Source of the DNA: Trichormus sp. M33_DOE_039
Lineage (GTDB): Bacteria; Cyanobacteriota; Cyanobacteriia; Cyanobacteriales; Nostocaceae
Reading direction: 5' to 3'
NCBI GenBank assembly: GCA_015296085.1
Contig: DVDT01000090.1
Span: 1-64,000 of the forward strand
Length of the DNA stretch: 64,000 bases
The stretch's first letter is position 1; every line of letters starts with the position of its first letter. The position numbers were made by a program, and so were the translations under genes. Under the pieces are notes generated by a model. That model made no database searches, was not told where the DNA came from, and saw only the letters and a list, made by a program, of their open reading frames with translations. Shown piece after piece: positions 1 to 64,000 of the stretch.

Positions 1-14
1 TACCCTACAGTTTT

Positions 15-133
15 TCCTGGTGTCTATGGCGCGGTGGAACCACACTGATTCCATCCCGAACTCAGAGGTGAAACGCTGCTGCGGCTACGATAGTTGGAGG
101 GTTGCCTCCCGCCACAATCGCTCGGCGCCAGGT
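15..133 (+). rRNA. rrf: 5S ribosomal RNA
   Basis: The stretch has the length (about 119 nt) and landmarks of bacterial 5S rRNA. The ends TCCTGGTGTC and GGCGCCAGG pair as the terminal helix, and the conserved core CCATCCCGAACTCAG lies inside. It most likely closes a 16S-23S-5S operon whose larger genes lie before the window start. A strong terminator follows within 20 bases. Confidence 0.95.
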
Positions 134-150
134 CTTTTCTTCTCCTAAAT

Positions 151-189
151 ACTAAAAAGCCCTTCATCTTCATGAAAGGGCTTTTTAGT
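151..189 (+). terminator. Rho-independent terminator of the rRNA operon
   Basis: A near-perfect inverted repeat, ACTAAAAAGCCCTTCAT facing ATGAAAGGGCTTTTTAGT, ends in a T run just after the 5S gene. The A-rich left arm means it could also work for minus-strand transcripts. Confidence 0.85.
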
Positions 190-220
190 TTATTGAAGTT
201 TTTACGAGTATGCTAAAAAT

Positions 221-242
221 CAGAAAACCCGCCTTAGCGGGA
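221..242 (-). terminator. Rho-independent terminator of the small minus-strand gene
   Basis: Read on the minus strand, the GC-rich hairpin CCCGCTAAGGCGGG is followed by TTTTCTGATTTTT. It lies 40 bases downstream of the 51-residue gene, which supports that gene being transcribed. Confidence 0.75.
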
Positions 243-280
243 TTACACACAACAACACTATGAACAATGAAAACTTAAAC

Positions 281-436
281 TTAGCTAAAATATCTCAGTT
301 CTGCTTCTAGCTGACGAATTAGCCTTTGATCACCACGTGCTTTGGCTACTTCTAAGCGATGCTCAATGTTTCTTTGAATATTTTGTTTGTGTACTTCTTT
401 AGCAGCACTTATGGCTATAGGTCTATTTTGTGCCAT
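281..436 (-). CDS. Small conserved hypothetical protein (51 aa)
   Basis: I chose the internal ATG that gives MAQNRPIAISAAKEVHK because GAGAGG sits about 8 bases upstream. A longer in-frame start would add 16 residues with no ribosome site. The product is basic, rich in Arg, Lys and Gln, and predicted largely helical; it has no membrane segment or cysteine. It resembles small cyanobacterial proteins of unknown function. A hairpin terminator follows it. It is convergent with the rRNA operon and divergent from the SAM hydrolase-family gene. No function can be assigned. Confidence 0.65.
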   Translation of the reverse strand: MAQNRPIAISAAKEVHKQNIQRNIEHRLEVAKARGDQRLIRQLEAELRYFS

Positions 437-548
437 AGTGGTTAACCTCTCTAATTTTTTCTGTATATTTGTTATTTTTAACATAGCACAAATTTCGTAG
501 TCTTTGTTACAGAAAATTTTAATTTAATATACATTTACCTTTATTCTC

Positions 549-1358
549 ATGGCAGAACATCAGGTAAATCATCCACTTGTGACGTTATTAAGCGATTTTA
601 GCGATCGCGATGTCTATGTAGCTGTAATGAAAGGGGTAATCGCTCAAGTCAACCCTAAATTGCAGATAGTTGACTTAACACACCAAATTCCTACCCAAGA
701 TATTGCTGCTGCGAGATTTTGCTTGATAAATGCGTGTCCCTATTTCCCTCAAGGGACAGTACACCTAGCAGTAGTAGATCCAGGGGTGGGGAGTCAAAGA
801 AAGGCGATCGCAGTAAAATTTTCAGGTGGGTTCTTGGTGGGGCCGGATAATGGCACATTTAGTGGTGTATTATCTGAATTTCCGGCTATTGCAGCCGTTG
901 AACTCACTAATCGCCAATACTGGAGAACTTCAGAGCCTAGCAAGACTTTTCATGGTAGAGATATTTTTGCCCCCGTAGCAGCTCATCTTGCCAGTGGTGT
1001 TGCTCTACAACAGCTAGGACAAGAAATTGATCCAGATAACTTAGTAAAACTTAATGTTAAAAAGTGCCATCAAACAGAAACGGGTGTTGGGGGTTGCATT
1101 CAATATATAGATCACTTTGGCAATTTAGTGAGTAATATTCCAGAGACTTATGTGCAGGCGAAGAAATGGTGTGTGCAAATCTCAGGAATGATAATTCCAG
1201 GATGTGAAACTTACAGCGATGCAGCGTTTGGAGAAGCTATTGCTTTAGTAGGTAGTCATGGCTGGGTAGAAATTGCTATCAATAGGGGTAATGCACATTT
1301 GCAAATGCAAATTAATATATATGACAGCTTGGAAGTTGTGTTTTTAGATGACAAGTAG
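549..1358 (+). CDS. SAM hydrolase / hydroxide adenosyltransferase family protein (DUF62)
   Basis: The 269-residue protein matches the S-adenosyl-L-methionine hydroxide adenosyltransferase family, whose members hydrolyse SAM to adenosine and methionine in the cytoplasm. The N-terminal domain shows TLLSDFSDRDVYVAVMKG (about residues 12-29), VVDPGVGSQRKAI (about 75-88) and FLVGPDNGTFSG (about 95-106), and then HGRDIFAPVAAHLASG. The C-terminal beta domain carries DHFGNLVSNIP. The length is normal for the family. It is probably transcribed alone; the next gene is 105 bases downstream. The biological role of housekeeping members is unclear. Confidence 0.85.
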   Translation: MAEHQVNHPLVTLLSDFSDRDVYVAVMKGVIAQVNPKLQIVDLTHQIPTQDIAAARFCLINACPYFPQGTVHLAVVDPGVGSQRKAIAVKFSGGFLVGPDNGTFSGVLSEFPAIAAVELTNRQYWRTSEPSKTFHGRDIFAPVAAHLASGVALQQLGQEIDPDNLVKLNVKKCHQTETGVGGCIQYIDHFGNLVSNIPETYVQAKKWCVQISGMIIPGCETYSDAAFGEAIALVGSHGWVEIAINRGNAHLQMQINIYDSLEVVFLDDK

Positions 1359-1463
1359 AATATTTGGGCATAGTTATTCCTAGTCGATAATAGTACAATT
1401 GACCTGTCAGCTGATGCCTTCGGCTGATTTCCTTAAACATCAAAACAGTATTTTGATTGTTCT

Positions 1464-2120
1464 ATGACTACACAAACAGTATCTCAACCAGAAGTTTATC
1501 AAGGTCAGTTTGGGGAGTTTACAATTACTCGAAGCGATCGCAAAGGGGTAATTATCTATCGCGCTGGGTTAATGGTAGCAGCATTGAGCTTTGCGATCGC
1601 TAGTGCTTTAGTATTATTCAACCATGAATTCAGTGTTAACTCGGTAATTACCCCTTTGTATACTTGTTTTAGTCTGGCTCTTGGAGTAAGCTTATTAACA
1701 ATACATATTTATATGGCATCGTTGCATAGACTATTGCAAGTTTTTTGGCTGATTGGTAGTGTTTCTTCATTGATCATTGGACATTATGATAGCCAACCAT
1801 TTGCTGTTACAGTTTATAATCAACCACTAACTTTATTCGGTGTAGGATTTACCTTTGCAGCCTTGACAGGGATTTATTTCAAAGAAGCTTTTTGTTTTAA
1901 TCGTCCTGAAACGAAACTGCTAACTGGGATAGTACCGATTTTATTACTAGGTCATTTATTAGGTATTTTACCTACGCAATTGGAACAATTTTTATTAGGA
2001 ACTTGGGCAGTTTTATTTTTGGTGTTTGCTATACGTAAAGCATTGCAAGCCATTCCTCCTGATATTGGAGATAAATCTGTGTTTGATTATTTAAAAAACA
2101 AGTCATTGGCCAAAGTCTAA
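1464..2120 (+). CDS. DUF2301 integral membrane protein
   Basis: The 218-residue protein has a soluble N-terminus of about 30 residues and then about six hydrophobic segments, including YRAGLMVAALSFAIASALVL and LLTGIVPILLLGHLLGIL. The segment GFTFAALTGIYFKEAFCFNR is typical of the DUF2301 family, which is found in cyanobacteria and plastids. Charged residues and a Cys lie in the loop before the last two helices. The function is unknown. It is convergent with the NACHT-HEAT gene, whose stop is only 31 bases away, and I see no clear terminator between them. Confidence 0.75.
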   Translation: MTTQTVSQPEVYQGQFGEFTITRSDRKGVIIYRAGLMVAALSFAIASALVLFNHEFSVNSVITPLYTCFSLALGVSLLTIHIYMASLHRLLQVFWLIGSVSSLIIGHYDSQPFAVTVYNQPLTLFGVGFTFAALTGIYFKEAFCFNRPETKLLTGIVPILLLGHLLGILPTQLEQFLLGTWAVLFLVFAIRKALQAIPPDIGDKSVFDYLKNKSLAKV

Positions 2121-2151
2121 TGCCAATGAAAAATGCGTTGTACTAATTTGT

Positions 2152-5100
2152 TTATCGATTTAACAAAGCTAACTCTACCAGTTTTTTATGCAGAAACTCA
2201 CGAACTTGTTCATCTGGCTCATGTTCAGATCTGTCGTGTAGTAGTGGTAGCGTTTTGGGATGATTAAGATAATGTTCAATCATAATTTCTAGTGCTACCT
2301 GTCGCGGGTTTTGTTGGAAATTGTACTCGCGGGTAAAGGGGTCATGGATTGCACAGTGGTAGAACAACTCAAATATCTCAGGGTGATCTGGAAACCCTTG
2401 CGCTAATTGTTGCAACGCCACTTGACGGACATCTGCATATTTGTCAGAGATAGCACGTTTTTTCAAGATGGTAAGAGTTTCAGGATCATTGGCAAATCCT
2501 GTTGCTAGTTCCTGTAATGCTGCTTGGCGGACATCTGCATATTTCTCAGATTTCGCACATTTCTTGAGGATGGGGAGAGTATCAGGGTGATTGTGAAAAC
2601 CCCTAGCTAATTCCTGGAGAGCTGTGCGGCGTACAGACTCGTTATCGTCAGCAATAGCTCTTTGCTTAAGAATGCTCAAAGTATCTGGGTCATCTTTGAA
2701 GTTTCTAGCCAGTTCTTGCACGACGGTGCGGCGGACATCTGAATAGGTATCAATAACGGCGCATTGTTTGAGGATAACAGGAGTGTCCGGATCATCTTTG
2801 AACACCCTAGCCAATTCTTGAACGACAGCACGACGCACATATTTATCCTCACTAGCACTGGCGTGTTGTTTTAGCCAGGGGAGTGTGTGGGGGTCATCTC
2901 TGAAGTTTCTAGCCAGTTCCTGCACAGCGGTTTGGCGGACATCAGAATATTGGTCAGCGATCGCACTTTGTTTCAAAATCGACAGAGTATGCGGTTCATC
3001 TTTAAAACCTCTGGCTAACTCCTGTACGGCGGCTTGACGCACATACTCATTTCCATCAGTGATGACAGCTTGTTTGAGGATAGTTAAGGTTTCAGGGTCA
3101 TCTTTAAAACCTCTTGCTAATTCCTGAACAACCGCTTGACGCACCATCCAATCTTCACTGGTGGCGCATCTTTTCAACCAGTGCAGAATGTTGGGGTCAT
3201 CTTTAAAACCTCTGGCTAATTCTTGGATGGCTACCTGGCGCACAGTTCCATACTGATCAACTGTGGCACGTTTTTTCAGCCAAAACAATGTGTTGGGATT
3301 ATCTTTAAAACCCCTGGCTAATTCCTGAACTGCTACTTGTCTGACATATTCACTATGATCGACGATCGCACGTTTTTGGAGAATGCAAAGGGTATCAGGG
3401 TCATCTTTAAAACCCCTGACTAATTCTTGCACTGCTGCTTGTCGCACAGTCCAATCATTATCACTAATAGCGTGCTGTTTGAGCCAAGGGAGAGTATCAG
3501 GGTCATCTTTAAAACCTCTGGCTAACTCTTGCAAGGCTGCACGGCGCAAGTAGTCGTTATGATCAGATGTGGCTAGTTGTTTGAGCCAAGGGAGAGTATC
3601 GGGGTCATCTTTCCAAGTTGTCCCTGCACAAACTACTGCTTTGATGCGGATTTCTTGTACTAACTGAGTTTCTTCCGCATCTAAATATGGTTGGTAATAG
3701 TATGATAAGTCATATTTAGTTAAACCTTTGATTTTCTCCAGTAATTTAGCAGATACAGATGCTACTAACAGTCGATTTCTTACCTCTGCTAGACATTTAG
3801 CTGCTAAAAACAAGTTAATAAATTTTTCTCGTTCACCATCTTGCGCCATTAAGTAATCAAGGATTTCGCAAACAAATCTTGGCTCAATCATGCCAATAAT
3901 CAAGCGTAATACTTCATGCCAAGTTTCATCTTGCCAGTGCTTGCCAAATACTTCACAATTCAATCCCTTAATGGATAAAACTTGTATTTCTTTAAATTGC
4001 CAGACAAATTCCCAAGCACAAAAATATTCCAAGAAAGTCCGATGCACAAACGCATAGTAATCTGCACCCACAAAACATAACATAAAGTTGCGAATCCTGA
4101 GTTGATTCATCATCACTCTGGCAACTTTTGTTGGTTGTTCAAATTCTAGATTTTTGAGATAGCGAGTTAAAATTTGTTCTAAGTCTTTTGCACTAATTAA
4201 ATTGCCCACTAAACCCTTAGCACTGGTTTGCATATGATAGGCAACTTGCCGTAACATCGCTTGTTTATCTTTATAATCAATAATTTTAGGATCGAGGCGA
4301 TAATCTTCTACCAAAGCCCTTTCTACATCCCATTGGTGTAGCAAGACCCGTGATGCTTGTTCGTACAATGTTGCCCGATCTCTCGGCAATTCTTGGTTGC
4401 GATTGAGAATTGCCATCATAGTTAACAAGAGGGGATTTCCTGCTAATTCAGCAATGGCTTTTGATGTATCAATTGCTCTTTGTAATCTTTCTTTTTTGCG
4501 TAGCCTATCTATCGGTTCTTTAAAATTTAATTCATGCCAACGGTGGACAAAATCTTGAATTTGTTCTAGATCTAAATCTTGGATCATGAAATGCCGGAAT
4601 TCGGCATCTCTTAATCTTTGAGGTTTATAGCCGATTACACGAGAAGTAACAATTACTCTGACATCAGGATATTCATTAGTAAAACGATGAATATCTGTGA
4701 TGACATCATCCCGTTTACCAATATCAAATACTTCATCTAAACCATCAAACATGACTAAAGCGTTGCCAGCTTTGAGTTGTTCATGGAGTTTATTTTGATT
4801 GAGATGATGAACTATACCACTACACTTATGAAAGAATTCTAAGAAATTATGGCATTCATGATTTTCTCTTCTGCGGATATAAGTGCGTAACTCAATTAAT
4901 AAAGGAATGGCTGAAGATACCACATTATTGAGTGGTGTTTCCGCCCAGTTCAAGGCTAAAAATTGTAATAATGTGGATTTACCAGAACCAGGGTCTCCTA
5001 ATATAACTACATATTTATAAGTTTGGTTATCGTTGATAATATCTAATACTGAAGTAGTTGGCTGTTCAAAATAAATTTGTTTGTAATATTCTAGGCATTC

Positions 5101-5877
5101 GGGAGTAATCTCTTCCTCTAGTTGCTGACTTTCTCGTAGTTGTTTGAGGTGTTCTTTAGGAAGTTCATGTACTTGTGCTAAAACTTGATGAACTTCCCGC
5201 ACTTGTTGAGGAATAAACATCCGCCATAGCTTTAATTCATTGTAGGCATAACCAGTAGTATCTAAACTATCTAGTTTGAGATTGCCATATCTCTCACAGA
5301 GTCCTTCTTGATATTTTTTTAAGTCAAAATCTGGAGTGACACCGTTAAGTTCTAGTAAGGTATTATTTAATGATTCTAAATGCTGGGAATCCAAAATGGG
5401 ACGTAACTGCTCTGATTCTCGAATAATCGCTTTAACTTTTTTGAGATAACGTTTAGCTAATCTTTCCCAATCAAATTCTTGGGGAAGTTTAGGTAAATTC
5501 ATTTCATACCATGTATTAGCTAAGACTTTAGCTTCTAAAGATTGACAATTTGGTTGGAATGGTTCACCGAGAATTATTTGAATGGGTTTATTAGTCAAAA
5601 ACCTTTTTAAACTCTGATTATATTTTTGGAGTTCTGTTTCTTCTAAGTCTGCATCTTCTAATTCTTGTTGCATTAGTTGCAAGAATTCTTTCAAAGCTTT
5701 CCCAGCTGCAATGTCAATATCTTCTGGTTTAAGTTGCTGTAAAATGTTACCAGGAATACCTTTTAATAAGTCTTTTGCCCAGTCTTTAGCAGCATCTTTA
5801 GCTAAGTCTTCAAAAATGGATTTAAAAGCAAACCCGACAGCTTGAGTTATGCCCCAAACAGCTAACCAATCTAACAT
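2152..5877 (-). CDS. NACHT-domain STAND NTPase with C-terminal HEAT repeats
   Basis: The 1241-residue protein is a bacterial NLR-like signalling ATPase. Residues 1-250 form a helical N-terminal region with no recognisable enzyme; it is compatible with the helical domains often found before NACHT in cyanobacteria. The NACHT core follows, with Walker A GDPGSGKST near residue 293 and Walker B LVMFDGLDE near 373. From about residue 750 there are some 12 regular 34-residue HEAT-type units of the form KDDPDTLPWLKQ...VRQAAVQELARGF, plus two degenerate ones. STAND proteins of this layout sense a ligand with the repeats and oligomerise, and several bNACHT proteins defend against phage. That role is inferred here. 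It stands alone, with no separate effector gene beside it. Confidence 0.9.
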   Translation of the reverse strand: MLDWLAVWGITQAVGFAFKSIFEDLAKDAAKDWAKDLLKGIPGNILQQLKPEDIDIAAGKALKEFLQLMQQELEDADLEETELQKYNQSLKRFLTNKPIQIILGEPFQPNCQSLEAKVLANTWYEMNLPKLPQEFDWERLAKRYLKKVKAIIRESEQLRPILDSQHLESLNNTLLELNGVTPDFDLKKYQEGLCERYGNLKLDSLDTTGYAYNELKLWRMFIPQQVREVHQVLAQVHELPKEHLKQLRESQQLEEEITPECLEYYKQIYFEQPTTSVLDIINDNQTYKYVVILGDPGSGKSTLLQFLALNWAETPLNNVVSSAIPLLIELRTYIRRRENHECHNFLEFFHKCSGIVHHLNQNKLHEQLKAGNALVMFDGLDEVFDIGKRDDVITDIHRFTNEYPDVRVIVTSRVIGYKPQRLRDAEFRHFMIQDLDLEQIQDFVHRWHELNFKEPIDRLRKKERLQRAIDTSKAIAELAGNPLLLTMMAILNRNQELPRDRATLYEQASRVLLHQWDVERALVEDYRLDPKIIDYKDKQAMLRQVAYHMQTSAKGLVGNLISAKDLEQILTRYLKNLEFEQPTKVARVMMNQLRIRNFMLCFVGADYYAFVHRTFLEYFCAWEFVWQFKEIQVLSIKGLNCEVFGKHWQDETWHEVLRLIIGMIEPRFVCEILDYLMAQDGEREKFINLFLAAKCLAEVRNRLLVASVSAKLLEKIKGLTKYDLSYYYQPYLDAEETQLVQEIRIKAVVCAGTTWKDDPDTLPWLKQLATSDHNDYLRRAALQELARGFKDDPDTLPWLKQHAISDNDWTVRQAAVQELVRGFKDDPDTLCILQKRAIVDHSEYVRQVAVQELARGFKDNPNTLFWLKKRATVDQYGTVRQVAIQELARGFKDDPNILHWLKRCATSEDWMVRQAVVQELARGFKDDPETLTILKQAVITDGNEYVRQAAVQELARGFKDEPHTLSILKQSAIADQYSDVRQTAVQELARNFRDDPHTLPWLKQHASASEDKYVRRAVVQELARVFKDDPDTPVILKQCAVIDTYSDVRRTVVQELARNFKDDPDTLSILKQRAIADDNESVRRTALQELARGFHNHPDTLPILKKCAKSEKYADVRQAALQELATGFANDPETLTILKKRAISDKYADVRQVALQQLAQGFPDHPEIFELFYHCAIHDPFTREYNFQQNPRQVALEIMIEHYLNHPKTLPLLHDRSEHEPDEQVREFLHKKLVELALLNR
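2380..3630 (-). repeat. Tandem ~102-bp repeats encoding HEAT units
   Basis: About 12 in-frame units of roughly 102 bases recur within the NACHT gene. On the plus strand each unit contains variants of GGGTCATCTTTAAAACCTCTGGC. Similarity is high around QELARGFKDDPDTL and lower in the segment that precedes VRQ, so the variable faces of the units differ. Confidence 0.85.
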
Positions 5878-6110
5878 AATATTCGTGTCTGCTGAGGTTG
5901 TGATTTCGAGTATATCTAAGAGTTTTGGAATTTGCTCTGGATTTTAAGATAATTGCAGAAACAGGTGTTGAGGGGGTATTTTAAACGCATTTGCCTTGAG
6001 GCGTTTCCGTAGGATAGTTACGCGGAGATTTGGCGATGAATTTTTATAGATGGTATCAAAATCTATTCTTAGAGATAGGGCTGTATGAAAGAAGAACTAA
6101 TGACTCATGG

Positions 6111-6404
6111 TTACCACAGTTGATACTCTTTTGATTCTACTAATTCATAGGAATTACCTACGGCTAGGGCAAATTTTTGCTCAATCGCTGCTAAATCTTC
6201 TAGGGGTATGGCTTGCCATTGTTCTTTTGTGGCCCAACGAATAATAAATGTAATTTCTGTAGAATCATGGGGATTGAGCCATACTTCTTTGCCTAGAAAC
6301 CCTGGATATTTAGCCAAGGCGGTTGTCCATATGGCTGCATCCTGTTGGAGATAATCTGCTTGTGTCTTAGGGGTAACTTTAAACTTAAGAAATTCTATAA
6401 CCAC
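6111..6404 (-). CDS. TIGR03792-family cyanobacterial protein, alpha/beta-barrel type
   Basis: The 97-residue protein starts at GTG (MVIEFLKFKVTPKTQADYLQ). It has the look of small dimeric alpha-beta barrel proteins related to antibiotic-biosynthesis monooxygenases: PGFLGKEVWLNPHDSTEITFIIRWATKEQW is a strand-helix-strand unit typical of the fold (quoted here only through its key segments PGFLGKEVW and IIRWATKEQW). The family is cyanobacterial and its substrate is unknown. No partner gene is adjacent. The 230 bases between it and the NACHT gene hold no ORF I can support. Confidence 0.7.
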   Translation of the reverse strand: MVIEFLKFKVTPKTQADYLQQDAAIWTTALAKYPGFLGKEVWLNPHDSTEITFIIRWATKEQWQAIPLEDLAAIEQKFALAVGNSYELVESKEYQLW

Positions 6405-6540
6405 ACCCTTTCACCCTGTGTCTTTGCCAATTTGCCAAAATAGAGCTGTAGGCTAGAGTAACTACGCTTCCAGCATAGCTTGATTGCACACACTCACAAG
6501 CAAGGATCAGCTGGTTTGAAATAAGTAACAGGAAGGAAGT

Positions 6541-6864
6541 ATGGACAGCAACAACTGGTTGCAGCAACTCATGATGCTTGGTATTGGGACAACTTCTCTA
6601 GTAGCGGAGAAACTGAAGGAAGTTAGTGATGAATTGGTTAAAGATGGCAAGCTCAATCCTGAGCAAGCAAAAACTGTGATGGATGACATTGTAGAACATT
6701 TAAAGTCTGAACAGGGAACTTGGGAAGCGCAAATGCAACGGCAAATGCGAAATATGATGCAGGATTTGGGGGTAGCGCGTCAGTCAGAGGTAGATGAACT
6801 GCGGGGGAGAATTGACCGTTTGGAACGTCAAGTCCGAGATTTAGAAAATAAGCTTTGGCGTTAG
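6541..6864 (+). CDS. Phasin-like coiled-coil protein
   Basis: The 107-residue protein has an N-terminal helix (WLQQLMMLGIGTTSLVAEKL), a middle helix with many charged residues, and a C-terminal coiled coil (DELRGRIDRLERQVRDLENK). This matches small phasin-family/polyhydroxyalkanoate granule-associated proteins of cyanobacteria, which coat granules or act as helical scaffolds. AGGAAGG precedes the ATG at good spacing. No PHA synthase lies nearby, so a granule role is inferred from family resemblance only. Confidence 0.6.
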   Translation: MDSNNWLQQLMMLGIGTTSLVAEKLKEVSDELVKDGKLNPEQAKTVMDDIVEHLKSEQGTWEAQMQRQMRNMMQDLGVARQSEVDELRGRIDRLERQVRDLENKLWR

Positions 6865-6942
6865 GATCTGCTTGTGATTTAAACTAATTTTGTCCTGTTG
6901 GTAATTTTCATTGCCAAACTACCCCCGTAGGGAGGGCTAATT

Positions 6943-7470
6943 TTGAAAGCAATTTTACTCAGCGTGGGTATCATGCTGGTCTGTGTTGTAGTGTTAGTGT
7001 TGTCACAAATTGGCGGTAAACAGGAATCTGCCATTGCTGCAACTGTGACTACCACTATCCCAGCAGCAACCACAAGCGTTACAGAAAACAATACCTTAAT
7101 AGCGAACAATCATATGTCTGATTCTTCCACTGTCGTTACTACCGCTTCTGGTTTGAAGTATGTCGAACTAGAAGAGGGAACTGGTGCAACACCTGCAAAG
7201 GGACAATCCGTGACAGTGCATTACACTGGCACTTTAGAAGATGGTACTAAATTTGATAGTTCCCGCGATCGCAATCGTCCCTTTAGTTTTACCATCGGCG
7301 TTGGTCAAGTCATTCAAGGTTGGGATGAAGGACTCAGCACTATGAAAGTTGGTGGTCGTCGTCAATTAATTATCCCCCCAGAATTAGGTTATGGTTCTCG
7401 CGGTGCTGGTGGCGTGATTCCCCCTAACGCTACCCTGTTGTTTGATGTGGAATTATTAGGGGTTAAGTAG
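6943..7470 (+). CDS. FKBP-type peptidyl-prolyl cis-trans isomerase, membrane-anchored or exported
   Basis: The start is TTG, with GGGAGGG 8 bases upstream. Residues 1-25 are a hydrophobic signal or anchor ([20 protein letters not shown]), followed by a Thr/Ala-rich linker to about residue 65. The FKBP domain then runs to the end, with [34 protein letters not shown] and [19 protein letters not shown], including the aromatic and Asp residues of the active site. It should catalyse proline isomerisation in the periplasm or thylakoid lumen. Length and layout are normal for cyanobacterial lumenal FKBPs. Confidence 0.9.
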
Positions 7471-7474
7471 GAGA

Positions 7475-7577
7475 TAGGGGTGTAGGGGTATAAGGGTGTA
7501 GGGGTGTAGGGGTGTAGGGATAAAATCCTATCCTCCACTCCCACTCCCAATCAACAGTCAACAGTTAACAGTTAACA
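7475..7577. repeat. Short tandem repeats (GGGTGTA and CAACAGT types)
   Basis: The gap between the FKBP and methyltransferase genes is filled by runs of GGGGTGTA and, after a short C-rich break, by CAACAGTCAACAGTTAACAG. These are the heptamer-type repeats common between genes in heterocyst-forming cyanobacteria. Confidence 0.8.
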
Positions 7578-7586
7578 TTCCCCAAA

Positions 7587-8306
7587 ATGTCTAAAAATTC
7601 TTCCTATAGTCCTTTATTTTCTCTCAACTCTCAACAAGAAAAATGGCAACAACGCATAGCGCAGGTAGCACTTCGCTTTAATAAACAGTATCAAAATCAA
7701 CCCTTTGAATTACCTGAAGAAGTGCAGGCGATGCCCATATTTCAAGAATGGACATCGGGACTTTTAACGGGAAGAATTGTTTCACCGTTTTGGGAAATTG
7801 CCAAACCACAAAAAAATCAACACTGTTTGGATATTGGTTGCGGTGTCAGCTTTTTGATTTATCCTTGGCGAGATTGGCAGGCGTTTTTCTACGGTCAAGA
7901 AATTAGTAACGTGGCACGAGATACCCTAAATTCTCGTGGTTCACAGTTGAATTCTAAATTATTTAAAGGGGTGGAGTTAGGGGCGGCGCACCAATTAAAT
8001 TATGCTGCGGGGACATTTGATTTGGCGATCGCTACTGGATTTAGCTGTTATTTTCCCCTAGAATATTGGAGTGCTGTGTTAACAGAAGTCAAACGTGTAT
8101 TAAAACCCGGTGGACAATTTATATTTGATATTCTGAATCCTGAACAGCCTTTAGCAGAAGATTGGGCAGTGTTAGAAACTTATTTAGGCGCAGAAGTATT
8201 TCTAGAACCTGTGGCGGAGTGGGAGAAAACCATCAAAGCCTCTGGGGCGAAAATTGTCACCAGATTGACAGGAGAATTATTCGATTTATATAAAATCAAA
8301 TTTTAA
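7587..8306 (+). CDS. Class I SAM-dependent methyltransferase
   Basis: The 239-residue protein has motif I CLDIGCGVSFLIYPW near residue 85, an acidic second strand (GQEIS), motif FDLAIATGFSCYFP near 145, and VKRVLKPGGQFIFDILNP near 170. These define a Rossmann-fold methyltransferase. The N-terminal 75 residues are helical and may shape the substrate site. The substrate cannot be told from sequence. It is monocistronic, placed after the tandem repeats and ended by a strong palindrome. Confidence 0.8.
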   Translation: MSKNSSYSPLFSLNSQQEKWQQRIAQVALRFNKQYQNQPFELPEEVQAMPIFQEWTSGLLTGRIVSPFWEIAKPQKNQHCLDIGCGVSFLIYPWRDWQAFFYGQEISNVARDTLNSRGSQLNSKLFKGVELGAAHQLNYAAGTFDLAIATGFSCYFPLEYWSAVLTEVKRVLKPGGQFIFDILNPEQPLAEDWAVLETYLGAEVFLEPVAEWEKTIKASGAKIVTRLTGELFDLYKIKF

Positions 8307-8312
8307 CCCTTG

Positions 8313-8338
8313 TAGAGACGCGATAAATCGCGTCTCTA
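8313..8338 (+). terminator. Palindromic hairpin after the methyltransferase gene
   Basis: TAGAGACGCGAT and ATCGCGTCTCTA form a perfect 12-bp stem with a 2-base loop. It lacks a long T run, so it may act as a transcript-end hairpin or be a dispersed palindromic repeat. A related element lies at 17994-18029. Confidence 0.6.
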
Positions 8339-8370
8339 ACCCACCAAACGATGTGTTGTGTCACTACTGT

Positions 8371-8592
8371 TTATTTGTTCTGATTATAGGTATTTAGTTC
8401 CTCATCTGGACGTTGGATAGCAGGCGGATAATCGACATATTCACCTGTTCTAAGTGTTTCTGTATTCGTTAAATCCTCAGGTAGCAGGTCTTCAGGCTCT
8501 ACGGACTTATCCGAAGCTTCACTTAGCACACCTTCAGCATTGACGTTAGGTTTATCAGAACTTCCTTTATGACTTGCACGACCACCAGGCAT
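8371..8592 (-). CDS. Small acidic hypothetical protein (73 aa)
   Basis: The product starts MPGGRASHKGSSDKPN and is hydrophilic, rich in Glu, Asp, Ser and Pro, and probably disordered. It has no membrane segment. AAGGAAA lies just upstream of the ATG. It resembles small cyanobacterial proteins of unknown function. It lies downstream of pbpC on the same strand, about 200 bases away, but nothing else links it to cell-wall work. Confidence 0.55.
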   Translation of the reverse strand: MPGGRASHKGSSDKPNVNAEGVLSEASDKSVEPEDLLPEDLTNTETLRTGEYVDYPPAIQRPDEELNTYNQNK

Positions 8593-8799
8593 AAATTTTT
8601 CCTTGATTTTAGTTATTAAACGTTCCTAATTTAAGCTGTTATTGCTGATAGAAACACTATCAAAAGTCTTAAAATAAATCCGAATCACCGGATAATTTGG
8701 ATGAGCCAAATGTTGCGAATAAGCAAATAACCATTGCTAACTCTAAGTGCTGGATAGTGTGATTTTACTTATGCGATCGCGCTTTGGTATGATTGTTGA

Positions 8800-11118
8800 T
8801 TATGGGCGATCGCTATTTTTTTGAGAACTAACTACAGAAAATCCCCGACGAGTAGGACGAACATTAGCTGACTCCACTTGAAAGCTTACTTGATGCCGCA
8901 TTTCCCCACTGCGTGCTTCCAAAATCCATCTACCAGGATGTAGATACCAAAACATAGAGTTAACTTGGCTATCTAGCTTTTCCCCATTCAGCCACCATTC
9001 CACAGGTGTAGATAAATTTCCTGCTAGTTTAAACTCTAATTTTTGCTGTCCTTCCCCACCGGGATATAGCAAGAACAAATCGCCATTATGGGGAGATACA
9101 ATCCTTAAATTATTGGCAACTAAACTGGATGATTGTTGTGTTGCCAACCATTCATCATATTCTGACGGTAAATGAAAATCTTGCTGAGTCTCGTAAGCAA
9201 TTTTATCTTGAGGATAAAAATATTCCTGCACCACAGAGTTACAGTTTGGTGTCGGCTTTAACCCAGAGACAGCACATATAGGCAGTTTAATTAAACCAGT
9301 GGGAGAAGAAAAAGCAGCTGGTTCTTGGCGTTCGTGTAGGTGTAACATGATGCGATTCCAGAGGGGTGCGGCACCTACAACTCCCGACACTTGGCGCATT
9401 GGTTCGCCATTGAAATTTCCTACCCAAGTCGCCACGGTGTAATCGGTAGTGAAGCCGACTGTCCAAGTATCTCGGAAGTTAGAGGAAGTACCAGTCTTAA
9501 CAGCTGTGGGGAAAGGCAAGTTTAAAACTGAGTCTACACCAAAGGCAGTTGCACGGGCATGATGATCACTGAGTATATCGGTGATGAGTTGCCATGTGGT
9601 GGGATTAGGGATTGGGGATTTGGGGATTGGAGATTTGGGAATAGTTGTTACTAACGGTGTGATTTTTCCTTGCTGGGCTATTATGCGGTAAGCTTGGGCG
9701 AGTTCCCAGAGAGAGACTTCACCACTACCGAGGGTTAAACCTAAGCCGTAATATTCTGGAGTTTGCTTGAGGTGGGTAAAGCCGAGTTGATGCAGACGTG
9801 CTAAGAAAGATGGTACGCCGATTTTTTCTAAAACTCGCACAGCTGGGATATTGAGGGAATTGGCTAAGGCTATTCGCACTCTAACAGGGCCGAGAAATTT
9901 CTGTGTGTAATCTGTGGGACTATAAAGTTTTGCACCGGGAATAGCATAATGGGTGGGAACATCTGCCAAGATGGTGTTTGGGCGAATTGCACCTTTTTCT
10001 AAAGCCAACTCATACACAAATGGCTTTAGGGTAGAACCCGGTTGACGCAAAGCCTGTACGCCATCGTTGCGTCCGAGTTTGATTTCGTTAAAGTAATCAG
10101 GTGAACCGACATAAGCTAAAACTTCCCCAGTATGGTTGTCAATTACCAACGCCGCCGCATCGTGGACATTGTTAGCGGTGAGAGTAGAAATCACTTGCTG
10201 TGCTTGCGCTTCCACAAATTGCTGTAAAGATTGATTTATAGTGGTGCGGATAGGAGAAGTGATTTCGCTGTCAGCTAACTGACTGGCTAACCAAAATAAA
10301 AAATGAGGTGCGGCGATTATTCCTCTTTTACGAGACTGGAAAACAACTTTTTCGGTGAGGGTTTTTTCAGCTGTTTGATTAGTAATATACCCATCCTGCA
10401 CCATACGGTTAAGGACATATTTTTGTCGCTGCTTAAGTCTGTTCCCATGCTGCAATGGGTCAAAGTAAGTGGGATTATTAGGAATAGCAGCGAGAAGACT
10501 GGCTTGGGCGATATTTAAATCACTGGCGGGTATGGAAAAATAAGTCCTGGCGGCGGCTTCTACACCGTAGATATTGCCTCCCATTGGGAGACGATTAATA
10601 TATGCAGCGAGGATTTCGTCTTTGTTCATCCCTGCAGCTAATCGCCAAGCTAACCAAATCTCACGAACTTTTCCTGAGAGGTTGCGGTGGGATGGTGCTA
10701 ACATTCGCGCCAATTGCATCGTAATTGTAGAAGCACCAGAAACAATTTTTTTAGTTTGGATGGCTTCTTTGATGGCGCGGGCGATCGCTTGCATATCTAA
10801 TGCACCATGATGATAGAAACTGCCATCTTCAGCAGCTAAAATTGCTTGGATAAATTGGGGTGAAACTTGCTTAAGTGGAACGACTGCGGTATGTTCTTGG
10901 TCACGGGTGAGGATTGTCCCTAATGGTAGCCCATTGCGATCGCTAAATTCCAAAGCCAATTGATTTTGGGCAATGTCGCCAGCCCGAATTGGTGCAAAAT
11001 AAGGCAATAATCGCACACATAGACACATCAACACCACAGCCAAAATCACCTGAATACTTTTATTGCGTCTTAGCTGTTGTGTAAATTTCCGCCGCCAACC
11101 TTTTACCCTATTCATCAC
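8800..11118 (-). CDS. pbpC: Penicillin-binding protein 1C, bifunctional transglycosylase/transpeptidase
   Basis: The 772-residue protein has an N-terminal membrane anchor (SIQVILAVVLMCLCVRLLPY). The GT51 glycosyltransferase domain carries the catalytic-Glu motif AAEDGSFYHHGALD (about residue 92) and GASTITMQLARML. The transpeptidase domain has SxxK in PGSTLKPFVYE (about 360), SLN in ANSLNIPAVRV, and KTGTS near 538. The C-terminal 120 residues fit the BiPBP_C domain of PBP1C. It polymerises and cross-links peptidoglycan at the inner-membrane surface. It is divergent from an A2M-like gene, the classic pbpC/yfhM partnership. Oddity: PKSPIPKSPIPNP between the catalytic motifs is coded by a short tandem repeat. 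Confidence 0.93.
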   Translation of the reverse strand: MMNRVKGWRRKFTQQLRRNKSIQVILAVVLMCLCVRLLPYFAPIRAGDIAQNQLALEFSDRNGLPLGTILTRDQEHTAVVPLKQVSPQFIQAILAAEDGSFYHHGALDMQAIARAIKEAIQTKKIVSGASTITMQLARMLAPSHRNLSGKVREIWLAWRLAAGMNKDEILAAYINRLPMGGNIYGVEAAARTYFSIPASDLNIAQASLLAAIPNNPTYFDPLQHGNRLKQRQKYVLNRMVQDGYITNQTAEKTLTEKVVFQSRKRGIIAAPHFLFWLASQLADSEITSPIRTTINQSLQQFVEAQAQQVISTLTANNVHDAAALVIDNHTGEVLAYVGSPDYFNEIKLGRNDGVQALRQPGSTLKPFVYELALEKGAIRPNTILADVPTHYAIPGAKLYSPTDYTQKFLGPVRVRIALANSLNIPAVRVLEKIGVPSFLARLHQLGFTHLKQTPEYYGLGLTLGSGEVSLWELAQAYRIIAQQGKITPLVTTIPKSPIPKSPIPNPTTWQLITDILSDHHARATAFGVDSVLNLPFPTAVKTGTSSNFRDTWTVGFTTDYTVATWVGNFNGEPMRQVSGVVGAAPLWNRIMLHLHERQEPAAFSSPTGLIKLPICAVSGLKPTPNCNSVVQEYFYPQDKIAYETQQDFHLPSEYDEWLATQQSSSLVANNLRIVSPHNGDLFLLYPGGEGQQKLEFKLAGNLSTPVEWWLNGEKLDSQVNSMFWYLHPGRWILEARSGEMRHQVSFQVESANVRPTRRGFSVVSSQKNSDRP
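9600..9650. repeat. Short tandem repeat inside pbpC
   Basis: The plus strand reads GGGATTAGGGATTGGGGATT and then further GGGGATTGG-like copies. It is in frame in pbpC and codes for the Pro/Ser-rich insertion PKSPIPKSPIPNP in the transpeptidase domain. Its sequence type matches repeats normally found between genes. Confidence 0.75.
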
Positions 11119-11362
11119 GCAATTAGCTTCACTTTCATTTCAACTAAAATAAATACACATCACATTTTCAAGTTAACGTTTTCTCACGCAATTAATTTAC
11201 AAAAATTCATCGAAACTAAATAGTTAAAAATTGTGTTCATTTCAGGAAATAATCACACAAAATTAGTTATCCATATAATGTAGCTACTCCATAATCCAAT
11301 CTCTCACTCTCTGCGCCTTTGCGTGAGATAAATTCCTATTCTAAATCACATATAAACTAAGC
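11119..11362. promoter_or_regulatory. Divergent promoter region between pbpC and the A2M-like gene
   Basis: This 244-base AT-rich gap separates the two divergent starts, so both promoters must lie here or close by. I see no ORF and no confident operator. A shared regulator is possible but not shown. Confidence 0.5.
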
Positions 11363-14300
11363 ATGATTATTAAAACTTTCATGCGATTCCTACTTTTCTG
11401 CACAATGATATTAGGAATTGCAGCGTGTAATTTTATTGGCATATCAAAACAAGAACCACTCCCAACCGTTGCTGCACTTACCCCACCTAAATTACCAGAT
11501 TGGATTGAACAAATCAGCCCCATCGGTAACGCTGAACCTCTCAACCAAATTCGCATCCGTTTCAAAGAAGCATTGATTCCGGTCGAACAACTAGACAGTC
11601 CCGCACAACAAAACTTATTACAAAAGTTCGCACTTTGGCCGCCCTTACCCGGACAATTCCGCTTTTTGACACCCCGCATGGTAGGCTTTCAAGCAGAACA
11701 AGCTTTACCCCAAGCCACGAGATTACAAGTTACTCTAAAAGCAGGTTTAGCAGACTTAAAAAATCATCGTCTAGACAAAGATTTAGCTTGGACTTTTAAC
11801 ACCAACCCCATTGACTTAACTAATTTACCAGGTGTAAATCCTGTAGAGCAAGCAGAAATTCAGCCGGTGAATTTACAGCCAAAGCTACAATTTACCTCCA
11901 ATACAGAACTTAACTTAGCTTCTGTGCAAGAACATCTCCGATTAGTTCCTGAAGGTAAAAGCACAGAAATTAATTTCAAATTAGCTTTGACCAAAGAAGA
12001 AGCAACAAAAACAGAAGAACCTTCGGAAAAATTCGACCCTTCAACACGCAATTGGGTTTATGATTTATTTCCCCAACAAAATTTAGATAAAGCTACTAAT
12101 TATCGTCTGGTATTTTCTCCAGGTATCTTACCTGCAACTGGGAATTTAGCTACCGAGAAAGAGTTCGTCAGTAAACTAGCTACTTACTCACCTTTAGCAT
12201 TTAAACAAATTAACTTTTACGGACAACCAGATGCAAGCGGTACTTATGGCAGATTTGTCAAAGGTAGTCCTCAGCTAGAATTTAATAATATATTAGTTGC
12301 CGATTCAGCTAGAGAAAATATTAAAATTGATCCAGCACCGCGAGACATTTCTAGGCTGCTGCAAATTGGTGATGAAGATAGATTTGTCACTATTAACCCC
12401 TACGCTTTAAATGCGGCTACTAATTACACAATCACTATTGGGAAAGATTTAAAAGATAAGTTTGGTCAAACCTTGGGTAAACCTGTCACCCTTAAATACA
12501 ATACTGGTGATTTAGCTGGAGATATTTGGACTCCTTCAGATTTACATATTTTCCCATCCGGGCAGAATTTACAACTCAATATTAGTACTGTTAATTTACC
12601 AGAATCACAATATAAAGCTGCTTATCGGGTAGTGCAACCTATAGATTTGATTTACGCCAGAGGTGCATATCCCCAAGGGAATGATAATGATTTATTACCC
12701 AAACCTAGTGAGTGGCAGAGTTTTAAAATTACAGGTAAGAATAATCAACAAATTGACATAACTGTACCATTACGAGAAAAACTTGGTGCTGCTACAGGAA
12801 TGTTAGCCTATGGGGTGCAGGCACGCACGAATAAATATCAAGAGAATGGTAAAGAACTGTGGCGAGAACCAACGACTTATGGCTTAGTACAGTTAACAAA
12901 TTTAGGTGTATTTAGTCAATGGTTTCCTGAATCTGCTTTCATTCGCGTTAATCATCTCAGTGATGGTTCACCAGTGAAAGCTGCACCTATTGAAATTTAC
13001 CGATTAAAATTAGATACCAAATATCGTGATCCGGTTCAAGCTTGTGCTACAGGTAAAACAGATAATGATGGGAATTTAAGGCTGCAAATTCAAGATTTAC
13101 AGTCGTGTTATATAACTAATAAAGAGTTTATCAAATCACCAGAATTATTAGTAATTGCTCGTGAAAATCAAGATTGGGCATTTGCCAAAACAGAAGAATA
13201 TAGCGGTGTTTATGGTTACGGCATTGATGCAGGTTGGACAGATAATAAACCAGTCTCCCGCGGCGTAATCTTCTCAGATAGACAGTTATATCAACCAGGA
13301 GAAAAAGCTGCTTTTACTAGTTTTAGTCACTATTTAGCAAATGGTATTCTTCGGCAAGATCAAAACTCTATTTATGAATTGAGTTTACTTAATCCTGATG
13401 GACAGAAGACAGATTTAGGGACAAAAACCACAAATGAGTTCGGGACATTTTCTCTGGAATTACCAATAAAAAATACCCAAAAGCTAGGTTATTATACCAT
13501 CCAAGCCAAGGGTAAAGATGGTAGAGAAATTTCTGGTGAGTTCCGAGTAGCTGAATTTAAACCACCGAATTTTAAAGTCGAACTCAATTTAGATAAAGAA
13601 TTTGCCTTAGTTGGTGAGGAAGTGGAAGCGAAAGCAGCAAGTAATTATTTATTTGGTGCGCCTGTAGAGGGAGGCGAAGCTAAATACTTTATCACTCGTC
13701 GCCAGGAGAATTTTACACCTAAAAAATGGGAAGCATTTAGCTTTGGTAGACAATGGTTTTGGCCTGAAGAAAGTCCATCTGTACCGAGTGATGTGTTACA
13801 GACTAACACCAAATTAGATGCTCAAGGTAACACCTTTCAAACTGTGACGGTGGCGAAAGATTTACCTTATCCTATGACTTACAGTGTGGATGTGCAAGTC
13901 GCAGATGTTTCTAATTTATCTGTGGCTAGTTCTAAATCATTTACAGCTTTACCCGGTAATCGTCTGATAGGTTTAAAAACTAATTTTATTGCCAATGCTG
14001 GTAAAGCTTTTCCGGTGGAAATAATTGTGACTGAACCTACAGGAAAAGCAATTACCAATCAACGAGTGCGCGTAGAATTACAACAGATGAAATATAGTAG
14101 TGTGACGCAAGTAGTAGAAGGTAGTAGCACAGCTAAAAATCAAGTTGAATATAAAACAGTCGCACAATCTGAAATTACATCTTCTGAAAGTTCCCAAATT
14201 GTCAATTTAACACCACCCGAATCAGGTTCATACCGTATTCGAGCTAACTTTAGTGATGCTAAAGAAGAATTGACAGCCACAGATAGCCAAATTTGGGTGA

Positions 14301-17086
14301 CAGGAGAAAACCTAGTTTACTGGGGTGATGATGAGGAGAATCGCTTAGAAGTTAAGCTAGATAAAAAGGAATATAAACCGGGTGAAATTGCTACTGCTTT
14401 AATTCAATCTCCCTACTCAGATGCAGAGTTATATTTTGCTGTCATTAAAGATAAACCTTTGTATCAACAACTAACTAAAACTAAGGGAGGCGCACCCCAA
14501 ATTCAGTTCCAGGTTACACCAGAAATGTTACCTAATGCAGCAGTAGAAGCTGTATTAGTGAGACAAGGCGCACCTATTAATCAAGTAGAACCAGGAAGTT
14601 TAGATAAGTTAGTCAAAATTGGATTTACGCCTTTCAAAGTCAACTTGCAAGATAAATATTTAAAAGTGCAAGTCACACCATTACAAGCATCGCTAGAACC
14701 TGGTGCGGAGTCAACAATACAACTCGAACTGAAAGATAATCAAAATAATCCCACCCAAGGACAATTAACTGTCATGGTGGTAAATGAAGCAGTGTTACAA
14801 CTGTCTGGTTATCGTCTGCCAAATTTGGTAGATACAGTCTATGCTGAACAGCCGATATCTACCCGTTTCAGTGATAATCGCCCTGATGTGGTGATACAAC
14901 CCCAAGATATAGCACAACCTAAAGGTTGGGGTTACAGCGGCGGTTTATCCACAGGTATCGCTAATACTCGCGTCCGCACAGATTTTCAACCTTTAGCTTA
15001 CTATAACGCTGCCGTTCTCACCGACGCTAATGGTAAAGCGCAAATCACCTTTAAATTACCGGATGACTTAACTACATGGCGGGTGATGGTTGTTGCTACT
15101 GATGGAAATCTCCGGTTTGGGAATGGTGACGCGACTTTTATCACTACCAAACCACTGCTAACTAATGCCATCTTGCCACAGTTTGTCCGTCCAGGCGATC
15201 GCATCCTAGCTGGTTTATCCGTTACCAATAACACCGGGACTTCAGGAAACTTAACAATTAATGGTGAACTCAATGGAACAGTCAAGTTTGCTGAGAAAAA
15301 CCCTAACTCCACCAACTTACAAACCAAAACCGAGTCAGCAACTCAAGCTTATCGCTTCCCAATGGTGGCGCAAAACGTCGGTGTAGCACAAGTCCGCTTT
15401 ACTACCCAGCTAAATAATACAGCCGCCGATGCCTTTGCTGTGCCGTTAGAAGTCAAGCCGTTAGAAGTTACAGAACAAGTCGTGGAAACCGGGGTGACAG
15501 ATAAGCAAGTCAAAATTCCTCTCCATGTTGATAAAAACGTCTTCCCCAATGCTGGCGGTTTAGATATTCAACTGGCGAGTACGTTAATACCAGAAATCAA
15601 AGCACCAGCCAAACAAGTGTTAACAGATAATGATTTACCTTTCGCTGAACCTGCGGCGAGTCAGTTAATGATTGCGGCTAACTTACAAACTTTGACGCAA
15701 AAATATAGTCAAACTTTTGCAGAATTCAATCCTCAGCAACAGGCGAATCAAGCAATTACTCAATTAGAAAAACTGCAAATAGCCGATGGTGGTTTTGCAG
15801 CCTTCCCAGGACAAGAAAAATCTGATCCTTGGGTGTCGGCTTACGCTGCTGAATCTTTAAGCCAAGCCAAGGAAGTATTTCCCAATGCGGTAGATACTAC
15901 GATGTTATCTCGCCTCAAGAATTACTTACAAAAAGTCTTGGCGAACCCTGGACAATATGACTACTGTAAACAACAGTTATGTAAAACTCAACTCCAACTC
16001 AATGCTTTAATTGCTTTAGCGGAAGTTGGCGAAAAACGCAATAGCTTTTTAAATGATATTTATCAACAGCATAATAACTTTGATTTAGTTACTCAAATCA
16101 AATTAGCAAGGTATTTATCCCAATTTCCTGAATGGCAAGATGAATCACAACAAATGTTCAACCAGTTGCAAGAAAATATCTCCGAAACTGGAAGGACATC
16201 TGTGATTAGCTTACCCAATAGTTGGGGATGGATGAGTTCAAATACCACAGCACAAGCACAGGCTTTAAGATTATTTATCGCCAAACAAAGTAAACCCGAA
16301 GTCATCGATAAATTATTTCAAAGTCTGTTAGCACAACGCAGAAACGGCACATGGCAAACTGACTATAATAATGCTCAAGCCTTAACAGCATTAGTAGAAT
16401 ATAGCCAACTTCAATCAATACCACCCAACTTTTTAGCTACAGTCCAATTAGCTGGTAAAAAAATCGGAGAAACCCGCTTTAATGGTTATCAAAATTCTAG
16501 CTTACAGCTAAATGTTGTAATGGATAAATTACCTCGTGGCCGTCATGATTTAACCTTGCAAAAATCTGGTAACGGGAAGTTACATTATTTAGTCGCTTAT
16601 AATTACCTATTACCAGGAAACCAACCGGGGAGATTTAATGGTTTGCGTGTGACAAAAGCTATTAGCAAAGTTGGAGAAAGAACACCTTTGCAAAAAACTG
16701 GTATTTACGCTTTGGATAAACCATTAAATGTAGAAAGTGGACAGGTGTTTGATATCGGTTTAGAAATTATTAGCGATCGCCCCGTAGATCATATAGTAAT
16801 TAAAGACCCCTTACCAGCAGGATTAGAAGCAGTAGATCAGAGTTTCCAAACTGCGACAACCGCATTACAAGCACAGGCTGATAGTTGGCAACTTGGTTAT
16901 AGAGATATCTACCGCGATCGCATTATCGCCTACGCCGACCACCTCGAACCAGGAGTTTATAGCCTGCACTACCTAGTCCGTTCTGTAACTCCCGGTACAT
17001 TCCTCTGGCCTGGCGCGGAAGTTCATTTACAATACGCACCAGAAGAATTTGGACGTTCAGCTAGTTCTACGCTGCAAATTGAATGA
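11363..17086 (+). CDS. Alpha-2-macroglobulin-like lipoprotein (YfhM type)
   Basis: The 1907-residue protein starts with a lipoprotein signal ending in the lipobox IAAC (Cys22), so it should be lipid-anchored in the periplasm. The order is Ig-like/MG domains, a central segment typical of bacterial A2M (RQLYQPGEKAAFTSFSHYL, about 640), an A2M domain with TDANGKAQITFKLPDDLTTW (about 1220), and a terpenoid-cyclase-like helical region. Family members trap proteases after cleavage and usually carry a CxEQ thioester. Here the matching site reads DLPFAEPAASQL (about 1424-1435), so the thioester is absent. Its partner is divergent pbpC, which fits a role in protecting the envelope when the wall is damaged. 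Confidence 0.92.
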   Translation: MIIKTFMRFLLFCTMILGIAACNFIGISKQEPLPTVAALTPPKLPDWIEQISPIGNAEPLNQIRIRFKEALIPVEQLDSPAQQNLLQKFALWPPLPGQFRFLTPRMVGFQAEQALPQATRLQVTLKAGLADLKNHRLDKDLAWTFNTNPIDLTNLPGVNPVEQAEIQPVNLQPKLQFTSNTELNLASVQEHLRLVPEGKSTEINFKLALTKEEATKTEEPSEKFDPSTRNWVYDLFPQQNLDKATNYRLVFSPGILPATGNLATEKEFVSKLATYSPLAFKQINFYGQPDASGTYGRFVKGSPQLEFNNILVADSARENIKIDPAPRDISRLLQIGDEDRFVTINPYALNAATNYTITIGKDLKDKFGQTLGKPVTLKYNTGDLAGDIWTPSDLHIFPSGQNLQLNISTVNLPESQYKAAYRVVQPIDLIYARGAYPQGNDNDLLPKPSEWQSFKITGKNNQQIDITVPLREKLGAATGMLAYGVQARTNKYQENGKELWREPTTYGLVQLTNLGVFSQWFPESAFIRVNHLSDGSPVKAAPIEIYRLKLDTKYRDPVQACATGKTDNDGNLRLQIQDLQSCYITNKEFIKSPELLVIARENQDWAFAKTEEYSGVYGYGIDAGWTDNKPVSRGVIFSDRQLYQPGEKAAFTSFSHYLANGILRQDQNSIYELSLLNPDGQKTDLGTKTTNEFGTFSLELPIKNTQKLGYYTIQAKGKDGREISGEFRVAEFKPPNFKVELNLDKEFALVGEEVEAKAASNYLFGAPVEGGEAKYFITRRQENFTPKKWEAFSFGRQWFWPEESPSVPSDVLQTNTKLDAQGNTFQTVTVAKDLPYPMTYSVDVQVADVSNLSVASSKSFTALPGNRLIGLKTNFIANAGKAFPVEIIVTEPTGKAITNQRVRVELQQMKYSSVTQVVEGSSTAKNQVEYKTVAQSEITSSESSQIVNLTPPESGSYRIRANFSDAKEELTATDSQIWVTGENLVYWGDDEENRLEVKLDKKEYKPGEIATALIQSPYSDAELYFAVIKDKPLYQQLTKTKGGAPQIQFQVTPEMLPNAAVEAVLVRQGAPINQVEPGSLDKLVKIGFTPFKVNLQDKYLKVQVTPLQASLEPGAESTIQLELKDNQNNPTQGQLTVMVVNEAVLQLSGYRLPNLVDTVYAEQPISTRFSDNRPDVVIQPQDIAQPKGWGYSGGLSTGIANTRVRTDFQPLAYYNAAVLTDANGKAQITFKLPDDLTTWRVMVVATDGNLRFGNGDATFITTKPLLTNAILPQFVRPGDRILAGLSVTNNTGTSGNLTINGELNGTVKFAEKNPNSTNLQTKTESATQAYRFPMVAQNVGVAQVRFTTQLNNTAADAFAVPLEVKPLEVTEQVVETGVTDKQVKIPLHVDKNVFPNAGGLDIQLASTLIPEIKAPAKQVLTDNDLPFAEPAASQLMIAANLQTLTQKYSQTFAEFNPQQQANQAITQLEKLQIADGGFAAFPGQEKSDPWVSAYAAESLSQAKEVFPNAVDTTMLSRLKNYLQKVLANPGQYDYCKQQLCKTQLQLNALIALAEVGEKRNSFLNDIYQQHNNFDLVTQIKLARYLSQFPEWQDESQQMFNQLQENISETGRTSVISLPNSWGWMSSNTTAQAQALRLFIAKQSKPEVIDKLFQSLLAQRRNGTWQTDYNNAQALTALVEYSQLQSIPPNFLATVQLAGKKIGETRFNGYQNSSLQLNVVMDKLPRGRHDLTLQKSGNGKLHYLVAYNYLLPGNQPGRFNGLRVTKAISKVGERTPLQKTGIYALDKPLNVESGQVFDIGLEIISDRPVDHIVIKDPLPAGLEAVDQSFQTATTALQAQADSWQLGYRDIYRDRIIAYADHLEPGVYSLHYLVRSVTPGTFLWPGAEVHLQYAPEEFGRSASSTLQIE

Positions 17087-17196
17087 CAGGAAAACAATAT
17101 GTGTGATTAATTCTGTTTTGGTGCTTATGCTTTACTTAAATTTCCGTAGCCACGAAACCGTGTCAAAGTTAAAAATGAAGATTTTGGGAGTTTACA

Positions 17197-17571
17197 GTGG
17201 CTCGAAAACGATTAATTATCGAGATGGGAATGGGTGTAGATCAACATGGACAAGAGTCTACAGTCGCAGCAGCTAGAGCCGTTCGCAATGCGATCGCACA
17301 TAATGCTTTACTGGGAGTATGGGAAGTTGCGGGATTAAATGACCCAAATGAGATGATTGTCGAAGTCCAGGTAGCAGTACCCTATCCCGAACAAGTCAGA
17401 GAAGCCGAAGTATTAGCTGTATTACCCTTCGGACGCAAAAGCCTGACTGTAGAATCAGGCGGTATGGTGGTGCAAGGACGCGCTATTGCTTCCCTAAATG
17501 ACAAAAATGACGAAATGTTAGTGGCGATCGCTGCTGTGACCGTTTTAATAGAAACTGAAGAAAAGTCATAA
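17197..17571 (+). CDS. Lin0512 family protein
   Basis: The GTG start gives MARKRLIIEMGMGVDQHGQE, a signature of the Lin0512 family, with GGMVVQGRAIASLNDKNDEM near the C-terminus. The 124-residue length is normal. The protein looks soluble, a small alpha/beta fold of unknown activity. The next gene starts 33 bases after its stop, so the two may be co-transcribed. Confidence 0.8.
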   Translation: MARKRLIIEMGMGVDQHGQESTVAAARAVRNAIAHNALLGVWEVAGLNDPNEMIVEVQVAVPYPEQVREAEVLAVLPFGRKSLTVESGGMVVQGRAIASLNDKNDEMLVAIAAVTVLIETEEKS

Positions 17572-17604
17572 GTGCTGTTAGCTCAATCACCACCAAACAG
17601 AATC

Positions 17605-17991
17605 ATGTCCAACGAAGCTATAGAAAAAGTTATTGCTGCTTACTTTAGCAACATAGCAGCCATGAACCCAGAGGGTTGGGTAGATAATTTTGCTGAAGAT
17701 GCGGTGAGTCACGATCCTGTTGGTGAACCACCAGCAAAAGTTCATGAGGGATACCGCGAATTTATCGGACAGTTACAAGCTGTATTTGCTCAACTAGAAC
17801 CGACAACTGAACATATCTTTATTGCTAGCAACGAAGCAGCCGTCAAATGGACAATGACAGGAGTTAGCAAAAGTGGTAAGTCAGTCAAATTTGAGGGAAT
17901 TACTATTTTTGCAGTCAACGCCGAAGGTAAAATTCAAACTACCCGCGCTTACTGGAATCCGATGCAAATGATCGCACAATTGCGCTCTTAA
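17605..17991 (+). CDS. SnoaL-like / NTF2-family protein
   Basis: I chose the ATG that gives MSNEAIEKVIAAYFSNIAAM. An in-frame GTG right at the previous stop would add 11 residues. The 128-residue product shows the cone-shaped NTF2/SnoaL pattern: N-terminal helices, then WVDNFAEDAVSHDPVGEPP, then paired strands ending in IQTTRAYWNPMQMI. Family members are isomerases, cyclases or ligand-binding proteins. The substrate cannot be assigned. A strong palindrome ends the unit. Confidence 0.75.
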   Translation: MSNEAIEKVIAAYFSNIAAMNPEGWVDNFAEDAVSHDPVGEPPAKVHEGYREFIGQLQAVFAQLEPTTEHIFIASNEAAVKWTMTGVSKSGKSVKFEGITIFAVNAEGKIQTTRAYWNPMQMIAQLRS

Positions 17992-17993
17992 TT

Positions 17994-18029
17994 ATTTGTA
18001 CAGACGCAAAATATCGCGTCTGTACAAAT
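17994..18029 (+). terminator. Palindromic hairpin after the SnoaL-like gene
   Basis: ATTTGTACAGACGC and GCGTCTGTACAAAT form a perfect 14-bp stem around an 8-base loop. It lies between the convergent SnoaL-like and 38-residue genes and could end both transcripts. The inner part resembles the palindrome at 8313-8338. Confidence 0.6.
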
Positions 18030-18031
18030 AA

Positions 18032-18148
18032 TTACAATTCGCTATTTTCTAATTCCTGTTCTTCTTCGTAAAACCAAGTTTCTGCCAACAAAGAAAAGCC
18101 GAAAAGCCAAATTAAGCAAATAACTGTTACCCAAAATATTACCATCAT
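18032..18148 (-). CDS. Small single-pass membrane protein (38 aa)
   Basis: The ORF codes for MMVIFWVTVICLIWLFGFSL followed by LAETWFYEEEQELENSEL. That is one hydrophobic helix with an acidic cytoplasmic or lumenal tail. GAGGTGATAAAT precedes the ATG, a good ribosome site, and the stop abuts a strong hairpin. These features support a real gene. Cyanobacteria carry many such one-helix proteins in photosynthetic and other membrane complexes, but I do not recognise this one. Confidence 0.55.
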   Translation of the reverse strand: MMVIFWVTVICLIWLFGFSLLAETWFYEEEQELENSEL

Positions 18149-18430
18149 ATTTATCACCTCAACCCTTTATTCTCAGCAATAAAATTCGGCTCTGAATTAA
18201 TATTTGAGGATAGCTATAGCGAAATCTTAATTTTATTGAAATTATTACATTAAATTCACCAGTCTATTAACTCAATTCATAAAAATATACTTATAAAATT
18301 ACTTTTATACTTATGTTACTGATGATTGGCGAATTCTTCATAGTCCAAATTGCTCTACAATAGAGATATTGGGAGCAAAATCTCTGGTAGTAAATTCAAC
18401 CTACAACAAACCTTCAATACTCCAGCGAAT

Positions 18431-18769
18431 ATGTCTCACGAGCATGAAGAATTACTTTATCTTCAACAGTCAGCAATACTTAGACCCACACACTTTGCTG
18501 ACTTAATCAGAACAGCACAACTAGTTTTTGATCCTGCTTCTGGGGTTTCAGGCAGATACATAGAAGTTGATTGGCAAGAATTTGGTATTCCCGATGAGGT
18601 AGCGGAGAATTTAAAATTACTTGGTCAAAAATATCGCTATGCTTCTCCTGGGATTCCTAGTGAAATTATTTGGGAACAATTGACTAAGACCACTAGAACT
18701 TGGTTTCTCAACAATAAAGATAAATTATGGCAGTTTGAAGAAGCATTTCCAGCTCTAGATGAAGATTAA
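18431..18769 (+). CDS. Conserved hypothetical cyanobacterial protein (112 aa)
   Basis: I chose the ATG giving MSHEHEELLYLQQSAILRPT over an upstream TTG that would add 27 residues of intergenic-looking sequence. The product is soluble, acidic and rich in Trp and Phe in its C-terminal half (TWFLNNKDKLWQFEEAFP). I recognise no motif or domain. It stands alone between AT-rich gaps. A short tandem repeat (TCTGACTTCTGACTCC type) lies about 75 bases downstream. Confidence 0.6.
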   Translation: MSHEHEELLYLQQSAILRPTHFADLIRTAQLVFDPASGVSGRYIEVDWQEFGIPDEVAENLKLLGQKYRYASPGIPSEIIWEQLTKTTRTWFLNNKDKLWQFEEAFPALDED

Positions 18770-19062
18770 TCTCTTGGTGGTAGGGGTGTGCATCTGTACG
18801 CCTCTACTTAATATATTAGTGCCATATTTTCGGCAGACATTCTGACTTCTGACTCCTGAATTCTGACCCGAATATCTATAGGGAAGATAAGATTAAGTTA
18901 TTTGATATTTTATAAACTATTCTAAATTAATGTTATCGTGTAATTCTATAGATAAGTTTCAGGTATTAATTAATACGTATTTACACTGATAAATAAGCGC
19001 AACTTAGCAGTAATACTGACTAAATTCAGTGCCTAGTGAAATGAATTTAAAAGCACGTATCA

Positions 19063-20250
19063 ATGAATCAAAGTGTAAATCTTGTTTCTACCCCCAAGAA
19101 AACCATTAGTCAACAGATTGCAGTTGCCAAACCACAGCTAGTAGCAAAACAACTCATAGTTCTGGCATTGGAAATGCTATTGTCATTTCCTCTAGCTTTA
19201 GTGTTAACAAAGCTACACTTTGGTGGCATTTCTTGGATATTTGGTGGGATTGCTGCGGGTACAGCAATTTTGCAAATTTGCCGCATCTTTTACAAGTATT
19301 CGCCTCGTCCGAATCGGATGGCGAGAAAAGTTGGTATGGCATTAGTGGGACTGACAGTTGGTGCTGTCAATGCCAATACTGATTTAACCAGCATAGCGGC
19401 GGGAATTCCCATATTTATTTTTTTGACCATATTTTTACTATTATGTGGTGGCTGTATTGGCTATATTTATTCCCGCTTGAGTCAAACCAATCTCTTAACA
19501 GCAATGCTAGCTACAGTTCCAGGGGGTGTGGGTGTGATGTCAGCGATCGCCGCCGATTACAATAAAAATGTCACCTTAGTAGCATTAGTACAAGCAATTC
19601 GCGTCACCTCTGTAGTTTTGTTGATTCCTTTTATCGCCAGAACCGCCGTTGGGAATTACTGGAATTTACCGAACTTATCAGTTAGTAGTGCTTGGTTAAA
19701 TTTTGATTTATCACAGTTAGGATTATTAGCAGTAGTATTACCAATCACCGCATTAGTAATTTATGTCGTGACCAAATTCAAGCTGCCAGCGGGGGATTTT
19801 TTTAGTGCATTACTACTAGGACTCACATTCAATACTGTGTTAGATTTATTGCCATTTGTGAGTGATCTTCACTTTGAACCACCAAGATTAGTCAACATCA
19901 TCGGTCAAATGCTATTAGGAATCACCATTGGCGAGTATTGGGGAGAAAAACCCACATTTGGCAAAAGGACTCTCGGTTACGCCTTGATGTCTGTAGTCAT
20001 GACCTTAATTGCTGGTGCGATCGCCACTATGATAGCAATGCAATTAACCTCTTGGGATTGGTTAACCTGTTTATTAGTTACCGCACCAGGGGGAGCAGCA
20101 GAAATGATCCTAGTTTCCCTAGCATTAGACCATAATGTAGACATTGTTACTACAGGTCATCTAGTTCGACTCATCGCCATTAACAGTTCTTTACCCCTGT
20201 GGTTATTTTTATTTCGCCGTCTTGAGGGGTGTAAGGGTGTAGGCGTGTAG
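19063..20250 (+). CDS. AbrB-type (Gneg_AbrB_dup) integral membrane protein
   Basis: The 395-residue protein has about ten membrane helices in two similar halves. Each half holds a Gly-rich signature: TVPGGVGVMSAIAADYN (about residue 150) and TAPGGAAEMILVSLALDHN (about 345). This is the membrane family often labelled AbrB or ammonia monooxygenase; the labels are misleading, it is transporter-like, and the substrate is unknown. Oddity: the C-terminal tail EGCKGVGV is coded by a GGGTGTA-type tandem repeat that also supplies the stop codon. Confidence 0.75.
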   Translation: MNQSVNLVSTPKKTISQQIAVAKPQLVAKQLIVLALEMLLSFPLALVLTKLHFGGISWIFGGIAAGTAILQICRIFYKYSPRPNRMARKVGMALVGLTVGAVNANTDLTSIAAGIPIFIFLTIFLLLCGGCIGYIYSRLSQTNLLTAMLATVPGGVGVMSAIAADYNKNVTLVALVQAIRVTSVVLLIPFIARTAVGNYWNLPNLSVSSAWLNFDLSQLGLLAVVLPITALVIYVVTKFKLPAGDFFSALLLGLTFNTVLDLLPFVSDLHFEPPRLVNIIGQMLLGITIGEYWGEKPTFGKRTLGYALMSVVMTLIAGAIATMIAMQLTSWDWLTCLLVTAPGGAAEMILVSLALDHNVDIVTTGHLVRLIAINSSLPLWLFLFRRLEGCKGVGV

Positions 20251-20290
20251 GGGTATAGGAGAGAATAACTAATAACTAATAACTAAGGAT
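20225..20290. repeat. Short tandem repeats at the end of the AbrB-type gene
   Basis: The run GAGGGGTGTAAGGGTGTAGG, continuing into AATAACTAATAACTAATAAC, spans the 3' end of the membrane-protein gene and the gap before the DUF1838 gene. Confidence 0.75.
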
Positions 20291-20296
20291 ATATTT

Positions 20297-21112
20297 ATGG
20301 TTGCTCAAACTCAAGAATTAGATGCTCAATATTGGGTTAAAACTCGTTCTTCTCTTGACTCTACTCAATCAACTTTTCTCACCTGGACAGGTAAAATTTA
20401 TGCTTTTACTCCTGGTGAAAGAAGGAAACTATTGTTTAAAATTTTGGGTTTGAGTGTGAGTCGGTGTATTCCTACAGAAGCAGGTAGTTGGGATTTTACT
20501 TCTAGAGAACTCACTTATTATTTAAATCCAGAAACCGGAGAAATTTTACGTAAATGGGAAAATCCCTGGACAGGGGAAACAGTCACAGTCATTCATGTTG
20601 CGAATAATCCTGTACAGGGTTGTTTTAAAGGTAAATTCCCGGCTCAAGTAGAGGGAGAGACAACAACTTTTGTCTTTGATATTTTTCCCACATATCCTAA
20701 TCCTTTAGCAGAAGATACCGAATTGTCTAAATACAGTCCCTATCCAACTTATCAAGCAGCAGAATTATTTAAACTTACAGTACCAACCGCAGATTTATTT
20801 AATCCAGAATTAAAATCAGTGTCACAATTGAGGCTAAGTTGGGACAGAATCGGTCAATGGTTGCCTTGGATGAACATGAGCGATCGCCCTGGCTATCTCA
20901 TCTATAGTGCATATGGCAGTAAAGTGAATGGTTTAACAGAATTGCCTCAATTACTCCAAGATGAAATTAATCATCGCGTACCTTTATATAAGCAAGCTCC
21001 AAAAGCTTATAAAGATGGCGAAGATATGACATCTTGGTTATACTTCCAACAGCATTTTCCCGCATATCAAGCCGGTGAAATTTTTCCCCTCTCCATTGCC
21101 GAAGAATCTTGA
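20297..21112 (+). CDS. DUF1838 family protein
   Basis: The 271-residue soluble protein contains SRELTYYLNPETGEILRKWE and NPWTGETVTVIHVANNPV (about residues 75-110), which are typical of DUF1838. A further conserved block, LSWDRIGQWLPWMNMSDRPG, lies near 180. No signal peptide is seen. The function is unknown. It may share a transcript with the membrane-protein gene 46 bases upstream, although tandem repeats separate them. Confidence 0.75.
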   Translation: MVAQTQELDAQYWVKTRSSLDSTQSTFLTWTGKIYAFTPGERRKLLFKILGLSVSRCIPTEAGSWDFTSRELTYYLNPETGEILRKWENPWTGETVTVIHVANNPVQGCFKGKFPAQVEGETTTFVFDIFPTYPNPLAEDTELSKYSPYPTYQAAELFKLTVPTADLFNPELKSVSQLRLSWDRIGQWLPWMNMSDRPGYLIYSAYGSKVNGLTELPQLLQDEINHRVPLYKQAPKAYKDGEDMTSWLYFQQHFPAYQAGEIFPLSIAEES

Positions 21113-21292
21113 ATTTACAAGAATCATAGGTCACAGATAACAGGGGACGGGTGACGGCGAAATTAGTGTTTATTCCCCATACCCTCCCCATGTTTCTTCC
21201 GTAAAACGATATCAGACAGCATCCAGGCTTATGGTAGTTTAAAGTAGCATCTGTGAAATATAACTTTACCTTCATGACTGGAGAGCATCACC

Positions 21293-21931
21293 TTGGGAAT
21301 AGAACTACGCAGTTTCGTATTTCTCGACAGCTTGCAACCACAACACGCAGCATACATAGGAACAGTAGCCCCAGGTTTCCTACCATTACCAGGTGACACA
21401 TCACTTTGGATTGAAATCTCTCCTGGTATCGAAATTAATAAAATTACAGATGTCGCCCTCAAAGCCGCTTCCGTGCGTCCGGGAGTACAGGTAGTAGAAA
21501 GATTGTATGGATTATTAGAAGTGCATTCCAGTTCGCAAGGAGAAACACGAGCAGCAGGTCAAGCGATTTTGGCAATGCTGGGAGTCAAAAGAGAGGAATG
21601 TCTTAAACCCCGTGTTGTTTCTAGCCAGATTATCCGCAATATCGATGCGTACCAAGCACAACTTATCAACCGGACACGCCGAGGGCAACTACTACTAGCA
21701 GGGCAAACTTTATATGTCCTAGAAGTTGAACCTGCTGCTTATGCTGCCCTAGCTGCCAATGAAGCAGAAAAAGCGGCTGCAATTAATATCCTAGAGGTGC
21801 AAGCGGTGGGAAGCTTTGGTCGATTGTACTTGGGTGGACAAGAACGCGATATTCTAGCTGGTGCAGCTGGAGCTAAAGCAGCAATTGAAAACGTAGCTGG
21901 ACGGCATTCCCAGAGTGGCCGCCAGGAGTGA
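21293..21931 (+). CDS. ccmP: Carboxysome shell protein CcmP (tandem BMC domains)
   Basis: The 212-residue protein matches the tandem BMC shell protein of beta-carboxysomes. The N-terminus [20 protein letters not shown], the block [20 protein letters not shown] and the C-terminal [20 protein letters not shown] are characteristic. CcmP trimers stack into gated pores proposed to pass larger metabolites such as RuBP and 3-PGA. Start is TTG, with GGAGAG 8-9 bases upstream. Other ccm genes are absent from the window, as expected because ccmP is usually a satellite locus. A pentapeptide-repeat gene starts right at its stop. Confidence 0.93.
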
Positions 21932-21936
21932 AGGAA

Positions 21937-22743
21937 ATGGCAAATATAGAGCATCTAGTTTTACTGCAAGCTGGTGCAGTCCGATGGCTGGAATGGAGAA
22001 ACAATCATCCCGAAATAGCACCAGACTTAAGCACCGCTAACTTACAAAAACATAACCTGCGAGGGGCAAACCTCCAGGGTGTTAACTTGAGCAGAGTTGA
22101 TTTAAGCCATGCTTTACTAGTACGTGCTGATCTCAGCCATGCTAATCTCAATAGTGCGAATCTTCATCAAGCCTTACTCAGCGAAGCTAATTTGAGTAAG
22201 GCTCATTTGAGTGTAGCGAATTTGAGCCAAGCGATCCTCACCCAAGTAAATTTGAGTCATGCCATCCTCATTGGCTCTAACTTAAGTGAGGCAAATTTAA
22301 GGGAAGCCACTCTCACGGAGGCTAATCTGATTGGTACTGACCTCACTAATGCTAACTTGAGGGATGCTGATTTAGATGCAGCACAGTTAAACCGCGCTCA
22401 TCTTTGTTTTACCAATCTCATTGAGGCTAACTTAATCGGGGCTAATCTGAGTGAAGCCAATTTGTACGCCGCAGACTTAATAGGAGCTTATCTCTACAAA
22501 GCCAATCTAGAAAAAGCCCGTCTCTACAAAGCGCATTTGAGTAGTGCATACTTATTTCGGGCTAACCTAGCTAAAGCTGACTTAACAGGTGCTGACTTGG
22601 CATGGTCGAATTTGAAAGGGGCTAATTTAGCAGGTGCTAATCTCAGAGGTGCTAACCTCAGAGGTGCAAATCTGACGAGTGCAAATCTAACTGATGTCGA
22701 TTTTCAGAATGCAATTATGCCTGATGGGAAAAAATATGATTAG
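21937..22743 (+). CDS. Pentapeptide-repeat protein
   Basis: I chose the ATG that is preceded by AGGAG at 8-base spacing; this ribosome site lies inside the end of ccmP. The 268-residue protein begins with about 30 helical residues (LVLLQAGAVRWLEWRNNHPE), and then has roughly 45 copies of A(N/D)LxX, forming a right-handed quadrilateral beta-helix. The end is DVDFQNAIMPDGKKYD. There is no signal peptide. Pentapeptide-repeat proteins are abundant in cyanobacteria and mostly of unknown role. Tight coupling to ccmP suggests co-expression. Confidence 0.9.
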   Translation: MANIEHLVLLQAGAVRWLEWRNNHPEIAPDLSTANLQKHNLRGANLQGVNLSRVDLSHALLVRADLSHANLNSANLHQALLSEANLSKAHLSVANLSQAILTQVNLSHAILIGSNLSEANLREATLTEANLIGTDLTNANLRDADLDAAQLNRAHLCFTNLIEANLIGANLSEANLYAADLIGAYLYKANLEKARLYKAHLSSAYLFRANLAKADLTGADLAWSNLKGANLAGANLRGANLRGANLTSANLTDVDFQNAIMPDGKKYD

Positions 22744-22834
22744 TTATGAGTTATTAGTTATTAGTCAAAAGTCGTTAATTACAACCAATAACTAATAGTT
22801 TCCCCACATCTTATTTACTTTTAACTTTTACCTT

Positions 22835-23458
22835 TTACTCATTCCTATTCTGCCCGTAGGCTTGCCATGCTAAGTCTATCAGCCCATCAGCGATCGCAGC
22901 TGCCACAACTGTATTACCTTTAGAGCTATCAATGGTAATATTGGGGACTAGAGAGTCTTGTAAGCGTCTTTTAGCATCATCTATATCCACAAATCCCACC
23001 GGAGTAGCAATCAGCAAAGCAGGGTGAATTTCTTCTGCTTCAATTAAATCTACTAGTGTCGTCAATGCTGTTTGGGCTTGACCCACAATAAATATGCCCT
23101 CTGGGTAACGTTTAGCTAAGGTTTCAATACCCCAAGCTGCACGAGTTTTTTCCGTTTGGGGACGGGTTGAGGTATCAGTGCTGCAATAAACTGGGTTAGC
23201 AAAGGTATTTTGAATTTCGTAAGCAATACCTGTTTGCACCATTGGCACATCTACCACAATGGTAGTACGTGCAGCTAATGCTGCTGCCCCAGCTTGCAAA
23301 GCACGCTCAGAAAATCGAATTAAAGATTTATACTCAAAATCAGCCGTGGCATATATTACCCGCCGCACAATTTCATACTCGGCGGGTGAGAAAACATGAT
23401 CGCCAATTTCACTATCAATGATTGCTAAACTTTGAGCATCCGTTACGTGCCATTCCAT
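22835..23458 (-). CDS. cobH/cbiC: Precorrin-8X methylmutase (cobalamin biosynthesis)
   Basis: The 207-residue protein matches CobH/CbiC, which moves a methyl group from C-11 to C-12 of the corrin ring to form (cob)hydrogenobyrinate. Visible blocks are YEIVRRVIYATADFEY (about 28-43), VVDVPMVQTGI (about 68), LLIATPVGFVDIDDAK (about 149) and KGNTVVAAAI (about 180). Cyanobacteria make pseudocobalamin by this pathway. Oddity: the residue that aligns with the catalytic His of RxIHATGD is Tyr here. No other cob genes are adjacent. Confidence 0.9.
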   Translation of the reverse strand: MEWHVTDAQSLAIIDSEIGDHVFSPAEYEIVRRVIYATADFEYKSLIRFSERALQAGAAALAARTTIVVDVPMVQTGIAYEIQNTFANPVYCSTDTSTRPQTEKTRAAWGIETLAKRYPEGIFIVGQAQTALTTLVDLIEAEEIHPALLIATPVGFVDIDDAKRRLQDSLVPNITIDSSKGNTVVAAAIADGLIDLAWQAYGQNRNE

Positions 23459-23646
23459 TGCTATTCAATGCTGAGAGACTAGCCTTCAGCTTATCAGCTA
23501 GTGCGATCGCTAGGTAAGGGAATGTTTCCTCCGTACCCTGCGGGTACTCCTACGGAGAACTCGCAGAGACGCAAGCTACAGACTTTCCGCCAAGTAAAAA
23601 GAAAAGAATTTTTTGCCTTTTTATTGCCAATGCCCATTCCAGACTT

Positions 23647-24456
23647 TCAAGATTCAGCATTAGAAGACGGACGACTGAAAACAGGGGATAAGTAAGCCAC
23701 TAACGCCCCAATGAGAAAACCTGAGATATTCCTCACTAAAGGCAGCCAATCACTAGTGCGCGTTACCACAGGGCCAATGCCGAACGCAATGAACAAAATA
23801 CCCCACAAAGGAGAGAAAATTAACGCCCATTGCCAGGCAAAAACTTGTCCTTCGGTGCGGGGTTGGGCTGCAAATCCACAAATAATCCCACCAATTACCG
23901 AAGTGACTAAAGTTAAAATCCACTGTTCTCTGGGGAGTCCAGGCACAACGGTGCAACCACCCTTAAGCAAACAGCCTTTTACAGAATCTAAAGCTTGTAA
24001 AATTGCTTGGTCTTCCCCTTGTTCCCGCACAAAATACAAATTACCAAAGCGGGTTTGCAGTTCTATCCAAAAAGTACGGGGTAGAAGTTCATAAACTGCA
24101 TCACCCACACTAAAACTGAGGATGTTCCCACCACGGGAGTCAGCAACTAACAGAATGCTTTTGTCATCCAAACCCCAATAATTGATGACAGCTCTACCGG
24201 GAGTGCGGTCATACTGGGTCAATACGCGCAGTTTCCAGCCAGTATTAGCCTCAAATTGCTCGATTTCCTGGACTAGCTTTTCTTCTTGAGGGTCAGGAAG
24301 AGATTTAGCTAAGTCTACAACTGGGGTGAAATAGTTAGGTAACAATTCGGGATTATCGTAAGCCAATGCCGAAGAAGAATTTATCACCCAAAGTGACCCA
24401 GCCAAGAAAAATACTGTAATAGATACTAAGATTTTTCGCCAAAAACAAGACTGCAT
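23647..24456 (-). CDS. TPM-domain protein, Psb32-like, lumenal
   Basis: I chose the ATG giving MQSCFWRKILVSITVFFLAG; an upstream TTG would add 13 residues. A signal peptide ends near SSALA/YDNPEL. The TPM domain covers about residues 35-150 (WKLRVLTQYDRTPGRAV, SILLVADSRGGNILSFSVG). About three hydrophobic segments follow at the C-terminus. This layout matches Psb32, a thylakoid lumen protein that helps photosystem II survive and recover from photodamage. The family match is good, but the exact orthology is inferred. Confidence 0.7.
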   Translation of the reverse strand: MQSCFWRKILVSITVFFLAGSLWVINSSSALAYDNPELLPNYFTPVVDLAKSLPDPQEEKLVQEIEQFEANTGWKLRVLTQYDRTPGRAVINYWGLDDKSILLVADSRGGNILSFSVGDAVYELLPRTFWIELQTRFGNLYFVREQGEDQAILQALDSVKGCLLKGGCTVVPGLPREQWILTLVTSVIGGIICGFAAQPRTEGQVFAWQWALIFSPLWGILFIAFGIGPVVTRTSDWLPLVRNISGFLIGALVAYLSPVFSRPSSNAES

Positions 24457-24664
24457 GGACGTTTTTATACAAATATCAACAGTAGAAGTGAACAAGTTGC
24501 TTTAAAAGAGTATGAGAAAAGTGATAGATTGTTACACTTGTTTACTTTACTCTAATCTTAGGTAGGAAAGCAAAGTATCTTTTTAGGGGATGAGGCATTG
24601 AGGTAAAATCTCTTCTGCTTCTTCGATTTCCTCCTTGCCTACCTTGTCTCTAGCTTTGTAATGT

Positions 24665-25207
24665 TCAAAATTCCTCATCATCAAGATTTTCCTGATGATT
24701 AGAAATACCGTTGTAGCCGTCATGAACACGGTAGGCTTCTGCTTTCGTGCGGCGAGTTTCTGAATTGAATGTTTCTCTTTCTCGTAAAGGAAGGGCAGAT
24801 TGTTCAGTTATTGATAGGCGTTCAACTGTTCGTCTGGTGTTTTTCTGGCGAGTGAAGGTTTTCCAGGCTGTTTTGACACCAACAAAGATACTACGTGTAC
24901 CTACTTGTAGATTTTGAGCTTGTCTTTTTGCACTATCTAGACTCTGGTCAACCTGTTTTACAACTTGACTAGCACTTTTAACACCTTCACTAACGTCATC
25001 AGTCAAATCTGTGATTTCTATCCCTGTAGCACGGATGGCTTCTAGGGTCGGGGGCAATTCCCGCGATAGCATATCAAATAACTTTTCGGCACTGCGAGCG
25101 GCTCTTGCTAATTCCTGCAAAGCTGGTATCGCCGCCACCAAAACAGCCGTCAGACTGACGGCAACTAAAAGAATAGAAAGTCCCAACCAAAACAGGGGGT
25201 CAACCAC
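24665..25207 (-). CDS. DUF948-like membrane-anchored protein
   Basis: I prefer the GTG start giving MVDPLFWLGLSILLVAVSLT. A TTG 24 bases further out would start inside an intergenic-type repeat. One N-terminal helix anchors a long amphipathic region (LEAIRATGIEITDLTDDVSE, VVKQVDQSLDSAKRQAQNL), as in DUF948 proteins, then a charged tail. It is the third of three minus-strand genes with YtxH-like and coiled-coil products, a pattern seen in stress-related envelope genes. The function is unknown. Confidence 0.65.
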   Translation of the reverse strand: MVDPLFWLGLSILLVAVSLTAVLVAAIPALQELARAARSAEKLFDMLSRELPPTLEAIRATGIEITDLTDDVSEGVKSASQVVKQVDQSLDSAKRQAQNLQVGTRSIFVGVKTAWKTFTRQKNTRRTVERLSITEQSALPLRERETFNSETRRTKAEAYRVHDGYNGISNHQENLDDEEF

Positions 25208-25542
25208 GATAATAAACAATTCAAAGTTCAAAATTGGTCATTGGGGAGGCAGTGACGGGTGCGCAGGAGTCTCCCCCGAAGTTCAGATGCCTGCGGCAAG
25301 CCGCTGAAGCGTCTACGGAGGAAACCTCCGCTCTGACTTCTCTCCAAGAGGAGTAGCTGCCGTCATTGGGCATTGGGAAACTCAATTTGGAATTTTAGAT
25401 TGGAATATAAATCTAATAAATCTAAAATCCCAAATCTAAAATTTCTTGTCTTCCTTGCTCCTGTGCTTTTCCTGCCTTAACGCTGATGACGTATGTACCT
25501 TATGCAAATAAAAACTGTTGTATGTTTATGTCAATGCCATAA
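25208..25542. repeat. Intergenic region with small hairpins and AT-rich repeats
   Basis: No gene is seen. The region holds the hairpins GCGGC-AA-GCCGC (25293-25304) and CGGAGG-AAA-CCTCCG (25316-25330), and then several copies of AAATCTAAAATCCC-like sequence near 25400-25445. Similar CTACGGAG-type elements occur near 23530. They look like dispersed cyanobacterial intergenic repeats. Confidence 0.6.
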
Positions 25543-25893
25543 TTATGAGCGTTCTAGTTCTTGGGGGAGAGAGTCTGAGTTTGGGGTGACTTGTTGACGT
25601 TTTAAGACTTGGCTTTCACGCTGACTAGCATCTAAGCCAGCAGCTATGGCTTCTCGTAGTCTGTCTAATGTTTCATCCCAATTTCGCAAAGCGTTGGCAG
25701 AAAGGCGATCTGCTTGAATTTGTACACTGGTTGATAAATCCTCCGCCAATTCAGGAATCGCATCAGCAGATTTTTTCAAAAGTTTACGAGTTTCGCGCCC
25801 TGTGCGTGGAGCTACAAGTAATCCTGCTAAAGCACCGATAGTAGCTCCTAGCATCAAACCGCCAATAAATACTCCAGAACGGTTATTAGACAT
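25543..25893 (-). CDS. YtxH domain-containing protein
   Basis: I chose the ATG giving MSNNRSGVFIGGLMLGATIG because AAAGGAG lies upstream of it; a start 27 bases earlier would put that site inside the gene. The hydrophobic Gly-rich N-terminal helix followed by LLVAPRTGRETRKLLKKSAD is the YtxH signature. The remainder is helical and charged. YtxH proteins are small, membrane-associated and general-stress linked. It is the middle gene of a three-gene minus-strand set. Confidence 0.8.
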   Translation of the reverse strand: MSNNRSGVFIGGLMLGATIGALAGLLVAPRTGRETRKLLKKSADAIPELAEDLSTSVQIQADRLSANALRNWDETLDRLREAIAAGLDASQRESQVLKRQQVTPNSDSLPQELERS

Positions 25894-26028
25894 CTTATGT
25901 GTTTTTCTCCTTTCAACCATTTTAGGTGGATTTGCTTCCCTTGCGAAACCTAAATGGCTTGATCTAATTAATTTATTGTGACAATATATCAGCCAGAACT
26001 GTTGCTTCTATATCCAGACTGATTTAGT

Positions 26029-26361
26029 TTAGTTAACACTTTTCCTTCTAGAGAAGGAATCTGTTTTACGAAAATACCGTAGCCAAGTTCTCCTTCCCAG
26101 TAAAAGTATGCCGATCATTTGCTGGATTTGTTGAATCTGCACTCTCAGAGATTGATTACTTTGCCGTAATAATTGAATACTGCTTTGCCCTAAATAGATA
26201 TTTTCTGGTGCTTTATATAGTAAATCATAGCTACAGCGTTCGTATTCTGCGAGGCGATCGCCTATAAATGCTATTTTCTGTTTTAATTGCCACACTTGCC
26301 AAGCTACGTATAGTAGCACTAGTGAGATCAATGTATTAATTACAACTACTACTATTACCAT
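26029..26361 (-). CDS. Membrane-anchored coiled-coil hypothetical protein (110 aa)
   Basis: One N-terminal helix (VIVVVVINTLISLVLLYVAW) precedes a predicted helical region, LRQSNQSLRVQIQQIQQMIG, and a basic tail with RRTWLRYFRK. I recognise no named family. Its position before the YtxH-like and DUF948-like genes on the same strand, with the same one-helix-plus-coil design, suggests a common envelope-related role. The gaps (about 135 and 335 bases) mean a single transcript is not certain. Confidence 0.65.
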   Translation of the reverse strand: MVIVVVVINTLISLVLLYVAWQVWQLKQKIAFIGDRLAEYERCSYDLLYKAPENIYLGQSSIQLLRQSNQSLRVQIQQIQQMIGILLLGRRTWLRYFRKTDSFSRRKSVN

Positions 26362-26629
26362 TTATTGACCTGCATTCATGTCAGTAAAAAATTATGATCT
26401 GTGCTTGACTTGGCTCTATTCTGATCATAACTGTTTGAGGAGGCAGGAGGTAGCACTTTGGCTTCGCTTAGTGACCAGAGACAGAAGAAAAAGTTACTGT
26501 TACTATCTTTTACTCAAAATGCTGCTCAACGCCCTGCTCTACTGACAAAATTCTTGTCAAAACTGAGCCAAAGTATCTTTCCGTGATTCTGGGAATAATA
26601 AAAGCAAGTGATAATATCAACTAAAGTTT

Positions 26630-29296
26630 ATGAAAAGTCTATATACTGTTGGCATTGTTGGATTATTCACCACTTCTAATTTATTCTTTAGCAGCGCAGC
26701 TGAAGCTCAAGCGATCGCTACAGATGCGACTCTCCCTACAAATGTTATTTCTGTTGATGGACTAAATTTTACAATTACAGGTGGTAGCCAATCGGGAAGT
26801 AATCTTTTTCATAGTTTTAGTCAATTTTCTGTACCTACAAATGGCTCTGTAAATTTCAATAATAATTTAGGTATTCAAAATATTATTAGTCGAGTAACTG
26901 GTAATTTACCTTCTAATATTAATGGCAAAATTCATGCTAATTATAATGCCAATCTATTTTTAATTAATCCTAATGGTATCATTTTCGGTTCTCATGCTCA
27001 ATTAGCAATTGGTGGTTCTTTTTTTGCTACTAGTGCTAACAGTTTAAAATTTGCTGATGGGACAGAATTTAATACTGACCCTGCTCAAGCTTCATCTTTG
27101 TTAAGTGTCACCGTTCCCGTTGGACTACAGTATGGTAATCGCCCAGGCGTGATTCAATCACAGGGAGCTGAACTGACGGTGCAACCAAATCGAATGCTGG
27201 CTTTGATTGGAGGTGAAGTTAATATTAATGGTGGCCGGTTAAGAGCAGAAAGTGGTCAGATCGAAATAGCTGGAGTAGCCGCTCCTGGTACAGTTGGACT
27301 GACATTAACAGATAATAAATCTCAACTGAGTTTTCCCAGCAATCTCGCCAAGGCCGATGTTGTCGTTAGTAATCATGCTCTGGTGAATACTACAGGTAAT
27401 GGAGGCGGTAGTATTCAACTGACGGGAAAGCAGATATTAGTTGAAAATTCGCGTGTCACAGCCGGAACAACAAACTCTGTTTCTGGGGCCAATCTAACAT
27501 TAAACGCATCTGACACCGTTACTGTTGCGAGTACCAGTACCAATCAAAAGTTTATACATGGGTTATTTTCAGAAAATATCGGTAGTGGTGCTAGTGCAGG
27601 CATCACAATCAATACCAAAAAACTGCAAATTAATGGGGAGGCGAGAATCTCTACTGCAACTTCAACTAGTTCCACAGGAAAAGGGGGAGATTTAACAATT
27701 AATGCTGATGATGCAGTTAAATTAAACGGTGCTGATTCAGATGATTATTCTTTATTTACAGGTATCTTGACAGATACCTATGGTAGAGGGGTTGGGGGAA
27801 ACTTAACTATCAATACCAGACAATTAACTGTTGAAAATGGAGCGCAAATATCTGCTGCTACCTTTAGTGAAGCTAAAGGTGGAAATTTGACTATTAATGC
27901 TGGCAATTCTGTAGAATTATTAGGAGTTTCACCCACTGATTATTTAGCTAGTGGTTTGTACACAGCAGTTCAAGAAGCGGCTAGCGGACAGGCTGGAGAT
28001 TTAATAATTAATACACAAAAGTTAATTATCCGCGATGGCGCACAAATTTTTGCTGGTACTGTGGCGCAAGGACAAAGCGGCAACATAATTATTAATGTTA
28101 CTGATTCTGTCAATGTCATTGGTATTTCACCTATTTATAAATTTGCAAGTGGTATATTCAGTAGTACCAATTCAGACTCTACAGGTAATTCAGGAAATCT
28201 CACAATTGATACTAAACAGTTGCTCGTTAGTGATGGAGGGATAATTGCTGTTGAGGCGATGGGTTTGGGTAAAGGAGGATTACTTACTATCAATGCAACC
28301 GACTTGATTAAGTTAGCCGGACAAGGTGCTGTAATTGAAGATCCATCAGACCCAGCTAATATAATTCCTACGTTTAGCAGGATCTCTGCTAGCGTCTTTA
28401 ACGCTGATAATATCAATGATGCTGGCAGCATAGAAATTAATACTAATAAGTTATTAATTCAAGGAGGGGCGCGTTTAAGTGTGGAAAATGAAGGGCTGGG
28501 TAGAGGTGGAAATTTCTTTATTAAAGCTAATTCCATAGTGCTGGATAATGCAGGCAATCCTCAACCGAATGCAGGTGGAATATTAGCCACAACTAAGTCC
28601 GGTGAAGGTGGCAATATTACACTCCAATCCAGAGATATTTTGCTTTTGCGTAATGGTAGCCGAATCACTACCGATGCTCAAGATGGTAGTGGTAACGGTG
28701 GCAATATCATTATCAATACTAATGTACTAGCTGCTGCTGAAAATAGTGATATTACTGGTAATGCTATTCGTGGACGAGGTGGAAACATCGAAATCACAGC
28801 TAAGGGAATTTTTAATATCCAATATCGTCCTGAATTGACTCCAGACAATGATATTACCGCCAGTTCTCAATTTGGGCTAAGTGGAATTGTAGAAGTTAAT
28901 ACCCTAGCGACTGATCCCAGTAAAGGAATTGTAGCTTTACCAGTTCAGCCTAATGATGTGCCTACATTAATTGCTCAAAGTTGTGGGAGAAAAAACCCTG
29001 AAAAATCTAGTCAGTTCATAGTTACTGGCCGGGGTGGATTGCCACAAAATCCAGAGGTGGCGTTGGGAAGTGACACAGTTTTGGAAGATATCCAAACAGT
29101 TCCGATTCCAAGTAGTAGCGATCGCTCCTCGTCCACCGTTGCTGCTAAAAATTTACCAGCAAATAACCCCCACGAAATCATAGAAGCTCAAGGGTTGGTA
29201 GTAACCCCGCAAGGTAATATATTACTCACAGCACAAGCAGCAACCATCACTCCTCACTCTTCTAGGTTGACTCCAGTTACCTGTCCAGCACTTTAA
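26630..29296 (+). CDS. Filamentous hemagglutinin-type (TPS domain) secreted protein
   Basis: The 888-residue protein begins with a signal peptide (about residues 1-26, ending AAEAQA). A two-partner-secretion domain follows, with LFHSFSQFSVPTNGSVNF (about 64), NIISRVTG, and LFLINPNGIIFGSHAQLAIG (about 109). The rest is beta-helix-like, with repeated GGNLTINA / LTINTKQL blocks. The C-terminal block IAQSCGRKNPEKSSQFIVTG is usual for cyanobacterial members. A TpsB/Omp85-type pore should export it, but none is encoded in the window. The likely role is surface adhesion. Confidence 0.88.
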   Translation: MKSLYTVGIVGLFTTSNLFFSSAAEAQAIATDATLPTNVISVDGLNFTITGGSQSGSNLFHSFSQFSVPTNGSVNFNNNLGIQNIISRVTGNLPSNINGKIHANYNANLFLINPNGIIFGSHAQLAIGGSFFATSANSLKFADGTEFNTDPAQASSLLSVTVPVGLQYGNRPGVIQSQGAELTVQPNRMLALIGGEVNINGGRLRAESGQIEIAGVAAPGTVGLTLTDNKSQLSFPSNLAKADVVVSNHALVNTTGNGGGSIQLTGKQILVENSRVTAGTTNSVSGANLTLNASDTVTVASTSTNQKFIHGLFSENIGSGASAGITINTKKLQINGEARISTATSTSSTGKGGDLTINADDAVKLNGADSDDYSLFTGILTDTYGRGVGGNLTINTRQLTVENGAQISAATFSEAKGGNLTINAGNSVELLGVSPTDYLASGLYTAVQEAASGQAGDLIINTQKLIIRDGAQIFAGTVAQGQSGNIIINVTDSVNVIGISPIYKFASGIFSSTNSDSTGNSGNLTIDTKQLLVSDGGIIAVEAMGLGKGGLLTINATDLIKLAGQGAVIEDPSDPANIIPTFSRISASVFNADNINDAGSIEINTNKLLIQGGARLSVENEGLGRGGNFFIKANSIVLDNAGNPQPNAGGILATTKSGEGGNITLQSRDILLLRNGSRITTDAQDGSGNGGNIIINTNVLAAAENSDITGNAIRGRGGNIEITAKGIFNIQYRPELTPDNDITASSQFGLSGIVEVNTLATDPSKGIVALPVQPNDVPTLIAQSCGRKNPEKSSQFIVTGRGGLPQNPEVALGSDTVLEDIQTVPIPSSSDRSSSTVAAKNLPANNPHEIIEAQGLVVTPQGNILLTAQAATITPHSSRLTPVTCPAL

Positions 29297-29799
29297 ATAG
29301 TATCGATTTCTGATTGATATAGACTCATTGCTGACGTTCCTATTCATCTGGCAGATTTCATTGTTGAACTTTGAAGATGGGGAATTTTCTCCTGCAGTTG
29401 GCTTTGATTAATCTATTTTTCGCGATTATTTTTCAAATTCGTATCACCCACTGGGTTTTAAGTAATTGGTATAAATTAAGTAGACATTTTATATCTTCCA
29501 TAAACTTAAATATACTATTCAACTTAATATATCCGTAATCTTACGGTTAACACAACAAATAAAGCTTGAAGTAAAATTTACTGAATCTTGTGTGTAATAG
29601 AGATTATTTAAACTGCTGTTGTGAATTATTTGACTCTTGATGAATTAGATAATTCCACAGATAACATGGAATTATTGCTCGTATTAATTACGTAATTGTA
29701 CTCTGTTTTTCAGACTCATTAATCATGTCTGTGATTTTATATCGCGGTGATTATGGGAAAATAATGTGAAGATATTAAAAATTTATTTTTCAGTTCAAT
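29297..29799. promoter_or_regulatory. AT-rich region upstream of the peptide locus
   Basis: This 503-base gap precedes the first precursor gene and very likely holds its promoter. I see only a weak 52-codon ORF from 29378 without a ribosome site. No terminator or operator is clear. Its length suggests regulated expression, which is an inference. Confidence 0.4.
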
Positions 29800-30078
29800 A
29801 TGCTATCTAAGAAAGAAATGAGAGAACCCATAGAATCATTGATTGAAGAACTCAGCGATGAGGAAATAGCCAGTTGTGTTGGAGGTTGCGGTTGGTATAA
29901 CGAGAGAGGAAATGAATGTGAAGTTCAAACAATTGATGGACAATTCAAGATTACAGAGTATTTTTTAGTTAATGGCCAATGGCATTCATCATCATACACG
30001 ACAGACTCTACAGATGGTCTTTGGTATGACCCTAATGGTTCAGACAGATACAGAAACTATGTATTTAGGCGACCCTAA
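29800..30078 (+). CDS. Ribosomal peptide precursor 1 with double-glycine leader
   Basis: The 92-residue product has a leader of about 29 residues rich in Glu (ESLIEELSDEEIASCVGG), typical of leaders cut after GG by C39-peptidase exporters. The core starts CGWYNERGNECEVQ and holds two Cys and many Ser/Thr (SSSYTTDSTDG) as possible substrates for azoline formation. It ends WYDPNGSDRYRNYVFRRP. A sister precursor, a YcaO-type cyclodehydratase and a C39 exporter follow. No clear ribosome site is visible before the ATG. The final structure cannot be predicted. Confidence 0.8.
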   Translation: MLSKKEMREPIESLIEELSDEEIASCVGGCGWYNERGNECEVQTIDGQFKITEYFLVNGQWHSSSYTTDSTDGLWYDPNGSDRYRNYVFRRP

Positions 30079-30211
30079 ATAAAATTACAATGAAACAGAT
30101 GATAAGTAATTATGTAATTCTACTTTCAAGATTGACAGTAAAAAATTGAATTTAATAGGATCAATCACAACTAAGTAAATTGTACAATTTAAAACAGGGT
30201 GGATCAAACTA

Positions 30212-30469
30212 ATGTCTCAAGATATTGTTGCCGCATCTCATAATTTGCAAATATCTAAAAATCTCATTGAAGATTTATCTGATGAAGAGCTAGCATCTAC
30301 AATTGGTGGATGTGATATTCAAATTACTACTTACAACAAAGAAATTTCAGTTCTATTACCCGAGTTACCACTTCTGGAAAAAAGCTACGTAAATATAGCC
30401 AATAACGCTGTCAGTGTAGTTTATGACCCTAATGGTTCAGCACGTTACGAGAGTTGGAAGAGAAAATAA
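30212..30469 (+). CDS. Ribosomal peptide precursor 2 with double-glycine leader
   Basis: The 85-residue product has leader NLIEDLSDEELASTIGG followed by a core that starts CDIQITTYNKEISV. GGGTGG lies before the ATG. The core has one Cys and several Ser/Thr. It shares the C-terminal motif YDPNGSARY with precursor 1, coded by an identical 19-base stretch, although the cores otherwise differ. This points to duplication followed by divergence of the core. It should be processed by the adjacent YcaO protein and C39 exporter. Confidence 0.8.
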   Translation: MSQDIVAASHNLQISKNLIEDLSDEELASTIGGCDIQITTYNKEISVLLPELPLLEKSYVNIANNAVSVVYDPNGSARYESWKRK

Positions 30470-30607
30470 TTTAAATAAGTATTTGCTGATATTGATAGCC
30501 AATATATAACTAAGTATATTGGCGTAAATATTTGTAGTTAGGATTAGCTAGGAGGCGGTAGTACACTATGTACACAACAGCTTGATCTAGCTAAAATAGC
30601 AAATATT

Positions 30608-32848
30608 ATGCTCATGAAGCCAAAGTTTAAAGAGTGCTTTCATGTTGAGGTATTTCTGCCTCGCACTGTATTTTTATTAAGTGAAAAAGGGCATTTTGTC
30701 CTGAAGGGGTATTTGTACTGTCTACTCACACCTCTACTTACAGGAATTTATACTGTTGAAGAAATAGCTCAACATCTCCAAGGACAAGCTACAATTCATG
30801 AAATTACTTATGCTTTAGAACAGTTAGAACGAAAGGGATACATTACTAATGCCGATAGCTTACCGCCTGCTGAGTCTGCTTTTTGGGGACTGCTAAACAG
30901 GAGTGCTGAATTGTCGGCTCAACGCCTGTGCGAAACCCAAGTTGCTATTACTACCTTTGGTAAAGTTACAGCCGAACCGTTACATACTATACTTGCATCT
31001 CTCAAGATTGGAGTGACTGAGGCTAGCGAATTTACTGTTGTTCTGACAGATGATTATTTGCGACCAGATTTAGCAGAATTTAACCGCAACGCTTTACAAG
31101 AAAAGCATTCCTGGTTATTGGTTAAACCTGTTGGTGGAACTATCTGGATTGGCCCTATCTTTAGACCAGATCAAACAGGATGTTGGGAATGTCTAGCCCA
31201 ACGGCTACGTATGAATCGTGAGGTCGAATCATTTATTCAAGCACAAAAACAAACCCTCGATCCCTTTCCGGTGGCGCGTGCAGCTTTACCTTCAACTCTA
31301 CAAACGGGACTGAATCTTGCCGCTACAGAAATTGCGAAATGGTTAACTCATCCACAACAGCATTCTCTCGAAGGTACTGTTCTCACTTTTGATGTAATCA
31401 ATCTCAACTTACAACGCCATCTTTTAGTTCGTCGTCCTCAATGTCGTTGTTGTGGTGAACAGACTGACTTGAAGCAAAAAGAGCCGCAACCATTGCTATT
31501 AGCTAGCCGTAAAAAGCAGTTGATAGATGATGGTGGTTATCGTCAATGTCTAGCTGAGTTAGCTTTCGCACAATATGAATGTCACATTAGCCCCATAACG
31601 GGCATCATTAAAAACTTATTTCAACCATTTCCACAGAATGATCTCGTCCACGCTTATGTAGCGGAACACTGTTTACCTCTAGCTGGGAGGAAATTAGAAG
31701 ATTTAGGTAAGGCGACTCGTCCTAAAAGCTTTGGTAAAGGGAAAACATTAGCACAAGCCAAAATGAGTGCTTTGGGAGAAGCAATAGAACGCTACTCTGG
31801 AACTTATACCGGGGAAGAAGCCACAGTTAAAGCCACGTATGCTGAGTTAGGAGGACTGGCAATTCATCCCCATGAATTGATGCACTATAGCGTAGATCAG
31901 TACCGCGATCGCCACACATGGAATCAGCAACATCACATCATTCAATGGGTTGCAGATCCCTTTGATCCTACCCAAGCAATTGACTGGACACCCATTTGGT
32001 CACTTACCCAGCAAACATTCAAGTACATCCCTACGGCATATTGCTACTACAGCTATCCTCTTCCTGAAAATCACTGCTTTTGTTATGCAGACACCAACGG
32101 TACATCTGCGGGAACTTGTCTGGAAGAAGCGATACTGCAAGGATTTATGGAGTTGGTAGAGAGGGATGCAGTCGCTATCTGGTGGTATAATCGTCTGTCT
32201 AGACCTGTGGTTGATATCAATAGTTTTGCAGAACCATATTTACATCAACTCAAAACCTACTACACATTTTGCGGCAGAGATTTTTGGTTTTTAGATATTA
32301 CGAGTGATCTAAATATTCCGACTTTTGCAGCTATTTCCCGACGAACCAATCATTCCTCAGAAGATATTCTATTTGGTTTTGGGACTCACTTTGATGCCAA
32401 AATTGCTTTATTGCGTGCTGTCAGTGAAATGAACCAAATGGTTTTTCTTTCTCAGGGAGCAAATCCCAATTCTTCAGCTAAATTTACTCGCCAAGATATG
32501 CAGAATTGGTGTAGCACGGCAACATTAGAAAACCAATCTTACTTAGCTCCTAATAAAGATTTAGCTCCAAAAATATATACAGACTACACTCTCTATAGCA
32601 GTGATGATTTGCAAGCAGATGTATTAAATTGTGTTGATTTAGTTGCTCAACAAGGTCTAGAAATGTTGGTCTTAGACCAAACTCAACCAGATATTGGGAT
32701 GAGTGTGGTGAAAGTTGTTGTTCCTGGTTTACGTCACTTTTGGGCGCAGTTTGCTCCAGGTCGTCTTTATGATGTTCCGGTGAAATTAGGTTGGTTAGAT
32801 AAAGCTTTAACAGAAAGTGAACTTAACCCGATTCCTATGTTTCTTTGA
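30608..32848 (+). CDS. TOMM cyclodehydratase: fused leader-binding E1-like and YcaO domains
   Basis: The 746-residue protein joins two functions. Residues 1-290 are the leader-binding/E1-like (SagC/TIGR03882-type) part, with a winged-helix-like N-terminus and two zinc cysteine pairs, CWEC (about 192) and CRCC (about 280). Residues 300-746 are the YcaO domain (TIGR03604 type), with ATP-site motifs KMSALGEAIERYSG (about 386) and AILQGFMELVERDAVAIWW, and ending in NPIPMFL, a degenerate PxPxP end. YcaO enzymes use ATP to cyclise Cys, Ser or Thr into azolines. An ATG six bases inside the ORF is an alternative start. No FMN dehydrogenase is seen nearby, so products may remain azolines. Confidence 0.9.
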   Translation: MLMKPKFKECFHVEVFLPRTVFLLSEKGHFVLKGYLYCLLTPLLTGIYTVEEIAQHLQGQATIHEITYALEQLERKGYITNADSLPPAESAFWGLLNRSAELSAQRLCETQVAITTFGKVTAEPLHTILASLKIGVTEASEFTVVLTDDYLRPDLAEFNRNALQEKHSWLLVKPVGGTIWIGPIFRPDQTGCWECLAQRLRMNREVESFIQAQKQTLDPFPVARAALPSTLQTGLNLAATEIAKWLTHPQQHSLEGTVLTFDVINLNLQRHLLVRRPQCRCCGEQTDLKQKEPQPLLLASRKKQLIDDGGYRQCLAELAFAQYECHISPITGIIKNLFQPFPQNDLVHAYVAEHCLPLAGRKLEDLGKATRPKSFGKGKTLAQAKMSALGEAIERYSGTYTGEEATVKATYAELGGLAIHPHELMHYSVDQYRDRHTWNQQHHIIQWVADPFDPTQAIDWTPIWSLTQQTFKYIPTAYCYYSYPLPENHCFCYADTNGTSAGTCLEEAILQGFMELVERDAVAIWWYNRLSRPVVDINSFAEPYLHQLKTYYTFCGRDFWFLDITSDLNIPTFAAISRRTNHSSEDILFGFGTHFDAKIALLRAVSEMNQMVFLSQGANPNSSAKFTRQDMQNWCSTATLENQSYLAPNKDLAPKIYTDYTLYSSDDLQADVLNCVDLVAQQGLEMLVLDQTQPDIGMSVVKVVVPGLRHFWAQFAPGRLYDVPVKLGWLDKALTESELNPIPMFL

Positions 32849-32987
32849 AGGGTGTAGGTGTTGATGAAAGTGTATCAAGATTTTCTAGAGTGATATCACT
32901 TCATGATTTGATGAAAAATCCGCACTTGTTAGAGATGAAGGTAACAAGAAGATTTCATCATATCTTCTACTCTGACACTCTATATAA

Positions 32988-34361
32988 TTAAATATCAGTT
33001 AAAAGTCTCATTTTACGGAGAATAAATTTTAAGACAGTATCTTCTTGAGATATTATGTCTACGTTTCCTTCCATACCGGCTTGTAGAGGATATAGATGCT
33101 TGGTTGTGGAAAGAACACTATCTGCTGTTTTCAGAAAATAGGGTTTATGAGGTTGGATTGTAACTTCATAGTATCCGTTGGCAGTATTATTTAAACTTCC
33201 TTGACCAGCATTGGCAAAATTTTGATGACTATTTCCCACATTCATTTGAGGATAAGTAGCATCAGGAGCGATCGCAATCACTGTTCCTGTCATCACTCCA
33301 TAGTCGGGGTAGGGGTAGGCTGATACTCGTAGTTGTGCATTTTGCCCAACAGCAACCTTAGTAATGTCCTGGGCTGCCACAAATGCTTTGATTATCAGGG
33401 TATGATTGCTGGGGGTAATTTGGGCAACTGTATCCCCAACTCTCACAACTTGACCTGGATTTCTTAAATTGAGTTTGAAAATAACACCATCAACAGAAGA
33501 ACGGAGAATACTTTTAGTCTGAACTAGCTTTACCTGTTGCAAATCTTGTTGAGATTGAGTGATTTGGCTGGTGAGTTCAACTCGCCTTTGTAGGAGTGCT
33601 TTTTGTTCTCGGTTTAAACTCGCCAGCAGAGATTCTGCTTTGGCGGTTTCTTGGGCTATTCGCTGTTTGGCTATGGTGACATTAGCATTACTGGGACGAA
33701 GTGCAGCCTTTGACCGTTGCAATCGAGCCTCAGCCACTTTCAGTGCTTGTTGTTTCTCGCTATACTGCAACTGCGATACAATACCTGCTTCTACAGCTTT
33801 TTGATAGCGATCGCGTTCATCTTTAGCTAATTCTAAGCTAGCTTGAGCTTCCTGTAATTCCGTTTGTGTAATGATTTGTCGATTCTGGTAATCTCGTTGT
33901 TGATAACTCAAATCAGCTTCAACAGAGGCAATTGTCTGCTGTAAATAAAGCGTTTCGGCGTTAATTTGGGCTTTTAAGGCACGGACTTGCTGATCAATTT
34001 GAATTATTTGCTGCTTACCCTGATATATTTTGTCTTTTAGCTGTTTTTCTTGAGTCTGTTGTGCAGAGTCATCAATATGGGCAATAATATCACCTTGTTT
34101 AACGACCTGATTTTCTATGACTTGAATCTTTTGAATAGTTCCTTCCACAGCAGCTTGTACAATGCGAATTTCACCAGTCGGACGAACTGTAGCCATGGCC
34201 TTAACTGTGATGTTGTATTTAGTTATAGCTGCCATTACAATAGCCAGGCTACAGCCGCCCATGATGACTAAAGCACCCAATCTTGCCCAGATAGCGATCG
34301 GCGGTAGAAATTCATCACTTTTGACAGAACGAATTCGGCTTGGCTGAGGCTCTCTTACCAT
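32988..34361 (-). CDS. HlyD-family periplasmic adaptor (bacteriocin export type)
   Basis: The 457-residue protein has one N-terminal membrane helix (LGALVIMGGCSLAIVMAAIT), a lipoyl-like beta domain (VQAAVEGTIQKIQVIENQVV), a long coiled coil (about 115-275), and a second half-lipoyl (SVDGVIFKLNLRNPGQVVRV) with a beta-barrel. This is a membrane-fusion protein that should pair with the C39 ABC exporter across the divergent gap. It is inverted relative to the precursors and the exporter, so the locus needs at least two promoters. It resembles the adaptor of NHLM-type bacteriocin export systems. Confidence 0.85.
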   Translation of the reverse strand: MVREPQPSRIRSVKSDEFLPPIAIWARLGALVIMGGCSLAIVMAAITKYNITVKAMATVRPTGEIRIVQAAVEGTIQKIQVIENQVVKQGDIIAHIDDSAQQTQEKQLKDKIYQGKQQIIQIDQQVRALKAQINAETLYLQQTIASVEADLSYQQRDYQNRQIITQTELQEAQASLELAKDERDRYQKAVEAGIVSQLQYSEKQQALKVAEARLQRSKAALRPSNANVTIAKQRIAQETAKAESLLASLNREQKALLQRRVELTSQITQSQQDLQQVKLVQTKSILRSSVDGVIFKLNLRNPGQVVRVGDTVAQITPSNHTLIIKAFVAAQDITKVAVGQNAQLRVSAYPYPDYGVMTGTVIAIAPDATYPQMNVGNSHQNFANAGQGSLNNTANGYYEVTIQPHKPYFLKTADSVLSTTKHLYPLQAGMEGNVDIISQEDTVLKFILRKMRLLTDI

Positions 34362-34551
34362 ATATCAGGAATTTTTAAGTTTATAGCATATCTCAGTATT
34401 TTTCCCAAAAAGTCAGAAATTTTAATTACATAATTAATATTATTTGCTAACTCCAATGCAGCTTATTTATGAGAAAATCTCACAACCAAACATAAAAAAG
34501 TATTTCCCCTTACACTCCTAATTCCCTAATCATTATTTTCCAGACAGTTTT
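34362..34551. promoter_or_regulatory. Divergent promoter region between adaptor and exporter genes
   Basis: The 190-base AT-rich gap separates the outward-facing starts of the HlyD-like and ABC-exporter genes and should hold both promoters. No specific operator is identified. Confidence 0.5.
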
Positions 34552-36714
34552 ATGCCTTATCAACTCATTCGTCAGTTCAGTGAAGAAGATTGTGGAGCAG
34601 CCTGTCTAGCTACTGTAGCCAAGCATTACGGTCGAATCTTGAGCATGAACCGTGTTCGGGAAGCTGTGGGTACAGGTCAACTGGGTACTTCTTTATTAGG
34701 GCTAAAACGAGGTTCGGAAATTTTAGGATTTAACGCTAGAGGTGTGAGAGTTGCAATAGAGATTCTAGAGCAATTACATGAGTTATCTTTACCTGCAATT
34801 ATTCATTGGCAAGGTAATCATTGGGTAGTTTTATATGGCAAAAAGGGGAAAAAGTACGTTATTGCTGATCCCGCCATAGGGGTGCGTTATCTCACTAAGG
34901 ATGAATTAATACAAGGCTGGGGTAATCGGCTCATGCTTTTACTTGAGCCGGATAACGTCCGTTTTTTTAGTCAAATCAACGATAATTTAAGTGATTTTCA
35001 GCGTTTTTTACAGCCTATATGGAATTATCGCGCCATTCTAACTGAGGCTTTTCTACTGAATATTTTTTTGGGTTTACTGTCTCTGATTTCTCCTTTTTTA
35101 TTACAATTACTGACGGATGAAGTACTAGTTCGTGGAGATCATCGACTGTTAACAACTGTGATGATTGCAGCTATAGTCATGAATCTGATCAGCAGTATTA
35201 TCAGACTAGTACAATCTAATTTAATCACCTATTTTGCTCAGAAACTGCAACTAGGATTAGTACTAGAATTCGGTCGGCAAATCCTCCAATTACCACTTAT
35301 ATACTACGAATCACACCGCAGTGGTGAAATTATTAGTCGCTTACGAGATATTCAAGAAATTAATCAGTTGGTTTCTCAATCAGTAATTGGATTGCCAAGT
35401 CAGTTTTTTATTGCTGTAGTTTCTCTAGCTTTTATGTTTTTTTACAGCGGTAAATTAACATTACTAGCTTTATTTTTCTCAATTTTAATGACATTATCTA
35501 CTGTCATTTTTTTACCTGCACTGCAACAAAAAACTCGATCTCTATTAGTATTAGAAGCTGAGAATCAAGGAATTTTAGTTGAAACTTTTAAGGGAGCGAT
35601 TACGCTCAAGAGTGCAACAGTAGCTCCTCAATTATGGGAAGAACTTCAAGCCCAATTTGGAAAACTGGCAAATCTGTCATTTAAAACCATGCAAATTGCT
35701 TCAGTTAATAATGTTTTTTCGAGTTTAGTGTTGGCTATGAGTAGCATTATTTTATTGTGGTTTGGTAGTAGTCTAGCAATTGCCAAGGAATTAACTTTTG
35801 GGCAATTACTAGCATTTAATAGCATGAATGGTAATTTTCTCAGTTTTATTAGTATATTAATTGGTTTTTCTAATGCGATTGTACAAGCGAGAACTTCATT
35901 TCAGCGTTTAGGAGAAGTGATTGAAGCTACGCCTGAAAATCAAGGTGATGATAAAAAAGCTTGGGTAAAAATTTCTCCTAATTCCGATATTAATTGTACT
36001 AATTTAAATTTTCACTATGCAGGTAGAGTAGATTTATTACAGGATTTTTCCCTCACGATTCCTGGAGGTAAAGTAATTGCGTTAGTGGGTCAATCAGGTT
36101 GTGGTAAAAGTACTTTATCCAAGCTGATTGCCGGATTATATACTCTACAGTCAGGTAATATTAGAATAGGAGATTATAACCTGCAGGATATGTCTCTGGA
36201 AACACTGCGCCAACAAGTTGTACTAGTTCCTCAAGATGCACATTTTTGGAGTCGTTCTATTATTGATAATTTTCGTTTAAGTGCGCCGCAAGTAACTTTT
36301 GAAGATATAGTCCATGCTTGTAAAATTACAGGTGCGGATGAATTTATTAGTCGTCTGCCAGATAAATATCAGACTATATTAGGTGAATTTGGTGCAAATC
36401 TTTCTGGGGGACAGCGTCAGCGATTAGCTATAGCTAGAGGAATTGTGACTAATCCAGCTATTTTAATTATGGATGAATCCACCGGATCTCTCGATCCGGC
36501 CAATGAAGCTAGATTAATGGAGCAATTATTGAGCGATCGCAGTGGTAAAACTACAATTATGATTACTCACCGTCTCCATGTCATGCAACATGCAGATTGG
36601 ATTGTTGTCCTCAGTGAAGGACGCTTGACTGGGGAAGGTTCTTTTGCAGATTTAATAGCACAACCGCAAAGTCCTTTATCTTTTTTGATGGGAAGTAGGG
36701 ACTTACAGATATGA
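34552..36714 (+). CDS. Peptidase-containing ABC exporter (C39, PCAT type)
   Basis: The 720-residue protein has an N-terminal C39 peptidase with Gln8, Cys14 (EEDCGAACLATVAKHYG), His90 (GNHWVVLYG) and Asp106 (VIADPAIG). It then has about six membrane helices (165-450) and an ATPase domain: Walker A LVGQSGCGKST near 512, signature LSGGQRQRLAIARG near 617, Walker B ILIMDES near 640. It should cut precursor leaders after GG and export the cores. It sits in the locus with two GG-leader precursors and a YcaO enzyme. All catalytic residues are present. Confidence 0.93.
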   Translation: MPYQLIRQFSEEDCGAACLATVAKHYGRILSMNRVREAVGTGQLGTSLLGLKRGSEILGFNARGVRVAIEILEQLHELSLPAIIHWQGNHWVVLYGKKGKKYVIADPAIGVRYLTKDELIQGWGNRLMLLLEPDNVRFFSQINDNLSDFQRFLQPIWNYRAILTEAFLLNIFLGLLSLISPFLLQLLTDEVLVRGDHRLLTTVMIAAIVMNLISSIIRLVQSNLITYFAQKLQLGLVLEFGRQILQLPLIYYESHRSGEIISRLRDIQEINQLVSQSVIGLPSQFFIAVVSLAFMFFYSGKLTLLALFFSILMTLSTVIFLPALQQKTRSLLVLEAENQGILVETFKGAITLKSATVAPQLWEELQAQFGKLANLSFKTMQIASVNNVFSSLVLAMSSIILLWFGSSLAIAKELTFGQLLAFNSMNGNFLSFISILIGFSNAIVQARTSFQRLGEVIEATPENQGDDKKAWVKISPNSDINCTNLNFHYAGRVDLLQDFSLTIPGGKVIALVGQSGCGKSTLSKLIAGLYTLQSGNIRIGDYNLQDMSLETLRQQVVLVPQDAHFWSRSIIDNFRLSAPQVTFEDIVHACKITGADEFISRLPDKYQTILGEFGANLSGGQRQRLAIARGIVTNPAILIMDESTGSLDPANEARLMEQLLSDRSGKTTIMITHRLHVMQHADWIVVLSEGRLTGEGSFADLIAQPQSPLSFLMGSRDLQI

Positions 36715-36737
36715 GAGCAACAAAATCATGATATTCT

Positions 36738-36776
36738 CATCAACCCCTAAACCCCTAAACCCCTAAACTCCTAAAA
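36738..36776. repeat. Short tandem repeat (ACCCCTA type)
   Basis: Several copies of AACCCCTA lie between the convergent ends of the exporter and CHAT genes. This is the complementary form of the TAGGGGT-type repeats elsewhere in the window. Confidence 0.75.
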
Positions 36777-39700
36777 TTATAATCCATTCCCAATTAAAAT
36801 AAATGATGCCCAATAGTAGGGGTGTTGGAATTGATTATTACTATTATTGGCTGTTAATAATTGTAATTGTGCGTTGCGTAAAGCTTCGGCTTTGGTCAAT
36901 TTCCCAGTTTTTAATGCTGTATAAAACACATCCATTAAAGCTTGTGTTCCACCATCAGAAACAGCCCACAAGGAAGCAATAGATGCTTTCGCACCTGTGA
37001 GTTGAATTTGGTATCCTAAACCGAGGATTTCTTGTCCATTACCTAACTGTTTACCTAAACCAGTTTGACAAGCACTTAAGACTACTAAATCTACATTAGG
37101 TAAAGACCAATTCTCTATATCTTTGAGAGTAACACGTTCGCCATCACCAAACAAAATAAAGGAATCTTCTGGATTACCACTAACTAGCATTCCATGTGTT
37201 GCTAAATGTATAATTTTGTAATCATTCATCTGCGGAATGATCACTTTAGTATTGAATTCTTTATCTAATAAGACTTTTGTATTGTTAATCGTCTTTGCTA
37301 AATTTTCAACTTCTGTTTTAGCAAACTCTAAACCACTTAATACCTCTTTTCTTTCACCTATAGCTACCTGGTAATCCCCTTTGGTAAAAGCAGCCGCTAG
37401 TGTGGGTAATGATGTCGGGGTTTTGTTGTTTAATTTGGTCAAACTAGCAGCAGTAATATTATTGACAATAAATCGCTCGACTAACCAGTTTTTGCCGTCG
37501 TGTAAAGCTGCTAAAGGTATATATCTAAGTTTACTGTCTGGAGCGTAGATAATCGCTTTAACATCAGCTTGCTTGAGGTCGTTTTCTATAGGCTTAATTA
37601 GCCAGTTATATAATTTATTGGCTGGCGTTTTACTATCTTTGTAAGGAACGACTATGGCTTGGCGAAATTCAGCAATGACTTGATTTAATTCTGCTTGTTT
37701 AACTGCTACTGGACGATGAATTGGCGGGGAATCAGCAGTTACTAAAACTAACTCTAATCTGTCTTCTAAAACTAAGGGATATAACAAGACAGCTTTTTGA
37801 TTTAACTGGCGTAAGTTATCTCGCAGTGAGTTGAGTTGACGCAAGCTGAGATTTTCCTGTCCAGAATTTGTAGATAATTGCTGCACTAGTGCTACTACAG
37901 CAGGATTCTTGGTGAATTTATTAAATTCAGCAGTAATTGTTTGTTCAAGTTTGACTAATTCAGTGATACGTTTTTCCTGAGCAGATGTACGCGAACTTTG
38001 GGGAATTTTGCGGAGATTAGTGAGTTCTTGTCCAAGTGCGATCGCTTTGTCTTGAATCGCGCTATATTTTTGTGTAATATCTTGTTCTTGCGGCTTCAGG
38101 GGTAGGTTTTGAGGTGTTGGTGTTTCTGTGTTTGTCCCCCGTTGTCCACTATTAACTACGGCTGTTTTCTTAGGTACACTGCGCTGATTTCCAATAAAAT
38201 CATTCATTTCTTGAATTTTGAGTAAATCCAAAACTTGTTGTGCTTCACTGGGACGATTTTGTTTAAGTAATAAATCAGCCAGACGGCGATATCTTTCAGC
38301 TACGGTTTCTGTATAAGATTTTTGAACAGCAGTTGGTAGAATGCGTAAATTTTGCCGAATTCCTTCTGTTAAGTTGACTGATTGTTTATAAAAAGCAATA
38401 GCTAACTGTGGTTGATTTTGTGCAGATAGGGTATCGGCTAAAAATTTCAGGGTTGTGGCTTCACTGGCTTTATCCCCAACTTCTCGATGTATGGCTAAAG
38501 CTTGCTGATATAATTCTCCAGCTTTCGAGGATTGATTTTGCTTTTGATAGATTTGTCCTAAGTTACTAATTGTCACACCTTCTCCGGTGCGATCGCCTAC
38601 TTCTTTATAGATAGATAAAGCTTGCTGATTTAACTCAATTGCTTGTGGATATTTACCTTGGTCACTCTGCACCCGTGCAATATTATTAAGAGTGACAGCA
38701 ACCCCCGGTTTATAGTTATTTTCTTTGTAGATATTTAATGCTTGTTGATATAATTTTAAAGCTTGATCATATTTACCTAAATTAGCGTAAATTTGCCCAA
38801 TGTTATTTAAGTTAACAGCCCTACCTTGGAACTGAAAAGAGTCTTTTCCAAAAGCATCACCAACAACAGCGCGACTACTAATTTGTTGGACAGCTTGAGA
38901 GTTTTGTCCCAGATAATCATACAACAATTTAATATCTTGCTTATTAATTTCTTCGGCATTGGTGCTACCAATTCGCTGATATATATTTGCAGATTTTTCT
39001 GCTAATTCTAAGGATTTTTGATATTGTCCCAGGCTAAAATAAACCCCAGCCAGATTATTCATCGTTGCGGCTTGTGTACCCAAATAATTTGAGCAGCATT
39101 CTGATAAACTATTGAAAGCCTGTTGATATAAATCTAAAGCTTGACTGTAGTTACCCACGTTAACGTAAACAACACCAATATTATTTAGGGTTTGAATAGC
39201 TCCTATTTTATCATCACCTGCTTTTTGGAGAGCTAAACTTTGCTGATAAAAATCTAAAGCTTTGGCATATTGTCCCATGCGAAAATAAACTGCACCCACA
39301 TCACCAAGTATAGTTTTTTCACTAGTAAGATAACTAGAATCTTTAGGATTAGTGGTTTTGAGTTCTTTAATAATAACTAAAGCACTTTGATATGTTTCCA
39401 AAGCTTTAGTATTTTGTCCTAGATTGGCATATACTTCACCTATGTAAGAAAGAGGTATCCATTCATTTTGTTTGTCACGCGTTTTTCTACGAATATCTAA
39501 AGATAACTGAAGATACTCCAGTGCTTTAGGATATTCCCCTTTGCGAAAATATATATAGCCAATATTGACAAGGCTATTAGCTTCTCCAGCTTTTGCGCCA
39601 TATTTTTTAAAGATAGCTAACGCCTGTTGGAATTGCGTTAATGCTGCTTCTAGTTCATTTAAGCCTACGAAATCTTTGTAAATCGTAGCTTCACCATTGT

Positions 39701-39815
39701 TATTGAGGATGACTGCTTCTTTGATTTGTTCTTCTGCTGTTGGTGTTGGTGCTTGCGCTAAAGATGGGGCAGCTAAAACCAGGATAAGTGTTAAGGGAAT
39801 TATTGGAAGCCGCAT
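36777..39815 (-). CDS. Secreted TPR-CHAT protein (caspase-like)
   Basis: The 1012-residue protein starts with a signal peptide (LPIIPLTLILVLAAPSLAQA). About ten TPR units follow to about residue 490 (e.g. YPKALEYLQLSLDIRRKTRD), then a helical linker. The C-terminal CHAT domain has the His of KIIHLATHGML (near 870), the Cys of VVLSACQTGLG (near 914) and SIASLWAVSDGGTQALM. The His-Cys dyad implies caspase-like cysteine protease activity. The signal peptide puts it outside the cytoplasm, unlike CHAT effectors of known cytoplasmic defence systems. Substrate and role are unknown. Confidence 0.9.
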   Translation of the reverse strand: MRLPIIPLTLILVLAAPSLAQAPTPTAEEQIKEAVILNNNGEATIYKDFVGLNELEAALTQFQQALAIFKKYGAKAGEANSLVNIGYIYFRKGEYPKALEYLQLSLDIRRKTRDKQNEWIPLSYIGEVYANLGQNTKALETYQSALVIIKELKTTNPKDSSYLTSEKTILGDVGAVYFRMGQYAKALDFYQQSLALQKAGDDKIGAIQTLNNIGVVYVNVGNYSQALDLYQQAFNSLSECCSNYLGTQAATMNNLAGVYFSLGQYQKSLELAEKSANIYQRIGSTNAEEINKQDIKLLYDYLGQNSQAVQQISSRAVVGDAFGKDSFQFQGRAVNLNNIGQIYANLGKYDQALKLYQQALNIYKENNYKPGVAVTLNNIARVQSDQGKYPQAIELNQQALSIYKEVGDRTGEGVTISNLGQIYQKQNQSSKAGELYQQALAIHREVGDKASEATTLKFLADTLSAQNQPQLAIAFYKQSVNLTEGIRQNLRILPTAVQKSYTETVAERYRRLADLLLKQNRPSEAQQVLDLLKIQEMNDFIGNQRSVPKKTAVVNSGQRGTNTETPTPQNLPLKPQEQDITQKYSAIQDKAIALGQELTNLRKIPQSSRTSAQEKRITELVKLEQTITAEFNKFTKNPAVVALVQQLSTNSGQENLSLRQLNSLRDNLRQLNQKAVLLYPLVLEDRLELVLVTADSPPIHRPVAVKQAELNQVIAEFRQAIVVPYKDSKTPANKLYNWLIKPIENDLKQADVKAIIYAPDSKLRYIPLAALHDGKNWLVERFIVNNITAASLTKLNNKTPTSLPTLAAAFTKGDYQVAIGERKEVLSGLEFAKTEVENLAKTINNTKVLLDKEFNTKVIIPQMNDYKIIHLATHGMLVSGNPEDSFILFGDGERVTLKDIENWSLPNVDLVVLSACQTGLGKQLGNGQEILGLGYQIQLTGAKASIASLWAVSDGGTQALMDVFYTALKTGKLTKAEALRNAQLQLLTANNSNNQFQHPYYWASFILIGNGL

Positions 39816-39955
39816 ATATGTATTAATAGTGACAAGATGCTTCCTATGATAGTGGTAGTTAGTCTAAATGTAAGGTACGCGATCGCACTTTGTTAATTTT
39901 GGGTGTTCTGGTTAATCAATCTTAAATTAATGGGTGAATTTTCACGCAGATATGA

Positions 39956-40999
39956 TTAGTTACTGGGATTCCAAATAAACTCTCCTGCTTTGTTAATATA
40001 GCCAGCCTTGCCATCAATATATACTAACGCCAGTTCATTGGTAAAACTCAAAGCTAAGTCAAATTGTGGTTGAATTACCATCTTACCTTGAGGATCAATA
40101 TAGCCGTATTTATTCTTAACTTTAACAGCAGCTAATCCTTCAGAAAATTTAGTTACTCTATCAAATTCTGGAGCAATTACCATCTCACCACGAGGATTTA
40201 TGTAACCCCATTTTTCACCGATTTTTACTACTGCTAAATTAAAAGTAAATTCCCAAGCATCATCAAATTCTGGTGGGACAACAATTTTACCAGTCGTGTT
40301 CATATAACCGTATTTACTACCAATTTTCACTGCTGCTAAACCTTGAGAAAAAGCCAAGGTTTCGTCAAATTCTGGTTGTATAACTATATTGTCCTGAGAG
40401 TTTATATAACCCCACCTATTGTTGATTTTAACTGCTGCTAATCCTTCATGAAAGTGTAGAGCTTGATCATACTTCGGCTGAATGACTAATTTACCGCTAA
40501 AGTCAATAAAACCCCACTTTCCATCCACTTTGACTGCTGCTAGCCCATTGTTAAACGCTAAAGCTTCCTCGAATTGAGGTTGGATGACTAATTTACCACT
40601 GGGGTTAATGTAGCCATACTCATAATTAGTGACAACTAAAGCAAGTCCATTGGAGAAGGCAAAAGCTAACCGAAATTGTGGAGGTATAATCTGTCTACCT
40701 GTGGTGTCTATATACCCATATTTATCATTAATCTTAATTTGCGATCGCTCGTCAACAAAGCCCCAAGCTAAATCAAATTGAGGCTTAATTACTATCTTCC
40801 CAGTTTTGTCAATAAAACCATATTTACCATTTTTGACAATCCGAAACAGGGGAGTAGTCACACGCTGAGGTTTTGATAATTGATTGGGACTTAGTTTTTG
40901 TTCAGCAGTGATACTGGATGCTTGTGCTTGCTGAGGATGAGTAGAAATCATCCCATTGATCATACTCAAACAAACCAATAAAGAAATATATCTCTGCAT
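39956..40999 (-). CDS. WG-repeat protein with signal peptide
   Basis: The 347-residue protein has an N-terminal signal (YISLLVCLSMINGMIS, cut near AQA) and then eight full WG repeats and a partial one, each like YGYIDPQGKMVIQPQFDLAL, about 32 residues apart. The repeats form a beta-rich solenoid or propeller-like fold. Such proteins are secreted or periplasmic and thought to bind partners or ligands. It lies upstream of the CHAT gene on the same strand, 140 bases away, and both are exported, so a functional link is possible. Confidence 0.88.
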   Translation of the reverse strand: MQRYISLLVCLSMINGMISTHPQQAQASSITAEQKLSPNQLSKPQRVTTPLFRIVKNGKYGFIDKTGKIVIKPQFDLAWGFVDERSQIKINDKYGYIDTTGRQIIPPQFRLAFAFSNGLALVVTNYEYGYINPSGKLVIQPQFEEALAFNNGLAAVKVDGKWGFIDFSGKLVIQPKYDQALHFHEGLAAVKINNRWGYINSQDNIVIQPEFDETLAFSQGLAAVKIGSKYGYMNTTGKIVVPPEFDDAWEFTFNLAVVKIGEKWGYINPRGEMVIAPEFDRVTKFSEGLAAVKVKNKYGYIDPQGKMVIQPQFDLALSFTNELALVYIDGKAGYINKAGEFIWNPSN

Positions 41000-41442
41000 T
41001 TGTTATGTCTACGAGTTTGAATCAAACTATAACTATTTATTGATTTCTTGCATAAATTGTTTTTTAGTATCAATAATTGCAGACATTAAAACACACCTAG
41101 TTAATAACTTTATATCTAAATCTGAGAATAATTTCCTTTGAGTAATTTGCTCATAGTTCTCCTTGCTTATATGAAATCATGAAAATTGGTTATTTCGCAA
41201 AACCAAACTTCAGTAATATTAAACCGTTTGTATGTTTCTAGTTTATCATCACTAGCGATAGTTTGAAGAGAAATATTGCTTGTAACAAAATATTCTCTTA
41301 ATATCAAAGGTGGGATTTAATGAAGTGAAACCCAATAATTTATATTTATATTGGGTTACGCTATCCTCCACTCAACAAGGACTGTCGGGGTTTGAATTTT
41401 GAATTTCCTGTTCGCATAGCTTCCCATAGGGAATAGTTTGAC
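41000..41442. repeat. Gene-free region with a small palindrome
   Basis: No credible gene is seen in 443 bases. The only structure is an inverted repeat at 41329-41357 (AACCCAAT facing ATTGGGTT), of the kind dispersed between cyanobacterial genes. Confidence 0.5.
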
Positions 41443-42639
41443 TTATCTTCTTAAACTCCGAGGATCAAGAGCGTCTCTTAAGCCATCGCCTAGCACATTA
41501 AACGCCAAAACTGTCAGGATAATTAACAAAGCTGGCGGCCAAATTAACCAAGGCTGTAGAACCAAAATAGAAGCATTACTCGCTAAAGACAGCATATTTC
41601 CCCAAGAGGGGTCAGGTTGTTGGATACCCAAACCAATCAAACTTAGTATCGCTTCTGAGCCAATAAAACTGGGAACTGCCAATGTAGCAGAGATAATTAT
41701 ATAAGTAGCTGTTTGAGGTAAAACGTGACGGATAATAATATATAGTGGCTTACCCCCCATAGCTCTTGCTGCTTGGACAAATTCCCGTTCTTTTATGGAT
41801 AAAACTTGTCCACGAATTACCCTAGCTAAACCAGCCCAGCTAATCACAGAAGTAATCAGCACAATCAATAAAAATCGCTGACTACTGCTTAAACCAGTCG
41901 GCAAAACCGCACCAAGAGTAACTAACAGATAGATACTAGGAAAAGTCATTAGTACTTCTGCTATCCGCATAATGACACTATCAATCCAACCACCAAAATA
42001 GCCAGAAATACCACCTATCAACAAACCTAAAGGAAAGGTAAAAAGTACGCCAATAATCCCAATAAATAAACTAATGCGTCCACCGTACAACAAACGACTG
42101 AGTTGGTCGCGTCCTTGTTCGTCAGTCCCTAAAAGGTTAATTTTAGCTTCCTCATCTGCGCCAAACAAGTGCCGATTTAAAGGTATACCAGGGATGATGG
42201 TAACTTCTTCCCATTTTGAAGGTAGTGGTAGACTCAAACGGAACAGTCGATACTTAGAACCTATACCGGGGATAATAGGGGCTTTTTCCCATTGCGAGGG
42301 TAGTGGTATACTCAACTGAAACAGTTGATATTCAGGCCCAGAGACAAAGAAGCGCACAGGAGAAGGCTTTGTGTAGTCTATGAGCAGTTGGCGATCACCT
42401 GTTTCTAAATTTGTATCCCCTTGCGTTGTCGGATAAATGTGGGGGCCGATAAACTTACCTGACGTTTTAGCAACCCAATAAATCCGCGTAGGTGGTAACA
42501 GTGAACCATTGGGTTGTGAAGTGTAAGGATTGTATGGGGCGATGAAATCAGCAGCAATTACCGCCACATAGAAAACCAACAGCAAGATTGCTCCAAATCG
42601 AGCCAAAGGATTTTTCTGAAGTCTTTGCCACCAATTCAT
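41443..42639 (-). CDS. ABC transporter permease, oligopeptide/dipeptide type (OppC/DppC)
   Basis: The 398-residue protein has an N-terminal helix (FGAILLLVFYVAVIAADFIA), a long periplasmic stretch, and five more helices with the permease loop WAGLARVIRGQVLSIKEREFVQAARAMGG (key part REFVQAARAMGG) that docks the ATPase. The C-terminus RDALDPRSLRR is typical of OppC. It should import peptides or nickel-like substrates with an OppB partner, an ATPase and a binding protein, none of which is nearby. Oddity: residues 104-129 and 130-155 in the periplasmic part are tandem copies. Confidence 0.88.
   Translation of the reverse strand: MNWWQRLQKNPLARFGAILLLVFYVAVIAADFIAPYNPYTSQPNGSLLPPTRIYWVAKTSGKFIGPHIYPTTQGDTNLETGDRQLLIDYTKPSPVRFFVSGPEYQLFQLSIPLPSQWEKAPIIPGIGSKYRLFRLSLPLPSKWEEVTIIPGIPLNRHLFGADEEAKINLLGTDEQGRDQLSRLLYGGRISLFIGIIGVLFTFPLGLLIGGISGYFGGWIDSVIMRIAEVLMTFPSIYLLVTLGAVLPTGLSSSQRFLLIVLITSVISWAGLARVIRGQVLSIKEREFVQAARAMGGKPLYIIIRHVLPQTATYIIISATLAVPSFIGSEAILSLIGLGIQQPDPSWGNMLSLASNASILVLQPWLIWPPALLIILTVLAFNVLGDGLRDALDPRSLRR
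42175..42330 (-). repeat. Tandem 78-bp duplication inside the permease gene
   Basis: Two adjacent 26-codon units code for YQLFQLSIPLPSQWEKAPII and YRLFRLSLPLPSKWEEVTII followed by PGI. Both strands of the pattern are visible in the DNA (AGGTAGTGGTAGACTCAAACGG against AGGGTAGTGGTATACTCAAC in part). Confidence 0.85.
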
Positions 42640-42642
42640 AGT

Positions 42643-42811
42643 TTTTAATCATTAGTCATTAGTTATTAGTCATTAGTTAAAGGTGAATGGTCAATATAGT
42701 CAAGGGTATAGAGATAAATTTTTGAGTAGGGAACGGAGAATCCAAAACAGTCAATAGGTAAAAATCGGTTGACTGTTGACTCATGACTAACGACTCATGA
42801 CTAATAACTAA
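42643..42811. repeat. Short tandem repeats (ATTAGTC / ACTAACGACTC types)
   Basis: The gap between the HD-domain and permease genes contains TCATTAGTCATTAGTTATTA at its left end and GACTCATGACTAACGACTCA at its right end. The two ends are of related, roughly inverted type. Confidence 0.7.
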
Positions 42812-43683
42812 GCTTGCAATTGCTCAACTAATAATCTTTGTTCTTCTTGATTTCTTTCATGTTCTACGACAAATACATTGGAGTAAAGGTTGGCAATAAT
42901 TTGCTTACCTTGCTGCGTCAAAGATAAATAGCGTAGTCCATCTTGAATGTAAGGGTGAACACCATTCCAATAAAACTTAGCGTAATTTTTGCGTAAATCA
43001 GCAGGGGTTTTATAACCTAAAACTTTACTCACCCCAGTTTCTTCAAACTCATAAAACAAGGAGGTGATTTTTTTCAGATAACGAGGGTCGCTCAATTGTC
43101 CAATTAAATCAGCCGCACGCACCAACCCTGCAAAACTTGTTGTATCTTGATGATCTTCTGCTGAGGGAACAGGAAATCTAGTCAATTCAATATTACTTTT
43201 AATGACTTCAGCATCTATGAGTTTATGTCCTCCAAAACGCTCATCAATAAAAAGTTTAGCTCTATCTACATGATAGGGAGTCAGACTAGCATCAGAAGCC
43301 CCAGGAGCAAGTGAAATCATTCTGCCGTTTTTGCCTGTGGAGTACAAGCCTTTGTTTTCTTGGTCTTGTCGACAAACTCCTTTGACATAGCCAATATCAT
43401 GACACAGCAAAGAAATAATGAAGTGCAACCAATCTTCACTGGAAACACCACCTTCTCGGATATGTTTGCCACGTAGAATTTCCTGTCCTACCAGGGTCAC
43501 TAATATGGAATGTTCAACGTTATGATAGAGAGCATCACTGTTGGCTATGTTCTCCAACGCCATATTACCAGCCCAAGCAATGATGTCTTCATACTCATTT
43601 TTGAAACAGCCATATGTGCGGCTGTAACCTTCTCTAATTTGTTTGACAAAAGCATCAATTAAAATTTCAGTGGCGTTGAACAT
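42808..43683 (-). CDS. HD-domain metal-dependent phosphohydrolase
   Basis: The 291-residue protein carries H...HD...D metal ligands: YHNVEHSILVT (about residues 53-63), LLCHDIGYVKG (about 92-102) and LVRAADLIGQLSDPRYL (about 185). This is the HD superfamily of phosphohydrolases and phosphodiesterases. The substrate is not known; there is no GYP motif, so it is not an HD-GYP c-di-GMP enzyme. It is soluble, of normal length, and stands alone between a repeat-filled gap and a long gene-poor region. Confidence 0.8.
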   Translation of the reverse strand: MFNATEILIDAFVKQIREGYSRTYGCFKNEYEDIIAWAGNMALENIANSDALYHNVEHSILVTLVGQEILRGKHIREGGVSSEDWLHFIISLLCHDIGYVKGVCRQDQENKGLYSTGKNGRMISLAPGASDASLTPYHVDRAKLFIDERFGGHKLIDAEVIKSNIELTRFPVPSAEDHQDTTSFAGLVRAADLIGQLSDPRYLKKITSLFYEFEETGVSKVLGYKTPADLRKNYAKFYWNGVHPYIQDGLRYLSLTQQGKQIIANLYSNVFVVEHERNQEEQRLLVEQLQA

Positions 43684-44333
43684 ATTAGTAGCTTGGTTTA
43701 GATAGAAATTATTTAAAGTTTTTTACAAACAACACTTCAGGATTTTCCTGAAAAGTATTTTCAAAACCCCTATTTATCTTGATTATCCATACTCCGTTTT
43801 TATTGGCTAGATGACTGTGATCTCAAGACTAAAGTAGATGTGACTCCAATAATTATGATTGATTGACAAAAATATAAGACGTATTCTGCTTGCATCTCAC
43901 AGTGAAAATACGGTTATTAATTTATTTTATCAATAAAAAATAATACTTGTATTTATGAGAACTATAGCGGCAATTATTACAGGCGACTCGGCAATAATTT
44001 GTCTATATTTAACATTTTGTGATTTAAATTAATATATTTTGATAACTTCCTATGAAGATCGTATAATTCGAGATTAAATTTAAATATAGTGTTTAATATT
44101 AATTACAAGAATAATTACAACACATCAATTATTTTGAAAGGCGTAAGACCTTAGATCAACTCAAAATTCAAAACTAAGAAAACCCGATTTGGCAAGGGTT
44201 TCTAAATTTATATCTGTTGCCAAATTTTGGAGCATTGGTGTTACACAGCTATATCAGTATATTAGTCACATTTTTTCAAGATGTTATCAATCACATTATA
44301 CTGTATGATATAATTACAAACAGTCTTAGTTAC
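43684..44333. other. Gene-poor AT-rich region before tRNA-Gly
   Basis: No gene is supported in 650 bases. One 25-codon ORF near 43954 has no ribosome site. The region holds the promoters of the HD gene (left) and of the tRNA (right). Confidence 0.5.
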
Positions 44334-44405
44334 GCGGGTGTAATTCAGTGGTAGAATGTCACCTTCCCAAGGTGAACGTCGTGGGTTCGAGTCCCATCGC
44401 CCGCT
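44334..44405 (+). tRNA. tRNA-Gly (anticodon CCC)
   Basis: The cloverleaf is complete: acceptor GCGGGTG pairs with CGCCCGC, the D-arm is in AATTCAGTGGTAGAATG, the anticodon stem TCACC/GGTGA encloses TTCCCAA with CCC at 34-36, and the T-arm is GTGGGTTCGAGTCCCAT. The 3' CCA is not encoded, as is usual in cyanobacteria. Confidence 0.95.
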
Positions 44406-44538
44406 TTGATGTACTGTACATTAATTAATTATTTGCCACTGTTAACAGATTAGTGTCCTAGTCACAAACCAACTTATCTTTATTCTATGCTGAACCTGAA
44501 ATGATTAACCCAAGCTTCAGCTTCTAGAAGAATCAAGA

Positions 44539-44555
44539 TTGGGAAGGTGACATTC
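44539..44555 (-). repeat. Inverted 17-base copy of part of tRNA-Gly
   Basis: GAATGTCACCTTCCCAA at 44354-44370 (D-loop end to anticodon loop of the tRNA) recurs exactly on the minus strand here. It may be the trace of an integration or rearrangement at the tRNA gene. Confidence 0.6.
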
Positions 44556-44621
44556 CTTTCAACCCAGCTCTAAATTTTGAACGATTGCTTAATAAAAATT
44601 TCGCATTAACTAGCTATTTTC

Positions 44622-44850
44622 TTAACATTCAACACTTCTGGGTTCATTGTATAAATCCAGCACATCTTGCATTCGGGAAACATATTCTGCATTTACTTCC
44701 GGAATACACCATTGTTCTTTTAGCCACGGTTTGATTTCGTTCTTTTTAAGTTTGACGTACTGTTTTGTCTGAAATTGAATCTACTATTCCCAGGCTTACT
44801 CAGTGATCTGCTAATAATTGCATTGTCCAACACACTCTTCCATTTGGGTT
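44622..44850 (-). pseudogene. Decayed IS630-type transposase fragment
   Basis: Translated on the minus strand, GRVCWTMQLLADH is followed by a TGA stop, then VSLGIVDSISDKTVRQT. After a one-base frameshift it continues as LKKNEIKPWLKEQWCIPEVN and then AEYVSRMQDVLDLYNEP. This is the familiar central part of IS630/Tc1-mariner transposases, ahead of the catalytic DDE part. Both ends are missing and at least two lesions are visible, so it is dead. It is not seen as an ORF because it is broken. No terminal repeats were found. Confidence 0.75.
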
Positions 44851-44926
44851 TTCTTATGGACATTAATTGCCGTGAATTACCTAAACTGATATTCGGTGAG
44901 TATGTAGTCTTAATAGTATTGATAAA

Positions 44927-45805
44927 TCAAAATATACCATAGTAACCACTTTTAAGAATTACTATATTTTTTTCTTCTGCCCTATAGTCGAAGCCAACAT
45001 CATACAGTAAGTGACTGAGTTTTACTCTGTTAGTCTTGACAAACTCGATGATTTTAGTCGGATAACCTAGCTTTGTCAAAAAGATGAGCAGCTGATCTAC
45101 ATTAATTCCAGAGAAGTAAATTGTGTCGCATTTTTGCTTGTTTGCTAAACAGATTGTTTGACAGTTTTGTAGTTCTGTCCAGAGAATCTGGTAGATGTCG
45201 ATCTGCTGACAGTCAACATGAGCAGAACAACAGATTTTTGATGCGACATCAGAGAGTTGTTGTGCTGTATTGAAAAAGAAGTAGAAGTTTTCTAATTGGG
45301 TTTGGTGATCGCTAATTGCATAGGCAATTCCCGAAGACACTGTACTTCCTGGGTTGCCGATATACATATGAATTGTTTCTAGTGGACGAGTACCAGCAAC
45401 AAGTTCTGCGTCAATATCCAGGGAAAACATGAAATAGGGAAAATTATCCTTTGGTGAAACATTGCAACGAATGTAGGGCGCGATCGCTTCTAAAACTCGC
45501 TGCATTGAGATATTTCTTTCTCGTCTTTGATAATCATAAAAATAAAATTCCCAAACTAAACGATTTCCTAACCATTTTATCCCCCATACTGTTTGAAATA
45601 GTCCGATTTCCTCCCGAATAGATTGCACAATTGGTAAAGCCTGCTTATCAATGCCTGCAATTTTAAAGGAATTAAACAATAAATTGACGGCGCGGAACTT
45701 ATTTTCTACTGGAGCTACTGGTGTGTATGGCCATAGACAGTAATTAAAATATTTATCGTGAGTAGTCGTATACTCAAAGTCAGCCTCATCTATATTGCTT
45801 AACAT
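44927..45805 (-). CDS. Unrecognised protein, last gene of the giant-adhesin operon (292 aa)
   Basis: I do not recognise this family. The protein is soluble and has no signal peptide. It has several aromatic beta segments (GIKWLGNRLVWEFYFYDY, PYFMFSLDID, ETIHMYIGNPG, GIAYAIS, ENFYFFFN) separated by helices, and a helical end with SHLLYDVGFDYRAEEKNIVI. The alternation of antiparallel-type strands and helices might fit an ABBA barrel (prenyltransferase-like), a low-confidence inference. Its ATG overlaps the stop of the upstream gene (ATAATG), so the two are translationally coupled. Cys pairs (KICCSAHVDC) are present. Confidence 0.7.
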   Translation of the reverse strand: MLSNIDEADFEYTTTHDKYFNYCLWPYTPVAPVENKFRAVNLLFNSFKIAGIDKQALPIVQSIREEIGLFQTVWGIKWLGNRLVWEFYFYDYQRRERNISMQRVLEAIAPYIRCNVSPKDNFPYFMFSLDIDAELVAGTRPLETIHMYIGNPGSTVSSGIAYAISDHQTQLENFYFFFNTAQQLSDVASKICCSAHVDCQQIDIYQILWTELQNCQTICLANKQKCDTIYFSGINVDQLLIFLTKLGYPTKIIEFVKTNRVKLSHLLYDVGFDYRAEEKNIVILKSGYYGIF

Positions 45806-46626
45806 TATCTGCTTTCAATTCCATAATAAATGTTGAAAAAATCTTGACCGTCGCGATGGATTCCACCAGCAATATGTCCCAAAAATTTGTCTCTAATTTG
45901 AGTATAAATAGGCAGAAATAAATTTTCAGTAATAGCATAGTAACGGAACATTCTGATGAGAAGTTTTTGTATATTCCTAACTCGAAGTTTTGCTGGATAA
46001 ATATTGATATCGTATGATATTCTAGGATTGTTTTCTTCTATTACTTCTAGATAATTTAGCCCATTATCACCTGAATGTTGAGCAGCAATTTCCAGAATAA
46101 TATTGCTAATGGCAAGGGCTTCTGAATGTGTATTATCATTATAAATATGTATCAGTTTGTGATGAATATCCTGAACTGATAGAGCCGGATAATAGTAGTA
46201 TTTGGTAATAACTTGCTCAGATTGCTGGCAGGGATTCCATTTAAAGCTTAAGTGCCGCAGAATGCGATCGCGATTATTAGGATTCTCAATATGGTCTAAT
46301 TCTAGATACACCTTGTAGAGACATTTACTGTGATTTTCCTCAAACCCAAAATGGACAAATCTTGTCAAATCTAAATGCTGTTTGCTTAATGCTAGAAACT
46401 CATCAGGCATAGCCAAACTAGAACATAAATCGAGAATTCTTCTATGAGCGTTATCTTGCAGTGATGTTTTGCTGATACTCAAGAGGAAGCGATTTGTCAG
46501 CAAGATTCGCTGACGAATTCTCAGTGATTGCTCATAGCCATAGGGGATATTGAGGTTCTCAATTAGTTTTAAAAGCCTTTGCGCTGATGCAACTGTTGAT
46601 GCTGTAGGGGGATTGGGAAAATGCAC
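45805..46626 (-). CDS. Unrecognised protein of the giant-adhesin operon (273 aa)
   Basis: I do not recognise this family. Start is GTG, 7 bases after the radical SAM stop. It is a soluble protein with a helical N-terminus, then strands rich in Tyr and Phe (RFVHFGFEENHSKCLYKVYL, VITKYYYYPAL, ISYDINIYPAKLRV) and an end motif GGIHRDGQDFFNIYYGIES. The strand pattern resembles that of the next gene product, so the two may be distant paralogues or two halves of one machine. There is no membrane segment. The genetic context points to work with the radical SAM enzyme. Confidence 0.7.
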   Translation of the reverse strand: MHFPNPPTASTVASAQRLLKLIENLNIPYGYEQSLRIRQRILLTNRFLLSISKTSLQDNAHRRILDLCSSLAMPDEFLALSKQHLDLTRFVHFGFEENHSKCLYKVYLELDHIENPNNRDRILRHLSFKWNPCQQSEQVITKYYYYPALSVQDIHHKLIHIYNDNTHSEALAISNIILEIAAQHSGDNGLNYLEVIEENNPRISYDINIYPAKLRVRNIQKLLIRMFRYYAITENLFLPIYTQIRDKFLGHIAGGIHRDGQDFFNIYYGIESR

Positions 46627-46633
46627 TGTAATC

Positions 46634-47551
46634 TTAGGTGAGAGATGGAGTTTGTCTAGGTAAAGGAGAGAGAATGTCTTGCTGCCAGCCGAACTTTTTG
46701 ATATAGGCTGTATTTAGTCCGAGACACTGACGAGAACCACATTGTTCTCGATGGATACACTGATAAAAGCCGTTACGCATGAACTCTGTCCAAAAAGCAT
46801 CATCAATAAACAGCTTTGGTTGATCGTTGTTTAAAGCTGGGTTATGCTCTTTTAAAAGACATTCTGGAAAGTTTTTCACTTCTATTGCCAGATTTTTTTG
46901 CCAAGCTTTGGCGATCGCTTCCTTGAGAAAAGGTAGTATCTCTGTATACTCAACTATCAAGTCTTTTGCATCCGTTTCATTCATCGGCCAGTAATTCCAA
47001 AAATCCATTTGTACCAATCTGCGTAGGTGTGATAAACAATCTACTACTCTAGGCAAATCACGGTAACTCCGTTTGGTAATGACTGTGTTCGTTAATAGGA
47101 AGACATTCTCATAGGTATCTAAATTTTCTAATCCGCGCATCATTTTGGCAAAAGCTCCCCTCACAAGTGCGATCGCATCGTGGGTTTCGGCATCTGCTGC
47201 CATGACACTGACAAAGTATTCATCAATACCCGCTTCTACTAATTCTCTGCAATAATTCTCATCTGCTAGACGGATGCCATTAGTTTGGATGCGGACGTGT
47301 TCAAATCCGTGCTGACGAGCCATGCGGGCTAAATCTGGTAAGTTGGGATTGAGGGTAATTTCCGAGCCTGTAAAAATTGCACCTTTCCAGCGTCGATGTT
47401 GCTGGTTATAGCTGAGGATTTCCCGAAACCGTTCCATTGATTCTGGTTTGAGCCAATCCATTGTGCCTTCAATCATGCAATGTTCGCACTTGAGGTTGCA
47501 GCGAAAGTGCATGGTGAATTCAACATATTGTTTAGGGTCAAAATATCCCAT
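46634..47551 (-). CDS. Radical SAM enzyme
   Basis: I chose the ATG giving MGYFDPKQYVEFTMHFRCNL; the longer ORF would overlap the methyltransferase by 70 bases. The 305-residue protein has the cluster motif CNLKCEHC near residue 18, the Gly-rich GAIFTGSEITLNPNL near 57, and IQTNGIRLAD. Three C-terminal Cys in CIHREQCGSRQCLG may bind an extra cluster, as in SPASM/twitch enzymes that modify peptides or build cofactors. It follows the methyltransferase gene by 28 bases in the same operon. Substrate unknown. Confidence 0.85.
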   Translation of the reverse strand: MGYFDPKQYVEFTMHFRCNLKCEHCMIEGTMDWLKPESMERFREILSYNQQHRRWKGAIFTGSEITLNPNLPDLARMARQHGFEHVRIQTNGIRLADENYCRELVEAGIDEYFVSVMAADAETHDAIALVRGAFAKMMRGLENLDTYENVFLLTNTVITKRSYRDLPRVVDCLSHLRRLVQMDFWNYWPMNETDAKDLIVEYTEILPFLKEAIAKAWQKNLAIEVKNFPECLLKEHNPALNNDQPKLFIDDAFWTEFMRNGFYQCIHREQCGSRQCLGLNTAYIKKFGWQQDILSPLPRQTPSLT

Positions 47552-47579
47552 AGTTAATATTAATAGCTGGAGATTAAAC

Positions 47580-48650
47580 TTAGCTTTTTTTGGCAACGAT
47601 GAGAAAGAATGGCATTTCCAGGTTAATTGATTGGATGGTAATCTCCTCAAAACCTTGAGATGCTAATTGTCTTTGGTAAACTAAGGGAGAACGAAAATAG
47701 CGAAATAATAGAAGCATAGGAAGTAAGCAATAAGGTAAGGGTTGATCTGTTAATTCTATTTCCCCTCTTTCAAATATGAGTAACGTGCCGCCAGGTGCTA
47801 GGGATTTACTAGCATTGGCAATGAATTGCTCAGTTGCTGCTTCTGGCCAGTCGTGAAGTATGGATTTAAAAGTAATTAAATTACAATCTTTGGGCAAAGC
47901 ATCTACTAAGGCATTGCCTTTGATAAAGTTGATTCTGTTAGCTTCTGGTTTTCCTGCTACATGAGCTTGTCCGAGATCGCACACCAAAGGTAAATCAATC
48001 ACCGTTGCTAGTAGGTTTGGGTGTTGCTTGCAGATTTGCCGGACAAATTCACCACTATTGCCACCAATATCTAGAATTCGCTGGTACTGACTAAAGTCAT
48101 GATATTGCAAACATACCTGTGCTTCATATTTAGTTAGGGTAGTGGTGATTCGCAGCCAACGCTTGGTTAATTCATAGTTTTCAGGAGTTGGTTCAAAACA
48201 TCGGTGATAGCCAAACAGATCAAAAAGGCGCGATCGCTCCATGAATTGGCGGGAATTTTCCAGTAATAAGGTGAAGTGGTTAGCAAAGTCAGGCGCAACC
48301 CAATTGGCGAAGTCAAGTTTAACTTGCAGCAAATCCCGATACTGTAAAGCGATCGCAAATTGAGAACTGAGTTGGATCTGACCGTGATTTTCTTCTATAA
48401 CCCGATTGATTTTGAGTAAATCCAGCAACAAAGTCATTCCGGTGCGATCGCATGGCAATTGCTGTGTGAGAGTATCTCGTGTACAAGGTTGATTTGCCTG
48501 TAAATAGTCGATCAATCCGGTTTCAAAGGCACTTTTTAGCACTTGCGCCTTGACGAAGGTATCAATAAAAGCATCCACGCAGAGGTAAGCCATACTTTCT
48601 CTGCGAGATGCTATGTCAACGGTCAGCGGCTCTACACTTTGGGAATTCAT
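47580..48650 (-). CDS. O-methyltransferase, class I, dimerising type (PF00891-like)
   Basis: The 356-residue protein has an N-terminal winged-helix dimerisation domain (about 25-110: VLKSAFETGLIDYLQANQPC) and a SAM-binding domain with RILDIGGNSGEFVRQ (near 185), ATVIDLPLVCDLGQ and the catalytic-type SILHDWPE (near 266). Such enzymes methylate hydroxyl groups of small molecules, including phenolics and polyketides. Its ATG overlaps the SapC-family stop (ATGA), showing tight coupling in the operon. A small-molecule or modified-residue substrate is likely. Confidence 0.85.
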   Translation of the reverse strand: MNSQSVEPLTVDIASRRESMAYLCVDAFIDTFVKAQVLKSAFETGLIDYLQANQPCTRDTLTQQLPCDRTGMTLLLDLLKINRVIEENHGQIQLSSQFAIALQYRDLLQVKLDFANWVAPDFANHFTLLLENSRQFMERSRLFDLFGYHRCFEPTPENYELTKRWLRITTTLTKYEAQVCLQYHDFSQYQRILDIGGNSGEFVRQICKQHPNLLATVIDLPLVCDLGQAHVAGKPEANRINFIKGNALVDALPKDCNLITFKSILHDWPEAATEQFIANASKSLAPGGTLLIFERGEIELTDQPLPYCLLPMLLLFRYFRSPLVYQRQLASQGFEEITIQSINLEMPFFLIVAKKS

Positions 48651-49366
48651 TGTGTAATTCGTTCCACCATTGTGTTGAAATTACGCATTGATTGTAAATG
48701 TAAGTAGAGCAATTCCAGTTCATTGGTCTGTAAAAGGTCTACAAGCTGCTCCCCTGTAAGCTGATTTAAGCGATTACGGTTAACTGCCATAAAACCTGCT
48801 AAAGACGTTTGCTCACCTGTACCGAGAGTAAATTTAGCTTTCATTGGTTCGAGCAAATCTAGTGCTTGGAGCTTACTGCAAAACAGTTGTGTACGCTGAT
48901 ATTGCATTTGGAACTCTTTGAGAAATGCCAGGACACTTTCTAGATACTGGGTTTGCATTCCTTCCGTATCAAAGAGTCTTTCGCCGCGTCCTTCTTGATT
49001 ACACCCAACAAACCCTTCATCAATACAGAGTGTAAAAGTATTGCCCTCGTCATTACTAGAAAATACAAACGGGTAACGTCGGATAAAAGCGGGAATATAT
49101 TTTGCCTGCCAATCTCCTGTTTCTGTGAGGTAGAGGTTTTCCTGCTCTTTAATGCCCAAGATAGCCACTGGCATCATTGATTTTTCTGTCCCCGTAAACA
49201 CGATGGCATATTCTGCTGCCGCTTTAGGAAACTCCACCGCCATTAAGGGGACTGAATTGACCTGTCGTGCAAAACTGTAGTCTGTGCCTGTTTTGACTGA
49301 CCAGTTGCCATGTTTTTCCTTGGTAATGGGCGTTGCCTGTTCATAGATTAGTAGTTGCTTAGTCAC
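48647..49366 (-). CDS. SapC family protein
   Basis: I chose the GTG (MTKQLLIYEQATPITKEKHG) that has AAGGAG 8 bases upstream; the earlier GTG overlaps that site. The 239-residue soluble protein shows SapC hallmarks: VPLMAVEFPKAAAEYAIVF, GDWQAKYIPAFIRRYPFVF and LCIDEGFVGCNQEGRGERLF. The name comes from the Campylobacter surface-layer locus; the molecular role is unknown. It starts 29 bases after the giant adhesin stop, which agrees with a surface-protein link. Confidence 0.85.
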   Translation of the reverse strand: MTKQLLIYEQATPITKEKHGNWSVKTGTDYSFARQVNSVPLMAVEFPKAAAEYAIVFTGTEKSMMPVAILGIKEQENLYLTETGDWQAKYIPAFIRRYPFVFSSNDEGNTFTLCIDEGFVGCNQEGRGERLFDTEGMQTQYLESVLAFLKEFQMQYQRTQLFCSKLQALDLLEPMKAKFTLGTGEQTSLAGFMAVNRNRLNQLTGEQLVDLLQTNELELLYLHLQSMRNFNTMVERITQ

Positions 49367-49395
49367 TTTTTGCACTCCTTTGCATTTTCTCTGAC

Positions 49396-52300
49396 TTACG
49401 CCCCTGGGGTACTGCCGGCACTATTCGGGAGAAGACCCGTATCATTTTCTGGACTACCATTGGTGTCGATCTGACCTGGTAGAGTACCAGGTTGAGGATC
49501 GCGGGGTGCACCAGTGTCACTATTGACAATTCCTACTTCACCATTAGGTTCTGTGAGGGATTGGTCTGCGCCACTGGTGCGACCAAGATCACTGACAAAG
49601 GTCTTCCAGTTATTATTGGGTATGCGAATTACCGTTGGCGCACCAAATTGACTAAAGGAAACGAAATAACTGTTAAATTCACCATTCCAGTCAATTAAGC
49701 GATCGCCTCCAGTGTTGGCAATCAAGACATCCAAGCCACCACCACCATAGACGAAATCGGGGTCAGCATAAGCTGGCTCGTCTGGTTGAGTGTTCAGTCC
49801 GTCGTTGGTCTCTAAGTTATCATCAGCGTTCATGAAGTCGTCTCCTAAACCACCAAACAGACGGTCTTTACCTGTACCACCAACCAGCCAATCGTTACCT
49901 AAATCGCCGAAGATGCGGTCTTTGCCATCTTCAATCTTGACACCTGCACTATCGGTAGCCTCGAAATTCAGCAGGAAGCCGTTAATTTTAGCAAAGGGAT
50001 TATTGGCATCGTAGGCGGCGAACTTGCGAGTGGTGGGATCGTAGGCCAGTGGGTTGAGATTTGTGACTGGATCGGCGTTATGGAAGGCGGCTAAAGCCTC
50101 TGCACCCGATATAGCATCATCACCAGCACCACCATGAATAAAGTCATCTCCTAGTCCGCCATAGATGACATCATTACCTCCTTCTGTCCAGGCGAGGGAA
50201 ACAAAAGCTTTGGTCAAGCGACCTGTAATGTACTCAACTGCACCAACTTCATTGGAGGCGGATAAGGTCTCTTGCAGATTTGGGGTAGTTAATCCGTAAA
50301 GTGTTTCTGTCAAACCATTGCGGCTAGTCCGAATCATACCGTTATCACCGACGATGCCATCTTCCCCAGCACCACCATAGAGACGATCTGCGCCATCTCC
50401 ACCGTAGAGATCATCATCTTGACCATTACCGAACAAGACATCATGACCTGTCATCCCGTGAATTTGATCGTCGCCGCCTTCACCATAGATTAAGTCAGCA
50501 AAACCGCGATCGCTTGTGTCAGTGCCACCAGGAGTATAATCGAGCAAGCGGACTGCCCTGGGGATAATTTTGAGAGATGGGTCGTAGTTATCGTAGGTAA
50601 AGGTGATGAAGTTACCTGTAGCTGTGCCATTTATGCCAACTAGACGATAAATTATGCCGTTATCACCCAAAATCACATCTGCATCTAGGGCATGACCTTG
50701 AGTTGATAAGTTACCGAGATGATTGGCTACGATTTGTGTACCTGCACCGCCAAAGATTGTATCTAATCCTGTGGGGCGATCGCTGGCATTGCTTAAGCCA
50801 AAGAGATTGGAACTATCGCCAATAATATCGTCTTGACCCAGATTACCAAAGATTAAGTCATTGCCACCATTACCTTCAATGTAGTCATCACCATCAGTTC
50901 CTACGCCGCCAAAGTCTTCTACTGATGGATTTGTGGTTGATACATTGATCGCAGTAGAACCATCGCCCTGAATGGTATCATTCCCCAGTTGCCCGAAGAT
51001 GACATCATCATCAGCACCACCCGCAATCACATCATTACCCGATGTTTGCGGTAGTGGGTTATCGCTGTGGTCGTAAAGAACGATTTCCCGTTCGCTGACT
51101 CCTGTGGGATTAGCTTGGGAAGCGGCAGTTACTAACGGGTTGCCATTACTATCGTAAATAGTGCCATTGCTGAGGGTGCGAATGCGTGGGCTGATGGAGT
51201 TACCCTTGCGGAGAATGCGTGCATTATCACCGGCGATCGCATCGTTCCCTGCACCACCGTCAATAACATCATCGCCATCCTGACCGCCTGCAACGTTGTG
51301 ACCACCCCAGAGGTCATCATCACCTGCATTACCTGTAATGGTGTCATTGCCTTGTCCACCCAGGATGATGTCTGCACCGTCATCTCCTGTGAGGTTATCG
51401 TTACCACCACCATTGTTATTTTGAGTATTGATTGAGGTGAACGTAAACGGATCATTGGCGGTATTTAAGGGTAGTGCGTTGGCACTAATATCGCCCCTGA
51501 CTTCACCATGATCGCCAAAGATGAGATCATTACCTAGACCTCCAGTTACGGTATCAGCACCTGTGCCGCCGAATACAAAGTCATTGCCTGCACCGATGGA
51601 AATGTTATCGTTGCCGCCATTACTTGGGTTAGTGGTGGTAATCAGGTCAATATCAGCCGAATTACCGTCCGTTCCCACATAATCGACGATGCCGTTGTCA
51701 CCTAGCACAATATCATTCGCACCGTTAGTTACCACGACATCGCTACCAACTCCGGCTAAAACGATGTCTTCGCCCTCACCCGTAGTCATGCTGTCATTAC
51801 CGCCAAGCGTTGAATCGGTAGTTTCCAGACGCTGTAAGACACCGGCTACATAAGTAATAGTGCCGTTATCACCGATGACGAGGTTTTGACCGTTACCAGC
51901 AGTGACATTATCATTGCCACTACCCGCTAGGATGACATCGTTATTTACGCCTGTGGTAATGATATCGTTACCACCGACTTCCGGGGCTGTGGTATCTATT
52001 AGGGATAGTGCAGTCGCCGCCCAAGTGATAGTGCCATTGTCACCCAAGATAATATTGTTACCGTCTCCTGCGGTAATGGCATCACTACCACTACCACCGA
52101 CAACGATGTCTGCCCCTGTGGTAGTAGTAATTGCATCATCTCCACCTTGGGTTACGTCAGTGGCGGTCACTTCACTGACTACGCCGTTAGTATAGGTGAC
52201 TGTGCCGTTATCACCGATGACGAGGTTGTGACCATTACCAGCAGTGACATTATCGTTGCCACTACCCGCTAGGATGACATCGTTATTGACACCTGTGGTA

Positions 52301-55300
52301 ATGACATCGCTACCACCGACTTCTGGGGCTGTGGTATCAATCAGGGACAGTCCAGCCGCCGCCCAAGCGATAGTTCCATTGTCACCCAAGATGATGTTGT
52401 CGCCATCTCCTGCGGTAATGACATCACTACCACTACCACCGACAACGATGTCTGCCCCTGTGGTAGTAGTAATCACATCATCTCCACCTTGGGTTACGTC
52501 AGTGGCGGCAATTTCACTGACTACACCACTACTGAAGGTAATCGTTCCGTGATCACCCAAGATGAGGTTATTTTCAGTGCCGCCATCAATTTGATCGCCC
52601 AAAGCACCACCTAAGATGATGTCATCTCCTGCATTGCCAGAAATTACATCAGCACTGCCTACGGTTGCATTAGTGCTTTGGATAATATCCACGGTAGAGA
52701 GATTGCTATCGTTAATAACAAAGTCAATTACTCCATTATCCCCAATCAGTATATCTGCATTGTCACCGCCAGTCATGTTGTCAGCACCAGCACCACCAAG
52801 GATGCGGTCATTGCCTGCATTACCATGAATCTCGTCGTTTGCACCTTCAGCCGCATTCGTGGTTTCGATGCGTTGGACGTTATCAGTGCTGAGAAGTTTA
52901 GGTGTAGCGGCAGTCTGAGTGACGATGCCATGATCACCGAAGATAATGTCATCACCTGCATTGCCGGTGATGGCATCTTGACCAGCAGTTGCAGTTGTAG
53001 AAACGCTGAGGGTGCGTGCAGTTAGGTCAACATTGAAACCAGAATCGCCGTAGATAATATCGTTTCCGGCTTCACCTTGAATATTATCGTTTCCAGCACC
53101 ACCGGCAATCTGATCGCCTGCTTGAGAACCGCGAATAATGTCATCCCCTGCACCGCCGTAGATGACTACGTTTCGACTAGAAGCAGAGGCATCAATGGTA
53201 TCGTTACCTGGGTTGTTAAAATTCCTAGCCAGTCCAGGTTGAATGGTAGTTCCTGTACCTGTATAACGGCTACCATCTGCGGAGGTATCACCAAAAATTA
53301 CTAAAGGTGCGTCTAGTCCCCGTGGATCTATGCCGCCGCGATCGCTGACGGTAATATTATCATTGCCGCCGCCTCCATGTACGGCAGTAATCGCCCCGTC
53401 TGCGGTGCCTGTAACTGTCAGTTGATCGTTACCTTGACCTAATAATAGTTCGACAACTTCCAAGCTGCCGTAATTAATACCAGCAGGATTCATCCCAAAT
53501 CCGGTTAAGGTAGACTGACTCAGCGTTCCTACATCATTGGTTGTGCTGCCGTCGTTAAATACAGTAACGGTATCCCGACTGTTATTTTCATTGACAAAGA
53601 AGTTAGGCGAGAGATTAGTAATGGCAAATTCGCTATTACTGTCTGGCAATTCCCACTCTGATGCAGGTAAGCTGACATTTTGTAAGGTGAGTACAGTTTG
53701 ACTGGATACAGAACCTGTTGTGACATCAACTATTAACCAGAAGCGATTAATACCCTTACCCTTACTAATTTCTAGGGTACGACCAACCAACGCAGAGAGA
53801 TCAGGGATGGAGGGATTAGCGGCGATAAAGGCTGCTAAGTCACTTGTTGCTACCGTTAGAGTATCAATTGCTGAAGCTGTGCCTGTGCCATTGTAGGCGA
53901 GAACATTGCCTGTTGAGGGTCGTTGATTAGTTTCACCAGGGAGAATCACAGGATCGCCTAAACCGCCTGCTGAACCCTGACCGGAGAAACCGTCAATAAA
54001 TAGTGGGCCAGCTATGCTATCGAGTTTGTGTGTACCAGCTTGAGCAACTAACGCCCCATCTGCACCTACTACTGCCTCACTGTCACCGCCGATGCTAAAG
54101 CTATCACTACCTAAACCACCGAAGAGTTTGGTTGTTACCTGGTTATTGGTGGAGAGGACAAAGAACTGATCATCGCCTTCAGCACCATCGATTTCGAGGA
54201 TTTCAATTCCCTCATAGGTAATGCTGCGACCAACACCAAAGATCCCGTTTTCGGTAATTCGGAAAGTATCGCCAAATTCTGTACCAATAATCCGCAGGGT
54301 ATCAGTACCACTACCGCCAACAATATTGACTGCCGCATTTATGACGTATTCTACGGTATCGTTACCTGCTCCCGAATCAACGGCACTCTCGCTCGAACCT
54401 TCCTCCGCAAAGGAACGAATTACAAATAGATCATCGCCATCACCACCAGTTAGATCCAGAGTAGCTGTATTACGGAAGACAACAAAGGTATCTTCACCCG
54501 CTTCGCCTGCAATGGTAGTGGCAAAGCTAACCCCATTACTGAGGAAACCGCGAGTAGTCTGGGTAGTAGCAAATTCGTCCTCAAAGGCTAAATTAGCATT
54601 GGTGGCATCTCGTTCGCTCTTGAAGATTTGACCAACTTGGAAACTGTCATTGCCCAAACCACCCCGAACTGTAGTTTCAGTCCAGTTATCATCTAAAGTA
54701 ATTTGGTCATCGCCGCCTTGAGTATCCACGGTTAACTGTTCGAGATTCTTGTTGTAGTTAATCCGTTCTACATCCGTTGTCGGATCGCCATGCAGTGCTG
54801 CTACAAAGGCCACACCGCCATCAACAAATTCGCGATCGCTCGCCCGCATTAGGATATTATCTGCCGCCTCAGTCCCGAAAACGGTCAGGGTGTCTGCACC
54901 TGTAGTACCTGTATCAAAGACATTGATGATGTAATCTGTGTCATTACCTGTAATGGAGATTTCGTAGGTGTCGCCATCACCTTGTCCGTCCAGGTCTAGG
55001 GTATCGCGCCCTGGGGTGTTGCGACCGGGCAGAATCCGACTGGCTTTATCTAGGGATGGTAACTCAAAGACTTGGATGAAGTCTGTACCTGCACCACCCA
55101 GGACGCGGGTATGACCTGCCAAAGAGAGGGCGTTGCCTCCAGTATTCTCTGGATTGAAGGCAATTGTATCGTTTTCCGCACCCGCATCAATGGTGATTGC
55201 GGTGGCACTGAGATTACCCCATAATTTCATCTCGTCTGCGCCAGCTTGACTAGAGACATTGATACTGTCTGTAGCCGTAATTGTACCCAAGGTCAAGATT

Positions 55301-58300
55301 TCATCTGCTCCCGCACCAGCATTGAGATTGACTATCTCAGCCGTGAGAATGCCGTCTAACAAGAAGCGATCGCTATTTGTATTTCCATATATATCAATGC
55401 GTGTACCTGCTTCAACTTTACCTAGTACCTGAATCTTACTGCCAGCAGCATCTACAGCACCTTGGTAGTCACCGTACAACTCTACATAATCGGCTGCTTT
55501 AACAATTGCTCCTGCTTCAACGGTGAGATCGTCACCCGCTAGTAACCTGACGTAAGAACCTGTGCTTTCAATAGTAATGCCACTCTTAACAATTAAGAAA
55601 TCAGCATCGTCATCTGCGGGTGTGGCAGTTCCATCGACATCGCTATCGTTATTATCATCGTTAGCTAAGATGATAATTGCCTCGCCTGCTTGTTGATTTT
55701 CCGTCACTGTAATCGGACTAGAAGCAGTCAAGTTAATCGATCCACCTGCTACCATACCTGGGTCGCTTGAATCGACAACTCCACCTACCGCTAGCGCACC
55801 CGTATTACTTACCCAAGTGCTACCTGCGGTCGATTTGGCTTCAATGTTGCCGATTTCAGTGGTAATTCTCCGGTCTGCTGCTCCAATATTGTTCGCTGCA
55901 ACGAGGAAAGTCTTACCAGAGATGATATTAAAGCCATTGGGGTCGGCATTGCCATCGAGGATGCTACCAGCAGGTACGGTAATAAAGGCTGTTGCACCCG
56001 TACCTGTACCCACTTGATTCAGGCTGAGATCGCCTGCGGTTTCAATGATGTAGATGTTGGCGAATCCACTGGATGCTGTTAGCGTTCCCGCACCAGAGTA
56101 GGCACTGTTGATATCAAGGTCGTTGCCACTTACCCCAATACCACCGAGAACCGCTGTTAAGGAAATGTTATTACCGATAATATCGGCTTTAGGCTTGCTG
56201 GCTGGTACGGTAGTGTCGTCTCCCGAATTGGGATCGAGAGGATTATTCAAGTCAACGGCATCGAGAATCGACAGTTGCGCCCGGAGATTGACATCCCCAG
56301 TGCGAGAGAGAACGTTACGAATATTGAGATCGCCAAAGGTTTCGGCAATCCAAATGCTATTTTGGGCTGTCGCCGTTAAAGTTCCCGCACCGACGGCATC
56401 AATTTCCAGATTATCGCCATTTTCGCCAATGCTACCGCCTGCGGTCAGTTCGACGCGATTGGCTTGGATCTTAGTAAAGTCATGATTGAGCGCATCAACG
56501 ATTGAACCCTGTGCCTCTAGATACACGCCACCTGTCTTCGAGAATACGCCTTCTAAGTTCATATTGTCTGACGTTTCCGCGATGTAAACGTCATTATTGG
56601 CACGGGCTGTCAGCGTTCCGTTGGCAGTGAGATTAATATCAAGGCGATCGCTTGCTGTACCAATTGAACCTTGTCCTGCTTCGAGGATCAGTTCGCTACT
56701 GATGACATTAATCAGGTCAGCAGCACCGCCATTAACAATACTTTGTCCGGTCTTAATCCGCACTTGCTCCTGTGCTTGGATTTGATTGAGGTTAATATTG
56801 AGTTCCGAGCCTAAGAAGACATCCTTTTGAGCCGTAACATTAATACTTCCCAGCGCATCAACATCAATATCCTCGCGCTCTTTAATGATGACTGCTGTTA
56901 CTACAGCACCCGCCGCCGATGGGTCTAAGACAACTGGAGCAATGGTTACACTCACACCAGACTCATTACGGAGACTAGCAGAGGCAGTTAAAGCGATCGT
57001 AGTAGCGGTGACACTAGCAATCTGGTAGTATTGCCCGTCATCGGTGGCATTGTTAGAGTTGCCTTCGATGAAGATATACATACCCGCTTGGAAACCATCA
57101 GTAATCCAACTACCTGTATCTGTCCGGGTAATGGTATCTGCCGAGCCATTATCAGTAAAGTTAACCGTTGTTGTCACCGGATCGCCACCCAGGTAAACGA
57201 GGTCATCTCGTTCTGCTGCTGCCAACTTAACGCGATCGTCGGTACTTAGTTGCACGGGTTGAACTGAGAGATCGATGACGGTTTGACCATCGCTCTTACC
57301 AACGCCACCGGAGGTAATTAAAGTGACGTTGTTGCCGATGATATTCGGGTCTTCGATGCTGACTTGGGTATCAGATACAGCTTTGAGTAAACCAGCACTG
57401 AGGGTGTAAATCAACTCTTCTTCTGTCCAAACCTTAATACTGCCTCTCAAAGCGGCATCTTCTTGTGCAGTTAAGGTATAGGTGAAATTGGCATTAAATG
57501 TATTACCAAACTGTCCGTACTGAGCATGAAGCGTATGGTATTGGAGAGTGCGGGAGTTTTCTAGGGTGGTAATTGCATTTCGCACGAATTGGTCGAGTGC
57601 CGCACCACTTAACCCTTGTCCAATTCCCTCTTGTTGGTAGAAGTTTTCATAGAATGTTTCTTCTACATCCGTCAGCGTCACTTGGTGATTGCTGTCATAA
57701 ACCGAGGGGTTAGCTTGGGTGTTGCGGTATTGCCAGTAGGTCTTATATTCCTGCTCTTTAGTTGCAGCAAAGGCATTAATTGTCTCGTCAATCTTCGCCT
57801 GCGCTCCCGTTCCTGCGGTGAGTTGTAAATCAGTCCAAACGCCTGCTCTGAGTTCGTTAATCGTGCGCTCGTCCCTTTGGGCTACCTGATTGGCATCGAC
57901 GATACTACCATCACTGACTTCAACGGTGACATTACCAATCGTCTCAATCTTCTCAACCCGTAGATCGCCAGTTTTCTCTTTCAAGAAGATATCGCCCGTA
58001 GCGGTAACATTCACTTTATCTTTAAGGTTAGTACCGGAATCAAGGTCAATAGATTGACCACTGGCCCCAATGTCGCCACCGAGAGCGTTGAGAGTAATTG
58101 AGCCGCCCCTAATGAGTCCTTGATTAGCTGTCTTAATTCCTCCCTGTGCCGTTACCGTGACATCCTTACCACCGCCTGCGGTAATTAGATCGACTGCTAA
58201 ATCGCCGACTATTTCTGAGATCTGAATCGTGCCATCGCTCGTTGTCGCTTTTAAACTAGCGGTAGATCCATTAGCAACATCCGTCTTAATTGCTTGCTCA

Positions 58301-61300
58301 GAGCCAATTCCCGTAACCGCAGAAAGTTCGACGCGACGACCGCCAACATAGCCATTATCGCTGCCTTGTTTGATGGATTTATCGGAGGCAAGGCTAGTTG
58401 TGCCAGTGGCGTTGAGGATTGGGCCATCAAGGAGAATATTTCCTTGGGACTGTACTGAGATCGCCCCTTCGTCATAGCCGATAAAGTTAATCTTAATGGC
58501 GCGATCGGCTTCGATAGTGTGGGTATAAACGGTTTGGTCTCTACTTTCGTCAATAACCTGTTGATAGTAGGTTTTCGTTCCGTACCATGTACTTTCTGTC
58601 CAACTGTCTCCGGTATAGGTTTTTTGGGCGAGATTAAACACTTGGGTCGTAAAGTCATAGCGGGTCGTATTGTTAGCATCTAAGAAGTAATAAGACCCTT
58701 CTGGTAGTAGCTCAGGTTCAGTGATATTTTCGACCACGGGCGGACCTACAACCGTATCGGGATCGGCAGCTAGGGCATCGATACCAAGCCAAGCGGCATT
58801 GGCATAAGTCGTTGTCGTGCGTTCGCGGGTTTCTTCGCCAATCGACCAACCATAACGCCAGCCAGACTTGGGATTGTAAGTTGAATTATCGCTGCCTTGG
58901 GAAACCACTGGCCCTGAGCCATTATCCGTAGTAATAGTTACGCCATTGGCAGTCTTCTGATAAATAGTCACGAAGGGATTAGCACTCGTTCCCTTAGCTT
59001 TATCTTTGAGGACTAAGGTGCCATCGCCGCGTTGAGAGACATCCAGGCGCTTAATTACCAAATCATAAGGTGTATTGTTGGTAACGTTAATGTCGCCGTA
59101 ACCACCCAAAACTCGGATTTCTCCGTTAGCAGAGTTGAGAATGTGTCCTGTAATATCGATAAAGCCACCACTAACCCGCAGTTCTTCTAAGATAATTTGG
59201 TTATTCGCCACATCGTAACGAACCAAGAAGTCTTTGTTGGTAATGGATTGCAGGGTAATAGGATTGGAGTCCGTTCTGCCAGCTTTGCGAAGCTCTTCAA
59301 TTTCTGTAATCGTCTCCGCACTTAAAGTGAGTTCGTAATCGGACTTACCACTCTGAATGATGCCGTTGACGTTGACATATTCGGCATTGATAAAGATGCG
59401 ATCGCCAAACAGACTGACATTGGTGGGAATTTGGTTGAGAATACTGTCGATACCTGCTTGGTTTGCCGGTTGTGTGCCATTGCCTCCTGTCACTGGCAAC
59501 CATTTGGCGTAGTCCTCACCCGCTACTGGGAAGGATGTTCCGTCTCCTGGCAAATCGATTGTGACGCTACCGCCCGCTTCGATGATTTGATTCTCAACTC
59601 GGATGCGACCTTTAATATTAACATCGCCCTTTCCGGCAGCAAGGGTTCTGAGAATCAGATCGCCCTGTAAATTCTCAATATCTCCCAGTACGGTAATATC
59701 GGGCCAGGGATAAACATCGTTGGTAATGGAGGTGACATTGAAATCGTTAATAACTTGAATGATGGGTTCGTTGGCAGAACCACCGCCGATAATATTCGAG
59801 AAGGCAGCTACTCCCGCCACAACTAAGGATTCGCCGCTGAGATTGCTTTGGTTATCCTTGTCTGCATTGCGGTCGTTTTCTTCGTTAATTGCTTCGTTAA
59901 TTTCACTGATAGAACCTGCTGCCGATACCTCAACCCCATTCAGGAACAGACCGCCATTCTGCTCTGGGATAGTAATGCCGAGAATCTTAATGAAAGCGGG
60001 CGTATGGTTGAGAATATTGACGCTGGCATCACCGGGAGCATCAAAGACACCGTTGCCTTGCAGTTGGTCGCTACGGATATCGATTGTCCCTGCCTGAGCC
60101 AAGATCGGATCGACGGTGACAGTAATCGCATATTGTTCTACCCGATTGGTTAGACGAGCGGATGATGACCCTTCTGCCGGAAATGGTCCGCCTGTTTCTA
60201 ACAACCCTTCTGCCGCCAATGCCGCTTCGATGCGGGCAATTTCATTCTTATAGAAGGTCTCGAGGGTTTCGTTGGTATCCCCGTACTTAATTAACTCAGC
60301 TTTGGCTTGTTCTAAAGCTTTTTCCAGATTGGACTGAACTTTTTCTAAGGTAACGGTAAAGTTGATACCATCGCTCTTAGTAAAGTTGGTAATCGTGCCA
60401 GTATCGCGATCCCAACCGTTGAGTTCTAGGGTGAGATTGCGGTTAATGCCTGTCCGTACCGTACCATCTACTTGCACAGTACCGCGAGCTTCACTCTTGG
60501 AGAATCCTTCATACTGCTCGGTACCGCCGCCACCTGTTAATTTATCAATGCTATTACCCAAAGCGTTGATCCAGTTCACCGCTTTAGCTTGGGCGATTAA
60601 ATTGGCAAATCCGTCTCGTTCGGCGTGGAGTTTGGCATCCCTGGCGGTTTCTAAGATGGCTCCGGACGCAACGGTAATCTTATTCTCCTGCAACAAGTAG
60701 GCTTCGGCATTGACAGATTGGATGGGAATCGCACTACCAGCAAAGGTATCGGTGCGGGATTCAAGGGTATAGGCATCGCGGTTAAAGTTTGTATCTGTTC
60801 CCGCCGACAGGTTGAGGTTGCCGCCTGCGCGGATTTTGGCATTATTGCCGATCGCAATCTCGTTGGTAGGTTTGAGATCGATTTTGGAATTGGCGACCGC
60901 CACCGTACCAATACCATAGGTTTCTGCATTCACCTGAAGCTTGACATCACCCTGTCCTCTAGCGGAGATATCGATACCGCCCGTGCTTTGTAGGGTTGCG
61001 CCCGTACCTACTGCTACCTTAGCTAGGTCGCTTAAGCTGCTAACCTTAGCCGTAGCATCCGCACCCGATACAGCGCCACCTGTAGTTAGGGTGATTTTAT
61101 CGGTAATATCAATATCGTTGAGCGATCGCAAGGTGATGGTATCGTTACTGGCAGTATTGCCTACCACTGTCAGGACGGCGTTATTACCCACAGTGGTTAA
61201 GGTACTCAAGCTGAGGGTAGTCTCGCTATCAGCACCCGCACCACTCACTAAACCGCCCGTTGTTCCCTTGAGATTTTCTGCACCATCTATCAAGTTCTTA

Positions 61301-64000
61301 CTGACTTTATTGGTGGCACCGATTTCGATATCTTTTGCCTTAATGTTGACATTATTGCCAACTCCTGCTTCAACGGCGGAGATAACTTGATTATTATTTG
61401 TCGCACCGCTACCAGCGATTACGCCACCCGCGCCCGTTTTTAGTTGGGTATCGAAGTTGGCGGTGTGTTTTGCCCCTATGGTCAGAGTTCCCGCGCCTCG
61501 GCTACTCAAATCGATGTCGATGGCGTTGCTGCTATTGCCCGATGAATCGTCTTTAATTTTGGCGATCGTGGTACTGCTATTGGAGGTGGTGGCACTAGCA
61601 CTTGTTCCCGCCACAATCCCACCGCTCCCAGCTGTGGTGAGGGCTAAATTGGTATCTTCTCCCACCGCCGAAATATTCAACGTTGCCCCAGTTAGTCTAA
61701 CTCCCGAACCGAAATAGGCTGTGGTATTAGTGTTAGTTAAGACGTTAGACTTACTGATTCCTACGGCGATAATGCCGCCAGCAGCACTATTAGATTCAGC
61801 TTTTTGGTTGCTAGTGCTAATTGCTGTGACATTGGTGGCGTTAGTAATATTGAGGTTGGCGTTATCGAGAACGTAGCTTTGAGTGCTGCTGTTATTGATA
61901 ACACTGGTGGTAGTAGAATCTACACCTAACAATAGTCCGCCCGACGAGCCAGAGGCGAATGCTTGGGCTTTTTCTCCCGATAAATTAGCTATAATCGCCA
62001 GACTTCTGGCGTTAATCTTACCACCCACGTAGGCATCGAGGTTGGCGGCCACTGTAATATTTGCTTGAGAAGAACCAATTCCCGCACCAGTAGAGGCGGC
62101 AACACCTTGAGCTTTAGCATCAGCTTCTAACTCCGACACAGCTGTAACGCTGAGATCGCCCGTCAGGTTCATTGTCACAGCGTTAGGAACGACTACATAA
62201 GCGGTTACTGTGGGGGTAATATTCGCTGAGGCTTTTGTACCTGTACCACTGACATTAAAGAATCCGCCGATCGCGGCAGAAAGGGCAAAGGTTTCTGTGG
62301 TAGCAGTACCAATATTCTTCGCCTCCACTGTGAGATCGTTGGCTGCTGACAGATTGCCTTGGAGGTAGGCTCTGGTAATGCCATTGAAAGTAGTATCAGC
62401 TAGGGTGACACCAACAGCAGCACCGACAGCACCGAGACTGATGGCAGTGCCGATCGCTTTAGTTGTTGTGGTTTGGTTGGAGGTTGCCTTGACGATCGCA
62501 TCACCAGCAATAGCACTGAGGTTTAACCTTCCCGCCGTACCTAAATAAGCTTCCACCGTACCGCCGATAGTCGTCTGGGCATCGCTACCCGCTCCAGCAA
62601 AGCCTCCAAAAACGCTAGCGGCGATCGAGGTGGCAATGGCAAAACTGTTGGCAGTGGCGGTGGAATCAGCCGTAATCTGGACATTGCCGTTAGTTACCGT
62701 CACCAAACCATCGACAAATGCCCTGACAGTATTATTAATCGTGTTATCGGTCACAGAAACGCCGATCGATCCGCCAACAGCACCAAAGGCTAAAGAACCA
62801 GCACCGACATCGGAGGAAATGGCTGAATTATCCGTAGCAGTAACTCGCAGAGTGTTACGAGTACTCACAGTACTATTGTCTTTAATTGCGGCTTCGATCG
62901 TATTGCTAATGATGTTGGTAGCCCCTGCTCCCGCACCGGAAAAACCGCCGCTAAACAGGGAAATCGCCCCGCCCACAGAAGCAGCGACGGCTTCTGAGTC
63001 AATACTGCTATTACTATCGGCAACGATTGTCACAGTGCCATTCAGTGCTTCCACAGTGGAATTATCGATAAAGCTGCGGACTTGGTTGCCGAGGGTGTTA
63101 TTGGCATCGACTGCGGCGATACTGAGGGAGACACTGACAGTACCACTACCAGATATAGCGACGCTACCGCCGTGGGCGGTGGCAGCGATCGCCGCGTCAT
63201 CAGTAGCACTCAAGCTGACAGTTCCAAGATTCGCTTTGACACCAGAACTATCTAGAATATAAGCCTCAATTACATTGGCAATGGTGTTAGTCGAACCAGC
63301 ACCCGCTGCCGAAGCCGCACCAGCCACTCCTGCTCCACTGACACTGACTGCGCCTGCTCCGCCAAAGGTAAAGGCATTAATTTCCGCCGTCGAATTGGCA
63401 TCGAGATCGACATTGTTTTGGGCATCTACTGTCGAGCTATCGATAAACGCTTTGGTGGTATTGCCAATTTTATTCTCACTAATGGCAAGTCCTACTGATA
63501 CTCCCGCCGATGCCCCTGCCAGACTCACAGCAACCGAGATTGCTACGCCACCAGCATCGGCTTTAATTCTGGAAGTATCTACCGCCAACAAATCAACATT
63601 GCCGTTAGTTGCTGTGACATCGCTGTTATTTTCAATGCTGGCAATAATTACCTGAGCGATCGCATTAGTCGAGCCAGCCCCCGCACCTGCTAAAGCTCCG
63701 GCTAATCCCGCACCAGTTCCCGCACCCGATGCCGCACCACCGATCGCTAGGGCATCAATTTGGGCTGCGGAAATCGCACTGAGAATCACATCATTGGCTG
63801 CTGTGACAGTTGAATCGGTAATTGTGGCTCGAACTAAGCTTTGGAAGACATCTTCTTGGGCAAAATTCTTGACTGTGCCGCCTTTTGTCAAACTGTGGCT
63901 GGCTCCAGCTACGGTGCGATCGAGGATGATGGGTTTGACGAAGATATCATCGCTGGTATCGTCTGGTGTGCCATTATTGCTACCTGTGGCTTCGTTTTGC
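49396..64000 (-). CDS. Giant repeat-rich RTX-type surface protein (partial, 5' end off window)
   Basis: The frame stays open to the window edge through the segment DDIFVKPIILDRTVAGASHS, so the TTG near 63891 is not the start; at least 4,867 residues are coded. In order there are: about ten alternating beta-repeat units with AGAGSTNTIANVIEAYILDS-like blocks; a long beta-helix region with LTATANN-type and VTATGDIFLKE-type repeats; and from about 53.4 kb to 49.9 kb many RTX calcium-binding nonapeptides (GGAGNDNIQGEAGNDIIYGD). The C-terminus carries DWNGEFNSYFVSFSQFG and an acidic Gly/Pro tail. I noticed no cysteine. It should be exported by a type I system and act at the surface; no such exporter is adjacent. 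Confidence 0.9.
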   Translation of the reverse strand, partial: QNEATGSNNGTPDDTSDDIFVKPIILDRTVAGASHSLTKGGTVKNFAQEDVFQSLVRATITDSTVTAANDVILSAISAAQIDALAIGGAASGAGTGAGLAGALAGAGAGSTNAIAQVIIASIENNSDVTATNGNVDLLAVDTSRIKADAGGVAISVAVSLAGASAGVSVGLAISENKIGNTTKAFIDSSTVDAQNNVDLDANSTAEINAFTFGGAGAVSVSGAGVAGAASAAGAGSTNTIANVIEAYILDSSGVKANLGTVSLSATDDAAIAATAHGGSVAISGSGTVSVSLSIAAVDANNTLGNQVRSFIDNSTVEALNGTVTIVADSNSSIDSEAVAASVGGAISLFSGGFSGAGAGATNIISNTIEAAIKDNSTVSTRNTLRVTATDNSAISSDVGAGSLAFGAVGGSIGVSVTDNTINNTVRAFVDGLVTVTNGNVQITADSTATANSFAIATSIAASVFGGFAGAGSDAQTTIGGTVEAYLGTAGRLNLSAIAGDAIVKATSNQTTTTKAIGTAISLGAVGAAVGVTLADTTFNGITRAYLQGNLSAANDLTVEAKNIGTATTETFALSAAIGGFFNVSGTGTKASANITPTVTAYVVVPNAVTMNLTGDLSVTAVSELEADAKAQGVAASTGAGIGSSQANITVAANLDAYVGGKINARSLAIIANLSGEKAQAFASGSSGGLLLGVDSTTTSVINNSSTQSYVLDNANLNITNATNVTAISTSNQKAESNSAAGGIIAVGISKSNVLTNTNTTAYFGSGVRLTGATLNISAVGEDTNLALTTAGSGGIVAGTSASATTSNSSTTIAKIKDDSSGNSSNAIDIDLSSRGAGTLTIGAKHTANFDTQLKTGAGGVIAGSGATNNNQVISAVEAGVGNNVNIKAKDIEIGATNKVSKNLIDGAENLKGTTGGLVSGAGADSETTLSLSTLTTVGNNAVLTVVGNTASNDTITLRSLNDIDITDKITLTTGGAVSGADATAKVSSLSDLAKVAVGTGATLQSTGGIDISARGQGDVKLQVNAETYGIGTVAVANSKIDLKPTNEIAIGNNAKIRAGGNLNLSAGTDTNFNRDAYTLESRTDTFAGSAIPIQSVNAEAYLLQENKITVASGAILETARDAKLHAERDGFANLIAQAKAVNWINALGNSIDKLTGGGGTEQYEGFSKSEARGTVQVDGTVRTGINRNLTLELNGWDRDTGTITNFTKSDGINFTVTLEKVQSNLEKALEQAKAELIKYGDTNETLETFYKNEIARIEAALAAEGLLETGGPFPAEGSSSARLTNRVEQYAITVTVDPILAQAGTIDIRSDQLQGNGVFDAPGDASVNILNHTPAFIKILGITIPEQNGGLFLNGVEVSAAGSISEINEAINEENDRNADKDNQSNLSGESLVVAGVAAFSNIIGGGSANEPIIQVINDFNVTSITNDVYPWPDITVLGDIENLQGDLILRTLAAGKGDVNIKGRIRVENQIIEAGGSVTIDLPGDGTSFPVAGEDYAKWLPVTGGNGTQPANQAGIDSILNQIPTNVSLFGDRIFINAEYVNVNGIIQSGKSDYELTLSAETITEIEELRKAGRTDSNPITLQSITNKDFLVRYDVANNQIILEELRVSGGFIDITGHILNSANGEIRVLGGYGDINVTNNTPYDLVIKRLDVSQRGDGTLVLKDKAKGTSANPFVTIYQKTANGVTITTDNGSGPVVSQGSDNSTYNPKSGWRYGWSIGEETRERTTTTYANAAWLGIDALAADPDTVVGPPVVENITEPELLPEGSYYFLDANNTTRYDFTTQVFNLAQKTYTGDSWTESTWYGTKTYYQQVIDESRDQTVYTHTIEADRAIKINFIGYDEGAISVQSQGNILLDGPILNATGTTSLASDKSIKQGSDNGYVGGRRVELSAVTGIGSEQAIKTDVANGSTASLKATTSDGTIQISEIVGDLAVDLITAGGGKDVTVTAQGGIKTANQGLIRGGSITLNALGGDIGASGQSIDLDSGTNLKDKVNVTATGDIFLKEKTGDLRVEKIETIGNVTVEVSDGSIVDANQVAQRDERTINELRAGVWTDLQLTAGTGAQAKIDETINAFAATKEQEYKTYWQYRNTQANPSVYDSNHQVTLTDVEETFYENFYQQEGIGQGLSGAALDQFVRNAITTLENSRTLQYHTLHAQYGQFGNTFNANFTYTLTAQEDAALRGSIKVWTEEELIYTLSAGLLKAVSDTQVSIEDPNIIGNNVTLITSGGVGKSDGQTVIDLSVQPVQLSTDDRVKLAAAERDDLVYLGGDPVTTTVNFTDNGSADTITRTDTGSWITDGFQAGMYIFIEGNSNNATDDGQYYQIASVTATTIALTASASLRNESGVSVTIAPVVLDPSAAGAVVTAVIIKEREDIDVDALGSINVTAQKDVFLGSELNINLNQIQAQEQVRIKTGQSIVNGGAADLINVISSELILEAGQGSIGTASDRLDINLTANGTLTARANNDVYIAETSDNMNLEGVFSKTGGVYLEAQGSIVDALNHDFTKIQANRVELTAGGSIGENGDNLEIDAVGAGTLTATAQNSIWIAETFGDLNIRNVLSRTGDVNLRAQLSILDAVDLNNPLDPNSGDDTTVPASKPKADIIGNNISLTAVLGGIGVSGNDLDINSAYSGAGTLTASSGFANIYIIETAGDLSLNQVGTGTGATAFITVPAGSILDGNADPNGFNIISGKTFLVAANNIGAADRRITTEIGNIEAKSTAGSTWVSNTGALAVGGVVDSSDPGMVAGGSINLTASSPITVTENQQAGEAIIILANDDNNDSDVDGTATPADDDADFLIVKSGITIESTGSYVRLLAGDDLTVEAGAIVKAADYVELYGDYQGAVDAAGSKIQVLGKVEAGTRIDIYGNTNSDRFLLDGILTAEIVNLNAGAGADEILTLGTITATDSINVSSQAGADEMKLWGNLSATAITIDAGAENDTIAFNPENTGGNALSLAGHTRVLGGAGTDFIQVFELPSLDKASRILPGRNTPGRDTLDLDGQGDGDTYEISITGNDTDYIINVFDTGTTGADTLTVFGTEAADNILMRASDREFVDGGVAFVAALHGDPTTDVERINYNKNLEQLTVDTQGGDDQITLDDNWTETTVRGGLGNDSFQVGQIFKSERDATNANLAFEDEFATTQTTRGFLSNGVSFATTIAGEAGEDTFVVFRNTATLDLTGGDGDDLFVIRSFAEEGSSESAVDSGAGNDTVEYVINAAVNIVGGSGTDTLRIIGTEFGDTFRITENGIFGVGRSITYEGIEILEIDGAEGDDQFFVLSTNNQVTTKLFGGLGSDSFSIGGDSEAVVGADGALVAQAGTHKLDSIAGPLFIDGFSGQGSAGGLGDPVILPGETNQRPSTGNVLAYNGTGTASAIDTLTVATSDLAAFIAANPSIPDLSALVGRTLEISKGKGINRFWLIVDVTTGSVSSQTVLTLQNVSLPASEWELPDSNSEFAITNLSPNFFVNENNSRDTVTVFNDGSTTNDVGTLSQSTLTGFGMNPAGINYGSLEVVELLLGQGNDQLTVTGTADGAITAVHGGGGNDNITVSDRGGIDPRGLDAPLVIFGDTSADGSRYTGTGTTIQPGLARNFNNPGNDTIDASASSRNVVIYGGAGDDIIRGSQAGDQIAGGAGNDNIQGEAGNDIIYGDSGFNVDLTARTLSVSTTATAGQDAITGNAGDDIIFGDHGIVTQTAATPKLLSTDNVQRIETTNAAEGANDEIHGNAGNDRILGGAGADNMTGGDNADILIGDNGVIDFVINDSNLSTVDIIQSTNATVGSADVISGNAGDDIILGGALGDQIDGGTENNLILGDHGTITFSSGVVSEIAATDVTQGGDDVITTTTGADIVVGGSGSDVITAGDGDNIILGDNGTIAWAAAGLSLIDTTAPEVGGSDVITTGVNNDVILAGSGNDNVTAGNGHNLVIGDNGTVTYTNGVVSEVTATDVTQGGDDAITTTTGADIVVGGSGSDAITAGDGNNIILGDNGTITWAATALSLIDTTAPEVGGNDIITTGVNNDVILAGSGNDNVTAGNGQNLVIGDNGTITYVAGVLQRLETTDSTLGGNDSMTTGEGEDIVLAGVGSDVVVTNGANDIVLGDNGIVDYVGTDGNSADIDLITTTNPSNGGNDNISIGAGNDFVFGGTGADTVTGGLGNDLIFGDHGEVRGDISANALPLNTANDPFTFTSINTQNNNGGGNDNLTGDDGADIILGGQGNDTITGNAGDDDLWGGHNVAGGQDGDDVIDGGAGNDAIAGDNARILRKGNSISPRIRTLSNGTIYDSNGNPLVTAASQANPTGVSEREIVLYDHSDNPLPQTSGNDVIAGGADDDVIFGQLGNDTIQGDGSTAINVSTTNPSVEDFGGVGTDGDDYIEGNGGNDLIFGNLGQDDIIGDSSNLFGLSNASDRPTGLDTIFGGAGTQIVANHLGNLSTQGHALDADVILGDNGIIYRLVGINGTATGNFITFTYDNYDPSLKIIPRAVRLLDYTPGGTDTSDRGFADLIYGEGGDDQIHGMTGHDVLFGNGQDDDLYGGDGADRLYGGAGEDGIVGDNGMIRTSRNGLTETLYGLTTPNLQETLSASNEVGAVEYITGRLTKAFVSLAWTEGGNDVIYGGLGDDFIHGGAGDDAISGAEALAAFHNADPVTNLNPLAYDPTTRKFAAYDANNPFAKINGFLLNFEATDSAGVKIEDGKDRIFGDLGNDWLVGGTGKDRLFGGLGDDFMNADDNLETNDGLNTQPDEPAYADPDFVYGGGGLDVLIANTGGDRLIDWNGEFNSYFVSFSQFGAPTVIRIPNNNWKTFVSDLGRTSGADQSLTEPNGEVGIVNSDTGAPRDPQPGTLPGQIDTNGSPENDTGLLPNSAGSTPGA
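51885..52568 (-). repeat. Two tandem ~342-bp repeats in the giant gene
   Basis: Two nearly identical 114-codon blocks (about 51885-52226 and 52227-52568) code for VTQGGDDAITTTTGADIVVG, SLIDTTAPEVGG and NDNVTAGNG. More diverged copies flank them. High DNA identity suggests recent duplication or gene conversion. Confidence 0.8.

Follow-up and report, generated by a model that had tools for sequence, protein, structure and literature searches.

Gene organization of the unit

What do the five genes directly behind a giant RTX gene of the cyanobacterium Trichormus sp. M33_DOE_039 do, and does their work concern the giant protein itself? The stretch of DNA analyzed here (64,000 nucleotides, positions 1 to 64,000 of contig DVDT01000090.1; hereafter the window) ends in six genes that an earlier note, made from the sequence letters, had placed on the minus strand with short gaps; all six open reading frames are present there, with junctions from -4 to 29 bases. 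The giant gene lies at 49396..64000 and its frame runs on, open, to 64944; the contig ends at 64963, leaving the true start off the contig and the C-terminal 5,182 amino acids readable. Behind it follow, all on the minus strand, a SapC family protein (48647..49366), an O-methyltransferase (OMT; 47580..48650), a radical SAM protein (rSAM; 46634..47551), and two proteins that we call P4 (45805..46626) and P5 (44927..45805). The giant stop at 49396 is separated by 29 bases from the SapC start, a GTG at 49366 chosen for the spacing of an AAAGGAG that sits 8 bases upstream of it. SapC and OMT share a 4-base overlap (ATGA), 28 bases separate the OMT stop (47580) from the rSAM ATG (47551), rSAM and P4 are 7 bases apart, and P4 and P5 overlap by 1 base. 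The TTG starts called mechanically for the giant (63891) and for rSAM (47650) were not accepted as real starts. Promoter and terminator scans of 43700-49500 gave counts at shuffle level (22 versus 17.7, and 3 versus 3.5, respectively), which carry no information on transcription. Inside the operon there is no space for a precursor-peptide gene, the junctions being at most 29 bases.

Pfam matches over the cut-off confirm the identities proposed earlier for SapC (PF07277, E=5e-74; 249 bits over positions 2-219 of 220, cut-off 28.9), for OMT (Methyltransf_2, 78.2 bits; dimerisation domain, 31.7 bits) and for rSAM (PF04055, 69.4 bits). P4 and P5, noted at the time as two unknown proteins, have no Pfam or NCBIfam family in searches of both collections. 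The giant is of the RTX type, as described (PF00353, 175 bits, seven stretches), but the label of adhesin finds no backing, since the Pfam scan (E<=0.001) of 4,867 amino acids of the window giant returns RTX repeats only.

Recurrence of the genes across phyla

We scanned 84,980 species genomes for relatives of rSAM with an alignment of an rSAM pair and two peptide patterns (KC[EV]HCMI and QM[DE]FW[NT]Y), a procedure that will have missed more distant relatives because it relies on two patterns. It returned 72 rSAM loci, mostly in Proteobacteria and Planctomycetes and several of them cut by contig ends, and iterated profiles of the five proteins were then run over their open frames. P5 was found in 65 of these loci, P4 in 48, SapC in 44 and OMT in 42; among the 52 loci with at least 4 kb on both sides, the numbers are 50, 39, 38 and 31. 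In 64 of the 65 loci P5 is found on the rSAM strand and no more than 2.5 kb from rSAM, the exception (L014) having a P5 that consists of a 53-residue piece on the opposite strand. Whole-genome searches for P5 and for the LEPR-XLL motif discussed below covered the genomes of 50 of the 72 loci (hereafter carriers), picked mainly for their longer contigs, and P5 was found in all 50. The gene-neighbourhood search that the earlier note had recommended thus yields a recurrent set, and its remark that no system with this set of genes had been described agrees with our search of the open-licence PMC literature, in which none was found.

The closest counterpart is that of Nostoc sp. FACHB-152, where the identical six genes stand in the identical order (giant-SapC-OMT-rSAM-P4-P5) behind an open frame of 8,004 amino acids, and where rSAM is 94% identical to that of the window. 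Among the matches listed, and leaving aside the broken frame L078, the next-best rSAM relatives are 60-69% identical and belong to Proteobacteria and Planctomycetes; such identities in distant phyla suggest horizontal transfer. SapC occurs in 2 of 291 genomes of the window organism's class (its own genome counted), and P5 in 1 of 40 relatives, namely the organism's own genome; the first distant P5-rSAM pair lies on a plasmid of Pontibrevibacter. The order OMT-rSAM-P4-P5 is also seen in several planctomycete and proteobacterial loci, and many Proteobacteria have either [OMT]-P4-P5-rSAM-SapC-giant or giant-export genes-P4-P5-rSAM-SapC. That the set is kept although the order changes argues in favor of a functional unit. 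Pairwise P5 distances show correlations of 0.72 with the rSAM distances (n=65), 0.84 with those of OMT (n=39) and 0.68 with those of P4 (n=47), values uncorrected for species history. One scan of viral contigs gave zero relatives, and a viral origin was set aside on that account. The cassette recurs across phyla and is no local accident.

The giant partner and the LEPR-XLL motif

Had the homologs of the downstream genes been found mostly without a giant, the association proposed in the earlier note would have lost its ground. They recur mostly with one: LEPR-XLL is matched over the cut-off in 46 of the 50 carriers, in a frame of at least 1,000 amino acids in 45 and of at least 3,000 in 36. By comparison, 13 of 190 genomes of the class of the Mesorhizobium carrier (the control being confined to Alphaproteobacteria) have a LEPR-XLL match over the cut-off, four of them in a frame of at least 3,000 amino acids, the carrier counted; the remaining 189 genomes yielded no P5. 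Within the loci, a frame of at least 1,000 amino acids lies on the cassette strand in 35 of the 52 well-covered cases and on the opposite strand in two. LEPR-XLL or a near variant stands in each of the 14 loci in which the start of the giant could be read, and both giants scanned from these 14 match NF012209 over the cut-off. A LEPR-XLL frame of at least 1,000 amino acids lies within 12 kb of 32 of 51 P5 copies, always on the same strand (32/32); four LEPR rows below the cut-off were omitted from these distances, and the frame extents are calculated values, derived from the position of the motif and the length of the frame. Two P5 copies exist in genome G359, and each shares its contig and strand with a LEPR frame of about 10,000 amino acids.

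The link is uneven. Nostoc sp. FACHB-152, whose giant has a DUF4347 near its start, is one of four carriers without a LEPR-XLL match; another (L056) has an open-ended frame of 2,011 amino acids beside its cassette. The window's own genome gives no LEPR-XLL match at E<=1, the N-terminus of its giant lying off the contig and perhaps in an assembly gap. The four planctomycete carriers have numerous short matches (16 in G323), and only in G344 does one lie within 12 kb, so that the link is weak in that phylum. The partner giants resemble the LEPR-XLL giants (NF012209) in the motif of 46 of the 50 carriers, in the RTX repeats of the giants scanned, and in the serralysin-like ends that some show by eye; they differ in that the window genome and Nostoc sp. 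FACHB-152 have no match to the motif. A LEPR-XLL protein of about 8,000 amino acids is on record for Vibrio sp. VB16 (PMC10868602), and the passage describing it makes no mention of a tailoring cassette. The longest LEPR-XLL open frame among the matches listed, of 17,223 amino acids, belongs to an Acetobacteraceae metagenome-assembled genome (G362:C20:2359 onward). LEPR-XLL was also considered as a discriminating mark of the partner giants and rejected, since the LEPR giants of genomes G401, G530 and G543 match the Nostoc giant only around DUF4347.

A tryptophan- and tyrosine-containing block

The window giant and the giants of six carriers (whole open frames of 8,004-14,241 amino acids) share a common core, which three genomes without P5 lack in their LEPR giants. 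In the window this block of 1,925 amino acids lies at 55453..61227 on the minus strand. The LEPR-RTX giants of plasmids L008 and L009, on neither of which P5 was found, match in their RTX part and are devoid of the block (about 1,900 amino acids). A profile built on the window giant and the six others, which match it by construction, was applied to 20 further giant slices from 19 genomes, for which long frames were chosen and one 20-kb slice was taken of each. All 20 carrier slices, those of Pontibrevibacter and Monaibacterium among them, match the profile versus none of the five LEPR giants from places without P5; for independent genomes such a split would be expected about 2 times in 100,000, an assumption that does not hold for related genomes. 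The plasmid-borne giants (L008, L009) make up two of the five without the block, and for them the P5 search covered the plasmids and not the host chromosomes. The planctomycete carriers lay outside this test. The one carrier in which the block is missed is G339; its metagenome-assembled genome has a LEPR frame of 4,724 amino acids and an rSAM in two pieces. The partial giants of L005, L008, L009, L016, L017, L056 and L066 show no block; these C-terminal pieces of 591-2,011 amino acids are too short to count.

Over 27 rows, the matched span measures 1,865-3,459 amino acids. Consensus motifs include GWRYGWS, WLGID, TWYG, EYxTYW and KVWTEEEL, with strings that vary. Eight tryptophan or tyrosine columns are conserved in 27 of 27 rows (in residues of the window giant: WY 2120-2121, YW 2403-2404, Y2400, W1458, W2370 and W2506), 13 such columns are conserved to at least 93%, as are 6 of the 14 tryptophan columns, and cysteine is absent (0.00%). 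Tryptophan is often the best conserved residue of any fold, and its conservation in the block is therefore no proof of modification. The block finds no match among NCBIfam families or PDB sequences, and Pfam, scanned with the window giant, adds nothing beyond RTX. Its distances correlate modestly with those of P5 (0.40) and rSAM (0.29), again uncorrected for species history. The cassette accompanies one family of giants, the family that bears this block.

In Pontibrevibacter and Monaibacterium (L006:3202-16846, L073, L076), P5 and rSAM stand directly behind a giant with an end that by eye is autotransporter-like. This giant measures 3,926 amino acids in L006 and is open-ended with more than 3,000 in L073 and L076; the L006 frame, which was the one tested, is without the block.

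SapC as companion of the giant

The name SapC derives from the sap S-layer locus of Campylobacter fetus; the likeness to that locus lies in the name and in the association with a surface protein, the relation here being a match to the Pfam family only. An alignment of 50 of 51 reference sequences with that of the window was made for this protein. In genome G247 and on the two plasmids L008 and L009, a giant is accompanied by SapC and P5 was not found; SapC was consequently rejected as a strict member of the enzyme set, and it stays with the giant in places that lack P5. The suggestion of the earlier note that all the downstream proteins may act on the giant, or make a small molecule attached to or displayed with it, is upheld as regards their association with the giant and has to be amended for SapC, which is tied to the giant and not to the enzymes. 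In Thalassospira, SapC follows a giant of the filamentous-haemagglutinin type.

We examined 11 of the 46 plasmid records with SapC. Those of Sphingobium and Catenovulum (L115, L117) have SapC with a TonB-dependent receptor and a tryptophan halogenase, and at the loci of Thiodictyon, Aminobacter, Rhodospirillum and Terrarubrum neither a giant nor the receptor/halogenase pattern lies directly at SapC. The SapC-halogenase-TonB receptor clusters are like the present unit in that SapC adjoins the gene of an outer-surface protein and a halogenase; they are unlike it in that the receptor replaces the giant, in that one of them has a cupin-like protein, and in that no radical SAM protein or O-methyltransferase is annotated within 10 kb. 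These clusters hint at a wider theme of SapC, halogenase and surface protein.

The tailoring-type enzymes

In an alignment of 48 rSAM sequences (47 of 69 references plus that of the window), the cysteines C18, C22 and C25 of the CX3CX2C motif are invariant, as are the additional cysteines C231, C265, C271 and C276. These four cysteines were considered in a comparison with the SPASM/twitch peptide modifiers, which have an auxiliary Fe-S cluster domain; the best 25 of 48 matched NCBIfam families all score below their cut-offs. The protein has the radical SAM core and extra conserved cysteines in common with radical SAM enzymes of ribosomally made peptides (RiPPs), and it resembles HxsC4, SkfB and YydG among others (relatives of HxsC, SkfB and YydG); unlike for those enzymes, the operon holds no gene of a short precursor, and the candidate substrate is a giant protein. 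The Methyltransf_2-type family, to which OMT belongs, works mostly on small molecules.

For P4, an AlphaFold2 model (pLDDT 93.9, pTM 0.90) predicts five pairs of strands, ten in all, separated by helices except at the junction of pairs 2 and 3. The order of strands and helices is near that expected of ABBA prenyltransferases. A profile from 46 of 47 listed references plus the window sequence gives a weak local match to the PatF family (P 0.034; 2 of 40 column shuffles score as well), and OcyF is matched with E 1.2 at the motif of this same local match. TIGR04445 is absent from the 16 NCBIfam families matched by any of the 47 members. On one model and weak profile signals, then, P4 appears to be ABBA-like and might be a prenyltransferase. 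With the LynF/TruF/PatF enzymes (TIGR04445) it would share the five strand pairs and the helices that separate most of these; it differs from them in adjoining the gene of a giant protein and not that of a cyanobactin precursor. On sequence grounds P4 was not accepted into the PatF family, TIGR04445 being unmatched; the global P4-PatF alignment, equalled by 32 of 40 shuffles, was uninformative. A LynF/TruF/PatF-family prenyltransferase over the cut-off is encoded elsewhere in the genome of the window organism (G000:C83:88359-89180, L093).

P5, the most constant partner of rSAM in the survey of loci, has 34 invariant columns in 66 sequences (65 of 65 references plus the window) and no significant match among PDB sequences. 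Profile comparison is at most suggestive of an ABBA or PT-barrel fold for P5. Homology of P4 and P5 to each other was considered and set aside as not demonstrated (BLAST E 0.93; a profile score equalled by 1 of 40 shuffles).

A tryptophan halogenase is present in 22 of 79 loci, and 8 of the 23 halogenase frames are fused to P4, which makes it probable that halogenation and the chemistry of P4 are coupled; two frames join P4 with P5 and one joins rSAM with P4. The halogenase-P4 frames were seen in Methylobacterium-type loci (L021, L027, L029, L031, L032, L037, L075 and L079). Families with a WelO5-like halogenase, a methyltransferase or a B12-binding radical SAM protein as their scanned member occur in 5-6 loci each, neighbor families being named after one scanned member apiece. 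All these enzymes suggest a chemistry by which aromatic side chains, or else an aromatic metabolite, are tailored.

Proposed function and alternatives

The reading that we prefer, with a probability of a little over one half, is that OMT, rSAM, P4 and P5 constitute a mobile tailoring cassette whose substrate would be the adjoining giant secreted RTX protein. In such a scheme SapC would bind the giant, present it or keep it competent for export; rSAM and P5 might perform the core step on conserved tryptophans or tyrosines of the block; P4, if similar to the ABBA prenyltransferases, could alkylate an aromatic residue; and OMT would cap a hydroxyl. In other lineages the tryptophan halogenase, sometimes fused to P4, would add a halogen, and export of the giant would come after its modification. 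Against this reading, P4, SapC and OMT are each missing from at least one quarter of the 52 well-covered loci. The small-molecule habit of the OMT family, the lack of the block in the G339 giant and in the autotransporter-like frame of L006, and the weak LEPR-XLL link of the planctomycetes count against it as well.

Giant secreted proteins shape biofilms and surfaces, and tailoring of their side chains by radical SAM, ABBA-like or halogenase enzymes was not found in the open-licence PMC literature. More tentatively, the evidence may be read as pointing to an undescribed surface system, in which giants of about 5,000-17,000 amino acids would be tailored on the tryptophans and tyrosines of the block by rSAM and P5, with alkylation, halogenation and O-methylation varying by lineage and often, in Proteobacteria, with SecA-like, PqqD-M50, HlyD and TolC proteins; the giants would then be by far the largest RiPP-like substrates. 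If this is true, proteins 5,000 to 17,000 residues long would be subject to natural-product chemistry, and the enzymes would provide a new means of altering aromatic residues in proteins. The analysis also names a candidate target block, ties to it two families, P4 and P5, that had no assignment, and offers for the SapC family a role, that of a partner of surface proteins, which can be tested.

It is possible, though we judge it rather unlikely, that the cassette makes a small aromatic product, derived from indole or tyrosine, which would be bound to the giant, displayed with it or exported along with it, and for which the block would be the binding site. The family of OMT, the ABBA-like P4 and the halogenase of 22 loci all resemble the tailoring of natural products, as do the WelO5-like halogenase, methyltransferase and B12-binding radical SAM families, and the conserved aromatic residues of the block could bind a ligand. 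Against this, no scaffold-building enzyme is found among the annotated recurrent neighbor families (one family that occurs in 10 loci and several smaller ones fall outside the annotation); the window operon itself has enzymes of the tailoring type only. Moreover, the presence of the cassette follows a block of protein sequence.

Other lineages often carry export genes, and these bear on a further explanation. A PqqD-M50 protein (at least 780 bits) and a second, short SecA-like ATPase (at least 680 bits) are each found in 39 of the 50 carriers, often within the cassette locus, and the SecA-like gene lies at most 400 bases from the PqqD-M50 gene and on the same strand in 37 of 43 places. The PqqD domain resembles the RiPP recognition element. 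In L053 (1164-8130) a GAF-HlyD protein, a PqqD-M50 membrane protein, a short SecA-like ATPase and a second HlyD stand beside LEPR-XLL giants; this set looks like a dedicated exporter of giant proteins. A family with a TolC-like scanned member occurs in 19 related loci. One could suppose from this company that maturation by the cassette concerns SapC, the secretion apparatus or an export cofactor, and that the giant stays unmodified. We consider this improbable: plasmids L008 and L009 have the giant with SapC, HlyD, PqqD-M50 and SecA-like genes, and P5 was not found there, whereas the cyanobacteria G000 (the window organism) and G319 have the cassette without PqqD-M50. At a threshold of 1e-20, no PqqD-M50 was found in the cyanobacteria G000, G247 and G319, each of which has a single, full-length SecA.

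P5 and rSAM might instead be general modifiers of large repeat proteins, whatever the route of export, the link with the block being a by-product of shared ancestry. Their position directly behind the autotransporter-like giants of Pontibrevibacter and Monaibacterium speaks for this, but both genomes (G364/G365) also hold a block-bearing LEPR giant 44 kb from P5 and rSAM, and the five giants from places without P5 are without the block, so that we regard a general modifier as very improbable. A chance neighborhood in one cyanobacterium, to which the drop in GC content from about 0.47 in the giant to 0.37 in the downstream genes might point, is already contradicted by Nostoc sp. FACHB-152 and by the 72 loci of several phyla, and hardly deserves credence.

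Other secretion-related genes of the window

Two further regions of the window deserve mention. Secretion by a type 1 system takes a dedicated ABC exporter, HlyD and TolC; in the window a C39-ABC transporter and an HlyD, which may or may not belong to the giant, are encoded at 32988-36714. They form part of a RiPP-like cluster (30608-36714) with a YcaO protein on the plus strand, the HlyD on the minus strand and the C39-peptidase ABC transporter on the plus strand, about 8 kb from P5. Beyond it, positions 26630-29296 encode a protein of 888 amino acids with a TPS (two-partner secretion) domain.
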